Positions 1 to 61,928 of a stretch of 61,928 bases of DNA are shown here, piece by piece. The position numbers were made by a program, and so were the translations under genes. The stretch's first letter is position 1, and every line of letters begins with the position of its first letter. This stretch comes from Boothiomyces macroporosus (lineage: Eukaryota; Chytridiomycota; Chytridiomycetes; Rhizophydiales; Terramycetaceae), in assembly GCA_027604185.1 (NCBI GenBank), contig JADGKB010000088.1, forward strand, positions 1-61,928, in the 5' to 3' direction. A model generated the notes under the pieces. That model saw only the letters and a list, made by a program, of their open reading frames with translations. It ran no database searches and was not told the DNA's origin.

Positions 1-74
1 TGTCAGCAATTTTTTGTTGTACATTGTTAAATTTGTTCAACTTTGAAACCCCCATTAGAATCTAAAAAAATATA

Positions 75-950
75 TTATAGAAATAGAACAAGAGATAATG
101 CTGCCCAGATATTCGCACTTGTAAATGTCGGTACCCCAGAGTTGCCTTCAGACTTTTCGCTCCCATTACTTTTCGGATTCAGACCTTGAATCGGACTTTG
201 TATCGCAGAACTTGACGGCTGATTAAGCCCTGAATTGTTATTGTCAATAACATTTGAGGTCCCGTTTCCAGTAGTCCCGCTAGACTGAGCACTCTGTTGG
301 TTCGAAACTCCACCGTTATTAACATTCGGATTGTTCTTGATTCCCGAATTAGTGTTAATAGAATTCAAATTACCAGAATTTGAATTTTGTGAGTTCATAA
401 TGGGGGAGTTTCCGTTGGTATTTGCATTATTATTGGATATCGAGTGACTGTTTGGTGTATTAGACGGCCTGCCTATTATTGTAACAACAGTTACATCTGT
501 GCTGCCTCCGCTTGGCAAGTCTACTACTGGCGCAGTAGTTGCTGTGGGTGGGGGCTTGAACTTTGGTACCGTAACATACGGTGAAAGCCCAAGGATGTAT
601 CCAATACCTCCTCCGAAAGAATTTATTCCAACTTCATCGCAGTGCCCAATACTAAAATGTGCTGTGAAATTGTCTGGTGCAATACTATGATCTTGCAGTA
701 TTTGGTACAGTTGCTGGGAAGCATCTTCAGACATACACAGCTTTCTAGTGCAACTGCTGTTATCTACTGATTGCATAAATGTAACCGTCAGGTTGTAGTC
801 GGTAAAACAGATGTCTGTAGGACAAATGAAATGGCTTTCAAGAGACCCCTGAAGTTAGCAATGCCTTACATAGACAGGTATAGGTTTTGTGGATTGTGTC
901 TGGCAAGCGTCTCCAAGTACTGCTGATATGAGAGAATACAGGTAAATCAT
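75..950 (-). CDS. Secreted Cys/Ser/Asn-rich protein, probably GPI-anchored (paralogue A)
   Basis: Two exons, 870-950 and 75-848, separated by a 21-nt intron (849-869) that carries an in-frame stop and a GCTAAC branch motif. The model gives 284 aa. It opens with a short hydrophobic signal peptide (MIYLYSLISAVLG), followed by an ectodomain of about 120 residues with paired cysteines and N-glycosylation sequons. A proline patch (KFKPPP) leads into a long Asn/Ser/Gly low-complexity stalk. The C-terminus is hydrophobic (ANIWAALSLVLFL), as in GPI-attachment signals. The cysteine spacing and the stalk-plus-hydrophobic-tail plan match the next gene, so the two look like paralogues. I recognise no family; a cell-surface or wall protein is inferred from layout only. 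Confidence 0.72.
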
Positions 951-1113
951 TGTCTATGAAGAAATTGGGTGATGCCGTTCTTTTTATTTGGGCTCTGAGC
1001 TTTCAGTTCCCAAAATAGAAGCAATGTTTCAGTGGTGCCCTCTGCGGTCCAAAAAACACAACCAAAGAAAAGATTTTGGTATTAATATTAGTTTTAAGCT
1101 ATTCACAAAATAA

Positions 1114-1779
1114 TTACGATATCAATAATATTACAGTAATGAAAACCAATTTCACCAGCCACGGGGTCGGTGAATTAAATGCGGAAGCGTTGTTTGCGGT
1201 TTGTTTTGCATCCAGTGGTGTGGCACTTAATAAAATGGATGCTGTTGGTGAAGATTGGACAGAATTTGTAGGGGTTGGTCCTGGAATTTGCCCTTTTGAA
1301 TCACCTGGGAATGTTATTGTACGTATTCCGTTAATGTGATTGCCGATAAAATCCGTTATCGTTTGAATAGAAGGTTCATCTTCTGTGTTGGCTGGGATTG
1401 GTATAGGAATAGTAGAAGTTTGTACGGGTGGAGGCTTCACGACAACGAGTTTTGAGCTCTGTGTAGACTGATTGCAGTATCCTGGGGTGTAGTCTATCTC
1501 TATCGTTGTGTTTGCAGTATGCGGGTAATAGCTGTTGATGATATCTTGAGATTGATGCGTCAGGCCTGCGATTAAAGAACTCTTACATAGATCGGATGTG
1601 CAATTATATTCAGCGGAAGTATTCCGCAATCCAACATCGATATTTTGAGGTAAAACGCATATTACAATTTGGCAGTGGGGTGCGTCCTTTCCAAACAAAG
1701 TGATATCTACAGTAGTGTTGTGAATCCTACACAGTCCGTTGACAAAACTAGTAGTATATAGCCATTTCATTGAGTGCAT
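1114..1779 (-). CDS. Secreted Cys-rich surface protein, probably GPI-anchored (paralogue B)
   Basis: A single open frame of 221 aa. The N-terminal region holds several cysteines and N-x-T/S sequons. A PPP linker and a Thr/Ser/Pro/Asn-rich stalk follow, and the protein ends in a hydrophobic tail (LVKLVFITVILLIS) typical of a GPI signal. Motifs around C-x-x-x-LC, the Q-x-x-I stretch and a late Y/H-C pair line up with the neighbour downstream, so this is probably a diverged tandem paralogue. The start ATG at 1779 lacks a strong signal peptide (MHSMKWLYTTSFVNG is only moderately hydrophobic), so an upstream mini-exon may be missing. Function unknown. Confidence 0.6.
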   Translation of the reverse strand: MHSMKWLYTTSFVNGLCRIHNTTVDITLFGKDAPHCQIVICVLPQNIDVGLRNTSAEYNCTSDLCKSSLIAGLTHQSQDIINSYYPHTANTTIEIDYTPGYCNQSTQSSKLVVVKPPPVQTSTIPIPIPANTEDEPSIQTITDFIGNHINGIRTITFPGDSKGQIPGPTPTNSVQSSPTASILLSATPLDAKQTANNASAFNSPTPWLVKLVFITVILLIS

Positions 1780-1895
1780 TTTTTATTTACAGTTTTCAAA
1801 AGAAAACAGGTGCTGTCAGTGCCCTAAAAGCCAGAAGTCAATGCATCGGCAGTTGATCTGATTTTCAAGTAATTACGGCAAGAAATGGAAAAACT

Positions 1896-2690
1896 TTATT
1901 GAATTTTGAATGGAGTTGCCTTGGCATCGTTTTGCCCCAAATTGCTCAAGTTAAAGAGCATTTCAACGGTAGCTAACTGGGAGTAGTGAGTATAGGCAGT
2001 GTTATCCTTTGAGCCTGGAGTAACCCCTCCTCCCATCAAGAGAGCATAAACTTGATTGGTTGTGTAGGACTCATCTTCATCAAAAGTGATCAGGAACAAA
2101 GTGTTTGCAAAGTATGGATTGGTGAAGAGAGGACCAATGGTGTTTTCGACCCAGTTGGAAGCAGTACCAACGTCGGTATCGTGTCCATCATTTTGCATAT
2201 TTGGAGTGTAGAATACATAGCTTGGAACCTTTTTGTTTTGAATATCGCTAGCTAATTGTGAAGCCGGGACAATGTTTGCGCATCTGGTGCTGTCTTTTGC
2301 GACAGTAGTGTACGAGATAAATGGGTTGTGTTTTCTTTTGTATGGATAGCTGTCGCCAGTGAAACAGTTGCCAGGGTAGTTTTCTTCATATGCTGCCCAT
2401 GTCTTTCCGCCAGCAGTCAAGATATCAACAATGCTCTTCTGTTTAACATTGACATTGCTATCTGAAGAAACCCCAAAAGTGCTTCCACCAATCATTGCAA
2501 CATAGTTTGGTTGGGATGGGTGAGCAACTGCCTTGTAATTGGTAAGCAGACGCCCTTGAGATGGCAAAGTAGTTCCCAAGTACTGATCTTGCATGGCAGT
2601 AGCATAATCAGTGTTTTCCAAGACAACGACAAAGAATCTATCGATGGTGGCAAATGCTGCAGTAATAAGGCAGAGGAATCTAAAGCTCAT
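1896..2690 (-). CDS. Secreted phosphoesterase / acid phosphatase (PF04185 type), copy 1
   Basis: 264 aa from the ATG at 2690, chosen because it opens directly with a signal peptide (MSFRFLCLITAAFA); an upstream in-frame ATG would add 17 polar residues in front. The mature part begins with FFVVVLENTDY and contains HPSQPNYVAMIGG and a late TFDEDES motif, the pattern of the phosphoesterase family that includes fungal secreted acid phosphatases. A role in releasing phosphate from extracellular esters is inferred from the family. The stop codon overlaps an AATAAA signal. A tandem paralogue lies 170 bp upstream on the same strand, and the N-terminal half is about 97% identical at DNA level to that copy. 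Confidence 0.85.
   Translation of the reverse strand: MSFRFLCLITAAFATIDRFFVVVLENTDYATAMQDQYLGTTLPSQGRLLTNYKAVAHPSQPNYVAMIGGSTFGVSSDSNVNVKQKSIVDILTAGGKTWAAYEENYPGNCFTGDSYPYKRKHNPFISYTTVAKDSTRCANIVPASQLASDIQNKKVPSYVFYTPNMQNDGHDTDVGTASNWVENTIGPLFTNPYFANTLFLITFDEDESYTTNQVYALLMGGGVTPGSKDNTAYTHYSQLATVEMLFNLSNLGQNDAKATPFKIQ
2275..2663. repeat. Near-identical block shared with 3241-3629 (paralogous phosphoesterase genes)
   Basis: The segment matches 3241-3629 at a constant offset of 966 bp with about 11 differences by eye, while flanking coding sequence of the same two genes is clearly more diverged. This points to partial gene conversion or unequal exchange. Confidence 0.75.
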
Positions 2691-2861
2691 TGCTCCATGC
2701 GAACATTTGTCCATTTTTATATTTGCCGCGGGATCGTGCACTCAGACGTTCCAATGATGCACGTTGCAACGTTTTGCAAATGTGGACGGCGTGGGTTAAA
2801 GCATTACGGCAGAGATATCAGACTTTTGCGGAATAAAGATCTAAATAATTCTAAGATACTT

Positions 2862-3650
2862 TTATTGAATGACAAATGGAGTGGCATTTGCATCATTTTG
2901 GCCCAAATTACCCAAATTGAATAACATCTCGACAGTTGCAAGTTGGGAATAATGAGTATATGCAGTGTCATCAGTACTTCCAGGAGTTACTCCTCCACCT
3001 AACAGGACGGCGTAAACCTGGTTTGTGGTGTATGATTCATCTTCATCAAAAGTGATCAGGAACAAAGTATTATTAAAGTACGGGTTTGTAAGCAAAGGCC
3101 CAATGGTGTTTTGTACCCAGTTGGAAGCAGTGCCAACGTCTGTGTCATGCCCATCGTCATTCATATTTGGAGTGTAGAAAACATAGTTTGGAACATTGCT
3201 GTTTTGAATATCAGTATCCAATTGTGAAGCAGGAACAATGTTTGCGCATCTGGTGCTGTCTTTTGCGACAGTAGTGTACGAGATAAATGGGTTGTGTTTT
3301 CTTTTGTATGGATAGCTGTCGCCAGTGAAACAGTTACCAGGGTAGTCCTCTTCGTAAGCACCCCATGTCTTTCCGCCAGCAGTCAAGATATCAACAATGC
3401 TCTTCTGTTTAACATTGACATTGCTATCTGAAGAAACCCCAAAAGTACTTCCACCAATCATTGCAACATAGTTCGGTTGGGATGGGTGAGCAACTGCCTT
3501 GTAATTGGTAAGCAGACGCCCTTGAGATGGCAAAGTAGTTCCCAAGTACTGATCTTGCATGGCAGTATCATAATCAGTGTTTTCCAAGACAACGACAAAG
3601 AATCTATCGATGGTGGCAAATGCTGCAGTGGCCAAGTATAAAAACTTCAT
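2862..3650 (-). CDS. Secreted phosphoesterase / acid phosphatase (PF04185 type), copy 2
   Basis: 262 aa from the ATG at 3650, which gives a clean signal peptide (MKFLYLATAAFA). It has the same family motifs as the neighbouring copy: VLENTDY, HPSQPNY and FDEDES. Identity to copy 1 is much higher in the N-terminal half than in the C-terminal half, where many synonymous and replacement changes occur. The AATAAA signal overlaps the TAA stop. If the small upstream ORF at 3682-3882 is real, the promoter of this gene would have to lie inside it. Secreted phosphatase activity is inferred from the family, and the pair suggests dosage or substrate specialisation. Confidence 0.85.
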   Translation of the reverse strand: MKFLYLATAAFATIDRFFVVVLENTDYDTAMQDQYLGTTLPSQGRLLTNYKAVAHPSQPNYVAMIGGSTFGVSSDSNVNVKQKSIVDILTAGGKTWGAYEEDYPGNCFTGDSYPYKRKHNPFISYTTVAKDSTRCANIVPASQLDTDIQNSNVPNYVFYTPNMNDDGHDTDVGTASNWVQNTIGPLLTNPYFNNTLFLITFDEDESYTTNQVYAVLLGGGVTPGSTDDTAYTHYSQLATVEMLFNLGNLGQNDANATPFVIQ

Positions 3651-3681
3651 TTTGATTTGTTGGTTGAGCAAGACAATCAAT

Positions 3682-3882
3682 TTATAGCTGCGGCAGTTCT
3701 CGCGCAAGGATACGCATGGTGGAATCCCTGTTCACCCCAAAATGTTTAAACGTTTCGGCACACCCACCAGATATCATGGCAACCAAAGAAAACATGGAAA
3801 AATAGAACGAATGATTGGCCAAGTAATAAATACGTCCCCAGTGAGTAATATAAAGGGAAATTGCGGCCGTGAGGGAGTTCAT
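3682..3882 (-). CDS. Possible small single-pass membrane protein (complex I NI9M/NDUFA3-like layout)
   Basis: A 66-aa frame with an amphipathic N-terminus, one hydrophobic segment (about residues 27-42) and a basic tail containing HFGVNRD. Length and order loosely resemble the small 9-kDa single-helix accessory subunit of mitochondrial complex I, but I cannot prove homology by eye. The start lies 6 bp after the upstream gene's stop and overlaps that gene's likely AATAAA signal, and the ORF ends 31 bp before the phosphoesterase start. It could instead be a chance frame inside that promoter. Reported because composition and hydrophobicity look protein-like. Confidence 0.35.
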   Translation of the reverse strand: MNSLTAAISLYITHWGRIYYLANHSFYFSMFSLVAMISGGCAETFKHFGVNRDSTMRILARELPQL

Positions 3883-3888
3883 TTATTA

Positions 3889-4488
3889 CTACAACGGAAA
3901 CGCTAATTCAATTTCCTCCTTTGAGTATCCCAAGTCTTTCATCATTTGTCTGGCTTTTAACTTCTCCATTTTGTTTCTGATTGTTTCCCGCACCAGCCGT
4001 GCCTCCATCAATTGGTTACTTAATTCCCATTTAGATGTCTCTTTTTTGGTGTCTTTATTTACGTGATTCAAAATTGAATCCAGTTCCTCCTCCAAATCAT
4101 CCATCATCTGTATTTTCTTTTCATCGCGATGCTTTTCTTCTTTCTGTTTTGCAGGAGCTTTCGTTGATATTTCTGGCTTGTCAAACTGGAACAAGATATT
4201 CTCCTTGTTACTGGAAACGTGTATTGTGTCATTTTTCTGGTATGCATCCTCAACATTTATTATCTTGATGGTATCGCCTGGTTTTGGCAGGTCTTCGACA
4301 TTTGTATTGGCATCGATTATTGTCAGCCGAAGAGCCCTGAGGGTTTCCTTTGTTATGCAATAGATACGAAAGTACGACTGCTCCACTTTACGTGAAGTGA
4401 CAGTTGCAACATATTCCAAATCAGAAAGAGGTTGTGGGGCTTCAGTCTTTTTCACACGGTTAGGTATATCCACAGATTCTTTGAGCAT
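3889..4488 (-). CDS. Hypothetical protein with predicted OB-fold and C-terminal coiled coil
   Basis: 199 aa from the ATG at 4488; the open frame extends five codons further but starts with TTG. Residues about 20-105 alternate beta-like segments (YVATVTSRKV, YFRIYCITKE, LRLTIIDAN, DTIKIINVEDAY, TIHVSSN), the pattern of an OB-fold as in RPA-like nucleic-acid-binding proteins. The rest is Lys/Glu-rich with strong heptad character and ends in KDLGYSKEEIELAFPL. I do not recognise the family. A DNA-binding or DNA-repair accessory role is only an inference from the fold pattern. The stop is followed within 3 bp by AATAAA. Confidence 0.55.
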   Translation of the reverse strand: MLKESVDIPNRVKKTEAPQPLSDLEYVATVTSRKVEQSYFRIYCITKETLRALRLTIIDANTNVEDLPKPGDTIKIINVEDAYQKNDTIHVSSNKENILFQFDKPEISTKAPAKQKEEKHRDEKKIQMMDDLEEELDSILNHVNKDTKKETSKWELSNQLMEARLVRETIRNKMEKLKARQMMKDLGYSKEEIELAFPL

Positions 4489-4565
4489 CAAGTAAATAAA
4501 CAAAAAAATACCAAAGACGGATTTATTTAAGCAGTAATTGGAGGTCGTTTTTGTGTCAAGGAAAT

Positions 4566-7427
4566 CTAGATTAGTTGTTGGTGTACCTTTTCTCCAAGAG
4601 CCAATGCAATACCTTGAGTTTTTGATCTAATGCGAATATGACCAGTGATTACGTTGTTGGTTAGTTCCAAACAGATGTTGGCAAGAGCATCTTCCCCGAA
4701 AATAGATTGTGAGTACATATTGGCTGCGAGGAACCCACAATCACCAGATAATGCATTTTCAGCGGTGAGACAATGCATATTTGTAGCCTTCAGAACAAAG
4801 TCAAGATACTGGCGAAGATCTTTGATATAAGTGGTGACGATAACTTTGTTTTCCCATTCAAATTCTTCCCACATACTTCTGAATTTCGTCTCGGAGCAAG
4901 TTTTTGGTTTAATGTAGTCCATGATATCAATGTGGATATCATTTAAAACGACCGAATTAAATTCAGATAGTACAGCACCGTCGTATACAATGTTACCAAA
5001 GATAATTCCGTTTTCAGTTGAGGAAACTTTAAAGTTTGCTTTTATGGAATGGAATCCGTGAGGACCAATGGTCTGTGGGGTTGGCTTTTCAACTAATTTC
5101 AAGTCTCCAAGAGCAGAAAACTCGATGGTCAAGTTTTGTAAAGTCTGGGGCGTTTGATTGATAATCAAAATTTCTAATTAGTTTGTAATTACCCAATATA
5201 ATATCGAATTGGTGGACATTGACATACACTTCCGCATACACAGGGTCTGAATACCCAGTTAATTGCATAATTCTGTTGAGTTTTGATATATAAATTTCTT
5301 GATCTGAACCTGCTCCAGTAGCTCTAGTTAAATCAGCAACATCTTCATCAGCAGCATTTTCGCCATTCTTTTTGCTTTTCAACAGTCTAAAGTTCACTAC
5401 GTCGTCAACTTGAGCTTTAATGTTGCTTCCCGAAGTTTTTGTATTGACTTTCTACCATTAGAATATCTTACGTCTCTTGATTCAATAATCTTTCCAAATG
5501 CCTTTCTTGAATCATTAAGGAAAGATTGAACCATTGCATTATCAATTGGGTTAGAAGCCAAGACTCTTATGCAAGTAACCAATCTGCCGTAAGAATCTTC
5601 ATCAATTTGAGCAGATACAAACGATGATTTTCCAACACGGATTATACTGGTAATAATCAGCATCACTTCGGTTTTGAAAGCATTGGCCTTAATAGGGCTT
5701 GCTATTTGAGCATATCGAAGTGCTAGTTTTGTCAAAGTGCTTCCTAGAACTGCAGTAACAAAGAAATCACCAGCGAAAATCAGTGTTCTAAGAGGGGGTC
5801 TAACTGAATGATTAGCAGTGCCATTTTGATTTCCATTTGCTGAAGAGTAAATGGTTTCAGTAGCATAGGTGCCATCAGCCAAAATTCGTTTAGGAGTACT
5901 GGATTTTACCTTTTCTTCAGCAACTGTTGGTGAGTGTGGTTCTTGAAGCATCTCTTCATGATCAACAATCGGTATAGGTCCAAGTGATTCTCTAATACTT
6001 TCCAAACTTCGTTCAATCAATTGCTCGTCGTTTGCGTATTCCCCAATTGCCCACAGTGCTCCTCGAAGAGTTCTGCCGGTTTTCATCTCCAGGAATGAAT
6101 CTAGCAAGCTAGAAGTAATGCTGGATCGAAGGTGCTCAAATCTTTCCATTACTTCTTTTACAAATGTGACTACATCAACGGCAGAAAGTTTGTTTGAATC
6201 GTTCAAAAATTCCATCAATACATGAACTACAGAGTCGGCTACTTCAGGGAACTTGATAGCACATGTATGGATTGATTGAATCAATAACTGGCGGTATTCG
6301 TTTGTCTTTTCGTATTCTTGATCATGAGTTTTGACCAACTCTTTTTTCAAGAAAGTGATTACTTCATCCACATTTCTTCCAGATACCATTTCCATGGCAA
6401 TAGAGAGACACTTTCTTCGTACAGACAGATCAGGACTAGAAACAACACGCAAGATATCCATAACTGAGTCGTCAAGGATTCTTTCATTCTTTTCACGGAG
6501 TTCGTTGATCCTGGAAAGGACAATTAGTTTAACATTATTATCTGATTCCTTTACCGCAAGTTCAATGTAACACGATGCAGCAGCTTTTACAGCGGATGCA
6601 TGACTAGATAAATACACCAAAGTATTGGCTGCTTCATATCTAACAGAAGGTGACGCAACAGTCAATAGTGAAATCACTGTTTGAATATATCGTGCCTTGT
6701 CTGCTGAAGGTGATCTACAATCTTTTCGAATCAGTTCAATAAAAGCAAGTTGTAGTTGCTGATCGAAATTAACAATCTGAGTTGCAACATTATGGAAATA
6801 TTGAACTGCTACAGGTAATGCAGTATTTATCAACATAATCAAAGCATTTCGTCTGGCACTTTGATCTGCTTCTGCTCCGAGATATGCTTCAATCAGTTCA
6901 TTTGCATCTGGAATCAGATATTGGTGGATTTTGAAGATGGAGAAAATTGCCAAGACTGCGTTTTTACGAACGTAAGGATGCTTGTGTTCTAGACACTGTC
7001 TAACTGAAGGAATCAGCGGTTCAAGAATGTCGGCTTCCTTTAATTTACATAGCAATCGCAAGCACTGGCCACGAATAAATTCGTTTGGGTGAAGCAGGTC
7101 ATTACGAAGCGCATTACTGATATTAGGCACATTTTACCATACTAACACCATTTCAGGTCTAGGAGTCCCATCCGAATTGCGCTTTGCGCATATTTCCCAG
7201 TACAGGAAGCAAAGTTTCTTTAATGGTTTATTCTTGGATGGCATCACAAATCTGATGACGTGCATCAACAGTCCATTCAGAGATTCCCCGTTCAACATCA
7301 TCGCCAAGATTGTTTTCATTGCCTGGATTTTTTGAGATTCCTTTCCAGTTTCTAGTTGCTTCTTCAAGTCATTAACCGGAATCTCTTTTTCGTCATTGCT
7401 TTGTATAAGCGTGTACGCTGCTTCCAT
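4566..7427 (-). CDS. SEC26: Coatomer subunit beta (beta-COP)
   Basis: Four exons (7138-7427, 5472-7116, 5193-5451, 4566-5173) with introns of 21, 20 and 19 nt give 933 aa, close to family length. Beta-COP is a COPI vesicle-coat subunit acting in Golgi-to-ER and intra-Golgi transport. The N-terminal adaptin-like solenoid holds the family string [20 protein letters not shown]. The C-terminal appendage region holds [46 protein letters not shown] and [14 protein letters not shown] motifs. The start was chosen at MEAAYTLIQ, which matches the usual beta-COP N-terminus. The junctions restore V-C-N-A-L-R-N-D-L and [12 protein letters not shown]. The gene is divergent to PUS1 across 299 bp. Confidence 0.97.
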
Positions 7428-7726
7428 TTCGATTATTTTTTGCAAGATTAAAAGTGCTTTTTGCAAACCTTGAGCAAACCAGATTCCCAATATATTTATG
7501 CGAGCACTTGTAGAGTCAATGAATCTCACTAACAGAGGTAACGGAATCACTTTGCAAGCAAGTACGTGGAATTTTGAGACTTCAAAGATCGATGAAACGG
7601 CCCGCTCTCCGTCTCAGATACTCTCAGGAAACAAATTCAGTGGTCGCTGGTTACCAGAGGGCTTTTGTGAATGTTTCGCTCTTTATTTTCATCAAAAAAA
7701 AATATTTAAGATTCTTTACAGTGCTA

Positions 7727-9212
7727 ATGAAGAGGAAAAACCATAAACAAAAAGATTTTCCGGCAAAGCAACCAAAGCTAGATGAACCCATTGCAGAACA
7801 TCTAGTCGCACTGTCGCTGAAACCAGTCGAATGCGGAGCACTTTCAGAAACTGAAAACTTGGAATATGAAAAGAAATATATCAACTCACAACGTAGAAAT
7901 AGAACTTTGGAAGAGGATCGCGGACCCAGAGAGCCAAATCCAAGCTCGATAAGAAAGCCAAAGAAGAAGGTTGCATTACTAATGAGCTATGCTGGAACAG
8001 GATACCATGGCATGCAAATGTATTTATTTTTAATTTAGTAATCCTCTATCTTCTTCAATTGAATTGGATTTGCACAAAGCTCTTGCCGCGTCTGGAGCAG
8101 TATCTCAAGATAATGCAATGGATCCAACCAAGGTACTTTATCTTTAACAAGTCTTCCTTTGTAAGATGCGCTAGAACCGACAAAGGTGTTCATGCTGCTG
8201 GCAACGTTGTTTCTTTGAAAATGTCATTGGATGATGGAATTATAGGAATGATTAATGAAAAACTGCCACCTCAAATCAGAGTATGGGGTTGGTCCAGAGT
8301 CCCAAACAAGTTTAGCGCAAAAGTCATGTGCGATTCTCGTATATACGAATACTTGCTCCCTACTTATTGCTTAAAAGATGTCGATCCATCTTTTTATCCG
8401 CATAGCAACGTCGCCCTCAACGCTAACTTTGATATTAGCAAACTGGATAGAAAATTAAACGAGCCACAAGAATTGCCTCCTATAGATAAACATCATTTGG
8501 AGAAATTGCAGAGCTATAGAGCCCCGCCAGAAAAGCTTGATGAATTAAAGGAAATTTTGGCAGAATATAAAGGGACAAAGCTGTATCATAACTTTACTGT
8601 CGGTAAAACCTCAAAAGATAAATCAGTCAAGAGGTATATCATTGATTTCCAGTGCGGAGAGCCGTTTGTCAGAGATGGAATTGAATGGGTTAGCTGTAAA
8701 GTACTTGGTCAAGCATTCATGCTCCATCAAATTAGAAAAATGATTGGGCTTGCTATTTTGATGGTTAGAAGCGGAACAAAGAAGGATCTTATTCAGCATT
8801 GCTTTGGTGAAGAACGAATGAACATTCCTAAAGCACCTGCCCTTGGATTACTACTTGAAAGAGTAATAGTTATTAACAAAGCCGGTATTTGATCATTACA
8901 ATGAGAAGGAGGGAACAAAAGAAGATCGAGATGTAATCGATTTCACTCCATTCCAAAAGGAAATCAACGAATTCAAAGAGAGATGGATTTACAAAGCGAT
9001 TTCTGACACTGAAAAGAATGAAGGACAGTAATAATGATTAATTCAGATTCGCGGACTGGTTGCGATTGGTAGACCAATGCAGTGATGACTACTCTTGGTT
9101 TTTAAACACCAAGAATTGTTTTGATCTTGGGCTACAGCCTGAAAATCTGTTCAAGAAAGGAACAAAAGCCAATGACGAAGAGGAACTCGTTGATGAAGAC
9201 GGCGAAGAGTAA
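7727..9212 (+). CDS. PUS1: tRNA pseudouridine synthase PUS1 (TruA family)
   Basis: Five exons (7727-8019, 8039-8132, 8152-8862, 8882-9027, 9047-9212) separated by four introns that are each exactly 19 nt; 469 aa. TruA-family enzymes isomerise uridine to pseudouridine in tRNA and some snRNA/mRNA, in nucleus and mitochondria. Seen: a basic N-terminal tail, the entry strand VALLMSYAGTGYHGMQ, the catalytic loop CARTDKGVHAAGN with the nucleophilic Asp, SRIYEYLLP, YHNFTVGK and the C-terminal core QAFMLHQIRKMIGLAI. The acidic C-terminal tail (EELVDEDGEE) is typical of eukaryotic PUS1. Each splice restores conserved text, for example MQI-NPLSSSIELDLHKA and LLER-PVFDHYNEKEG. Confidence 0.96.
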
Positions 9213-9323
9213 CGTGCCAATCATAGCTTACTTGAGCATTGATTATTTGGTGAAATATACTATTGATAACTGTTTAATCACCACTTTCCTTTTTAAGTGA
9301 TATTAATTTTTCAAATCAAAACG

Positions 9324-10888
9324 ATGTTGGCAAACCTGGTTCAGAATGAAACGTTTCTGTTTGGAGTAACCACTGGAATAGCACTTGTAGCGACAATCCA
9401 ATATTTTGCTGGATTCTTTACCAAACCAGCTGAATCACTTGAACCCTCAATCATCCAACCAGTAGTTGAACAATTTGGACCGCCAGCTTCACGACCTATA
9501 ACTCCAGCTTCGAATCTTGGGTCAGTGCTTGCAAACCTAGACGAGCATCTCGTCGTATCAACCGCAAAATTACAAAAGATTGTCTTGCATATGGTGACTG
9601 AATTTAAGAAAGGATTAGCCAACGATGGGGAAGTTATTGCAATGTTGCCATCTTATGTAATAAACAGACCTACTGGGAGCGAAGTTGGTGTATATTTGGC
9701 ATTGGACTTGGGTGGAACAAATTTCAGAGTTTGCAGAGTAAATCTGGAAGGATACGGGAATATGAGATTAACCTCGGCAAAATACACCATCTCTGACGAG
9801 TTGAAAACTGGACCTGGTGAGAAATTGTTTGAATTCTTGGCTGATTGTGTTGCTGCATTTTGTAAAGATTACGGGCTAGATCCAACTGGCGATTCCATTC
9901 CTATGGGTTTTACGTTCTCTTTCCCTTGTAAACAGATTGCAATCGATAAAGGTAAGTGGAACTAATTTAGGAATCCTTTTAACTTGGAGCAAAGGTTTTA
10001 TTTGTGATGGTGTCGTTGGAAAGGACGTAGTAGAATTTTTACAACGCCAATTTAAAAAGAAGGGACTAAACATTCAAATTAAGGTATGCTGATTCTTATC
10101 AAGGCAATCGTCAATGACACCGTTGGCACACTAATTGCACATGCTTACTCTGATCCTCAAACATATATTTCTGTCATTTTAGGCACTGGAACCAACGCTG
10201 CTTACGTTGAAAAAGTTGCCAATATTCGCAAATGGGGCTCTGGATCTGGTGAAGTCATCATCAATACTGAATGGGGAGCGTACAAGGAAGCCTCAATTTT
10301 ACCTATAACTCACTGGGATAACGCACTTGATCGTAAAACCACAAACCCTAAGCAACAGATATTTGAAAAGATGATCTCTGGGATGTACTTGGGAGAAATT
10401 GTCAGACTGATTTTGATTGATCTGATTAAATCTGGGGAATTGTTTAATGGGGTTGGTTCTCAATTGTTGGAAGAGCCTTACCACTTTGACACTGCTTACA
10501 TGTCCCGTATTGAAAGGTAAATCACTCTAACAATAGAGATCACTCTTTGGGGTTATCGGACACCAAACAAGTGTTGGAAGATGTAATGGGAGTTGTAAAC
10601 TCAAGCATTGATGATCGTCGTATAGTTAAACATGTCTGCGAACTCGTTGGAACTAGGGCAGCTCGTCTTGCTGCTGCTGGCGTCGCTGCTTTGGTTACAA
10701 AGATCAATCGTTTAGACGCATGTACAGTTGCCATTGACGGCTCATTATTTGAACATTATCCTCATTTTGGCAACAGAATGAGAGACGCTCTTCGCGAATT
10801 ACTCGGTATTACCGCACAAAACATTTTACTTGAACAAGCTAGAGATGGATCTGGACAGGGTGCTGCTTTAATTGCTGCTTTGGTATAA
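9324..10888 (+). CDS. Hexokinase, membrane-anchored (HXK copy 1)
   Basis: Four exons (9324-9951, 9971-10083, 10104-10516, 10537-10888; introns 19, 20 and 20 nt) give 501 aa. It phosphorylates glucose and other hexoses with ATP. The start at MLANLVQ is the first true ATG; the frame upstream has none. Residues about 11-32 form a hydrophobic segment (FLFGVTTGIALVATIQYF) that could anchor the enzyme to a membrane such as the mitochondrial outer membrane, which is inference. Core motifs: LALDLGGTNFRVCRV (phosphate loop), MGFTFSFPC, VNDTVGTLIAHAY, ILGTGTNAAYVE, TEWGAY, ISGMYLGEIVR and ARDGSGQGAALIAAL. A second hexokinase lies 14 kb away with a different intron set. Confidence 0.96.
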
Positions 10889-10954
10889 TATAGCACAGAT
10901 TACTTTTTAGTTTCTCGTATAACTCTGTTGTGACATCATCATTTTCACGTAAAC

Positions 10955-11577
10955 ATGTACGAACTGAACGAGCAAGAAATCCAAGAGCTTTACGACTGGA
11001 TAGACCAAGCAAAATTCAGCCGTCCAAAGCGAAATATCACCAGAGATTTCAGCGATGGCGTTGCATGCGCAGAGTTAATTCACCACTTTCTTCCAAAACT
11101 AGTCGATCTCCACAACTACTCACCTGCCAATTCGATATCACAGAAATTATACAATTGGAACACCTTGAACTGTACTCTTAGCTAATCCTAGTTAAAGTAT
11201 TCAAGAAACTGGGATATGTAACTTCAGACGAGATTATTCATTGTATAGTGACTATGAGACCGGGATACGTAGAGTATTTGTTATATGAGTTGCGTATAAA
11301 GGTATTTTGTAGATTGAATTAGATTGAGAATTATCATAGTCATACCCCACATCCACCAGTTGTACCACCACCAGAACCAGCTCCTAAAGTAAAGCCAGTG
11401 GTGAAAGAAAAGGTTGTTCAGGAGCCTTATCAACCAGATGCAATGGTGAACCCAATCATACATGAAATGAACGAGACGATAAAGATCTTACAGTTGAAGG
11501 TATCCAAATTGGAAGAGCTGTTGACACTTAAAGACGGAAAGATTCGTGAATTGTCAAGGAAACTCCAAAGAGAATAA
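10955..11577 (+). CDS. SPEF1: SPEF1/CLAMP-like calponin-homology microtubule protein
   Basis: Three exons (10955-11171, 11192-11301, 11323-11577; introns 20 and 21 nt) give 193 aa. The N-terminal CH domain of the SPEF1/CLAMP type contains LYDWIDQ, FSRPKRNITRDFSDGVACAE, HNYSPANSISQKLYNW and VFKKLGY. A Pro-rich hinge and a C-terminal coiled coil (about residues 150-193) follow. SPEF1 proteins bind and bundle microtubules in cilia and flagella, notably around the central apparatus. Its presence implies that the organism builds a motile flagellum at some stage. The stop codon overlaps AATAAA. It is downstream of hexokinase 1 with only 66 bp between them. Confidence 0.92.
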
Positions 11578-11624
11578 ATATTGGACTGTTACTATAACTT
11601 GGAGCTTTATCGAATTTATTGAGC

Positions 11625-12436
11625 TTACAATTTTGGCTTTGAAAGACGGGCAATGACTCCTTCCAAGCTCTTTACAGTTTTTGGAAGAGAGAGCATTCCC
11701 CAACCCATGGCGCTTTCTGCTTCAAGTCTCTCATCATCTCCCCATTCGCTGGCCAACTCCTGTCTTAAAATATTCTTGCATATAACTCTTCCAGTGTCAG
11801 GTGTTTTCAATAACTACCATCAAGATCAATTACCTGTTTGAGAACTGCTTCCGCTGCTGGCAAGAGATTGTCCCTAGAGTCAACAATTTGATCAACCAAG
11901 TTGATCTCTACGGCTTTCTTTGCATCAACCATTTGCGCAAACAAGATAATCTTTTCAGCATGGGTCTGTCCAACAACTTTTACAAGCAACTTCATCCAGT
12001 ATTCTGGAACTGTAATACCCAAGGCTACTTCATTTAATCCCATGGACATATCCGGAGTTGCAATGCGGTAATCGCACACTAAAGATAAACAAGTACCGCC
12101 GGCTGGGCAAGCGCCGCTGATTGCAGCAACAGTGGTTAATCTAGAGTTGTACAGATTTGCCAAAAATTGATTTTGTAACTTCCAGAATCTAGTATATCGC
12201 TCTTTGCTGGATTTAGGAGCATACAGCTCCAATATATCATTACCAGCAGTGAAAATTGGACGTTCCAATCCGGATCTAAAAATCACAGCTCTGACTTTGT
12301 TGTTATCCTCAAGTGCTTTCACTGCTGCATCCAACTGTTCCCATAAATCCAAGTTCATTGAGTTTACAGGATCTCTTTTAATAGTTACAATTGCATAATC
12401 CTTTTTGATTTCGGTGAAAATGATTTGTTTGGACAT
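11625..12436 (-). CDS. ECI1: Enoyl-CoA delta-isomerase / crotonase family, copy A
   Basis: Two exons (11834-12436, 11625-11813; 20-nt intron) give 263 aa. The protein is a crotonase-fold enzyme, best matching 3,2-trans-enoyl-CoA isomerases that feed unsaturated fatty acids into beta-oxidation. Seen: PVNSMNLDLW, RPIFTAGNDILELY (oxyanion-hole segment), ACPAGGTCLSLVCDYRIA and GLNEVALGITVPEYW. The C-terminus is SKPKL; the final PKL fits a non-canonical type-1 peroxisomal targeting signal, so peroxisomal location is plausible but inferred. A mitochondrial presequence is not evident. Copy B upstream has the same exon structure and the same length. Confidence 0.9.
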
Positions 12437-12543
12437 AGCAAAAACGGGAGAACCGAGTTAGTTTATATACCGCAGTAGAATGCCACATGATAATAACATC
12501 ATATGGTTAAACAAAATATCTAAAGAATGAATCAATTTTATCA

Positions 12544-13356
12544 TCACAACTTTGGCTTGGATAAGCGAGCAAACACACCATCTAAACTTTTAACAGTTGA
12601 TGGACTGGATAGCAATTTCCAACTTTGAGCGCTTTCAGCAGCCAAGCGACTTTCATCTCCCCATTCCTTTGCCAACGGCTCTCTAAGGATATTCTTGCAA
12701 ATAACGCGACCAGAATCTGGAGTCTTCAAGAGCTATAATTAGTTGGATGTTACTTGCTTGACAGTTTCTTCGGCCGCAGGAAGCAGGGCTTCGCGACTTT
12801 CAACCAATCTATCAATCAAGTTTATTTCAAGAGCCTTCTTTCCATTTACCATTTGAGCAAATAGGATAATCTTTTCAGCATAGGTTTGTCCAACAACTTT
12901 TACAAGCAGCTTCATCCAGTATTCTGGAACTGTTAGCCCAAGTGCAACTTCATTCAGCCCCATTGAAACATCTGGAGTTGCAATTCGATAATCACACACC
13001 AAAGACAAGCAGGTACCTCCAGCAGGGCAGGCTCCGTTGATTGCAGCAACAGTCGTCAATCTAGAGTTATAGAGACTGGCTAGAAATTGGTTCTGCACTT
13101 TCCAGAAAGACTGGAACCGTTCCAAATTGGTTTTTGGGGCATACAGCTCCATAATATCATTTCCTGCAGTGAAAATTGGTCTTTCCAGTGCGGAATTGAA
13201 GATGACTGCTCTGATACTTTGATCAGCTTCCAACTTTTTGACTTCACTGCTCAACGCTTGCCATAATGCAAGATTCATTGAATTGACTGGATCTCTTTTG
13301 ATATTCAGGATTGCATATCCTTTTTTGATTTCTGTGAATATCATTTGTTTTGACAT
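12544..13356 (-). CDS. ECI1: Enoyl-CoA delta-isomerase / crotonase family, copy B
   Basis: Two exons (12754-13356, 12544-12732; 21-nt intron at the same protein position as in copy A) give 263 aa, identical in length to the neighbour. It carries the same crotonase motifs: PVNSMNLALW, RPIFTAGNDIMELY, NGACPAGGTCLSLVCDYRIA and GLNEVALGLTVPEYW. It ends in the same SKPKL tail, so the targeting signal is conserved between the paralogues. Intron length differs by one base while its position and phase are fixed. Tandem duplication is old enough for many third-position changes. Its start is divergent from LCB2 across 297 bp. Confidence 0.9.
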
Positions 13357-13653
13357 TTTGTGGAAAGAACGGCGGAACCGAATGTCCTTTAAAACTTCAT
13401 CATACCAATGAGAAACCTAGTAGATTCCACTTACCATTTCGATATCGTTATTTGGGGGGATATTTTATAACGCTGAAGAAGGGTAAAATATACTCGGCCA
13501 GGACTTAGAAAAGTATCCGGAAGCGCTAGCAATTATAACTTGGTCCAGTGGTGGTGGATTTCCATTGATCAATTTTGATTTGAACGAGACTTGGTCATGT
13601 GGCTGTGAAAGCATAAAATTGAGGTGTAAGGAAACTAAAAGATTTTTGTGGAA

Positions 13654-15258
13654 ATGGGACGAGGTCAACGAGCTCATAAAAATTTCCAAGCACCAAAAAA
13701 CTCTTTTGATATTCTGGCTTCAAAAGAAGAACTCTTGGAACCACCGGCGCTTTATACCACTCCAAAAAGGCCGCAGGTTACAGAGGACAGCATTCCGTTG
13801 ATTCATTTGATCACAACTTATTTGTCCTACTTTATTTTGATTGTAGTGGGTCATGTAAAGGATTTCATCATAAAATGGACCAATCCCGAGGCAGTAAAGC
13901 ACTTGTATCCTCAGAATGGCCTTGCTCCAATTACAACTGGGTTTGATACTTTCTACCACCGCAATTTGTATATGAGGATCAGGGATTCGTTTTTCAGAAC
14001 TGTAACTGGTGTTGCTGGCGGAAGAGTTACGATTTACGAGCGAGTTTCAGAGGATTTCAACAAGACATTCAAGTAATTATTTATTAACGAGATATACTGG
14101 AAAATTAAGGTCGCTATTGAACTTGTCTTCTTATAATTACCTGGGCTTTGGAGAAAACAATGGAAAATGCACTGATAATGTTGAAGCGATCGTAAAAGAA
14201 AGAGGAATCACAACTTGTTCATCAAGGGCTGAAGTTGGTTCATCTGATCTCCACACTGAAACTGAACAGTTAGTTGCTTCATTTTTAGGCCAAGAAGCTG
14301 CTATGATTACCTCAATGGGATTTGCGACTAACTCTACTGTAATTCCTGCTTTGATTGGTAAAGGCAGCCTGATTATTTCCGACGAGCTTAATCACTCTTC
14401 CATAGTATTCGGATCCAGAACTTCTGGAGCCACAATCAAAGTATTCAAGCACAACGATCCAGTTGACTTGGAATTGGTTTTGCGAGATGCAATTTCTCAG
14501 GGCCAACCTAGAACTCATCGCCCATGGAAAAAGATTTTGGTAGTAGTTGAAGGATTGTATTCCATGGAGGGTGATATTTGTAAATTACCAGAAATAGTTG
14601 AATTGAAAGAAAAATACAAGGTAGTTATTGAACTAAACGATAGTTTTACTTGTATTTGGACGAAGCGCATTCAGTTGGAGCAATGGGCCCAAATGGTAGA
14701 GGGATTTGTGACTATTATGGTATAGCACCCTCGTGTGTGGATATTTTAATGGGAACTTTTACAAAGTCGTTTGGTGCAGCTGGAGGCTATATTGCAGGGC
14801 GAAAGTCATTAATTGACTACTTGCGTCTGCATTCTTATTCTTCAGTATATGCCGAATCCATAAGTGTGCCTGTCATCAAGCAGATTTACTCTTCGTTAAG
14901 AATTATTATGGGATTAGACATGGGCAATGAAGGGCGTGAAAGAATTCAAAAATTAGCAAGAAATTCAAAGTATTTCGCAGATGGGTTGCGAAAACTTGGG
15001 TTTATCGTTTATGGGAATGATTCTCCAATCGTTCCTTTGCTATTATTAAATCCGGCCAAAATGCCAGCTTTTTCAAGAGAAATGTTGAAAAGAGGCATTG
15101 CAGTTGTTATAGTCGGTTATCCAGCAACTGCTATCATCACTTCTAGAGTTCGGTTTTGTATATCTTCTGCTCATTCTATCGACGATCTCGACTGGGCATT
15201 ATCCCAAATTTCTGAAGTTGGTGATAGACTCTTACTAAAAATGGGAAGCAACTTTTAA
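13654..15258 (+). CDS. LCB2: Serine palmitoyltransferase subunit 2
   Basis: Three exons (13654-14072, 14092-14620, 14644-15258; introns 19 and 23 nt) give 520 aa. LCB2 is the PLP-binding catalytic subunit of serine palmitoyltransferase in the ER membrane, the first step of sphingolipid synthesis. Seen: an N-terminal membrane segment ([17 protein letters not shown]), [42 protein letters not shown], and [19 protein letters not shown] with the PLP-interacting Asp. [13 protein letters not shown] holds the PLP-binding Lys, and [16 protein letters not shown] is near the end. The second splice restores [14 protein letters not shown] sphingomyelin-synthase-like gene lies 5 kb downstream, possibly in the same pathway. 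Confidence 0.97.
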
Positions 15259-15347
15259 ATAAATTTATGGTTATCGATACATTCGATTTGATTGCCTTTC
15301 TCAGTGCAAGGGTTACGAGCTAAACGGAAACTATGATCAATATTTTC

Positions 15348-17067
15348 TTACCCGCAATTCCAGAGTTGCTGGCCACCAGTGACATTCATCTGGTTGATGG
15401 CAGTACTAAACAAGTAGCAATTGCCCTGTGGAATGTTTGTATACTGGAATGTCCATGCTGTGCAATCTAAATTAATCCTAGTCAGATACTGCTGGATAGA
15501 AGACAAGTATTCCCGCATTGTGAATCTTGCTCATATACTGAGGAGTAAGGGGAAGGGCCGCTCCAATAACAACCATTAGATGTGGAAATTGGAGAACTAA
15601 TATAAAATCCACCTTCGTTATCCGATGTGAACGGAATGTTTTGGTAAACAAATGTGTCATTTGGAAGTTGAACTCCTTGAATTGGGCCGATAACTAATGG
15701 AGCAACCTTATTTGGGGTGTTTCTAATAGAAATAGGAATAATTTCATAGTAATAATGCTTCTGAGGATCTGTGGAATAGTCTTTGTAAATTGCCTGGATT
15801 AATTATCGTATACATTCCCATGATCAACGTTATCAGACACATGCGCCAAGACTTTCTTTGGTTTACCTGGTTCGAACCGGGAAACTTCGTAACTGGCAGC
15901 CCAAGCTGATCCAAACCATCTTAAATCAATCGTAGAAGCAATTTGATTCTCAACTGGTCTGCTTGGTGGTGGAATTGGATCAAAGTCAGACAACCCTTGC
16001 AACTGAAGTCCAGCATTTCTTACGTACTGCGCAATACGATAGTCATCAGCGCCAAAACCATCCTTGGCAGGAAATCCTGGAGCATGAAATGAATATACTC
16101 CATTTCCTTCAGAGTGGGTGTAGAAACCTCCCAGTCGAGAGTGATATCTAAGTGACCAAACCAATGCCCCTGAAATGTTGAAATTGCTCAGCATGGTATT
16201 CCATACATATGAAATGGTGTCCATGGAAAACCCTACCTCTCCCACTATAAATGCCTTGTTGAACTGTTGTGCAACAGCGATATCGCGGGGTAAATAGCCT
16301 TCAAACCCATCATAATAGTGATTGGTTAGCACATCAATGTTGTGGCTATTGAAGACAGCATTTAATTCCTGCAAGTTGTTTGGGTCAAATGTACCAAAAG
16401 ATCCTGTCATGACGAGTGTATTTGGAGCATGAGTTTTTATCAAACCAGCTATATCCAATGTCCAACTTGCAGGGGCAAAGCCAAAACCATTCAGTTCATT
16501 CCCAAGCTCCCATGCCAGAATAGTTGAATCATTACCATATCTAATACCGTTAATGGTGTTGCGTCTATTCAACATATAACGAATGATATCTTTCAAGTGT
16601 TTGCGCATATCTGGATCAGTAAAGAACACTGAAGGATCCTTTCCAGCCATTTGGCAAAGATATTCGTATCCACCAAACAAATTTGGCCAATTGTTGTTGA
16701 CAATTGGGACAATTACCCTGACTTTGTGTTTTCTTGCAATATCCAACATTCTGTCAAAGGAAACCCATGCTGGTTCATAGTATTGGTCGATGCCTGCTAC
16801 ATGATAAGTTGGTCCAAATCCAAGCGTGTACGATCTAGTTGCTCTTCCAGCACCAAGTTTTATGGTTTGGAATATATCCTCATACTCTTCCGCAGTTGGT
16901 GGTACCCAAGTGGATGTCAAATCCTCAGTCAATAGCAATCCAGGAACATTAAAGGATGAAAATCTATACGGTTTACTACATTCAAGAAGAGTAGTTCCAT
17001 TTCGGGCAATAAAACAGTCAAATGTATGGACTAAAGTAAAGAATAGTAGTTGCAATAGCATAGCCAT
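15348..17067 (-). CDS. Secreted GH5-like (mannanase-type) glycosidase with C-terminal Cys-rich domain
   Basis: Three exons (15814-17067, 15490-15793, 15348-15466; introns 20 and 23 nt) give 558 aa. It starts with a signal peptide (MAMLLQLLFFTLVHTF). The TIM-barrel region resembles GH5 beta-mannanases of fungi: STILAWELGNELNG carries the acid/base Glu, FIVGEVGF the nucleophile Glu, and NHYYDGFEG and ALVWSLRYHS lie between and after them. After a Pro linker and a beta-rich stretch, the last 70 residues hold six cysteines (NGCYWSG, DSQCGNTCLLSSN, CTAWTFQY, GNCYLFS, WNCG), a layout like a PAN/Apple-type carbohydrate or protein binding module. Substrate is inferred. It neighbours two mannan-directed GH76 genes. 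Confidence 0.88.
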
Positions 17068-17177
17068 TAACTCATTTTCCCTGTATTTATACTCGCGATT
17101 CGGAACAGTTTCGATTCCTGATTAGTGCTACCGAGGCCGAATAGATTTCCGAAAAGTAAAAGTGTCTATTATTTATT

Positions 17178-18488
17178 CTAACAAGAAATTTGCAAAGAAC
17201 TAGTGATATCATTGAAATCTTTTCCAACATATGGGACTGAGCCATACCCAAAAGTTTTGGTTCTTCCGCCCATGTTTCCGTCCTCTGCAAGAGTAACTTT
17301 GCACTTTGGCGCAACGACAATCAAAGATGAAATTGCATCATTCCATGGTGCGTCATAATATCCTTGCTCAGTGTAACAAATTTGACGACCACCAAAGTTT
17401 GCGTCCCAATATACGCAAGCAAGAGTCTCTTGAGGGGATACCACGTACTGGCTATTTAATAAATCAAGGGCAATGACTTGTGCGCGGGAATCCTTTCTTT
17501 GAGATTTACCTGCCCAGTTGAGTCCAGCAACTAGGGTTTGAGGGTTTGCACTGTACATGTCAGTTTCAGTCAAAGAGTTCCAAGAGTTTGAAAGTAGCTT
17601 TGCAACAGAAGATGTTTGAGGGTTGACTCCAGTAACTTGAAGTAGTCTATAAAGTCCTCTAACGTAAATACCTTTGAATAATGCACCATCGTTTCCGCAA
17701 TCGTTCGCTGATCCTGAACGGTCACAAGAAGAATATTCACGGATCACGTTATTGGTAGAGAATGAAGAAATTGAGTTGACTGCCATTTGAACAGCCTGGC
17801 CTAACCAATTTTGGTCGCTAGTGGCTTTATACATGTTGACCATTCCAGAAATTATCACCCCATGCTGATAGGAGTAGATACCCCCATTTAAGCTACACGT
17901 AGAGTCGATATTCTTGATTCCATCAAGGAATACTTTGCCGTCATACAGCTTTGCAACATTCATGATCCAATCAATCGTTTTCTGGGCTTCATTGAGGTAA
18001 AATTGGTTTTTCGTTTTCAAAAACAGCTTTGAGGATAGTTCAAAGTAGAGACCATTGGCGATGGTGTTCTTGTAATCGCCATTGATGGTCCAAAGTACTC
18101 CTCCCCCACACTTGCTTGACCAACTTTGCTGCATCAACTGGTGTTCGTGAGCAGCATGATCAATATACTCTTGGTTTGGCTGCAAATCATGAGCTTTTAA
18201 AGCAGCAAGAGCCAGCCAAGCCCTGTCGTCAAGGTATTGGTTTGAGTCTCCTTTGTAGTCGAATTTTGACAGCTTGGACAGATATTGGTTGAGAGTCGAA
18301 TCCCGAAGGCCAGTAAGTTCATAATGATCAAACATTGCTTGATAAACGTTCGCTCTTGGCCAATAATCCAACTGGTCCATGGTAGCTGCAGTAGTGTCTT
18401 GGTAAGTAACCAAAAAGTGTGAAGCAACATCAGAAACGGAACGAGTAGCCACAACTGATTGTAAAAGAAGGAAATAATAATTCTTCAT
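17178..18488 (-). CDS. Secreted GH76 alpha-1,6-mannanase with beta/gamma-crystallin-like C-terminal domain, copy A
   Basis: 436 aa without introns. A short hydrophobic N-terminus (MKNYYFLLLQSVVA) acts as signal peptide. Residues about 20-350 form the alpha/alpha barrel of GH76 with the catalytic pair in QYLDDRAW (Asp87-Asp88), GGGVLWTINGDYKNTIANG and GGIYSYQHGVI. GH76 enzymes hydrolyse or transglycosylate alpha-1,6-mannan in fungal walls. The last 80 residues (CVYWDANFGGRQICY, GYYDAPWNDAISSL, EDGNMGGRTKTFGYG, DFNDITSSLQISC) repeat a beta/gamma-crystallin Greek-key pattern, a fusion I do not associate with ordinary GH76 proteins. The stop is directly followed by AATAAA. Confidence 0.9.
   Translation of the reverse strand: MKNYYFLLLQSVVATRSVSDVASHFLVTYQDTTAATMDQLDYWPRANVYQAMFDHYELTGLRDSTLNQYLSKLSKFDYKGDSNQYLDDRAWLALAALKAHDLQPNQEYIDHAAHEHQLMQQSWSSKCGGGVLWTINGDYKNTIANGLYFELSSKLFLKTKNQFYLNEAQKTIDWIMNVAKLYDGKVFLDGIKNIDSTCSLNGGIYSYQHGVIISGMVNMYKATSDQNWLGQAVQMAVNSISSFSTNNVIREYSSCDRSGSANDCGNDGALFKGIYVRGLYRLLQVTGVNPQTSSVAKLLSNSWNSLTETDMYSANPQTLVAGLNWAGKSQRKDSRAQVIALDLLNSQYVVSPQETLACVYWDANFGGRQICYTEQGYYDAPWNDAISSLIVVAPKCKVTLAEDGNMGGRTKTFGYGSVPYVGKDFNDITSSLQISC
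17929..18239. repeat. Near-identical 311-bp block shared with 19392-19702 (GH76 paralogues)
   Basis: Base-by-base reading finds one difference (agag versus aggg near the end) across this block in the two GH76 genes, with abrupt loss of identity on both sides. Gene conversion is the simplest explanation. Confidence 0.85.
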
Positions 18489-18640
18489 GTTGGTATCAAA
18501 AATCAGGCGTCCTTTTAACCGTCAAGGTCCTTCCTTTTTCATTCTATTGCTTGCTGATATTGAGCCTGGCCAAGGTACCAAGCTGCCGCATGACCAACAG
18601 AATCTTGCACGCTAAAGAAAGTCAAACGGAATATTATATT

Positions 18641-19957
18641 CTAACAAGAAATTTGCAAAGAACTAGTGATATCATTGAAATCGGATCCTACATTTTCAAC
18701 TTCACCATACCCAAATGTTTTGGTTTTCCCTCCCAAAGCGCCATCAGCTGCCAAAAGTATACTACAGCCTTGGGCTACCACTTTGAGTGAAGAAATTTGA
18801 TCATTCCAAGGCGCATTATAATACCCTGGAGAAGTGTAACAGATTTGTCTTCCACCAAAATGTGCATCTGAGTATACACAGACAAGGTAGGAATGTCCTG
18901 CAATTACAAATTGGCTGGTGAGTAAGTCCAAAGCAATTACTTGAGCTGGAGCGTCACGTCTTTGCGACAAACCGTTCCAGTTCAACCCTGCAATGAGATT
19001 TTGTGGATTGGAGCTGAATAGATCCGTTGATATTAATGAATTCCATGAAGAAGTTAAAGAGTTGACAATAGTTTCGGTGTCTGTAGTCAACCCTGTAATA
19101 GCAATCAATCTACTCAATCCTCTAACATATATCCCTTTAAAAAGTGGACCATCATTACCACAATCCGTATTGGTTATCCCTAAATCACATGAATTATATT
19201 CCCTGATAGTACCATTAGTGGAAAATAAGGGCAAAGAGTTGATTGCCATCTGAGTAGCCTGCTCTAACCAGGATTGATCATTTGTTCCTTTGAACATGTT
19301 GACCATTCCAGAAATAATCACCCCCAATTGATAGGAATAAATTCCTCCACGAATATCACAAGTAGAGTCAATGTTTTCTATTCCATCTTGAAATACTTTG
19401 CCGTCATACAGCTTTGCAACATTCATGATCCAATCAATCGTTTTCTGGGCTTCATTGAGGTAAAATTGGTTTTTCGTTTTCAAAAACAGCTTTGAGGATA
19501 GTTCAAAGTAGAGACCATTGGCGATGGTGTTCTTGTAATCGCCATTGATGGTCCAAAGTACTCCTCCCCCACACTTGCTTGACCAACTTTGCTGCATCAA
19601 CTGGTGTTCGTGAGCAGCATGATCAATATACTCTTGGTTTGGCTGCAAATCATGAGCTTTTAAAGCAGCAAGGGCCAGCCAAGCCCTGTCGTCAAGGTAT
19701 TGATTAAAATCAAGATTATACCAAAATCCAGCTAGCTTTTTCAAATATTGATCAAGCACAGAATCTCTTTGCCCTGTCGCTTCATAATGATCAAACATTG
19801 CCTGATATACATTAGCTCTTGGCCAGTATGCTAGCCCATCCATTGCAGACGCTGTTACATCTTGGTAAGTAACAAAGAAATGTGAGGCTATTGCTGAGAT
19901 TGATCTAGTTTCTTGCATAACAATTCCACCAACAAGGCTAGTGAAAAACCAGAGCAT
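18641..19957 (-). CDS. Secreted GH76 alpha-1,6-mannanase with beta/gamma-crystallin-like domain, copy B
   Basis: 438 aa, intronless, a tandem paralogue of the adjacent GH76 gene. Signal peptide at MLWFFTSLVGGIVM. The catalytic QYLDDRAW pair and the same C-terminal Greek-key module (CVYSDAHFGGRQICYT, LGGKTKTFGYGEV, DFNDITSSLQISC) are present. About 311 bp of the barrel is identical to copy A except for one base, while the rest of the proteins has clearly diverged. The 683 bp upstream separates it from a divergent membrane-enzyme gene. Role inferred: remodelling or digestion of mannan, of its own wall or of other fungi. Confidence 0.9.
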   Translation of the reverse strand: MLWFFTSLVGGIVMQETRSISAIASHFFVTYQDVTASAMDGLAYWPRANVYQAMFDHYEATGQRDSVLDQYLKKLAGFWYNLDFNQYLDDRAWLALAALKAHDLQPNQEYIDHAAHEHQLMQQSWSSKCGGGVLWTINGDYKNTIANGLYFELSSKLFLKTKNQFYLNEAQKTIDWIMNVAKLYDGKVFQDGIENIDSTCDIRGGIYSYQLGVIISGMVNMFKGTNDQSWLEQATQMAINSLPLFSTNGTIREYNSCDLGITNTDCGNDGPLFKGIYVRGLSRLIAITGLTTDTETIVNSLTSSWNSLISTDLFSSNPQNLIAGLNWNGLSQRRDAPAQVIALDLLTSQFVIAGHSYLVCVYSDAHFGGRQICYTSPGYYNAPWNDQISSLKVVAQGCSILLAADGALGGKTKTFGYGEVENVGSDFNDITSSLQISC

Positions 19958-20640
19958 TACCCTTTCATCACTCTGTGCCGTTTTATCATTTCCTCACTTT
20001 CTATTTTAGACTTTTTTTCAACCATGTGGCTCCAGACTTGATTGATAGCTGTTTTTAGGTCTCAACACAGAAATGTTTACATTACTTTTCTTTAAAGATG
20101 TATTTTACCATACAGTAGTCCAACTCTCGCCTGCAAACTGGAACTAGTGACTATGTAAACTATGGGTTTTTATTGCCGCCAAGAAATACATTTTAAACGT
20201 CCCTTTATAACTTATCCGTCAATCAGTTGCGTCCAAACAAACCTTGCCCGAATAATATATACCATTTAATATCGTGAAAGTGTGGTTAATAATCATGTGG
20301 ACTTGCGTCGCACAAAATGTGGGGCTCTTAAGCGGAGCAACTTAAAGGAGTTGACAAGGTTAAAGGACTAGAGCTAAATTCAATAAGAGAAACCCCAACT
20401 CCCAATCAAAATACTCTTGATTTTCATTATTACTTTTAAATCCGGAAAGTAGATTTTCACTTGTCACTTTTGAATTTCACCAATTACCTTCCAACACCGG
20501 CCATCAATTAGCCTGCGATATCTGGGACGATAAATCTCCCAAGTTAACCAACCCATTCTCTTTATGATTTTTCAAATTGCCTTTGCTGATTTAGTTTTCG
20601 CTTTTTTCCGAAACAGGTTGCACCAAACTTTTTTTACAGG
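19958..20640. other. Long divergent intergenic region
   Basis: This 683-bp gap lies between the starts of a minus-strand GH76 gene and a plus-strand sphingolipid-enzyme-like gene. It is AT-rich with T-tracts near the plus-strand start and has no convincing ORF, tRNA or repeat. It presumably holds both promoters; I see no recognisable operator. Confidence 0.5.
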
Positions 20641-21594
20641 ATGAATTCAAAACTTGCGCTATTCCAAGCAAAAACGTTTCTGCTATCGCCAGACTTGTGC
20701 CGACTCTACCTTTCATTTCTGATATTCAGCACATGCTCGTTTTCAATGATTTATGTGCAAATATTGAATGAGAATGAAGCGATTAGGAATAAATCTGGGC
20801 CACTCGTTGATACTGGATTTGAACTATTCGTATTCGATAAACCAATATCGACGGCTTATGCTGATAATTTCATCAGTTTGCAGTGTCTCTTAATGGGGGT
20901 TTATTCCCTGTACTGCGGGAAATTGATTATGATTGCTAGAAGAGTGTTTTTGCTTGTTGGTGCAGTATATTGCTTGCGTTCATTCACGCTATCAATGACA
21001 CACTTACCTTCACCAAACCCAGCTTGTCCTCAAGTTTACAGAGAAAAATCCACATATTTATATTCAACCTTCATGGGCTATTTCACTGGGCAGTCATTCT
21101 GCAGCGACTTGCTGTTCTCTGGACATACTTCAGTATTAATGCTTGGGATTTGGATTATTTTCAGTATTCCTGCCAACCATGATTCAAACTTGAAAAAAAC
21201 AATCACTAGCAGCGCCCTATTTCACCAAAATCTAGCCAGGATTTGCTCAATTTGCATTGCTTTCGCTGGAATATTTTCAATTGCTCAAAGCAAGCTGCAC
21301 TATACCGTTGACATTATCTTGGGTATTATCATATCAGGGTTGGTGTTCGTTTGTTACACTGCATGCGTAGGGTGGGCTTCAATGTACTGGTACCAAAATT
21401 TGAATCAAGACTCTGACGGTGATAGTTCTCAAACGTCTGAAATCCTTCCAACAGAGCAGCTATACGATGGAATGGGTGTTTACAATCCATTGCCAATGAA
21501 ATTGATTTGCTTTGTTGGCTGGCTAGATGCTGCCGACTTGCGAGTCCTTGACTACCACAACAATTCATATACACAGAGCATAAACATCCTTTAA
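20641..21594 (+). CDS. Sphingomyelin synthase-related / PAP2-C family membrane enzyme
   Basis: 317 aa, intronless, with about six hydrophobic segments. CSDLLFSGHTSVL (His162) and LHYTVDIILG (His220, Asp224) form the His-His-Asp triad of the sphingomyelin synthase / PAP2_C family, which transfers a phospho-head-group from a glycerophospholipid to ceramide in Golgi or plasma membrane. Whether the product is sphingomyelin, ceramide-phosphoethanolamine or inositol-phosphoceramide cannot be told from sequence. The C-terminal tail after the last helix is acidic (NQDSDGDSSQTSE). LCB2, which starts the same pathway, is 5.4 kb upstream. An AATAAA signal lies about 15 nt after the stop. Confidence 0.85.
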   Translation: MNSKLALFQAKTFLLSPDLCRLYLSFLIFSTCSFSMIYVQILNENEAIRNKSGPLVDTGFELFVFDKPISTAYADNFISLQCLLMGVYSLYCGKLIMIARRVFLLVGAVYCLRSFTLSMTHLPSPNPACPQVYREKSTYLYSTFMGYFTGQSFCSDLLFSGHTSVLMLGIWIIFSIPANHDSNLKKTITSSALFHQNLARICSICIAFAGIFSIAQSKLHYTVDIILGIIISGLVFVCYTACVGWASMYWYQNLNQDSDGDSSQTSEILPTEQLYDGMGVYNPLPMKLICFVGWLDAADLRVLDYHNNSYTQSINIL

Positions 21595-21661
21595 TCTATT
21601 CATTAATGTAATAAAGACAATAGATTAATGAAACGATTTATTCGGAAATGAGTGTGACCAT

Positions 21662-22138
21662 TTATTCGTAGATGAGTCTGTCTAATCCACGAGCAACGGA
21701 CTTGACACCTTGTGGGAACCACAAAGCAATTTCCTTTTGAGCGGATTCAACAGCATCAGATCCGTGGCAAAGGTTCTTACCAACATCAATGCAGAAATCT
21801 CCACGGATAGTTCCAGGAGCAGAGTTCAATGGGTTGGTTTCTCCCAAAAGCTTACGCCCAGTCTTGACTGCGTCTTTTCCTTCCCAGACCATACCGACAA
21901 CCGGGCCGGAAAGCATGTAGGCAACCAATTTAGGGAAGAAAGACTTGGTCTTGAGGTCTCCGTAGTGTTCTTCCAACTGTTCTTTGGTTGGGTGCATCAA
22001 TTGGAGAGCGACGAGCTTGTAGCCCTTGCTTTCGAAACGCTTGATGATTTCACCAACGAGTCCACGTTCGACACCGTCTGGTTTGACCTACGATTAGATA
22101 ATTCATGCCATAATGTAAGTTTGTTCAGTGTTTGCCAT
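21662..22138 (-). CDS. NDK1: Nucleoside diphosphate kinase
   Basis: Two exons (22109-22138 and 21662-22087) give 151 aa, the normal length for NDK, which transfers gamma-phosphate from ATP to NDPs. Seen: [58 protein letters not shown] and NLCHGSD containing the phosphohistidine. The first exon codes for only ten residues. The 21-nt intron at 22088-22108 begins with GC rather than GT (gcatgaattatctaatcgtag on the gene strand, read in two parts as gcatgaatta and tctaatcgtag). It contains an in-frame TGA, so it must be removed. The stop overlaps AATAAA. CCP1 ends 118 bp upstream. Confidence 0.95.
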
Positions 22139-22255
22139 TTTGAAAATGAGATCTGTAAAAAAAATTTAATGGTGGCTTGGGAAACGTTCAAGTGGAATAC
22201 TGCAGAACGAAATAATCTGCAACTGGAGCTGAATGAAGAAATGATTTTATTCAAT

Positions 22256-23404
22256 TCACAATCGCTTGAATTCAAACACTGGAGTGTCAGGCTTGAATGG
22301 AACTCCCAATTCTTCCAACTTTTGGAATGTAGCAGCAAAGTCTTTGAAGAATAGGGATTGGTCTTTGGCGTATAAATCAACATACTTTCTAAATGACTTG
22401 TCATTGATAAGAGCCAAGTCAGATGGAAGCATCATGAGAGATGAGGTCTTGTTGTCAACATACTGGAATGGTCCGGCCCATTTCTTGGCTACCCATCTTT
22501 CACTCAACAAAAGCTACCATTAACTTGGAGTTACTTTAAAGTATTCGTTAGAAAAGGTGGTTGGAGCAAAAGTCCATGGTCCGTCAAATCCAGATCTGTC
22601 AGTGTGGCACTAGGTTAAATTTGAAATACTCTTCCTAAAGCGTGAGCTCCAGACAATGTAACGATTTCTTGGTCATTGAAGCCCATTCTGTAAAAGATGG
22701 AACGTAACTATGATTAATTTGATTTTACGTGGTCGTGAGTTTTTGAGGCATCTGGTAATCTACCATCTGGGGTGCAAGCTTCAGCAGATACTGCATCAGA
22801 TCTTCCTGGTCTCCATTTAATGGTTGGACCTCCCATTTCTTGAATGGCGGCAACACCAGCCAAAGACCATAAATCAGAGTATGAAATCTTTGGGAACTTC
22901 TTTTTAATTGGTTCAAGTAAATCTCTTGCAACGCCGAGACCTAGATTTAGTATTCAATTACCAGCATTGGCTCCATGAGCACTTTCTGGAGCAAATCTCA
23001 TTGTAGCGCCGTTAGATCCACCAGTTCCTGGACAATTAAAGATCGCTTACCAGTCTTCACATCATAAGTACCGGCAGCGTGCCATGCCAAACGGACAAGG
23101 ACTGGTCCATAGGAGCCATCGTCATAGTCGTTGTTTTCCAAGACTTCGGCAATAGCGTTGTAAACTTCTTGGTAGTTGACTGGTTTGTTTTGTTCTAGAT
23201 CAATTCGAGATTACCAGTGTAGTAGTAGTAACCACCTCCAGCAAGAGCGGCAAAGATTACGGTGTACAACAAAGTGTTTGAACTAGATTCAGGAGCTGAT
23301 TTTGGAGCCGGAGTTGGCTTTGCGGCTTGAGTAGTTTGGAATCTTGGTTTTAAGAAAGCAGGAGAGCGTCTGCCAATCGTTGAAAAGAGTCTTCGGGCGA
23401 TCAT
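22256..23404 (-). CDS. CCP1: Cytochrome c peroxidase, mitochondrial
   Basis: Seven exons with six introns (23195-23214, 23028-23050, 22941-22961, 22708-22728, 22610-22629, 22514-22534; 20-23 nt) give 340 aa. It reduces hydrogen peroxide with electrons from cytochrome c in the intermembrane space. The N-terminus is a basic presequence ([15 protein letters not shown]) followed by a hydrophobic span ([18 protein letters not shown]), the bipartite targeting plan of yeast CCP. Seen: distal pocket [36 protein letters not shown], proximal ligand [18 protein letters not shown], the radical-site Trp in FDGPWTFAP, and [17 protein letters not shown]. It shares a 63-bp divergent promoter with the MPV17-like gene. 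Confidence 0.97.
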
Positions 23405-23467
23405 TTGGAGATGATTTCTTAAAATTCCGCCTTCACTTTTTTAGCTATTTTTAGGCACAATATCAGC
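23405..23467. promoter_or_regulatory. 63-bp divergent promoter between CCP1 and MPV17-like gene
   Basis: The two ATGs face away from each other with 63 bp between them, so both promoters and both 5' UTRs must fit here or overlap the neighbouring coding sequence. The gap is AT-rich with a T-run but shows no TATA element that I can assign. Confidence 0.6.
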
Positions 23468-24052
23468 ATGACATTATACGGAAGGCTGATGATCAAATAC
23501 CCATTCGCAACTCAAGTAGTAACAACCGGTAGCTGTCTAATAACCTAGGGTTCCTATTCGGTGCGGGGGATTTTATTACCCAGACTCTGTTTGAAAAAAA
23601 CGACAAGTACGATTATTTTAGAACCGCTAGGCTAGTAGGTAAGCAGTTGCTCATTTAGGGTTCGGATCTTTAATCGCTGGTCCTTGCATGTATCTATAGA
23701 TTAATTCAGGGTTAACTGGTACCGATTTCTCAACAAAAGAATAACTGTAAAAAACCCCCTACTACTTCGAGTACTACTGGACCAAGGATTGTATGCGCCA
23801 ACATTTATAGGAGTCTTTTTTGTGTACAACGGCTTGATGGAAGGTAATTCCATTGAACAAGTCAAGCAGAAACTTGCTATCGGATACAAGCCCGCATTGT
23901 TGGGTAATTACACTATCTGGCCTGCTGTTCAGCTGATTAATTTCAAGTTTGTACCCCTGAATTATCAGACTGTAGTTGTAAATACAGTGGCTATAGGGTG
24001 GAACACTTACCTTTCAATTCTAAACCAAAGAAGCAAGATCAAATCAGAATAA
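23468..24052 (+). CDS. SYM1: Mpv17/PMP22-family membrane protein (SYM1-like)
   Basis: Four exons (23468-23528, 23549-23638, 23659-23689, 23710-24052; three 20-nt introns) give 174 aa. Family members are four-helix inner-mitochondrial or peroxisomal membrane proteins implicated in metabolite passage and stress. Seen: LYGRLMIKYPFATQVVTTG, GAGDFITQTLFE, YDYFRTARLVGFG, LLLRVLLDQGLYAPTF, GNYTIWPAVQLINFKFVPL and the signature VNTVAIGWNTYLSI. The third exon is only 31 nt. The stop overlaps AATAAA. Divergent from CCP1, also mitochondrial, so co-expression from the shared 63-bp gap is plausible. Confidence 0.94.
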
Positions 24053-24816
24053 ACCCACAGTTTGCAGTAATTGTTGTCTTTTCTTTGAAGATATCCCGAT
24101 TTCATTCAACTTGCTCCTAAACTTTATACTCTAGTTGCCCACAGTGGCAACTGAAGGCTACCGCTGTATACTATGCCCTGATCATGTGTGAGGTGTTTAG
24201 ATTCCACATTGAGAATGATGGCCGATAGCCGTACGCTGCATCCAATTTCGATCCAAGTGCAATGAATTCAAAGGACATGGTGATCTATAATAATCTAATG
24301 TACCTTTACTATAATTTATTCTATCCCATTCTGATGCATCAAGATGAACAGGAAATAGCGCGGCTTTCAATCAAATTTCTCGGTTTTCTTTTATCATGTG
24401 CCTCATGTCACACCAAATGCTTTTTTTATAAGGTGCCACCCAAAAATCTTGGGAGTTGAGGCTAAATTCTCCAGAACTTTGATCCCATGATTGAAAAAGA
24501 CTAGGGCTGAGGGGAGAATCTCTTGAAAAAGTCTTTTTTGAGACATCTTTTGATTTTTTTGCAAATTGCATTAATACCCCGTTATACCACCAATCTTTTT
24601 CTCGGAAACTGTCTTTGTGGAATATTACGAATCTCATGAGAGTGAAAATGTACACCTGGTTCAATAAATCCAGTTAATAGTTGCTAATCTCCCTTCATCA
24701 TTATTCATTCTTTGCATCACCTTCCATTTTCGGGAAATGACTTCAGCCACATTTCATTAACGGCTCGAAAATTTCCTTTAAAACCACCACTTTTTTGCAA
24801 GAATTCACCTCTTAAG
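24053..24816. other. Intergenic region upstream of hexokinase 2
   Basis: 764 bp of AT-rich sequence. Short open frames exist on both strands but lack hydrophobic, conserved or low-complexity character, and none extends across a plausible mini-intron into something recognisable. I see no RNA gene. Confidence 0.4.
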
Positions 24817-26411
24817 ATGGTAATAATTAAGCCTAATTGTAGAAATCTGAAACATTTTTATTTGGTGTGACTACTGGTATTGCTGTTGTAGCAACTGTAC
24901 AGTATTTAGTTCAATTAGCCTCATATGCATTCCCACAACAAAAGACTACTAGTAGTGGAATAATCAAACCAGTTCCAGTAAGATTCAAGCAAAGCGAAGA
25001 GCCTGTAGCAGACACTGCTGCCAACTCTGAAGTTGGTTCATCAGTCACTCTTTCCCGACCTCCATCCCCAAAATCCAGCTTGCCATCCGTATTGGAAACT
25101 TTGGATAACCAATTGGTTGTTTCTTCTTCCAAGTTGCAAAAGATTGTTTTGCACATGGTCTCTGAATTTAAAAAGGGTTTAATGAATGACAATGAAAATA
25201 TTGCCATGTTGCCTTCTTTTGTCGTTAATAGACCAAACGGCACTGAGGTTGGTGACTACTTGGCATTGGATTTGGGCGGCTCTAACTTTAGAGTCTGCCG
25301 TGTTACCTTGGAAGGCTTTGGAAACATCAGAATGACCCATGCGAAATATACTGTCTCTAACGAATTGAAAACTGGCTCTGGAGAAAAATTGTTTGACTTT
25401 TTTGCTGAATGTATCGGTTCTTTCTGTAAAAATCAAGGCTTGGATACCGGAAAGTCCATTCCTATGGGATTCACCTTTTCTTTCCCTGTTGAACAAACTG
25501 CTATTAATAAGGGTAATTTTTAATTGATTATAGGAACTCTGATGACTTGGAGTAAAGGTTTCATTTGTGACGGCGTTGTCGGACAAGATGTTGTTGACCT
25601 ATTGCAAAGATCACTGAAAAAGAAGGGCTTGAACATTGAAATCAAAGCTCTGGTGAACGACACTGTTGGTACTTTAATGGCACATGCTTACTCTGACCCT
25701 CAAACCTACATTTCCGTTATTCTCGGAACTGGAACTAACGCAGCGTATGTTGAAAAAGTTGACAATATCCGCAAATGGGGTACTGGAAACGGGGAAGTTA
25801 TTATCAATACCGAATGGGGCAACTACAACGAAGCTACCATCCTTCCACTTACTCCTTGGGATCTCAAATTAGATAGACGTTCTTCAAACCCAAAACATCA
25901 AATTTATGAAAAGATGATCTCTGGAATGTACTTGGGAGAAATCGTCAGACTAATTCTTGTTGAACTAGTGAAAGCTGGAGAACTATTCAATGGAATGGGA
26001 TCTCAAACTCTTTCTACCCCTTACAGATTCGATACCGCCTACATGTCTAGAATTGAAAGAGATCACTCTTTGTCATTGGCTGATACCAAACAAGTATTGG
26101 AAGATGTAATGGGTGTTCCAAAATCAAGTGTAGAAGATCGCCGTATTGTCAGACACGTTTGTGAATTAGTTGGTACCAGAGCAGCTCGTCTTGCTGCCGC
26201 TGGTATTGCTGCTTTGGTCACTAAAATCAACAGATTAGATGCTTGTACTGTAGCTATAGATGGATCATTGTACGAACATTACCCTCACTTTGGTAACAGA
26301 ATGAGAGATGCTCTTCGCGAACTTCTTGGTATCACTGCTGAAAATATTTTACTCGAACAAGCTAGAGACGGATCTGGACAAGGTGCTGCATTAATTGCCG
26401 CCTTGGCTTAA
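24817..26411 (+). CDS. Hexokinase, membrane-anchored (HXK copy 2)
   Basis: Three exons: the ATG alone (24817-24819), 24843-25512 and 25534-26411; introns 23 and 21 nt; 516 aa. The first coding exon being just the start codon follows from the match KSETFLFGVTTGIAVVATVQY to the N-terminus of copy 1; without splicing, the frame from this ATG stops after seven codons. Same hexokinase motifs: LALDLGGSNFRVCRV, MGFTFSFPV, VNDTVGTLMAHAY, ILGTGTNAAYVE, TEWGNY and DGSGQGAALIAAL. Only the KG-splice intron is shared with copy 1. Two later introns of copy 1 are absent here with no coding scar. Stop overlaps AATAAA. Confidence 0.96.
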
Positions 26412-26447
26412 ATAAAAACTTGCAAGTTAAAATATAACTTAAAAATT

Positions 26448-27935
26448 TTACTGTAGTGGGATACTTTGAGGATTACGAAAGACATTCAAAGGATCGTAAG
26501 ACCTCTTGATTCGCTTTAATCGTTCAAAATTCTCTTTGCCAAAATACTTTTCCCCGTAATCTTTACCCAAATCCAAATCGCAATAATTTTGGTAATGTTG
26601 ACCGTTCACGATTCCCTGTATTGAGCGTTCAAAATGATAGATCCATTCATACTTGTATGAAGTTGGTGCTTCATCTTTTTCCAAAGGTACTCGGTACTGC
26701 ATAGAGAATAAAGAGTCGCGATGGTTATATGGAGTATCAGTATTGGATATTTTGGAAAAGATTCCGCCCAATGCTTCTATTTGAATCCACGAACCAGAAG
26801 GAGATTGGTTTATTCCTTCAACTATTATACTGATTTCATCATCACTCAAATATTTGGAGACGTAATCCATCTTGTATTTTCCATATTCCTTTTCATGCAA
26901 TGGTAATTGTGGTGGTACTTTAAGTATATCTACTTTTTTACAACTGAGTGTCCACATGAAGCTCTTTGCCCCCAAAGAATCACATTTGTCTGTCCTTACA
27001 TCCATGATTATACCGGATTCAGGAACCATTCCAGATTCCTTTAAAATAGCATTAAGCTTCCTCATTGGGCCATTGTACTGCCCTTGAAGGATTGATCCAT
27101 TATTCATCAGATTAAATTTCGTTGTTAATTCTGGATCTGCTGTGGGGAAGTATGAAATCCAGTTCTTGAGCAAGCCAAAAGAATGGATCTTATCGTATTT
27201 CAGTGTGAACATTGTGATTACAGGCGTTTTAAATAGTTTGATTGCAAATCTGGTAACAATCGCAAATGATCCAGATGAACCTCCTCTTAAAGCCCAAAAT
27301 AAATCTGGGTTTTCTGTTGAGCTGATTGAAACTGCCGTTCCATTCGATAATATCGCTCGCATGCCAACAGTTCTATCAGCTGCCAACCCTTTTGATCTTG
27401 CTGTTGTTCCATATCCTCCACCACCGATCAATCCAGCTATACCGACTGAAGGACACGTACCACCATTGAAATTATACCCTCCTTGATTGTATATTTCCGT
27501 GTACAAAATTCCCAATCTTGTCCCTGCACCGACAAAAGCCAATCCTTCATCTTTTCCAACATTGAACACGCGAACATAATTGATATTGGATAAGTCTATG
27601 ACTAGCGCATTATCGCCTGATGAAAGGTTTTCATACGAATGGCCTCCACTTCTTGGTATAGGAGTTAATCCAAGCTGTCTGCTGCAGTTGACTGCTTTAA
27701 TAACATCAAATTCACTTTGTGCAAAATAGATAGCTGCTGGCTTCCTAGCCACCCTAGCCCTTTCGCCAGATGCGAACCTTTGATAATCATTATCAATTGG
27801 TAATACCACATTATCAGACCCCAAGCAGCTAGTAAGAGCGTTTTTTGTTTGGTTCACTGTTGGAATGCGGTAATTGTATGGCAAGTGGACTTGAAATAAC
27901 TTTGCAGACACTATTGCAAGTAAAAAGTACATCAT
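26448..27935 (-). CDS. Secreted FAD-linked oxidoreductase, berberine-bridge type, copy A
   Basis: 495 aa, intronless, starting at MMYFLLAIVSAKLF, a signal peptide; the longer frame upstream has no better start. FAD_binding_4 (PF01565) features: IPRSGGHSYENLSSGDNALVIDL with the His that links the FAD 8-alpha position, and GGTCPSVGIAGLIGGGGYG with the Cys that would link the 6-position, implying bicovalent flavin. The C-terminal BBE element reads NGQHYQNYCDLDLG and KRIKRSYDPLNVFRNPQSIP. Family members oxidise carbohydrates or alkaloid-like substrates and make hydrogen peroxide; the substrate here is unknown. The same-strand paralogue lies 221 bp upstream. Confidence 0.92.
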   Translation of the reverse strand: MMYFLLAIVSAKLFQVHLPYNYRIPTVNQTKNALTSCLGSDNVVLPIDNDYQRFASGERARVARKPAAIYFAQSEFDVIKAVNCSRQLGLTPIPRSGGHSYENLSSGDNALVIDLSNINYVRVFNVGKDEGLAFVGAGTRLGILYTEIYNQGGYNFNGGTCPSVGIAGLIGGGGYGTTARSKGLAADRTVGMRAILSNGTAVSISSTENPDLFWALRGGSSGSFAIVTRFAIKLFKTPVITMFTLKYDKIHSFGLLKNWISYFPTADPELTTKFNLMNNGSILQGQYNGPMRKLNAILKESGMVPESGIIMDVRTDKCDSLGAKSFMWTLSCKKVDILKVPPQLPLHEKEYGKYKMDYVSKYLSDDEISIIVEGINQSPSGSWIQIEALGGIFSKISNTDTPYNHRDSLFSMQYRVPLEKDEAPTSYKYEWIYHFERSIQGIVNGQHYQNYCDLDLGKDYGEKYFGKENFERLKRIKRSYDPLNVFRNPQSIPLQ

Positions 27936-28156
27936 GAGTATAGTGAAATTGTGGGCGGTATTTATACCTTTTTTTCTTATCATTCCGATAACAAGCTTGG
28001 CCACAAAAAATGTTTAAAAAGAAGGTTTCTGGAAACAACTGCGGATGGTAAAACCACTGTAATCAAATTGGACCGCAAAAGCCACTGTAATCAAACTAAT
28101 TCATTTATTAGTGAGACACGTGTAAAATGAAACGCGCTTGATAAATGATAAATAAT

Positions 28157-29620
28157 TTATTGCAGCGGAACAGACTGCTCGCTTCTAAATATGTTGTGTG
28201 GATCATATCTTGGCTTGATTTTCTTTAGCCTGTCGAAATTCTCTTGTCCCCAATAAGCGACACCGTAATTTGGACCAATGTCCATGTCACAATAGTTTTG
28301 ATAGTGCTGTCCGTTAACGAATGGTTTAAGTGATTGCTCATAGTTTAAAATCCATTGGTAATTTGGTGCGGTTCTATCTTGGCCCTTTTGCATTGATACT
28401 GCGTACTGCATAGAGAATAAGGCATCTCTATGTACATAAGGAGTAGCATTAGTAGGAATTGTTGCAAAAACACCCCCAAGTGCTTCAAATTGAATCCAGG
28501 CCCAATCAGGACTATTTGCCAAACCATCGACAACAGCATCAATCCCAGCCTGTGGAAGTAAAACTGAGCCATAATCAGATTTTGATTTACTGTATTCCTT
28601 GTCATTTTGACTCAAGTAAGTTGGAACATTGAGAATATCCACTCTGTCGCATGAAGAGGTCCACATGAATGCTTTTGCTCCTACAGAGTTGCAATTATCA
28701 CTCCAGGTTTGCTCTTTAATTCCACCCAAGGACAGCATCCCAGAATCTTGAATCATCTTTTGAACCTGATCCTTGGTTCCCAAAAACTGTCCAACTAGAG
28801 TTGATCCATGCTTGTCAACGTTGTACTGAGTTGTAAGTCTTGCATCACTGCTTGGGAAATATCTCATCCAAGCAGCCAATAATTCTTTTTGCTTGGTGTG
28901 GTCAAAAGCGATTTTGAACATTGCATTTTGGGTTGTTTTGAAAACACTGATAACAAACTCTGTAATGATACCAAAAGAGCCACTGCCGCCGCCTCGAACA
29001 GCCCAGTACAAATCTTGATGTTGAGTGCTATTGGCAACAACAATAGTTCCGTTGTACAGTACCATTCTAATTGAAACGACACGGTCAGCAGCTACACCAA
29101 ATTGTCTCGCGACCATACCATAGCCACCGCCAGATACATGACCTCCAATTCCTACCGTTGGACAAGTACCTCCGTTAAAGTTGAAACCTCCTTGATTGAA
29201 AATATCCGAATATACTTTTCCTAGTCTAGCACCAGCCCCAACCTTGGCTAATCCAGTATCTCCATTATTTGCAGTGACGGTTACGTAGTTGATTGCAGCT
29301 ATATCCACCACAATTGCGTTATCTTGCGAAGAAAAATCTTCGTAAGAATGACCACCAGCTCTTGGAACGACGTGGTTGATTCCTGCCTTTTGTGCACATA
29401 AAACTGATTTTACCACTTGCGCTTCATTTTGTGCCAATACTACACCAGTTGGATGTCTTGGTACTCTTGGGCGTTGGCCTACAGAAAATAAAGCATAGTC
29501 CCCATGTGTAGGAGTAATATAGTCAGCTGATGGCAGAACACTACCCATGCATGACTGAAAATTGACAGCTTTGTCAGCGGGAAGAGCCAATGCGCCGAGA
29601 ATCAAAGTTGAAAGGATCAT
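28157..29620 (-). CDS. Secreted FAD-linked oxidoreductase, berberine-bridge type, copy B
   Basis: 487 aa, intronless. Signal peptide MILSTLILGALALPA. VPRAGGHSYEDFSSQDNAIVVDI and GGTCPTVGIGGHVSGGGYG supply the His and Cys for bicovalent FAD. WAVRGGGSGSFGIITEF and the terminal NGQHYQNYCDMDIG, KPRYDPHNIFRSEQSVP complete the family signature. It is a tandem paralogue of the adjacent gene with moderate divergence throughout and no near-identical block that I noticed. The TAA stop overlaps AATAAA. Likely an extracellular sugar or polymer oxidase, by family inference. Confidence 0.93.
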   Translation of the reverse strand: MILSTLILGALALPADKAVNFQSCMGSVLPSADYITPTHGDYALFSVGQRPRVPRHPTGVVLAQNEAQVVKSVLCAQKAGINHVVPRAGGHSYEDFSSQDNAIVVDIAAINYVTVTANNGDTGLAKVGAGARLGKVYSDIFNQGGFNFNGGTCPTVGIGGHVSGGGYGMVARQFGVAADRVVSIRMVLYNGTIVVANSTQHQDLYWAVRGGGSGSFGIITEFVISVFKTTQNAMFKIAFDHTKQKELLAAWMRYFPSSDARLTTQYNVDKHGSTLVGQFLGTKDQVQKMIQDSGMLSLGGIKEQTWSDNCNSVGAKAFMWTSSCDRVDILNVPTYLSQNDKEYSKSKSDYGSVLLPQAGIDAVVDGLANSPDWAWIQFEALGGVFATIPTNATPYVHRDALFSMQYAVSMQKGQDRTAPNYQWILNYEQSLKPFVNGQHYQNYCDMDIGPNYGVAYWGQENFDRLKKIKPRYDPHNIFRSEQSVPLQ

Positions 29621-30199
29621 TATTGTACTCGCAGTTGGTTGTCCTTTTATGTGGAGGACCCTTTAAATTCGAAACTTTCAAATCCTTTTAGTCAAAACCA
29701 TCGGCGTAATTTCAGTTTGTGATAAGCAATCAATCCGCATAAGATTCCAAAATAGGAATTATTAAACAATTTGAAAAAAACATGTATGAAATGGTATAAC
29801 CCACAGGCATGGCACTCAGGCTGCCCAAAGGAGCAGGAAGGAGGTTGAATATATTTGACTGATCAAGTTCACACATTTGGTAGCGGATCCCATTCATGAT
29901 TCACATTGCATTTTTGACAGTTTTAATATTTCTTGGCTGTGCAACTGTTTTAGGCACCTCAACAAACCAAATGGTGATTTAATATATCGCAAAGCAGTGA
30001 TAATACAATCGCAAGCCAAACAAAGAAGGCCGAGATTAGACACTGTTGTATCAGACTATTGCAATGAAACTACATATGAGAGAATTCGATAGGGTGTGTT
30101 ACTCAAATTTCACTGCCTCATGTAATAATATTTCATAATGGGGTTTCAAAGTTGAATAAATTTAAACTCTGAAAAATAGTTCAAGGTGTCGCGTTTAGA
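29621..30199. other. Divergent intergenic region
   Basis: 579 bp between the starts of a secreted oxidase (minus) and the BROMI homologue (plus). The only sizeable frame (29877-30092, 71 aa) shows no recognisable feature. Presumably contains both promoters. Confidence 0.4.
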
Positions 30200-33100
30200 A
30201 TGGCAACATCACATTTGACAAGAGACATCCCCAAATCCCAGCAAAATTCAGGATTGAACACAGGGATCCATAGGGACACCAACATATTCGCTCAATGTCA
30301 CCAAGAGTTGGTTGCGTTTGTCGCGCAGTGTGTTTCATTAAGGACTGGAAGCGAAACTAAAGTGAAAACCAAACCGGAACCGATGATTGGTATGAGTGGG
30401 CTGCTGGATGAGAATGTAATACGACCTAATTCAAGAAATATTCATTTGTCGCAAAGATACAACAGAAAATCGAAGATACTCTTGGCCCTTTGTTAGATCA
30501 ACAACTAAATGAATCTAGTGGTAAAACATAATTTATAGAAGCGGAGCCTATCGTACCATTACTTGTGGACAAAATCTTATCTTCGTCGCAGTACATACAA
30601 TTAGTGGATGCTATTGCAAAGGATGCTGCAGAGAGCGCAAACGAGCTTTTAAATCACCTGCCAAACTTGCAAAAAAAGAACTTGAACTCTCTAGAATTCC
30701 AAAATCAAAAGAACGATTCTTCATTCTCTGGACATTCTTCAGGTTCTGTACAGTCCTGCTCGTTGGGTTCATTATCATCTGGTGTATGTCCTGGAGTGGA
30801 CGATCTGCAAACAATTATATCTCAATTACATCCAAGCTTGGCTTTTCCTATAAGACTTTGTGGAGCGCAAGTAAATAGTTTTAATATAGCTACTCGCTTC
30901 ATTTTCGGTTGGAGATTTACTAGCGGATGAATTTTGGAGTCTTTCAAAAGCAGCGATGCAAGCAGCATTACTGGACTCTGACACACAGATTGCCCTCATT
31001 GCACTACAAATTTACGCAAGGGCTTTCAAGTTAGCACCACCTTATATGGTACCAGAAGTATACATCAGCTACACCAAACAACTACATCAATCGTTTCAAA
31101 ATGGGCCGGAGCTAAAATTAAACATGGGCTTGGATATAAGAGATCCAAGGGTAGAATTAAGAGTGAAACAGGTAATTGGTATTAATCTCAGTTTCGATTA
31201 CTTGGTCAGTTTATGGCTCATCTTCCTTCATTCTGGTTCAGATTTCCTGAAAATGTGTTCAACAATGTAATGAACTCGACGGTTCAGCTATTGAAAACTG
31301 CTTCTAACCATAACCAAATCACTGCTCTTCACTTTCTTGCAATTGTAGATCCACAATGTATGTGGTACGAAAAGTGGATGATGAGCGATTTAGGTAGAAA
31401 ACAAATTACAATATCAATGGATAGAGGAAACCTAATTTCTTTCCTTGTCAACCATTTTATTCAGTATTCATCAATTTTGAATTCAAAAAATACTAATACT
31501 GGCTTGGAAGTTTCAGGAAACGACCTACTGGTTGAAGATGTGGATCAGAATGAGGACGGAGACACGACTAATCTAGTCACGCCAGCAGATATTGAATACT
31601 TGCACTTTTTGCATGTTACAATGATGATATCTCGGCTATTAATGTGTTCATATGGTAGGAATTGTTTTCCTGTGAAAATTGACGCTACCAAATCTCCAAA
31701 TAGTACTTTACAGGATACTTTGGAAGGTAAATATATATTAATATAAGAATCAGAAAGTATTTCTGTTGCTGGGTTCTTGCATATACTTGTTCGGCATATT
31801 TCTTCCAAAGGAAGATTAACGGCTGATACTTTGCCTGAAGATCCACATTTGACATTTTTCAGAATGCCAAGAGTAGTCTCAAGAATCATTAGGGATCTGG
31901 CAGGTGCTGATTTCCCATGTAGAGTGGAATTATTGCAAGAAAAGTATTTGAATGAAATCCTTTTTCCAATTCAACAAGCATTAAGGAAAGATTATACATT
32001 ATCGGACGAAACAACTCTACTTGCAATTGCAGAAACCCTGAGCTATATCGCATCAGCTGATTTGGGACGAAAATTCATTCTAAGAGGAGAAAGCGATTTC
32101 CAACAAACACTGTACAAGCTTATTCCCAATGATTCTAAAAAGTCGAATGATACACTCGATACCATTGTCAAGTTGGTGCAGTTGGGATGCGGCTCTAAAA
32201 ACAAGTTCTCAAAACAACTATTGGGTGGGTACATATTTTTCCTTCGACAATTCTACAGAACTTGCGAAGGGCTTTTGTGGCTGTCAAAATACAACCTTCA
32301 TTCTACTCTCGCCAAGGCGAGGAAGGAATCTGATGGACAAGATACCGATTGGGATAATTTGCTGATCGATAACCTATTGAATTTTGGCGCAACACCCAAA
32401 GGTGTTGTTCTATTAAATGAATCAGGGTCAATGGATACATGTGTGTCTTACATGTTCAACAGGTAATTTGTGCCAACGTTAGATATCAAAATAATCTTCA
32501 AGTCAGCAAATGCGAAAAGTTTGGATATGGCACCCTAGTGTCTCAAATTTCTACCACCAGACCTGGTTTTAAAGCATTGTGGGAAGCAAATTGGATTCAT
32601 GCTGTTCTCAATGATATTTGGGCGGTTTTAGAGTGCGACAAGCCATTTGACACCCCATCACTAGATATTGATGATCACAGCACAGGAAAAACAATTGCCA
32701 ATTTGATGAAACTTTTAACTACCTTTCCTGCCCTATCCAAATGCTTGGAATTGGAAGAAAACAGTGATAAAGGAAGAGGAACAGTAACTGACTTTTTCAT
32801 GTCTACCATCTTGATAGATTTAGGGGAGGAAACTCAATTGATATCATTTGATGAATCAAGACAGGCGGGATTAAGAATTCTAAAACACGTTGTTTCTAGT
32901 TTGGATTCCTTGATTCTACTACAGGTGAAATTTGCATATCAAGAGTCGCTATACCAGCAAATTAATGATTCTTACTTGAAGATTGGTAATTGGATTTGAT
33001 ATTAGAAGAAGAGCCGGAATTTATTATAGATGAGAATTCAGTACTATGCAACCACATAATGATTGCATCTTTGACGATGGGAGGACCCAATGAGCGCATG

Positions 33101-34204
33101 TTACCACCAGCAAAGATCACTCGACCTGATGAACTGGACGGTTTTATTTACTCTGGCTCGACTATCCCTGAAAATGTGTATATTTACAAACCTGCATCAA
33201 AGACAACCCTTGTAGGGATAGCAGAAATTGATGAGTGCACAACAATTGATGATTTGCAGTGTGCATTCAACAACTTTTTAGAGAAGAGCAGCACATTGCC
33301 ATTTGAAATTGGACAGAGAATAATCAAAACTGTATTGAAAATCACAAGCACTCCAAACGCATCCACTTTGGAGTTGGGTTGGACGAAAATCAAAGCAAGA
33401 CACAGCACAGCTAAAAAGGTAGGTAATGCTAACGTAGAATACTGAGGTATTGGATAACTACCAGCGTTTGGGAACACTAATGGTTGCCAGATATGCAAAC
33501 ATCTTGCTTGACAGTAAATCCCAATCCAAGTTGAAGGAAGATCTTTCCAAAGTTTTACTATATGCAGAATCACTACAGCCTGATGTCAACAGTAAACAAT
33601 TTTCTGGGTTTGATTGGTTCACTGCCACAATATATTTGATATTTGGAGGAAACACAGATGATGTTAATGAAGCACTAAAAATACTTTCCGAGAAACTGCC
33701 TTCAATCTATCTATGGCCACAGTTTAGCATTTCATGCATGACTTTTATAACTTTGGATAATCAGATTGCATCTGTTATTCCAACAATATGCCACTGGGTA
33801 GAGGCAATCATTGAAGTTGAATTGCCAAAAGTCTCATCTGCATATACATTATCTGGTTGCACTCCTACACAGGTAAAATTAGTTAATGGGAGATGGTTCA
33901 ACAATGGGTAAGAGAATTATTCTGGAATTTCCTTGATTTTTCAGAAATCCAAAATTTTGTCTTGACTTGCATGTTGTATGGCGTGGACTATCAAGTATAC
34001 TTTTGTGTAGCCCTGATCCGCCATTGCAAGGAGTTACTTTTGGCCGCGGCTAGAGATGAAGCATTTATTCATACTATCCATGACCCCAAGCTGAGCCTTG
34101 GCTTCAAGACAGTTGATTACCTGCCATTCATGCATCAACTTAAAGAAAGACACCGCGACATGGTTCTAAAGGACTTGATCTCTATCGCATCTCAGTTAAA
34201 GTAA
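30200..34204 (+). CDS. TBC1D32: TBC1D32/BROMI-like ciliary protein
   Basis: Ten exons with nine introns (30416-30435, 30521-30538, 30871-30889, 31172-31191, 31727-31747, 32463-32482, 32986-33005, 33419-33437, 33873-33892; 18-21 nt) give 1275 aa, close to animal BROMI length. The protein is a helical-repeat solenoid ending in a degenerate TBC region. Recognisable stretches include TTRPGFKALWEANWIHAVL, SGFDWFTATIYLIFGG and the C-terminal WVRELFWNFLDFSEIQNF and GVDYQVYFCVALIRH. BROMI works with CDK20/CCRK in flagellar and ciliary assembly. The N-terminal half is assigned by continuity and architecture rather than motif. The intron at 30521 is 18 nt, the shortest in the window. The stop overlaps AATAAA. 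Confidence 0.85.
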
Positions 34205-34300
34205 TAAACCGCTAGATTGACCCTTCAATAGTATTTCCGGAATATTTCTGTCACAAACCAAAATTCGTGAATTTGAGAATTTTGAATTTCAAAAAAAGAA

Positions 34301-34687
34301 ATGTCATCTCATTTCCTTCCCTCCATAAAAACTGCATCCTCAGTATCATTAGCAGACGCAAGAAGGCGCTCACTTGGACTCTACAAGCAATGGCTCAGAT
34401 CAGTACAATAGTTGTCTAATATTTAGGCTCCAGCAATTGTCGATATTTACCAATTGGATATTACCAGCGCAGCCATTAGACGAAGAGTAAGACAAGAATT
34501 CGAAACAAACAGATATGTCAGAGATTCTCAAGTTATAGACATTTTGCTATTCAAAGGAAGAGTCGAGCTGGAAGAAACCCTCAACCACTGGAAACAAAAG
34601 ACACATGTGATGCGATTCTTCCCTAATGATGAATATGCTCAACCTAAGCCTGTTGATTTTCTGAATAAATTCTACGATGGGGTCTGA
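34301..34687 (+). CDS. NDUFA6: NADH:ubiquinone oxidoreductase LYR subunit NDUFA6 (B14)
   Basis: Two exons (34301-34402, 34427-34687; 24-nt intron) give 120 aa. It is a LYR-motif accessory subunit of mitochondrial complex I that binds acyl-carrier protein. Seen: [20 protein letters not shown] carrying the LYK version of [19 protein letters not shown], and [30 protein letters not shown], all typical of B14. The splice restores [11 protein letters not shown]. Its presence shows that the organism retains complex I. It sits 96 bp after BROMI and 53 bp before the next gene, all on the plus strand. Confidence 0.93.
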
Positions 34688-34740
34688 TTATCATCACTTC
34701 CTCAAAATAAAGATACGTCATCCTAATATTTTTCAATAAA

Positions 34741-35781
34741 ATGAATGTTGACAAGCACATTACAGGAAGGGGAATAAGCAATCAGCAAATAACCTTTGAA
34801 TTACCAAAGACCGACAAAGGGAATATCCAGAATGCCGGTGCAATAAAGTCAGAGTTACAATCAATAAAATACAAGGCAAGGAACACTGAAAGGGATACCT
34901 TGGAACTAGTGGGAAAACCGCCAACAAAAATGAGGTTTGTATTCTTAACCAGTAGACCAAAAAGCGCTGCTCAGGCACTGTTAAAGAAATATGCTGAAAT
35001 TGAACAGAAAATGGGAAAACCGAATAGATGTCAAAGTGCATCAATGATTACTAATAGCAAGAATTCTATGCTTATAAATGCCAAAGCTATCCCGCCCTCA
35101 ACCCCTAAAGAAACCGTTGCTGATTATCTGGAGCAATGGATTGACAGCGGAGGTAAAATCAATCCCACTCAGTCGTCAAAATCTCTCGACCCTATTGAAT
35201 ATGATATACTGGGGTACACTATCAGGTCAATCAAACGAAGTGTAGCCTCACCATCAGTCAGATTTCAGCTGGACAGACCAAAGCGTTACCAAACTATCCA
35301 ATCATTGAAAAGACCATCATTCAATACAGATATATTTGTAGCGGAAAAAGAAGCCTCCAATATGGAAACAAAGGATATGATGGAAGCCCAGTACCCTGGG
35401 GTTTTGCTAGCCAGAAGGCAAGCAGGTAAACTGGAAGAGAAAAAAGAATCGTTTCTGTTTATTGGGGGCTTGACGCTTACTTCTCCTCAACAAGCGGATA
35501 AATTTTCTAAACAAAGATGGAATCACAGGTATTTATTTGTTAATCAAAGGCCAAAAAGTTGCAGCCAGATAAACCGAACCGCCAATTACTACAATCCGCA
35601 TATACCGTCAGTGCCACCTCTAGAAATAAGCAAAATCTCACTTTGTTCATCCAAACCTATCGCGGTGAAACCCAAAGTTTTACACAGACCATCCACAGCA
35701 AAGATATCATCCCAAAATCCACTACCGACGATAGACTTAATTCCCTCTACGCCATTAGAACTAACTTATTCCCAAATATAA
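34741..35781 (+). CDS. Uncharacterised protein with repeated RPxS/T-A/C motifs
   Basis: 346 aa, intronless, basic and mostly without predicted globular order. It repeats a short motif: RPKSA (residues 72-76), RPKSC (270-274) and RPSTA (316-320), with weaker relatives such as NRCQSA and KRPSF. I do not recognise a family. Similar RP-S/T-A peptides occur in several flagellar and microtubule-associated proteins, and two flagellar-type genes lie in the window, so a microtubule-associated role is a reasonable but unproven idea. Located between NDUFA6 and MCM2 with gaps of 53 and 60 bp. Confidence 0.6.
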   Translation: MNVDKHITGRGISNQQITFELPKTDKGNIQNAGAIKSELQSIKYKARNTERDTLELVGKPPTKMRFVFLTSRPKSAAQALLKKYAEIEQKMGKPNRCQSASMITNSKNSMLINAKAIPPSTPKETVADYLEQWIDSGGKINPTQSSKSLDPIEYDILGYTIRSIKRSVASPSVRFQLDRPKRYQTIQSLKRPSFNTDIFVAEKEASNMETKDMMEAQYPGVLLARRQAGKLEEKKESFLFIGGLTLTSPQQADKFSKQRWNHRYLFVNQRPKSCSQINRTANYYNPHIPSVPPLEISKISLCSSKPIAVKPKVLHRPSTAKISSQNPLPTIDLIPSTPLELTYSQI

Positions 35782-35841
35782 ACCAATTAAAATTTCTGTC
35801 CGAGATAATTTTGTCCAAGAAACTTTTTTCAAATCTAAAAA

Positions 35842-38607
35842 ATGTCAACTGTAAGAGATCAATTTAATTTTAGGATCGCAAGAGAGATAGGGACTCATTG
35901 GAGCCTGAAGACCCAAACCAAGCATTCGATCAATTATCTGAGGCTGCTGAGGATGATCGATTGGAAGATGGCATGTTTGATACTCAACCAATTCCTGAAA
36001 GCGATGACGATGGCGAAGATTTGTTTGGTGACAATTTGGACAGGTATTCGCTATTAATTAAGGGATTATCGAGAAAAAGAAGAGGAGGACAATTATGAAT
36101 TGGAATCTGTTGATAATGAAGAATATGATCCTATTAGCAGAGATGCCAGGCTTGTAGCTGAACATCAAATGAGACGAAGAGATCTCGCTAGCGGAAGAAT
36201 TGCACCTGGCTTAGCTGAGGATGGTAATATTATCTTATTCCAGATGACTTTTTGGATGAACCAATGCCTGTTCGCAGGAGAAGAAGGGATGTATATATGG
36301 AAGATATTGATGTCGATGATGACGAAGTTGTAAGCGAAAAATAATATAGGCGCCTTTAGATCAAGAAGGTTTACGAGATGTTAAAGGTTCTCTTAGCGAT
36401 TATGTGACAATGGAGGCTCCTAGCAAGACAATCAAGAATGAATTCCATCGATTCTTGACTTCTTTTGTGAATGAAAATGGCGTTTCTGTTTATGGGGAGA
36501 GGATCAACAAAATGTGTGAAGCTGAGAGTCAAAGTTTGGAAGTCGACTATGCTCACCTTTGTGCCACGAATGCTACCCTTGCATTCTTCTTGATCAACGC
36601 ACCTGCTCAAATCTTGCCACTATTTGATGCTGTTGCTATGGAAGTAGTACTGGCTGGGTTTGAAAATTATGAAAGAATTCACAGTGAAATTCATGTTAGA
36701 ATTGCCAATTTGCCAGCTGTTGAAACACTACGTGATTTAAGGTAACTTTTGCTAAGATAGACAAATTCATTTGAATACTTTAGTTAGAGTTACTGGTGTA
36801 GTTACAAAGAGATCGGCTGTATATCCACAGTTGAGATTGGTAAAGTATGACTGTGTAAAATGTGGTGCAGTTATTGGGCCATTTTATCAAGATTCCAACA
36901 GAGAAATTAGAGCCCAAAGATGTAACAACTGTCAATCCAAAGGACCATTTAATTTGAATTCTGAAGAGACTATCTACAGAAATTACCAGAGACTTACTCT
37001 GCAAGAAAGCCCTGGTTCTGTTCCTGCTGGAAGACTGCCACGTAACAGGGATGTTATTCTCTTGTGGGATTTAGTCGACTGCGCAAGACCTGGAGATGAA
37101 ATCGAATTAACTGGGGTATATATGAATAGCTTTGATGCTTCATTGAACGTTAGCAACGGATTCCCTGTTTTCAAAACAATTTTTGAAGCAAATCATATTG
37201 GAAAGAAGGAAGACTCTTATTCCAGCTTTAGATTGAATGAAGAGGACCAAAGACAGATTCGTACACTTGCCAGAGATCCTCGGATCAGAAAGAGAGTACG
37301 AATTTCTAATGTTAGCTTATTAAAAGTATTGCTCCATCTATTTATGGTCATGAAGATATTAAAACTGCTATTGCTCTTTCCATGTTTGGCGGTGTCTTTA
37401 AAAATCCTCAAAACAAGCACAAACTTCGTGGAGACATCAATGTACTTCTTTTGGGAGATCCTGGAACTGCCAAATCTCAATTTTTGAAATATGTGGAAAA
37501 GACTTCCCATAGAGCCATTTATGCAACTGGGCAGGGTGCTTCTGCCGTTGGTCTAACTGCAACTGTCCACAAAGACCCTGTGACCAGAGAATGGACTCTT
37601 GAAGGAGGTGCTCTCGTGATGGCTGATAAAGGTGTATGCTTGATTGACGAGTTTGATAAGATGAATGATCAAGATAGGTAGACTTTGAATAACTTTAGAA
37701 CTTCCATTCACGAAGCCATGGAACAGCAATCTATTTCTGTATCAAAAGCTGGTATCATTACCACTTTGCAAGCCAGGTGTGCTGTTATTGCTGCAGCTAA
37801 CCCACTTTTTGGAAAGTATAACCCTCAAGTAACCTTTTCGCAAAATGTAGAATTGACTGAACCTATCTTGTCTCGTTTCGATATTCTCTGTGTTGTTAAA
37901 GATATCGCTGATCCACTAGTGGATGAGCAACTTGCTAGATTTGTAATCAACTCACACATGAAAAGTCATCCAAACTATGACCATGAAGTGGAAGAAACGA
38001 TAGAAGAAGATGCTGATGTTATTCCGCAAGAACTCTTGAAGAAATACATTATATACGCCAGAGACAATATTAAACCTACAATGCAGAGCATAGATGTTGA
38101 AAAATTGGAAAAACTGTATTCAGAACTGCGTAGAGAATCAATGATTGGAGGCAGTATCCCAATTACCGTTCGTTACTTGGAATCTATTATCAGAATGTCG
38201 GAAGCATTTGCAAGAATGCACTTGAGAGATATCGTTCGTCAAGATGACATCGACCATGCAATTTCGGTAACTATCAAATCCTTCATCTCTACTCAGAAAC
38301 ACACTGTCAAGAAATCACTCTCAAAGATCTTTGAAAAGTACATGTCATTGGAAAAGGATGACTTTGAACTTCTTAATCATATCATTTCCGAAATCAAGCA
38401 AGAACACATGCGATACAACTATTATCAAAACGATCAAATGCCAGATCAAGTATCATTTGATGTGGAAGAATTAGAATTAAGAGTAACTGCTTTTTTAACA
38501 TTTAGGCAAAGGAACTCAATATCCACGATTTATCTGCGTTCTTTGAGTCTCCGCTATTCCAAAGAAACTTTACACTTGAAGGGTCAATCATTCAATCGCG
38601 CATTTGA
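35842..38607 (+). CDS. MCM2: DNA replication licensing factor MCM2
   Basis: Nine exons with eight introns (35851-35873, 36044-36062, 36224-36243, 36330-36349, 36742-36760, 37296-37315, 37678-37698, 38483-38505; 19-23 nt) give 866 aa. The first coding exon is 9 nt. MCM2 is a subunit of the MCM2-7 replicative helicase. Seen: an acidic N-terminal tail, zinc finger CVKCGAVIG...[19 protein letters not shown], Walker [14 protein letters not shown], Walker [12 protein letters not shown], arginine finger LSRFDIL, and the C-terminal winged-helix ending [16 protein letters not shown]. Every splice restores conserved MCM2 sequence, such as [18 protein letters not shown] and [12 protein letters not shown]. 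Confidence 0.98.
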
Positions 38608-38773
38608 GTTTCAATTAATAAAAATATAGTTTTTCTTGAATGTCGATTTCAAAGGGTTTCTTGCCCCTTTTTGAAATGTAGTCCAATGGTCGCCTCGTTT
38701 ACTATACACTTTGACGTCACGCTCTCAGCAGCTATAAATGCTTAATTTTCCACATCTCAACTCTCAAACTCAA

Positions 38774-39649
38774 ATGCTCGAATCTCGCTCAGGCCCATGG
38801 AAAGACTATGACAATGCCACTTGGTTGGCATCCGGTAACACTCTGACTAACAATAGTTATATTTGGAGCCATATTTTTGGTTAATTTGATCTTTGAAACT
38901 GCTTTACGATTTCGACCGGCTTATTTATGGTATTTCGTTGCAATAGCCTGCGCTGTGAATGTGATAAAGATCTTTTTATTGGTTGACTATCTACAAGTCG
39001 GTTGGCTAAACAGCAATTGGAACGCTGCTGATGCTATTGTAAGATTTAATTAACGGATAGTACAAAGCATACTCCATTTTGCAGTTCTTTATCTACTTTT
39101 GCTCCAACTTGGCTTTCTATGTTAGAAAATCCTCCGTTGTCAAGGAAAAGTTCTACCTAGACGAAATAGTACTCGGGATTTGCTTTTGTTTGGATGTTGC
39201 CTCTGTAGTTCCGTCATTCATGGTAAGTTATTGTAACCCAGACAAACGCTCCGGCGAATATTTGGGACATTGCTTCAAACTGTATCTCTGCCGAAATTTG
39301 GATCAACCTGCTTTATTTTGACTGCTACTACTTATTTAGAGTTATACAGGTATTACTACGCGGAGATAAGCTAACCAGAGCAGAATTGACCATTCTTCTT
39401 CCTTTGGTATGGACCGTATCTACTGCCCTTATGTATATCTCTGGAACTGAAATGTACGCCTCGAACGAAGCAAACTTTTATTCAAATGCATACTGGAATT
39501 TAGCCTCCGTGATCTATCCTATTGTTTCTATTCAATCGTGCGTTTCTGCCGAAATCGCCAACTACTATCAACGTTCGGCAAAGACCAACTCCAAAGGAAC
39601 TACCGTCCACTCTACTGTAGCCAAAAAGATAGATACTGATGCTAAATAA
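38774..39649 (+). CDS. Seven-helix membrane protein, copy 1
   Basis: Four exons (38774-38834, 38857-39038, 39061-39222, 39242-39649; introns 22, 22 and 19 nt) give 270 aa. About seven hydrophobic helices are visible: VIFGAIFLVNLIF, YLWYFVAIACAVNVIKIFLLV, YSILQFFIYFCSNLAFYV, IVLGICFCLDVASVVPSFM, a span around CISAEIWINLLYFD, LTILLPLVWTVSTALMYI and ASVIYPIVSIQSCVSA. A receptor-like topology is possible, but no Lys for retinal and no DRY-like motif is seen, so I do not call it an opsin or GPCR. The tail is Ser/Thr/Lys-rich. Its first intron is absent from copy 2. The AATAAA signal overlaps the stop. Confidence 0.8.
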
Positions 39650-40096
39650 AGTTGCTGTTTTGTATTTTTGATATGGATTTTAGCAAGTTGTTTTGCTGCC
39701 CGCCCATCTAGTAAAATTCTTCGCCATAATCGCGTTTGGGAGTGAAAATTAAAATTTCACAGAACTGTTATTCCAGAGCTTTGAATTGGAGCCAAGCTTT
39801 CTTGCATTATTGGTGAAAAGGACAGTGACTTGTCTGTGCGTTTCAAGCCACAAACTGCACAATGAACTAATGTGTACGAAATGGGTTATAGTTAAGCTGT
39901 ATTGGAATAAAACAATGCATGAGGATTTACTCCAAGTTGCTGTTTTAATATTGACAAGACATTGTACTAGAAAACTAGTTGGCCAATGCCACGTTTTTGG
40001 CCGCCAACAAGGCGCCATGACATTTGGATGGGCACTTCAAGTGCGCCTTTTTCTGAACTGCATTTAAATACTACTCAGCCTCTTTACTTTCAAAAC
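39650..40096. other. Intergenic region between the seven-helix paralogues
   Basis: 447 bp. Short frames on both strands look random, and no element shared with the upstream region of copy 1 was obvious beyond general AT-richness. A 10-bp inverted pair around ggcacttcaagtgcgcc lies near 40028. Confidence 0.4.
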
Positions 40097-40934
40097 ATGT
40101 TGGAAACTCGGTCTAGTCCTTGGACAGCTGCAGACAATGCATCCTGGTTAGCATCAGTGATATTTGGTGCCATTTTCTTGATCCATTTGATCTTTGAAAC
40201 AATTCTTCGATTCAAAGCTTCCTATGTATGGTATTTCGTGGCCATTGCATGTGCAATCAATGTCTTGAAAATATATCTTTTGGTTGACTATCTGCAATTG
40301 TATTGGTTGGATAACAACACTATCGCGGCAGATCCAATTGTACTTCTTGCTAATTTTAGTATAAGGCATACTCTATCTTGCAGTTTTTTGTTTATTTCTG
40401 CTCCAACTTGGCGTTCTATGTTCGAAAATCTACTGTCGTAAAAGAGCGTTTCTATATTGACGAAATTATACTAGGTGTATGCTTCTGTTTAGACTTGGCG
40501 TCTGTCATTCCTTCCTTTATGGTAATGATTATCTAATACAGACAAATGCTCCAGCCAACATTTGGGACATTGCGTCAAACTGTATTTCTGCTCAAATTTG
40601 GATCAACTTGCTCTATTTTGACTGCTATTATCTGTTCAAGGTCATTCAAGTGCTTTTGCGGGGAGACAGGATGACAAGAGCAGAACTGACTATCTTGCTT
40701 CCTTTGATTTGGACAATATCGACAGCATTAATGTATATAAGTGGCACTGAACTCTACTCCTCAAACCACGCCACCTTTTATTCCAATGCCTATTGGAATC
40801 TGGCTGCAGTCATCTATCCCATTGTATCGGTCCAGAGTTGCGTTTCTGCCGAAATCGCAAACTACTATCAACGTAAAAAGTCTGACACACCAACAACGAC
40901 CACATTCATGACAAAGAAGGATGTGGAATATTAA
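40097..40934 (+). CDS. Seven-helix membrane protein, copy 2
   Basis: Three exons (40097-40339, 40360-40521, 40542-40934; two 20-nt introns) give 265 aa. It is a close tandem paralogue of the preceding gene with the same seven hydrophobic spans and the same starting residues (MLETRS versus MLESRS). Both introns sit at the positions of introns 2 and 3 in copy 1. The sequence corresponding to intron 1 is continuous coding (WLASVIFGAIF), showing clean loss or gain. The C-terminal tail diverges (KKSDTPTTTTF). Its 3' end is convergent with DNA2, with AATAAA signals on both strands within about 30 bp. Confidence 0.82.
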
Positions 40935-40986
40935 AATGTTCAATAAATAATATTTCTGTTTATATTTATTGGGTTAGAAATTGTAT

Positions 40987-43900
40987 TTACACAGTTGAAG
41001 GATGAATTGTGGTTGCATTTTTGGGTAAAGTATACACCCAGCCTTTTTCAATTACTAAATCCAGAAACTGCTTGAATGTTCTGGACGCCGATATCGTTTT
41101 CATACTACCAAATAAAACCAATTTCAGTTTGGCTCTAGTAATTGCAACATTTAATCTCCTCCAATCCTTCATTAGCTCACCAGTCTTTGTTAATAAAATA
41201 AGCACCTGCTGGGAAGCATTCGATCTAGTCATTGAGATAATAATACATTCTTTATCTCTTCCTTGATACTTGTCTATTGTTAAAGCCTCGACTCTAGGGG
41301 TTCTTGATAGGGCTTTTGAAAGTAAAGATAGTTGATGTCGATAAGGTGAAATAACTCCAATAGCAGATTCGTCCATACCATTTCGCACCATAACTTCAAC
41401 AAGCTAAGTTAGTGCTGTCTTTGCCTGCGATACTAGCTGTACTTCAACTCTATTTTCAATCCACACACCGTGTTTCGTCTCTGTGCCTGGAATATTGTCA
41501 GTGTCACAGAATAATACCGAGGAGCTAGTTAGTCAATTGTTACTTTTCTTTCAATACTTGATTGATCCAGCACTGAGAATCGCATTCTTGTAAATGTACA
41601 TTGGGTATCTCCAACTGCTTCTTGGCAACAGATTCATTTGCACATAATAGACGATATTCGTATACCAGATGATTTGTCAATAGCATAATGTCTTGATTCA
41701 TTCTATACTGCAAGGACAGATATGTAATCGCTTGGGGATTCGCTTCGCACAGGTGCTTGAACAAAGAAACTGGTTCAACATGATTTTCATCCGACTGTGC
41801 AAATAATGGAGGTAATTGGTAGTGATCGCCCACCAACACAAATTTGTCACTGAACTTTAAAGGACCAATGCAAATTGGAAGCACTATTTGTGAGGATTCA
41901 TCAACGATACAGTAATCAAACCTTCTTCTAGTGAAAATTGGACTACAGTTAATATGGATTTACTGATTGGCTCCCAGTGCAGTGGTAGCCACCACTCTAG
42001 CAGAATCATAGTAGATGGAAATTTTTTCAAGGTTATCCAATGCTTCTCTCTCCGATTCAACAATATCTCTTATTCTAGGATGCATCTGCATTAGTCATGT
42101 ATACTTTTTTCACTGAGCCCAATCGAACAAATTCTATTTCCTTGTCAACCAATTTCAGCAAGATATTGTCAACTGCAGAGTGAGTATAAGCAACCACCAG
42201 AATAGATTTTCCTCTCTTAAGTAGCATTTCGATCATGCATGCTCTACAATTATAACTATTTACATTGTGGTGGTTTTTCCTGTCCCTGGCATACCAAGCA
42301 ATAGGGTGTAATCTTGGGACGCATTTACTTTAAGCAGTGCATGCACTTGATCAGAATTCAACTCCTTTTGGTACTTTTCAATATATTCAGGTTGATATGG
42401 ATAGTACCCCGGTGGTTTAGTATCAACGATTAGTTGTTTTAATCTCGAATATGTTGGATCCACAAACATTTCAAACAAATTACCCCTGATCGAACTCATT
42501 CCGCTCGAATAGCTATCCTTTTCAATATTGTATAACGTTTTCTCATCAAAGACCGTCTGCTGTCCCTTTTGTAGGGGTTTATCGCAATAAACAGTGATGG
42601 AACTTTTGGTAGTATGTAGAACAAACCCAATTGCCAACGGATGAAAAGAATTGTGCCTGGTCACAATTATAGGTTCTCCATCGACATACCCATACGACGC
42701 TAGTGGTATAAACGAAGGGCTGTTTTCCATTTTCGTTAATGTATACTCATATTTGAAACTTTGCCCAGAGGATACTTTTGCACTGGCTATTGAGAGTCCA
42801 GACATGCAGCTGTAATTAATACCAACATTTACATTTTCATTTGCTCTCTTTTTTCAGTCGGCAAAGTCCAAAGGTACTTTGTGTTTTTTTCACTGTTTCT
42901 ATCCTCTATATCAATAAGCTTTATCCACTTGTTGATAAATTGCATTTGCTTTACAGTTAAAGTTTTTAGAGATTCTTCAAATAGGTTTGCCAAGTCTGGC
43001 GGAGTTTCTTCATGCTCCACTGTTTTATTGTACATGAAGCAAGTTTCTTTGACAAAGCATCGCTTACATACTGTGGTATTCTCCATCATAGGCGGAACGG
43101 TCTTTGCTGATTGGTAATGTGCTATTTTATTCCGGGCAATCATCAATCCGCGAATTTCGTTCTGATTTGTCACAACTGCCTTTGTATCATTTCCGTGCAA
43201 ATATACTAGTAGCGCTTTATCTACCTTGATTTTATATTTGTCTTGCAACAGTAGTGTATATAGCGATGTTTGAGCATTGTGCGAAATGTGCTGCCTTTTC
43301 CCCGTCTTTAGTTCCAGTGGGATTTTATCTATGTTAACCAACAAGTACTATTATCCCGCCCCAATACTGTAGCATCAATGTTTCCCTTTATCCCAAACTT
43401 TGGAGACCAGATTCGTTCTTCAATGTCCACAATATCTCTAACAATCCCTCCTGGAACTTGGTAGTTTTGATTTTTCCAGTTCACAATCAAATCAACTATC
43501 TCTACTAACTCATCATAGCACTCTTCGACATCCATTCCAAGACTGTACAGATCAGTGATGGATTCTTGAATCAGATATTTCAGTTTATCTTTCAACCATT
43601 GCGATTGAAAGTTGTGCGCTTCCATAGCTTCTTGAAATAAATTATGAGATACAGTCCCAAAGAACATTGCCTTTGTTGTAGGACCGAAAAACTTCACTTG
43701 TTCTTTCAGTACAGACTTTCGGACACATGGAAAAGCGTCTGAAACAGAAGTGCTGGTAATCAAAACATCCGGATCTACTATAATAATCCCTTCATAGTTT
43801 GTAATATGCAATTCATTTACTGCATCTATATCCGGCAAACTTTCATATATCAAATGAATAAACTTGCCAGGCTCAAATTTACATTCCATCCAGTCATCGT

Positions 43901-44248
43901 AAACATGCACTGCAAATTGTTTTTTCAAATTACCGTCCAAGGCGACTCGAAGCTGATGTTAACAATAAATCATACTGTGATGGGGTCTGAATATGTAACT
44001 TGCAAAATTACGCAGCGAATATAATCCTTCTGTTCCGATTGAAATGACTTTATAAAAGCGAGGAAAGGATTATTGGCCACAGCATCGTTTGGATTCAAGA
44101 CATTTTCCGATGAATACCTTTTGATTTTTAGAGGAGATGGCTCTAATCCGCTACAGCTTGGCGAACTTGAATTTACATGTATCTGGCGGCCAAGTCTTTT
44201 TATGGGTGGTGTAGTGAGCCATGATATCCTCTGTTCTTTCCTTTTCAT
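40987..44248 (-). CDS. DNA2: DNA replication ATP-dependent helicase/nuclease DNA2
   Basis: Nine exons with eight introns (43953-43975, 43329-43348, 42810-42832, 42244-42263, 42086-42104, 41943-41963, 41525-41543, 41404-41433) give 1028 aa. DNA2 trims Okazaki flaps and resects double-strand breaks. Seen: nuclease region GTVSHNLFQEAMEAH, KGNIDATVL, PLELKTGKRQH; Fe-S cysteines in FPCVRKSVL and VCKRCFVKETC; helicase motif I GMPGTGKTTT, motif II FDYCIVDESSQ, VGDHYQLPPLF, YRMNQDIM, VISPYRHQLSLL, and motif VI RLNVAITRAK. The last intron is 30 nt, the longest found. The start at MKRKEQRISWL is 26 bp from the divergent neighbour's ATG. Confidence 0.96.
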
Positions 44249-44274
44249 TTTTCGCAGATCAAAAATACAAGAAA
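44249..44274. promoter_or_regulatory. 26-bp divergent gap between DNA2 and a membrane-protein gene
   Basis: The two ATGs on opposite strands are separated by only 26 bp, so transcription of each gene must begin inside or beyond the other, or one start is misassigned. The sequence is AT-rich with no assignable element. Confidence 0.45.
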
Positions 44275-44835
44275 ATGAACATTGTGCTGGAAGTTTCGTC
44301 TGTATTTTCATGGTGGGGAATCTACCAGTCGAGTCAAATTAATCTACCAAAAGGTGCAGTGTCAACTGCATTTGGCGGTGCAATGGCTGGATTTTCAATT
44401 GCCGCTCTAACACTCCCGTTTAAAAATGTTCGCCAGTTTCCAGAAACTCTCTTGGAAAGAAGAATTACACCCGCAACGCAGAATTTCCACAGCGCAATCA
44501 AGTTGGCTTCCTGCCACTCTCTATTTTTCTTATCTTATACCGGATTTCGAGAAGCTATTTACAAAGCGAGACAGAATCAAAGGACAAGCCCGAAAAGAGA
44601 TCATTTAGATTATTTAAACGACTTTTTATGTGGAGGGTTCTCTGGTATGATTTATAGAATGGGAGCAATGGCTTATTATAAAGGTCCAGTGGAAAACCCA
44701 ATGATTACCATGGCACCGCAGCTGCTGACTAAAACTTTCTTGATGACTGGATTGGTTTGTCTGGCATTTGAAACTTTGGGGTACGAATTGAAAGAGCATT
44801 TCAAGGACGCATTGGAAGATATGAAAAGGAACTAA
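44275..44835 (+). CDS. Uncharacterised multi-helix membrane protein
   Basis: 186 aa, intronless. Gly-rich hydrophobic spans (FGGAMAGFSIAALTL, ASCHSLFFLSYTGF, LCGGFSGMIYRMGAMAYY, TKTFLMTGLVCLAFETLGY) alternate with basic loops. Gly-rich helices with charged loops are reminiscent of Tim17/22/23 or carrier-like mitochondrial inner-membrane proteins, but I see no diagnostic motif and make no assignment. The start ATG is the first in frame. The 3' end has AATAAA about 25 nt after the stop. Divergent from DNA2 with a 26-bp gap. Confidence 0.65.
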   Translation: MNIVLEVSSVFSWWGIYQSSQINLPKGAVSTAFGGAMAGFSIAALTLPFKNVRQFPETLLERRITPATQNFHSAIKLASCHSLFFLSYTGFREAIYKARQNQRTSPKRDHLDYLNDFLCGGFSGMIYRMGAMAYYKGPVENPMITMAPQLLTKTFLMTGLVCLAFETLGYELKEHFKDALEDMKRN

Positions 44836-45228
44836 AGATATGGGAAAATGTTCCGCAAAGATAATAAATTCAAGTCTATTTATACAGCAAACTGACCGCC
44901 TTCTAATATAGGTATTTTTCTTTTTCCTGCACATCAAAGATGAAATTTTCTTCATTTCGCTCCATTTGGAAGGTTGTGTTACCTGTTTGGGGGCCGCCTA
45001 ACTTTAAAACCTCATTATTCACCGCCAATGCAAGTAATTTCATGCAGCAAAAAACTAGAACTCAGTGCGGTGCCGCCGAACGGATCCTTGAATAATTAGT
45101 TCTGTGCAGCATGCTTTGCTTGCAGGTCTGTTTTTCTGAGGCGTTCGCCTTTGCAAATCACAAGACCCCATGTAGCCCTAGCCCTTAATTGCACTCAAAT
45201 TGAAACTGAGAAAATATCTTGGAAAAAA
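44836..45228. other. Intergenic region upstream of bHLH gene
   Basis: 393 bp. Contains the 3' end of the preceding gene and presumably the bHLH promoter. No convincing gene; an upstream in-frame extension of the bHLH ORF (45151-45228) begins without a better start context and is left out. Confidence 0.4.
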
Positions 45229-46150
45229 ATGTATCAACAAAGGCAATTCGCACCGGGCCAACAATTGAACCAGCAATTCTACGCACAGCACCAGCAACAG
45301 CAGCTAGCGCAAGCTCAAGCTCAAAATGGTTATCCTCAACAGAAGCAAACATTGTCAAACATTGATCCAACATTGTTATTGGGACAATACTCTTCTGAAA
45401 ACATCAAGGAAGAAATGGGGAAGGATTTTCTGAATCACCAGTTTGATATCAACATGAATGGGAACATTAATAATGCTGACCAGTTGCTATCTCCGTTAAC
45501 TCCAACGGAAGATTTTAACAGGGAAAGGTCTTCAAATGCAGGGTTTGGTACTCTATAAATTTATCCTAGGAACTAGTATGCCTCAGTCTGGGTTTTATTC
45601 CATGTCTGTCCCAGTTCACTCAAATAACGGCTATCCCGCTGTTGATCAAAAAAACTTCTTGCAGCACCCTTCTTCATTTTCATCTTATGGCTCTCCAATG
45701 GGGATCAGCAACAATTCGCTACCTGAAGAAGCCGGTGATCGCCAATCGTAATCATTAATTAATTCTAGAATTGACGCTATAAATGAAAAGCGCAGAAAGC
45801 GCCGTGAGTCACACAACGCCGTTGAGAGAAGACGAAGAGACCATATTAACGAAAAAATTCAAGAACTATCGTCGCTATTACCAGAATTTGCATCTGACGC
45901 TCAAAACAAACCAAACAAGGGTGTAATCTTACGCCGTTCTGTAGAATATATTAGACATATGCAATTGTTTGCTGCTCGTCAAATGGATCGCACTTTAGAG
46001 TTGGAACAATGCTTGATGAGACTGTGTCAGAATAGAGGAATTGACGAAAGCGAACTTGGTCTGTCTATGCCATTGGGCACACCTATTCAACTACCTGCTT
46101 TGAATCAAAGTAATAATCTAGATTTGGACGGGCCAGATGGCGACTTGTAA
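45229..46150 (+). CDS. bHLH transcription factor (E-box binding type)
   Basis: Three exons (45229-45547, 45570-45747, 45769-46150; introns 22 and 21 nt) give 292 aa. The N-terminal half is Gln/Asn/Ser-rich (MYQQRQFAPGQQLNQQF), typical of activation regions. The bHLH domain begins after the second splice: KRRKRRESHNAVERRRRDHI, then NEKIQELSSLLPEF, a loop, and KGVILRRSVEYIRHMQ. The basic region has the His, Glu and Arg (H..xxERRRR) that read CACGTG-type E-boxes. A following heptad stretch (RTLELEQCLMRL) suggests a zipper. Targets unknown; USF/MITF/fungal Cbf1-like grouping is a family-level inference. Convergent with the zinc transporter 101 bp away. Confidence 0.9.
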
Positions 46151-46251
46151 TTTGAATAAAAATCTTAATATTATGCTCGATATACCAGTTGAACAGGTTT
46201 TTTATATATAGCCTCAGACTTGCTTCCTATAAACTTTTTATATTAAAATAA

Positions 46252-47418
46252 CTAACACACTTGAACGGTAGATTGCTCCACACCAAACTTCTCGAAAACC
46301 GACTTGGATCTTTCAACGATACGACCGAGATCACTTATTTTGATGTCTGGACTGACTCGTAATTCAGCCGAGCCAACTAAATCGCTCATAGTCAAGGACC
46401 ATACTTGGATATCTACTACTTGGCTGACTCCTTCAATCTGTACTAACCGCAGCTTCAGGTCATCAATATTAAGCGTTTTTGGAGTGCCTTTGATTAATTA
46501 GTATTTACCCTGCATCAATACAATGAAAATATCCTTGAGGACGGAAAGAGTAGTAAAGATTGCAATAACTGCAAAGACAAATGTACATAGAGGATCAACC
46601 CATTTGGCTTCTGGTTTATAGTAAACTACGACAGCTGAAATAAGCACCCCAACAGAGCACAATAAATCTCCGATTGCATGCAACATTGCAGCTCTGATAT
46701 TGATATCAGTTTGAGTATGCTCTGCAATTCCTTCAGTGACCTTTACCAAATTGGCTTCTTCGTCAGTATCTTTAGTTGGAGACCTTGCAATGTCATTCCC
46801 ATCATCTTCATCGTGACCAAACACAAAGATAAGAATTCCGTTAACGACCACTCCGCCAATAGCCATAACCAACATATTCTTTCCGTTAATTTCTTGCGGG
46901 TGTCTAATTCGGTCAAAAGCCTCCAAAACCAACCCAAGTGTCAACACCCACAACAAGGCAATAGAAGCAAGCGCACCCAATACCTCCATTCGTCTATACC
47001 CGAACGGATACTTTCTCGTCTTGCTTTTAGTTGCAAAATAAATTGAAGTCAACGAAATAACATAGCCGATCACATCCGAGAGCATATGGAAAGCATCGGC
47101 GATTAGGGCAAGACTGTTTGAAATATACCCACCAACAAGCTGAACTACAAACAAAAAGAAACAAAACCCAATAGCAAACTTTAGCCTAGTAGTCCTATAA
47201 TCAGATTTTTTGTTCAATTCAATCTCTGTAAACTCTTGTTTTATACTGTTTAAATCTATACTAGTTGATGATCGAGATCCAAGGGACAAGTCGTATTCTT
47301 CAGTCATTAGGTCTATAAATTGAGAAAATTTCGAGACAGCTTTTTTAAACAACGTTGTTCCAAATTGGGAAGGGAGTGAAACTGAGTGGAAAACGTTAGG
47401 TCTGTGCTCCAGGGTCAT
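46252..47418 (-). CDS. Cation diffusion facilitator zinc transporter (ZRC1/ZnT-like)
   Basis: Two exons (46509-47418, 46252-46487; 21-nt intron) give 381 aa. CDF transporters exchange Zn2+ for protons at vacuole or secretory membranes. Six helices are visible. The metal sites are HMLSD in helix 2 (ALIADAFHMLSDVIGY) and HAIGD in helix 5 (RAAMLHAIGDLLCSVG), the HD-HD signature of zinc-type CDFs. KYPFGYRRMEVLGAL is conserved. The His-rich loop of yeast Zrc1 is replaced here by a short acidic segment (GHDEDDGND). The C-terminal cytosolic domain (VSQVVDIQVWSLT) lies mostly on exon 2. Vacuolar location is inferred. Confidence 0.93.
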
Positions 47419-47804
47419 TTACTAACGGATGATTTAAATAGACGGAGAATTTTATCTACATAAACCAAGTACGTCATTCTTGAATCGCTTCGATATCCAC
47501 TAGTTTCCATTAAAGAGCCACAAAAACAAGCTTGGCTATCGGGTAATTATCTTTAGTAGAGAGGTTAGTTATTCCGCCATTCCTTTTGGCTACGTGTATC
47601 AATTTAGGTGGTGGATGGTTTTCTCAACTTGAGGCTTGGACTAAACAGACATTGGGTTGTTTCAACGTGAGGTCTTTTGCACCCCTGTATCAGAAAAGAA
47701 ATGAAAAAAATAGAGATAGGCTTGAGCGTAACTGGCGGCACAGCCGAGGTGACGGAAATATGATCAATTATGTACCCAAAATATATATTGTTTAAATTAT
47801 GAAA
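47419..47804. other. Intergenic region between zinc transporter and C2H2 gene
   Basis: 386 bp. One 69-codon plus-strand frame (47586-47795) starts with TTG, contains no ATG near its beginning and matches nothing I know. Left unannotated. Confidence 0.35.
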
Positions 47805-48869
47805 CTATGCTTGGTAATCATACACAGGAGCTTCATTGCTGGTTAATGCAATGCAATGGACCTTCTTGCCTTCAGCCAAACTCTTTTCGTGTCTTTTTAA
47901 TGCGTCTCTTCTAGAAAACCCTCTTCCGCATCTGTTGCATGTAAAAGGCTTTGATTGTGAATGGATATATTGGTGTCTTTTTAGATCTATCATCAACTAA
48001 TAATTACCATGTGATCTTGAAAAGGCTTGTGGACATTTATCACAGACAAAAGGTTTTGATTTTTCGGCGTTTGGGTTCAAATGTGAGTTTTTGTGAGACT
48101 CTAAGCTAGTTAGTTTAGAATAAGTCTTTTTGCAGTCTGGAAAGTCGCATTCATAAACGGTTTGTGTAGGCGAAGTAGTAACACTGCCTTGGACGTAGGG
48201 TGAACTTGAATTACTCAAGTAAGGCAAGTTCATTTGCTGATTTGGGATTTGGTAGCCGTTGTAGTAGGTTGACATGTACTCTGGTGGATAACGATATTCT
48301 TGAGGCTCGTTTGACGGCATAGACAGCAAACTATCTGAATGGTTCAGTCTATTGATCATCGGAGACGATTGACTGGTAACACTCATTCTTTTCATACCAT
48401 CAGCAGACTGTACACGATGAATTCCGTCAACAATAGGATCAGAGTTTTCTCCAGAATAGGATGCTGTTCTATTCATTTGGTATGCTGAAGTCATTTCATA
48501 ATTTTCCATTTTGGGCATACTTGGATACATGTAATTATTTTCTAATTCGCCAATGCGCTGTTGTCCTTCCATGTTGTCCAATAGCAGCATATTCTTATCA
48601 TAACTAACTGGCTGTTGTGTATGTTGTGATTGAGGTTGCATAGTATCCATGCTGTCAAGGAATGAACCTACAATATAATCTACAGTCGGACCAACATCTC
48701 GAACAGCTGGAACATTGTGTTGATATTCATAATCGGTGTGATTTGAATATGCAGAAGTTGGTTGTTCTTCAACAGAGCCCTTGAATGTCGATAATAGTGC
48801 AGACATACTACGCTCATATAAATTTGTTGATGGTGACGGCATAACGGAAACTGAACTTTTTTGATTCAT
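47805..48869 (-). CDS. C2H2 zinc-finger transcription factor (three fingers)
   Basis: Two exons (48008-48869, 47805-47986; 21-nt intron inside the second finger) give 347 aa from the ATG at MNQKSSVSV; the frame upstream begins with GTG. The first 230 residues are Ser/Gln/Tyr/Met-rich and disordered. Fingers: YECDFPDCKKTYSKLTSLESHKNSH, read here as C-x4-C-x12-H-x3-H; FVCDKCPQAFSRSHDLKRHQ followed by YIH; and FTCNRCGRGFSRRDALKRH with a longer spacing to its last His. The splice joins SRSH-DLKRHQ. Fungal regulators with a similar C-terminal finger array control stress and developmental genes; the target set here is unknown. Confidence 0.9.
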
Positions 48870-49767
48870 TTCCTCCAAACGGCTAACCAAGCGGTGCACC
48901 GTTTGAACTTTTTATATGAGTCCCAGGTCGAATGTGGTGTGGCTGAAATTTCTGTCACATGTGACATCCTTGTAAAAAATATGTTTCAAAAGTTCTCAAA
49001 ATAGAATAATGTTGGTAGCACAAAAATAAATTGAATGGTTGCAGCTCTGGCGCTCCAAACGGCGATTGGATGAAACAATTCCGCAAATTCAAATAGATTA
49101 ACTAGGCAGTCCAAAAATTTAAACTTTTAAAATTTGTCAAACTGGAATCCAGTCGAGTTTCAAGTTGCGTAGGCGAGCCCAACGAATGATGCTCAGCAGG
49201 ATCGGTGCGCTTTTAGTTTTTTACAACTTTCTTTTGCAACATTAAAAACATTGAATACAATCCATAAAAATCTCATTTTTGAGAGCTGGGTATTGAGATG
49301 ATTGAAATCGGCAAGAGCAGTATGTGCAATTACTACAACACGTAGCTCAACTGCTTTTGGCAAAGCAAAATGAAATTAATTGAGTCTCTTTTAAAAGCAA
49401 AAATTCTCTATTTCTTTTTGATTATAGTTATCACCATAGCTTTGTAGACCAAGACGGTCAGTGAGGCGTCTTGTTTCAGCGGCCGAGTATATTCTGCCCA
49501 ATGAATTTGAACACCAAATACAAAAAGGGATACTCAATGAAAAAGTTAATTTCGGCGAGTCTGGATCCGAACGCCATTCATATTTGCACTCAATGGGAAG
49601 CAGATCACGTTTACAGTCATGAACTCTTTTGTAAACCAATCTTTAACAATCTTTTAGCGTCAATACCTCTTTTTACCTATTTGGGGAATCCATAGCAGCA
49701 TCACCATGCAATGAGAACCAAACAGAAATCCATTATACGGTTTAGAATTATTTATTACAGATATTGA
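48870..49767. other. Long intergenic region with a possible short coding fragment
   Basis: 898 bp between the C2H2 start and the SRP receptor beta stop. A plus-strand frame at about 49490-49620 (AEYILPNEFEHQIQKG... SRSRLQS) looks protein-like, and a short hydrophobic frame begins with ATG at 49369. I could not connect them through a canonical mini-intron, so no gene is called. No tRNA features seen. Confidence 0.3.
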
Positions 49768-50355
49768 CTAAAGATAACTGTTTATAAAATCCGTAGATTC
49801 TTTGATTGAGTGCTCTACAAAGTCAATCTTGGTAGGCAAGTGCTCCAACAGAAAAACTTCTCCTTCATACCCCAAGTATTCTTCTCCCATATTAAAATTC
49901 TTTGTTTTACGGATCTTTTCAATCTCCTGTTCAATAATCTTTTTGATTTTGTCTTTTTTCAACGCCAACAGCAAGTCGCTCTTGTTACACACAATCACGA
50001 GTTGGATATTCAATCCAAGTATTTCATAGAGCATTTCAATTGATTTCTTGTTACTGAGCAATGTTGAGCTGTCAATAAAGTAAAAAATGGTTTTGGTTTC
50101 CTTGATATATGAATGGTATTTAAAAAAGAGTTTTTCATGTCCTGGTAAATCAACAATCCGCTTTCCTTTTAATGTGAAAATGTTTTCTTGGAGCGAAGTT
50201 ACAGTCTCGCTTTGCTTGTTTTGAAGCTGCAAAAAGAATGTAGTTTTTCCGCTATTGGAAGGACCCATTAATAATATTGTATTCTTCTGCTTTCGAGTGA
50301 GAAAGAATAGGGCAAGGATAATCAGCAAAATGGAAATTCCAATTACGATTTTCAT
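49768..50355 (-). CDS. SRP102: Signal recognition particle receptor subunit beta
   Basis: 195 aa from the ATG at MKIVIGIS; the frame extends five codons upstream to a TTG. An N-terminal membrane anchor (IVIGISILLIILALFFL) is followed by a small Arf/Rab-like GTPase: G1 LLMGPSNSGKTTFF, G3 IVDLPGHEKL, G4 LVIVCNKSDLL. SRP receptor beta anchors the SRP receptor in the ER membrane and controls its release. Length matches the family. It lies 33 bp after the oligopeptidase B stop on the same strand, so its promoter must overlap that gene's 3' end. Confidence 0.93.
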   Translation of the reverse strand: MKIVIGISILLIILALFFLTRKQKNTILLMGPSNSGKTTFFLQLQNKQSETVTSLQENIFTLKGKRIVDLPGHEKLFFKYHSYIKETKTIFYFIDSSTLLSNKKSIEMLYEILGLNIQLVIVCNKSDLLLALKKDKIKKIIEQEIEKIRKTKNFNMGEEYLGYEGEVFLLEHLPTKIDFVEHSIKESTDFINSYL

Positions 50356-50388
50356 GATTGCTTTTTTCAAAAAAAGTACGTAGTGATT

Positions 50389-52589
50389 TTATTGAAGAGT
50401 AGAAATTAGATAGGCATTGATTATGGATTCGTCTTGAGCATTAGTGCCTTTATGTCCTGCCACTGACTTGCAGCTTGCCAGAAACACAGAGTTACCATGT
50501 TGCTCATGACGGAGTTTGGCCATGTATTTCATTGGCTCCCAGTAATTCACCCGCTTGTCTGTTAAACTGGTTGTGACAAGCACATTTGGAAATTGATCGC
50601 CAGTTGGAATATTGTCATATGGGCTGTATGAAGATATATAATCAAATATTTCTTTCTTTTGTGGATTACCCCATTCTTCATATTCATTGACTGTCAATGG
50701 AATACTAGCATCCATCATTGTATTAAGAGCATCAACAAAAGGCACTTGTAATATAGCAGATTTGCATATGGTAGGCTCCATATTCAACACTGTACCTACC
50801 AATAGACCCCCTGCTGATGCTCCTCTGATTGCAAGCTTTGAAGGACTAGTTATCTTTAGTTCAAAAAGATATTTGGCACAGCTAATGAAATCAAGGAAAC
50901 TGTTGCGTTTATGTTCAAGTCTTCCTGCATCCCACCTAGATTAAATGTATTTACCATTCATTGCTTGCATCACCACCACCTCTTACGAATGCAGCACCAA
51001 GCACAAACCCTCTATCTAGCAATGAAATGCAGGATGGATCCCAGCGAAATTCTAATGTGAGTTTAGATGTACTTGTAATAGCGCCGTATGCTCCATAACC
51101 TCTTAGTACTGCAGGATTAGAACCATCTCTTTTAAAGAGGTCTTTTCTATATACAACAGCAATTGGTACAACCGTTGGTAGAGGACAATCATCAATATTC
51201 ACTTGATGTTCTTTAGGTATTGGTACTTTAATGATTTCGCTCGTATACCGTGAAGGATCAAAATTATTCAATACTGTTTCTTTGATCACTGTCAATGATT
51301 TCCTGTTCATATTGTATGAAAGCAATTTAGGTGGTGAAATTGGAGATTCAACACGAATACTAAACTCCTCTGAATGATAGCTCAATTCATCAAACTACAT
51401 TAGTTGAAAATACATTTGCGATATTTGAGAAGCATACGCTTTCCGAAAATTCAATAGTTTGAGGTTCAGATAAATGTCCATTATCAGAATTGTATTCATA
51501 TACTCTAAAAAGATTTTGGCCGTTACATCTTTCAATTGTAACCACATGGTTCTTGAAAGCAATTACGTCGATTAGTCTTGTATGTGGATTGTATGGAGCA
51601 AATTCCTTCCAGGTTTCAATCCCAGTATTTGAAATTGGACAGACACAGAGCCTATTGTTTCTGAACTTGCCAGTCCCATTAGTTGTGATTATGAACTGTG
51701 TTCCTTGATGTTCAACACTGTAGATATGACCAGTAGATCTCTTTAAAACCAATTTCAAGTCTAAATTAAGAATAAAGCACCGTCTGATGACTCACTGAGG
51801 TTGACAAAGCTCCATTCTTTGGTTGAAGTCGAGTAAGTAACGACAAACAAGTATTCTTTAGAGATTGACTGTTGCAGGTACACTCGGAATGACTCATCTG
51901 CTTCATGAAAGATTTTTACTTCTTCTAGACCAAATGAACGTCGGTATACTGAACAGGGTCGTTGTTTTTGATCTTTCTTTACATAAAAAACCGTTTGGTT
52001 GTCCATTCCCCATACAATACTGCCAGAGCATTCTGGAATACTGTATTCATCCATCATCCTCATAGTTTTCAAGTCTTTAAAAAGGACTTTGTACCGCTCA
52101 TCGCCCTTAAAATCTACAGAAAAAGCAAGAACCTAAGTAAGTTTTTCAATTACATTTTGGTCTGGACTAACTGCAGTAGTATGTAGCCCGACGTATTCAG
52201 AGTCGTACTCATTCATGTCTAGTATAATTTGCTCTTCAGCTTCCAAACCGTACTTTCGACAATAATACCACCGCTTTTTGCCTTCTTCCTTTCTCCAATA
52301 GTAATAGAATGGCTCTACATGATGTAGCGCACCCGGGATTCCTTGCCCATTTGACAATGCTTGTGATTCACTCTTTAGCTTTTCAATCAGTTGTTGCTTA
52401 TCACTAAAATAAGAATCATAATATTCATTTTCAGCCTTGGTCAACCAAACTTACTTTAATATATTCCATAATATCTGGGTTAGTGGCTGGGGATTCGTTA
52501 CGGAGCCAGTGATAGTAATCCGGGTAGACACGTCCATGATATTCATTTTGATATTCAACCCGCTTCGCAAGTGGGAAATCAATGGTCAT
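50389..52589 (-). CDS. Oligopeptidase B-like prolyl oligopeptidase (peptidase family S9A)
   Basis: Six exons with five introns (52436-52454, 52133-52153, 51761-51780, 51395-51413, 50936-50954; 19-21 nt) give 700 aa. Oligopeptidase B cleaves short peptides after basic residues. Seen: the N-terminal PDYYHWLRNES of the S9A cap, a beta-propeller region, then the hydrolase domain with YGAYG, AFVRGGGDASNEW, the nucleophile elbow IRGASAGGLL, TSLTDKRVNYWEP with the catalytic Asp and AGHKG with the His. The third intron starts GTGC rather than GTA. The TAA stop overlaps AATAAA. Mostly bacterial, protist and plant enzymes are known in this family, so a fungal host is worth noting. Confidence 0.93.
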
Positions 52590-52661
52590 TGAAGATTAAA
52601 ACTGAAACTCCCACAAAACGGCGGTTTTCCTAATTGGGTTTTTGTACCATTTACACAAAGG

Positions 52662-54131
52662 ATGGACTCGAAAAATTTTCATGTTCAAGCTTTCCTTAGA
52701 CTTGTTATGAAAAAAATCAACAATCTCCCCCCTGAAATACTCACCAAAATATACCTGTTTCTACCCCACTCTGAATTGAGTAAACTCCAGGGAATTCTTC
52801 CAATGCCAAACGACCTGCAAGGATATATCACCTGCAACAACTGGACAGATGTGGTAAAGCTAAACAAGCCATTTCTACTACCTTGGTATAATCTGGCGAC
52901 AAATAGATCACCAATTCAAAAGGGAGTTTTTAAAGTAGCTGTTGAAAATAAGGATTTGAAATCAGTCATTTGGTTCAGAAAAAACGCAGACAATAGTTTA
53001 TCACGAGAAGGGTATGATTTCTATAATTGGTCTAGAGATATTAGTGATCACCGAAACATGTTCTGGCTAAAAGACGGGAAAAGATGGTGGGAAGTAGACG
53101 AAGAAATCACTCATGAAGAACTGGAAGAATGGAAGGTCAAGGTGGACTGCCCTTGGGACGAAACAACGTTTGCCACCGCAATATACTACGGAAGATTGGA
53201 TGTAGCTAAATGGCTGTACAAAAACCAATGTCCATTTGGTATTAGGCTTGAATATTGGGTTGATGTTGGAGTCCAACCCATTTTAGAGTGGCTATTTGAG
53301 ATCAATTTTCCTTTTACACGTATTACAATCTTTGAAGCAGTTGAGAATGGAAATTATGATCTAGTCAGCCGATTGATACTTTTTGGTGTAGAATTAGAAA
53401 GCTGGTTACTTACAAAGGCTATGTACGGACAACACAGAGAAATTGTTAAATTGCTGCTTGACAACAATTGCCCTATTGACGATGTTGAGATAAATAGCTC
53501 TGTTTTTCAAACAAATAACTTGGATTTTATTCAGTTTCTATTTGATAGTGGCATACCACTAGGAGAAAATCCTTTAGAATTCGCTAGTACATGTGATTTG
53601 GAAATACTGAATTGGGTATATTCGAAAACCCCCATCTTGACAATAGAAACTTTTCAAGATTATGTAGGTTGGGGAACATTAGAAAATATGCAATGGCTAA
53701 AGGAAAAGAATTGTCCTTGGGACTCTAGTGCATATTGGTCGACAGACTTGGATAAAATCAAATGGCTCATAGACAACAATTGTCCAATAGATGCAAGTGT
53801 AATAGCGAATATAGTAAAGAGGGATAATGAAAATGTATTTACCGCTCTTCAATTCATGCTATCAAACGACTTTCCAATTGACGAAACTGCATACTGTAAT
53901 GCAATGGCGATTGAGGGAACTAGAATTTTGGACTTGCTTTATCGTTATTCACCCAAATTGACGGTTAATGTATTCAAAGAAGCGGTATTGTCGGATGAAT
54001 TGGAAAAGGTAGTTTGGTGTGTAGAACATAATTGTCCGTTTGATGAGTCTGTATATGATGGTATTGGTGAAAGCACAGATTCGCTTGCTATCAAAAAATA
54101 TTTAAGTGAAATACACAGTAATATCCGATAG
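52662..54131 (+). CDS. F-box / ankyrin-type repeat protein, copy 1
   Basis: 489 aa, intronless; the homologous copy at 60512 suggests translation may begin at the internal ATG at 52707 (MKKINNLPPEIL), giving 474 aa. The N-terminus is F-box-like (NLPPEILTKIYLFLPHSELSK). The remainder is a run of about 12 degenerate ankyrin-like repeats, each with WL-x-x-N-x-CP(W/I/F)D (KNQCPFG, DNNCPID, KEKNCPWDSS, EHNCPFDES). Such proteins are probable substrate adaptors of SCF ubiquitin ligases; this is inferred. The repeat style is known in expanded families of chytrids, oomycetes and large DNA viruses. It belongs to the accessory array at the right end. Confidence 0.8.
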   Translation: MDSKNFHVQAFLRLVMKKINNLPPEILTKIYLFLPHSELSKLQGILPMPNDLQGYITCNNWTDVVKLNKPFLLPWYNLATNRSPIQKGVFKVAVENKDLKSVIWFRKNADNSLSREGYDFYNWSRDISDHRNMFWLKDGKRWWEVDEEITHEELEEWKVKVDCPWDETTFATAIYYGRLDVAKWLYKNQCPFGIRLEYWVDVGVQPILEWLFEINFPFTRITIFEAVENGNYDLVSRLILFGVELESWLLTKAMYGQHREIVKLLLDNNCPIDDVEINSSVFQTNNLDFIQFLFDSGIPLGENPLEFASTCDLEILNWVYSKTPILTIETFQDYVGWGTLENMQWLKEKNCPWDSSAYWSTDLDKIKWLIDNNCPIDASVIANIVKRDNENVFTALQFMLSNDFPIDETAYCNAMAIEGTRILDLLYRYSPKLTVNVFKEAVLSDELEKVVWCVEHNCPFDESVYDGIGESTDSLAIKKYLSEIHSNIR

Positions 54132-54265
54132 TGTAATGTTTGATCATGTAATAAAATGTATTCTTGGTGCTATATTTTAAGCTTTAATCTGGTATATTTT
54201 ACTTGCAGCATTGCAATTAGAGAAATAGTCAATATACTTGAAATCTATTTAATTTAATTTCATAT

Positions 54266-54643
54266 TTAGTTGCACTTGCCAAATGCTGATTGACAACCAC
54301 TTCCACAGAATCCGGTAGTGTTTCCACAATAACCAAATTGTGAACAGCAGTTTCCAGTTGAGCAAGTGTATCCATTGGCACCTCCACAGCTTCCATCTGG
54401 GGAAAGAGGAGCGCCTGATGGTTTTGATGCAACTGTGGTGGTCACAGTTGGAGTTGATCCAGCACAATTTCCGAATCCTGATTGACAACCAGCTCCACAG
54501 TATTGGTCTCCAGTACCGCAAAGACCAAATGCAGCACAACATTTAGAATCAGGGCAAATGGAGTTGTAAGTTGGACCACAGAATCCGTTAGTTGAAACGG
54601 TTTGAGTAAATACGTATTGCAAGAGCAAAGTCACGAAGAGCAT
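54266..54643 (-). CDS. Secreted chitin-binding protein with two CBM18 (hevein-like) domains
   Basis: 125 aa, intronless. Signal peptide MLFVTLLLQYVFT. Two hevein-type modules of eight cysteines each follow: CGPTYNSICPDSKCCAAFG...CQSGFGNC and CGGANGYTCSTGNCCSQFG...CQSAFGKC. They are joined by a Thr/Ser/Pro linker (about residues 63-83). CBM18 modules bind chitin oligomers. No catalytic domain is present, so the protein may protect fungal wall chitin from host or competitor chitinases or mask released fragments, as proposed for CBM18 proteins of chytrid pathogens; here that is inference. It lies between the F-box/ankyrin gene and the Crinkler-like duplication. Confidence 0.93.
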   Translation of the reverse strand: MLFVTLLLQYVFTQTVSTNGFCGPTYNSICPDSKCCAAFGLCGTGDQYCGAGCQSGFGNCAGSTPTVTTTVASKPSGAPLSPDGSCGGANGYTCSTGNCCSQFGYCGNTTGFCGSGCQSAFGKCN

Positions 54644-54724
54644 TAGTGACGCAAACGGAATCGCAGTCTACCACCATATTTAAAATTGTATTTTCCAATA
54701 GCTTGGAGCAATGCCAGCAAATGA

Positions 54725-55093
54725 AATGACACTGAAACAAATTTCATTTTTAAATTAGTAATATCTGGTCTTCTGTGGATCCCTGCCATTATCAACCAGT
54801 CAAAACTAGATTATCAAAACGCAATTAAAGCTAGAAGTAAGAAGAAGCTTGTCTCCAAAGACGAAACGGATCCAATAATCATTCAAAAAAATTGGGATCT
54901 TTTCCACCGATGGGTCACCCAAGTTTCTGAAGTCTTGGTAAGAACGGAAATTTCAAAAGACAATATTGTTTTTATAGTCAAGGTTTACAAGAGCTTTGGT
55001 GGCCATCACTTTATCCCAAAATTCATAGAAACACACCCTTGGAATGCAGGCTGTAAAGATCAGAACAAAGATTACCTTTGCAATTATAAATAA
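54725..55093 (+). pseudogene. Coding-like fragment without a start codon, in duplicated unit 1
   Basis: An open frame of 122 codons ends in ...DQNKDYLCNYK and a TAA overlapping AATAAA, so the 3' end looks like a real gene. The frame contains no ATG. From 54825 the sequence is identical to 57695-57963, where the same tail is joined in frame to an F-box start. I read this as the 3' part of an older gene whose 5' part is missing or lies behind an intron I did not find. Confidence 0.4.
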
Positions 55094-55248
55094 AAAACTT
55101 GACTAGAGCGATTACTGCTTGCCAATCCTGAATACCCTCACATGATCCCTGCGATATTTTGGTCTTGCTTTTAGGGAAATATTGGTCAATAAAGTCGGCC
55201 ACAAGCTTATGGGTAGAAATGGGTAGAGAGTAGGAATGGCTATACGTG

Positions 55249-55302
55249 GTAACCATACCCACCAATCCACGGCTTCAGGTTATTCTACGCATAGGTGTCT
55301 AG
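55249..55302 (+). promoter_or_regulatory. Upstream element shared with F-box/ankyrin genes
   Basis: The strings gtaaccataccca and ggttattctacgcataggtg recur with small changes upstream of the F-box gene at 57476-57520 (gtaaccataccca, ggctattctacccataggtg), roughly 80-165 bp before each start codon. The genes themselves are unrelated, so a common cis element or 5' UTR is likely. Confidence 0.6.
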
Positions 55303-55379
55303 CCTTGAATCAAGTATTAGTTTCATTGGCAATCAGTCAAGTAGAATTTGATATTTTAAATTTTCACAAAAAATCAAAC

Positions 55380-57125
55380 ATGACTGGCAAACGATTTCTC
55401 AACATCCTGTATGAGAACGTACCAGCCAAAATCGATACAAGGGATATGGAAGACTTTAGCGAAGTGGAAGATAAAGTCCAGCGAAAGTATGGCCTTGTTG
55501 TAGGTGCTGCATACATTCAGTTGTGGAATCTGAATGATACTCCACCTACTCAACTGGATGACTTGAAGGATATCAAAGCTTTGCCAGATCAATATTACAA
55601 GACTCCAAAGGAAGCTGGTGCGCTATTTCTGACAGTTCAACTGTTGCCTTCTTTTGCTTCGAGACAGACTGCTCAATTTCATATGTTTAATAATAATCTA
55701 TCCCCACCGGCACTCTCTGATTTCTGGAATGCTTTCAAAGCCTGTACAACTCCAATTGTAGAAAACAATGTTATTCAACTACCAAACAACATCTTTATCC
55801 TTGGAAATCAAACTCTGGGTTCATCTATTTTTATTCGTCACTGTTACCCAAAGCTTCTTCATGACGCCTTGTCAATTATTGAAACCCATGAATATCCTCA
55901 TTTGGTTATCCTCGGAAACCCTGGCATTGGCAAGACTTACTTTGGATATGTTCTCTTGTTGGAACTTGCTCGCTCAGGTGCTACAGTTGTATATCAAAGT
56001 GGAAAGGCGGAATGCCGCTATCTATTTTGCACAGAAGGCGTCTTTAAAGGAAGAAAGGATGATTACACAGCTTACTTGGATATTAGTAGCACCTTCTATA
56101 TTGTGGATGCAACCACTCCTGTTGATGTTGCAGCAAAAACGATTCTTCTCTCGTCTCCTCGTCGCGATGTTTGGTACAAATTCAGCAATGATCATTGCAC
56201 GAGGCGTTATATGCCCGTTTGGAGCGAAGAAGAGATTGAGCTCTGTCGTGCGGTATTGTTCAGTAATTTGCCACAGACTGAAGTCAAAAGCCTGTATGAT
56301 AGATGGGGTGGTATCCCACGGTATGTGCTGGAAAATGCTAGGAACATGATCCAACAGCGGGACCTTGATGATGCCATTACAGCCTTTGACTTGGATTGGT
56401 TGGTTAAAGCTATTGGGAATGCTGAAGCTTCGGAAGCAGCAACTCATCGCTTAATTCACCTCCACGTCGCTAGTGATTTTTGTACCCGACATTATCTGTT
56501 TGCATCTGAATATGTTGCTGACCAAGTCTATTTGCAACTCTATAAAATGAAACGTGAGGAGCTCTTGCAATTTCTTTCTGTCTCGGGAGGCATTGGGGAT
56601 ATAGGAGTTCTGCGTGGTGTTTTATTTGAAAGGCACGCTCATACGGTTATTGCCAACGGGGGAAAATTTCGAATCCGTGAATTGATTCGCCCCAAGCCAA
56701 AACTGGAAGACTCATCAAAGCAGGTAGACTTGCATGCAGTTAAAGAGCTCGAGCTTCCCCGCCTAGAACAGCTTGTATTTGATAACGATTTAGAAGTGCA
56801 ATCAGCCAATGATTCCTATTATTATCGTCCTCGCATTACCAACTATGAGTCCGTTGACTCTTTTGAAAAACCCAATCTCTTATTTCAAATGACATGTGCA
56901 AGTAAGCACCCTTGCAAGCAAGCTGGAATTCACAAAGTGCTGAATCTACTTGGGAACCCTAGCAATCCGTCGCTCTATTTTGTAGTCCCAATAGACCGTT
57001 TCTCTGATTTTAAGTACCAGAAATTTGAAGATGCTCAAGGAAAACCAATGCAAGAACCTACGTATGCAGACGTAAAAAAAGTCAAGCAATTCGTTTTGGC
57101 AATTGAACTTACTGGCAGTCGATAA
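55380..57125 (+). CDS. Crinkler/RHS-like effector candidate (Ubl header, P-loop NTPase, nuclease-like C-terminus), copy 1
   Basis: 581 aa from the ATG at 55380; an in-frame extension to 55236 would cover the shared upstream element and is rejected. Residues 1-90 (FLNILYENVPAKIDTRDMED, LVVGAAYIQLWNL, AGALFLTVQLLP) fit the ubiquitin-like header of Crinkler-RHS proteins. Residues about 170-410 form a P-loop NTPase: Walker A LGNPGIGKTYFGY, STFYIVDAT as Walker B, MPVWSEEEIELC and LYDRWGGIPRYVLENA. The C-terminal 90 residues (NLLFQMTCASKHP, SLYFVVPIDRFSDF) match the degenerate restriction-nuclease-like end of such proteins. No signal peptide is seen. A nuclear effector or genome-conflict role is inferred from the family. 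The second copy is identical. Confidence 0.85.
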   Translation: MTGKRFLNILYENVPAKIDTRDMEDFSEVEDKVQRKYGLVVGAAYIQLWNLNDTPPTQLDDLKDIKALPDQYYKTPKEAGALFLTVQLLPSFASRQTAQFHMFNNNLSPPALSDFWNAFKACTTPIVENNVIQLPNNIFILGNQTLGSSIFIRHCYPKLLHDALSIIETHEYPHLVILGNPGIGKTYFGYVLLLELARSGATVVYQSGKAECRYLFCTEGVFKGRKDDYTAYLDISSTFYIVDATTPVDVAAKTILLSSPRRDVWYKFSNDHCTRRYMPVWSEEEIELCRAVLFSNLPQTEVKSLYDRWGGIPRYVLENARNMIQQRDLDDAITAFDLDWLVKAIGNAEASEAATHRLIHLHVASDFCTRHYLFASEYVADQVYLQLYKMKREELLQFLSVSGGIGDIGVLRGVLFERHAHTVIANGGKFRIRELIRPKPKLEDSSKQVDLHAVKELELPRLEQLVFDNDLEVQSANDSYYYRPRITNYESVDSFEKPNLLFQMTCASKHPCKQAGIHKVLNLLGNPSNPSLYFVVPIDRFSDFKYQKFEDAQGKPMQEPTYADVKKVKQFVLAIELTGSR

Positions 57126-57642
57126 AGGATAAAATACAAAAAGCTCAAATCCAGTGATTTATGATATTTCTATAAAGTGTGTCTAAAACTTTAGTTCAGT
57201 TTCCCATCAGAGTTTAAACTTGCGAATTTTACTCTTCTACTAATATAAGATATCCAAATATTTGGAACAGATTTATTCGGATATCTATACTTGGGAGTGT
57301 GAATGGCAACACAGTAAATATTTTTGAAATAGTCATTACCAAGAACGTTTTATCTGTCATTCTTGATCTAGTGAATAAGTTCAAGTATATCATTGAAGAA
57401 AAGCGCTTGCTCTTACAACAATAATTTCACCTATTTCTGTTACGAAAGAGCATTCTTGCTGGAAGTGAGCAAAGTAACCATACCCATGGTTTCTGGCTAT
57501 TCTACCCATAGGTGCCCAACCATTAATTGACGCATACAGTTGGTTTCAAGCAATTATCAGGGAGTTCCAGCATAACGACTGGAATTGTTCACCTTTTCCA
57601 TAACAGGCTAGCAAATATTTTTTCCCTAATTCAACTAGACTT
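57126..57642. other. Intergenic region, unit 1
   Basis: 517 bp between the Crinkler-like stop and the truncated F-box start. Holds the shared upstream element at about 57476-57520 and AT-rich sequence with atatccaaatatttgg-type short inverted repeats near 57250. No gene. Confidence 0.5.
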
Positions 57643-57963
57643 ATGAAAACAATCAAAGATCTCCCCCCTGAAATACTCACCAAAATATACCTGTTTAAAG
57701 CTAGAAGTAAGAAGAAGCTTGTCTCCAAAGACGAAACGGATCCAATAATCATTCAAAAAAATTGGGATCTTTTCCACCGATGGGTCACCCAAGTTTCTGA
57801 AGTCTTGGTAAGAACGGAAATTTCAAAAGACAATATTGTTTTTATAGTCAAGGTTTACAAGAGCTTTGGTGGCCATCACTTTATCCCAAAATTCATAGAA
57901 ACACACCCTTGGAATGCAGGCTGTAAAGATCAGAACAAAGATTACCTTTGCAATTATAAATAA
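57643..57963 (+). pseudogene. Chimeric ORF: F-box N-terminus fused to unrelated tail at the duplication junction
   Basis: 106 codons. The first 18 (MKTIKDLPPEILTKIYLF) equal the start of the F-box/ankyrin proteins. At 57695 the sequence switches to the tail also found at 54825-55093 (KARSKKKLVSKDETDP...CNYK). The join is in frame and the ORF keeps the F-box promoter element and an AATAAA signal overlapping its stop, so it could be expressed. Whether it is a truncated relic or a new small gene is open; only the first helix of the F-box remains, so normal F-box function is unlikely. Confidence 0.6.
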
Positions 57964-58249
57964 AAAACTTGACTAGAGCGATTACTGCTTGCCAATCCTG
58001 AATACCCTCACATGATCCCTGCGATATTTTGGTCTTGCTTTTAGGGAAATATTGGTCAATAAAGTCGGCCACAAGCTTATGGGTAGAAATGGGTAGAGAG
58101 TAGGAATGGCTATACGTGGTAACCATACCCACCAATCCACGGCTTCAGGTTATTCTACGCATAGGTGTCTAGCCTTGAATCAAGTATTAGTTTCATTGGC
58201 AATCAGTCAAGTAGAATTTGATATTTTAAATTTTCACAAAAAATCAAAC

Positions 58250-59995
58250 ATGACTGGCAAACGATTTCTCAACATCCTGTATGAGAACGTACCAGCCAAA
58301 ATCGATACAAGGGATATGGAAGACTTTAGCGAAGTGGAAGATAAAGTCCAGCGAAAGTATGGCCTTGTTGTAGGTGCTGCATACATTCAGTTGTGGAATC
58401 TGAATGATACTCCACCTACTCAACTGGATGACTTGAAGGATATCAAAGCTTTGCCAGATCAATATTACAAGACTCCAAAGGAAGCTGGTGCGCTATTTCT
58501 GACAGTTCAACTGTTGCCTTCTTTTGCTTCGAGACAGACTGCTCAATTTCATATGTTTAATAATAATCTATCCCCACCGGCACTCTCTGATTTCTGGAAT
58601 GCTTTCAAAGCCTGTACAACTCCAATTGTAGAAAACAATGTTATTCAACTACCAAACAACATCTTTATCCTTGGAAATCAAACTCTGGGTTCATCTATTT
58701 TTATTCGTCACTGTTACCCAAAGCTTCTTCATGACGCCTTGTCAATTATTGAAACCCATGAATATCCTCATTTGGTTATCCTCGGAAACCCTGGCATTGG
58801 CAAGACTTACTTTGGATATGTTCTCTTGTTGGAACTTGCTCGCTCAGGTGCTACAGTTGTATATCAAAGTGGAAAGGCGGAATGCCGCTATCTATTTTGC
58901 ACAGAAGGCGTCTTTAAAGGAAGAAAGGATGATTACACAGCTTACTTGGATATTAGTAGCACCTTCTATATTGTGGATGCAACCACTCCTGTTGATGTTG
59001 CAGCAAAAACGATTCTTCTCTCGTCTCCTCGTCGCGATGTTTGGTACAAATTCAGCAATGATCATTGCACGAGGCGTTATATGCCCGTTTGGAGCGAAGA
59101 AGAGATTGAGCTCTGTCGTGCGGTATTGTTCAGTAATTTGCCACAGACTGAAGTCAAAAGCCTGTATGATAGATGGGGTGGTATCCCACGGTATGTGCTG
59201 GAAAATGCTAGGAACATGATCCAACAGCGGGACCTTGATGATGCCATTACAGCCTTTGACTTGGATTGGTTGGTTAAAGCTATTGGGAATGCTGAAGCTT
59301 CGGAAGCAGCAACTCATCGCTTAATTCACCTCCACGTCGCTAGTGATTTTTGTACCCGACATTATCTGTTTGCATCTGAATATGTTGCTGACCAAGTCTA
59401 TTTGCAACTCTATAAAATGAAACGTGAGGAGCTCTTGCAATTTCTTTCTGTCTCGGGAGGCATTGGGGATATAGGAGTTCTGCGTGGTGTTTTATTTGAA
59501 AGGCACGCTCATACGGTTATTGCCAACGGGGGAAAATTTCGAATCCGTGAATTGATTCGCCCCAAGCCAAAACTGGAAGACTCATCAAAGCAGGTAGACT
59601 TGCATGCAGTTAAAGAGCTCGAGCTTCCCCGCCTAGAACAGCTTGTATTTGATAACGATTTAGAAGTGCAATCAGCCAATGATTCCTATTATTATCGTCC
59701 TCGCATTACCAACTATGAGTCCGTTGACTCTTTTGAAAAACCCAATCTCTTATTTCAAATGACATGTGCAAGTAAGCACCCTTGCAAGCAAGCTGGAATT
59801 CACAAAGTGCTGAATCTACTTGGGAACCCTAGCAATCCGTCGCTCTATTTTGTAGTCCCAATAGACCGTTTCTCTGATTTTAAGTACCAGAAATTTGAAG
59901 ATGCTCAAGGAAAACCAATGCAAGAACCTACGTATGCAGACGTAAAAAAAGTCAAGCAATTCGTTTTGGCAATTGAACTTACTGGCAGTCGATAA
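58250..59995 (+). CDS. Crinkler/RHS-like effector candidate, copy 2 (identical protein)
   Basis: 581 aa, the same predicted protein as the copy 2870 bp upstream, including the Ubl-like header, Walker A LGNPGIGKTYFGY, WGGIPRYVLENA and the C-terminal SLYFVVPIDRF region. Silent differences were not found in the frames compared, so duplication or conversion is very recent, or the assembly has repeated a segment. Start chosen as for copy 1 because the in-frame extension (from 58106) lies over the conserved upstream element. The downstream neighbour is a full F-box/ankyrin gene rather than a truncated one. Confidence 0.85.
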   Translation: MTGKRFLNILYENVPAKIDTRDMEDFSEVEDKVQRKYGLVVGAAYIQLWNLNDTPPTQLDDLKDIKALPDQYYKTPKEAGALFLTVQLLPSFASRQTAQFHMFNNNLSPPALSDFWNAFKACTTPIVENNVIQLPNNIFILGNQTLGSSIFIRHCYPKLLHDALSIIETHEYPHLVILGNPGIGKTYFGYVLLLELARSGATVVYQSGKAECRYLFCTEGVFKGRKDDYTAYLDISSTFYIVDATTPVDVAAKTILLSSPRRDVWYKFSNDHCTRRYMPVWSEEEIELCRAVLFSNLPQTEVKSLYDRWGGIPRYVLENARNMIQQRDLDDAITAFDLDWLVKAIGNAEASEAATHRLIHLHVASDFCTRHYLFASEYVADQVYLQLYKMKREELLQFLSVSGGIGDIGVLRGVLFERHAHTVIANGGKFRIRELIRPKPKLEDSSKQVDLHAVKELELPRLEQLVFDNDLEVQSANDSYYYRPRITNYESVDSFEKPNLLFQMTCASKHPCKQAGIHKVLNLLGNPSNPSLYFVVPIDRFSDFKYQKFEDAQGKPMQEPTYADVKKVKQFVLAIELTGSR

Positions 59996-60511
59996 AGGAT
60001 AAAATACAAAAAGCTCAAATCCAGCGATTTATGATATTTCTATAAAGTGTGTCTAAAACTTTAGTTCAGTTTCCCATCAGAGTTTAAACTTGCGAATTTT
60101 ACTCTTCTACTAATATAAGATATCCAAATATTTGGAACAGATTTATTCGGATATCTATACTTGGAGTGTGAATGGCAACACAGTAAATATTTTTGAAATA
60201 GTCATTACCAAGAACGTTTTATCTGTCATTCTTGATCTAGTGAATAAGTTCAAGTATATCATTGAAGAAAAGCGCTTGCTCTTACAACAATAATTTCACC
60301 TATTTCTGCTACGAAAGAGCATTCTTGCTGGAAGTGAGCAAAGTAACCATACTCATGGTTTCTGGTTATTCTACCCATAGCTGCCCGACCATTAATTGAC
60401 GCATACAGTTGGCTTCAAGCAATTATCAGGGAGTTCCAGCATAACGACTGGAATTGTTCACCTTTTCCATAACAGGCTAGTAAATATTTTTTCCCTAATT
60501 CAACTAGACTT
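59996..60511. other. Intergenic region, unit 2
   Basis: 516 bp homologous to 57126-57642 with about ten substitutions and one 1-bp deletion. Contains the third occurrence of the shared upstream element (gttattctacccatagctg near 60363). No gene. Confidence 0.5.
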
Positions 60512-61928
60512 ATGAAAACAATCAAAGATCTCCCTGCTGAAATACTCACCAAAATATACCTGTTTCTACCACACAATGAATTGAGTAAACTCCAGGGAAT
60601 TCTTCCAATGCCAAACGACCTGCAAGGATATATCAACTGCAACAACTGGACAGATGTGGTAAAGCTAAACAAGCCATTTCTACTACCTTGGTATAATCTG
60701 GCGACAAATAGATCACAAATTCAAAAGGGAGTTTTTAAAGCAGCTGTTGAAAATAAGGATTTGAAATCAGTCATTTGGTTCAGAAAAAACGCATATAACG
60801 ATGCATCACGAGCTGCCGAGGATTTCTTTCGTTGGTCTAGAGATATTAGTGATCACCGAAACATGTTCTGGCTAAAAGACGGGAAACGGTGGTGGGAAGT
60901 AGACGAAGAAATCACTCATGATGAATTGGAAGAATGGAAGGTCAAGGTGGACTGCCCTTGGGACGAAACAACGTTTGCCACCGCAATATATTACGGAAGA
61001 TTGGATGTAGCTAAATGGCTGTACAAAAACCAATGTCCATTTGGTATTAGGCTTGAATATTGGGTTGATGTTGGAGTCCAACCCATTTTAGAGTGGCTAT
61101 TTGAGATCAATTTTCCTTTTACACTTACTACAGTCAGCAAAGCAATTAAAAATGGAAATTATGATCTAGTCAGCCGATTGATACTTTTTGGTGTAGAATT
61201 AGAAAGCTGGTTACTTACAAAGGCTATGTACGGACAACACAGAGAAATTGTTAAATTGCTGCTTGACAACAATTGCCCTATTGACGATGTTGAGATAAAT
61301 AGCTCTGTTTTTCAAACAAATAACTTGGATTTTATTCAGTTTCTATTTGATAGTGGCATACCACTAGGAGAAGATCCTTTAGAATTCGCTAGTACATGTG
61401 ATTTGGAAATACTGAATTGGGTATATTCGAAAACCCCCATCTTGACAATAGAAACTTTTCAAGATTATGTAGGTTGGGGAACACTGGAAAATATGCAATG
61501 GCTAAAGGAAAAGAATTGTCCTTGGGACTCTAGTGCGTATTGGTCGACAGACTTGGATAAAATCAAATGGCTCATAGACAACAATTGTCCAATAGATGCA
61601 AGTGTAATAGCGAATATAGTAAAGAGGGATAATGAAAATGTATTTACCGCTCTTCAATTCATGTTATCTGAAAACTTTCCAATTGACGAAACTGCATACT
61701 GTAATGCAATGAAGACTGAAGGAACTAGAATTTTGGACTTGCTTTATCGTTATTCACCTAAATTGACGGTTAATGTATTCAAAGAAGCGGTATTGTCGGA
61801 TGAATTGGAAAAGGTAGTTTGGTGTGTAAAACATAATTGTCCGTTTGATGAGTCTGTATATGATGGTATTGGTGAAAGCACAGATTCGCTTGCTATCAAA
61901 AAATATTTAAGTGAAATACACAGTAATA
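60512..61928 (+). CDS. F-box / ankyrin-type repeat protein, copy 2 (runs off the window)
   Basis: An open frame of 472 codons continues to the window edge, ending within ...KKYLSEIHSN; by comparison with copy 1 only one or two codons and the stop are missing. Starts MKTIKDLPAEILTKIYLFLP. It shares the same ankyrin-like CP(W/I/F)D repeats as the gene at 52662. About 30 amino-acid replacements separate the two by eye, half of them in two short clusters (around DNSLSREGYDFYNW/YNDASRAAEDFFRW and RITIFEAVENG/LTTVSKAIKNG), while long stretches are identical. This suggests selection or conversion acting on specific repeats. Probable SCF substrate adaptor, inferred. Confidence 0.82.
   Translation, partial: MKTIKDLPAEILTKIYLFLPHNELSKLQGILPMPNDLQGYINCNNWTDVVKLNKPFLLPWYNLATNRSQIQKGVFKAAVENKDLKSVIWFRKNAYNDASRAAEDFFRWSRDISDHRNMFWLKDGKRWWEVDEEITHDELEEWKVKVDCPWDETTFATAIYYGRLDVAKWLYKNQCPFGIRLEYWVDVGVQPILEWLFEINFPFTLTTVSKAIKNGNYDLVSRLILFGVELESWLLTKAMYGQHREIVKLLLDNNCPIDDVEINSSVFQTNNLDFIQFLFDSGIPLGEDPLEFASTCDLEILNWVYSKTPILTIETFQDYVGWGTLENMQWLKEKNCPWDSSAYWSTDLDKIKWLIDNNCPIDASVIANIVKRDNENVFTALQFMLSENFPIDETAYCNAMKTEGTRILDLLYRYSPKLTVNVFKEAVLSDELEKVVWCVKHNCPFDESVYDGIGESTDSLAIKKYLSEIHSN

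Follow-up and report, generated by a model that had tools for sequence, protein, structure and literature searches.

The window, meaning the whole 61,928-nucleotide stretch of DNA that was analysed, carries genes for proteins resembling beta-COP, PUS1, peroxidase, BROMI, MCM2, DNA2, an aminotransferase and oligopeptidase B, together with pairs of paralogues that include two hexokinases and two enoyl-CoA hydratases, and the reading frames of these genes are interrupted by predicted introns of about 20 nt (Table 1). The names MCM2, beta-COP, BROMI, PUS1-type synthase domain and DNA2, which had been given in an earlier sequence-only reading of this DNA, were borne out by Pfam; for CCP1, the last exon gave just a peroxidase match below threshold (19.5 bits, cut-off 27), and the two inner exons tested gave no peroxidase match. 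The window contained no tRNA and nothing that reached the gathering score of an Rfam family.

Table 1. Predicted introns of the window, by gene (finder, call of the gene finder).
Feature	Position	Strand	Support
beta-COP intron 1, 21 nt	7117..7137	-	no gap at junction in alignment to beta-COP chain 9qpq_H
beta-COP intron 2, 20 nt	5452..5471	-	aligned to relative; surroundings weakly conserved
beta-COP intron 3, 19 nt	5174..5192	-	alignment ungapped at junction
PUS1-like intron, 19 nt	8020..8038	+	finder; PF01416 in following exon
PUS1-like intron, 19 nt	8133..8151	+	finder
PUS1-like intron, 19 nt	8863..8881	+	finder
PUS1-like intron, 19 nt	9028..9046	+	finder
Hexokinase A intron, 19 nt	9952..9970	+	position and phase match 21-nt hexokinase B intron
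Hexokinase A intron, 20 nt	10084..10103	+	exact empty site in hexokinase B
Hexokinase A intron, 20 nt	10517..10536	+	exact empty site in hexokinase B
20-nt intron of low-scoring model	11172..11191	+	finder
21-nt intron of low-scoring model	11302..11322	+	finder
Enoyl-CoA hydratase A intron, 20 nt	11814..11833	-	position common to paralogue B
Enoyl-CoA hydratase B intron, 21 nt	12733..12753	-	position common to paralogue A
Aminotransferase intron, 19 nt	14073..14091	+	
Aminotransferase intron, 23 nt	14621..14643	+	
20-nt intron	15794..15813	-	finder
23-nt intron	15467..15489	-	finder
Peroxidase-like gene (CCP1 in the earlier reading), six introns (20, 23, 21, 21, 20, 21 nt)	22514..23214: 23195-23214, 23028-23050, 22941-22961, 22708-22728, 22610-22629, 22514-22534	-	finder
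Hexokinase B intron, 23 nt, directly 3' of ATG	24820..24842	+	finder
Hexokinase B intron, 21 nt	25513..25533	+	Pfam hexokinase 3-149 then 149-201 across junction
BROMI-like gene, nine introns	30416..33892: 30416-30435, 30521-30538, 30871-30889, 31172-31191, 31727-31747, 32463-32482, 32986-33005, 33419-33437, 33873-33892	+	BROMI matches in two exons
24-nt intron of low-scoring model	34403..34426	+	finder
Doubtful 20-nt call upstream of MCM2, without branch motif	35539..35558	+	
MCM2 first intron, 23 nt, following ATG-TCA-ACT	35851..35873	+	replaces 30-nt call
MCM2, six more introns	36044-36062, 36224-36243, 36330-36349, 36742-36760, 37296-37315, 37678-37698	+	last three in ungapped conserved alignment; first three (36044-36349) outside the compared part
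Upstream paralogue, three introns	38835-38856, 39039-39060, 39223-39241	+	last two positions common to downstream paralogue
Downstream paralogue, two introns	40340-40359, 40522-40541	+	positions common to upstream paralogue
DNA2 gene, seven introns	41525..43975: 43953-43975, 43329-43348, 42810-42832, 42244-42263, 42086-42104, 41943-41963, 41525-41543	-	exons carry helicase domains and a Pfam Dna2 match (170.7 bits)
Two introns	45548-45569, 45748-45768	+	finder
21-nt intron	47987..48007	-	gene with sub-threshold C2H2 zinc-finger match
Oligopeptidase B, five introns	52436-52454, 52133-52153, 51761-51780, 51395-51413, 50936-50954	-	see text

A gene finder without length preference (12-600 nt) was used to compare GT-AG gaps with gaps bounded by three decoy end pairs. 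Gaps of 18-24 nt numbered 79 for GT-AG and 7-13 for the decoys, and 81 for GTA-AG and 4-9 for three matched decoys; outside 18-24 nt there was no excess, the remaining bins from 12 to 600 nt lying inside or under the decoy range. In the window, under a prior flat from 12 to 80 nt, introns of 19-21 nt made up 36 of the 60 with GT-AG ends, compared with 0-4 for four decoy pairs. A sample of 261,928 of the 15,203,306 bases of the genome, made up of the window and 10-kb stretches of 20 other contigs, gave 114 GT-AG introns of 18-24 nt under a flat prior of 12-150 nt, compared with 11-22 for three decoys. The 18-24 nt class was seen again in the sampled stretches, although in two of the 20 the yield, a single intron and two introns respectively, did not exceed the decoy rate. 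The earlier claim that such introns are the standard class is thus confirmed by the finder excess over decoys and by the sampled contigs.

A finder favouring 18-24 nt and the branch motif, run on the window after the unbiased flat-prior run and independently of the earlier list, predicted 67 introns in 37 gene models. Sixty-three of these, spread over 19 of the models, were 18-24 nt long (one of 18, 17 of 19, 22 of 20, 13 of 21, three of 22, six of 23 and one of 24 nt), and single calls were made at 30, 39, 47 and 70 nt. When compared as totals, the earlier tally (1, 17, 24, 16, 3, 8 and 1, plus one of 30 nt) is nearly identical, and the last intron of the window ends at 52454, the final base of the range given then. 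Applied to the whole sample, the same finder predicted 272 introns, about one per kb with false calls included, since five decoy schemes returned 20-45 each. Two counts carry no independent weight: exon sums that are always multiples of three, which the sequence-only reading had offered as an argument, follow from picking gaps that restore the frame, and the in-frame stops in 63 of 63 introns of 3n length were set aside as a biased count, because the finder is blind to stop-free introns of such length.

The introns conform to the consensus GTAWTT...YTRAY-N2-3-AG, with the branch adenosine mostly at intron base 14-15, 5-6 nt before the last G. The motif TRAY, which played no part in selecting the 114 flat-prior introns, was present 4-7 nt before the end in 85 of them and absent from 29, compared with 1-3 occurrences per decoy set and with 7.9% of all AGs in the 261,928-base sample; the spacing from branch to end was 5-6 nt in 74 of the 85. 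Bases upstream of the branch were weakly U-rich (44% T compared with 28% in exons, the only reference used). Donor position 5 was weak, G being found there in 18% of the 272 introns, and no matching change was seen in the U1 5' end or in the U6 ACAGAGA.

Most fungi have introns about 50-100 nt in length, so the ultrashort introns might be one of two classes, the longer one having been missed by the finder. Introns outside coding sequence are invisible to this method, and the TRAY counts in GT-AG calls of 25-150 nt (21 of 91, compared with 15 of 156, 28 of 164 and 9 of 154 in decoys) could hide a few longer ones. Against this, no bin from 25 to 600 nt had a GT-AG excess over decoys, and the long calls that were examined dissolved: the 30-nt intron of the earlier list is better read as a 23-nt intron at 35851-35873, and our own 47-nt call was dropped because the segment is the uninterrupted beta-COP C-terminus. 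A second, longer class was rejected on the lack of excess up to 600 nt, and we regard its existence as unlikely; in the bases sampled, introns are nearly all under about 25 nt, only the 18-24 nt bin rising above decoys.

The host was assessed from its proteins. EF1A scored 890 bits against chain 1f60_A, which we take to be yeast EF1A, and 849 bits against the next EF1A chains, presumably mammalian, and it carries what we assume to be the opisthokont insertion. A LYS2-type protein scored 1328 bits, above the family cut-off of 1030; 12 of 14 prokaryote controls also matched, none above the cut-off. Because of the EF1A ranking and insertion and the LYS2 score, the host is probably a fungus, which supports as probable the earlier remark that it looks like one, and the presence of BROMI, a ciliary protein, suggests that it is zoosporic (a swimming-spore fungus). 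The host might instead be a ciliate, a chlorarachniophyte or a mikrocytid, groups already known for tiny introns, or the assembly might be mixed, and few EF1A lineages are represented in the PDB, which makes the EF1A ranking weak evidence. We consider this quite improbable, however, given the closeness of EF1A to the yeast chain, its insertion, the LYS2 score, genes that read with the standard code and an 18-24 nt class common to the sampled contigs. With moderate certainty, EF1A and LYS2 place the host outside the lineages known for ultrashort introns.

Comparison with relatives and paralogues supported the predicted junctions. Against PDB relatives, ungapped junctions were obtained for three introns of beta-COP, three of MCM2 and four of the five of oligopeptidase B, and the spliced oligopeptidase B aligns over 6-685 to oligopeptidase B with 319 bits. 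Among the splicing factors, the PROCT domain of PRP8 continues from 1-92 to 92-112 over the junction of a predicted 22-nt intron; the Slu7 match likewise continues from 1-143 to 143-242 over that of a predicted 20-nt intron. Seven paralogue pairs were compared; the three with introns share position and phase at four sites, with differing lengths, and hexokinase B has two clean, exact empty sites opposite introns of hexokinase A.

Components of the spliceosome were searched for in the genome. A U1 snRNA gene was found (68.8 bits, just below the cut-off of 69.5) with the canonical 5' end AUACUUACCUG, and the pairing regions of U2 (GUAGUA, in both copies) and U6 (ACAGAGA) are canonical; a genome search for U5 with RF00020 gave no match, and its controls were prokaryotes, which cannot gauge the search. 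Protein genes for U2AF65, U2AF35, SF1, Slu7, Prp18 and PRP8 are present. Against solved U2AF65 chains, U2AF65 scored 211.9 bits for RRM1-RRM2 and 82.8 bits for the UHM, and its exon-wise score of 230.7 is under its own cut-off of 310.3. Of the components whose inspection the sequence-only reading had proposed, U2AF, SF1 and U2 snRNA were found, and U5 snRNA was not. In yeast, Slu7 is dispensable where the branch-to-AG distance is short, and its loss was tested for this reason; loss of U2AF, SF1, Slu7 or Prp18 as the adaptation, a loss that would mark a reduced spliceosome, was rejected, since all were found, and altered snRNA pairing regions were rejected, since those of U1, U2 and U6 are canonical. 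The earlier proposal that the spliceosome has become adapted to near-zero branch-to-acceptor spacing is not supported as written, the tested parts being present and canonical in appearance, and an adaptation, if there is one, would have to be subtle or to reside in other parts. That the gaps are instead assembly or sequencing errors, programmed frameshifts or translational bypassing is scarcely credible, for although most gaps shift or interrupt the frame, as errors do, and some gene models score low, errors would lack common GT-AG ends, a branch motif at fixed position and a peak at 19-21 nt, paralogues have gaps at the same position with differing sequence, and the genome has snRNA and splicing genes.

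The GT-AG excess, a branch motif that pairs with the U2 GUAGUA and the presence of U1, U2 and U6 genes point to ordinary U2-type introns, near minimum length, and the gross spliceosome reduction that one might expect is not seen. Almost certainly, these would be spliceosomal introns that have shrunk into a single 18-24 nt class, in an apparently zoosporic fungus with a largely canonical spliceosome. GTAWTT would pair with U1 and afterwards with U6; YTRAY, its adenosine mostly at base 14 or 15, would be recognised by SF1 and then by the U2 GUAGUA; and the next YAG after the branch, 5-6 nt on, would serve as the 3' splice site, so that a downstream polypyrimidine tract would not fit and scanning would have little space. 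U2AF65 may bind the short, weakly U-rich stretch 5' of the branch, or act mainly through protein contacts. About 18 nt would already be taken up by the 5' splice site, the U2 duplex and YAG, which may set the lower bound on length. Lengths, motifs, spacing, snRNA pairing regions and protein genes are read from sequence here, and splicing in RNA is what we infer.

Several known systems resemble this one in part. Heterotrich ciliates (Stentor, Blepharisma) likewise have a single narrow, ultrashort GT-AG class genome-wide with the branch adenosine a few nt from AG; however, their introns are 15-16 nt, whereas those described here have several lengths of 18-24 nt and lie in a probable fungus. The 18-21 nt GT-AG introns of the chlorarachniophyte nucleomorph are very close in length, but the nucleomorph is what is left of an endosymbiont's nucleus, reduced to <0.5 Mb, in contrast to a 15.2-Mb genome with U2AF, SF1, Slu7 and Prp18. 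Microsporidia, which are fungal relatives, share short introns (from about 23 nt) and a short distance between branch and 3' splice site, but have few introns per genome, compared with the density sampled here. Canonical fungal U2-type introns share the GTA donor, YTRAY branch, YAG acceptor, U1/U2/U6 pairing regions and U2AF-SF1, but usually have a longer branch-to-AG distance and lengths for which no class was detected with the finder up to 600 nt.

To our knowledge, then, and with the balance about even for the claim as a whole, this may be the first fungus with introns of about 20 nt as the only class, perhaps even the first such organism apart from ciliates and the reduced genomes of endosymbionts or parasites, and one that has kept U2AF65-U2AF35, SF1, Slu7 and Prp18 despite lacking room for a tract or a long branch-to-AG distance. 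If this is true, U2AF, SF1, Slu7 and Prp18 would hold essential roles beyond tract reading and distance bridging, and the geometric limit would be workable for a near-textbook spliceosome. The minimal intron for a normal spliceosome, and the purpose of U2AF, Slu7 and Prp18, are usually studied with engineered yeast introns and odd genomes; introns of mostly 19-21 nt alongside the retained factors in a fungus would make both questions testable by comparison and by transfer of the introns to laboratory yeast. On the practical side, software for gene prediction or RNA-seq mapping whose minimum intron length is set at 20 or above would annotate this genome, and those of its kin, wrongly.

A Viterbi gene finder that scored codon usage and could jump over any segment with set end dinucleotides was applied to the window (G+C 37-41% in 4-kb windows), which is one contig of a genome of 15,203,306 bases in 216 contigs, and to a genome-wide sample of 20 stretches of 10 kb, one each from 20 other contigs, or 261,928 bases with the window; decoys were other end pairs or triplets given to the finder in place of GT-AG or GTA-AG. 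With a flat prior, under which length and inner motif carry no weight, 36 of the 60 GT-AG introns chosen in the window were 19-21 nt long, versus 0-4 for four decoy end pairs, and in the 20 stretches alone 84 of 159 were 18-24 nt long, versus 6-15 for five decoy pairs; over all 261,928 bases, 114 GT-AG introns fell at 18-24 nt, versus 11-22 for three decoys. When lengths to 600 nt were allowed under a raised penalty, with three two-base and three three-base decoys, the 18-24 nt bin held 79 GT-AG introns (decoys 7-13) and 81 GTA-AG introns (decoys 4-9), and no excess was seen there for GC-AG, AT-AC or GTG-AG (7, 10 and 7). Because GT-AG exceeded the decoys in this bin alone, and lay within or below their range at 12-17, 25-40, 41-80, 81-150, 151-300 and 301-600 nt, a single intron class is visible.

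When length and motif terms were added to the codon scoring, 67 introns were placed in the window, 63 of them at 18-24 nt and spread over 19 of the 37 gene models, which is similar to the list drawn up in the sequence-only reading. In the motif-aware run on the window and the 20 stretches, 272 of 302 introns were 18-24 nt long, 64 from the window and 208 from the stretches (1-16 per stretch; two stretches, with 1 and 2 introns, did not exceed the decoy yield). Five decoy schemes gave 20-45 each in the same bin, leaving some 227-252 real introns, about one per kb. The proposal that near-minimal introns are a genome-wide class was right and is strengthened, with one class sampled across the window and 20 other contigs.

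Alignments to solved proteins, and the paralogue comparison below, back the junctions independently. Spliced beta-COP (the first 901 of 1144 model residues) aligned over 4-901 with 918 bits; two junctions, which follow residues 96 and 731, fall in conserved stretches without gaps, and the surroundings of the third, which follows residue 645, are weakly conserved. The MCM2 core (625 residues) aligned over 7-625 with 846 bits and no gaps at the junctions at query residues 110, 289 and 409. Oligopeptidase B, with five introns, aligned over 6-685 with 319 bits; by eye, four junctions had no gap within eight residues, and the fifth had a 2-residue gap at four residues' distance.

In 85 of the 114 motif-blind introns, the branch motif TRAY lay 4-7 nt before the intron end, with its A at base 14 (42), 15 (33), 16 (6) or 17 (4), and 4 (6), 5 (34), 6 (40) or 7 nt (5) from the terminal G. 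Base frequencies refer to the 272 motif-aware introns, a set picked partly by motif: donor position 3 was A in 93%, position 4 A in 63%, position 6 T in 54% and exon base -1 G in 51%; position 5 was G in only 18% (T in 45%), despite a canonical U1 5' end. YTRAY stood near the intron end in 190 of the 272, with 1-4 bases before AG (2 in 83, 3 in 80), so that a downstream polypyrimidine tract is impossible in those 190. The segment from donor position 6 to the branch motif averaged 4.7 bases and was 44% T, versus 28% in exons; G+C was 28% in introns and 39% in exons. The first coding exon of MCM2 has 9 nt and is followed by an intron (exon and intron together 35842-35873), and hexokinase B has an intron immediately after its ATG (ATG and intron together 24817-24842).

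The genome encodes U6 (62 bits), two U2 snRNAs (142 and 135 bits) and a U1 at 68.8 bits, slightly below the cut-off of 69.5; the U1 5' end, U2 GUAGUA and U6 ACAGAGA look canonical. The U2 copies, on contigs C80 and C178, are diverged, yet their branch-pairing regions are identical. The genome search gave no match for U5, with prokaryotic controls that cannot gauge its sensitivity. Present as well were the PRP8 C-terminal domain, SF1 (114.6 bits), Slu7 (154.6 and 94.7 bits, two exons), Prp18 (173.6 bits), U2AF35, in four exon pieces that are 52-67% identical to the query, and U2AF65, which scored 230.7 bits exon-wise, under the family cut-off of 310.3, and 211.9 (RRM1-RRM2) and 82.8 bits (UHM) against solved U2AF65 chains. 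Introns of 19-24 nt also lie inside the models of PRP8 (part), U2AF65, U2AF35 (part), SF1 and Slu7; the Prp18 model has none. A spliceosome adapted to such introns, as initially inferred, is unsupported, and the parts tested look ordinary. In yeast, Slu7 is reportedly dispensable at branch-to-AG distances of the 5-6 nt type. Given these distances, the lack of a downstream tract and the ordinary-looking parts, it is a puzzle why U2AF65 with both RNA-binding domains, Slu7 and Prp18 are retained.

Gene duplication is common in the window, with several adjacent or nearby pairs. Seven paralogue pairs were compared, four of them without an intron in either model.

Paralogue pairs located in the window
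Pair	Window positions
Phosphoesterase	1896-3728
Hexokinase	9324-10888 and 24817-26411
Enoyl-CoA hydratase	11625-13356
GH76	17178-19990
Berberine-bridge-like	26448-29662

One intron position is common to the enoyl-CoA hydratases (identity 205 of 263; 20 and 21 nt) and one to the hexokinases (383 of 494; 19 and 21 nt), and two are common to a third pair (210 of 266; 22/20 and 19/20 nt); the inner sequences at these positions differ. Unshared introns number two in hexokinase A, one near the hexokinase B start and one in the third pair; incomplete models may account for the latter two. At the hexokinase A introns 10084-10103 and 10517-10536, the genomic sequence of hexokinase B is uninterrupted, giving exact empty sites, for example TTGAAAG[20 nt]AGATCACTCTTT versus TTGAAAGAGATCACTCTTT. 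In paralogues 78% identical, these sites look like clean intron gain or loss since duplication.

The host is read as a probable zoosporic fungus from three predicted proteins. EF1A scored 890 bits to chain 1f60_A, which we take to be yeast EF1A; the next EF1A chains, presumably mammalian, followed at 849. It also carries an insertion that we regard as an opisthokont mark. An aminoadipate reductase of the LYS2 type, typical of fungi, spanned its family model in three pieces (best 1328 bits, cut-off 1030); 12 of 14 prokaryote controls gave matches, none above the cut-off. The window also holds a gene for BROMI, a ciliary protein.

At the window end, a 2.87-kb unit holding an intronless 632-aa ORF (nSTAND3 match sub-threshold) is duplicated in tandem with 99.6% identity (54825-57696 and 57695-60565), flanked by ankyrin-repeat ORFs (53016-54123 and 60821-61928) that are 97% identical over 1.1 kb; the arrangement points either to a segmental duplication that happened recently or to an assembly repeat.
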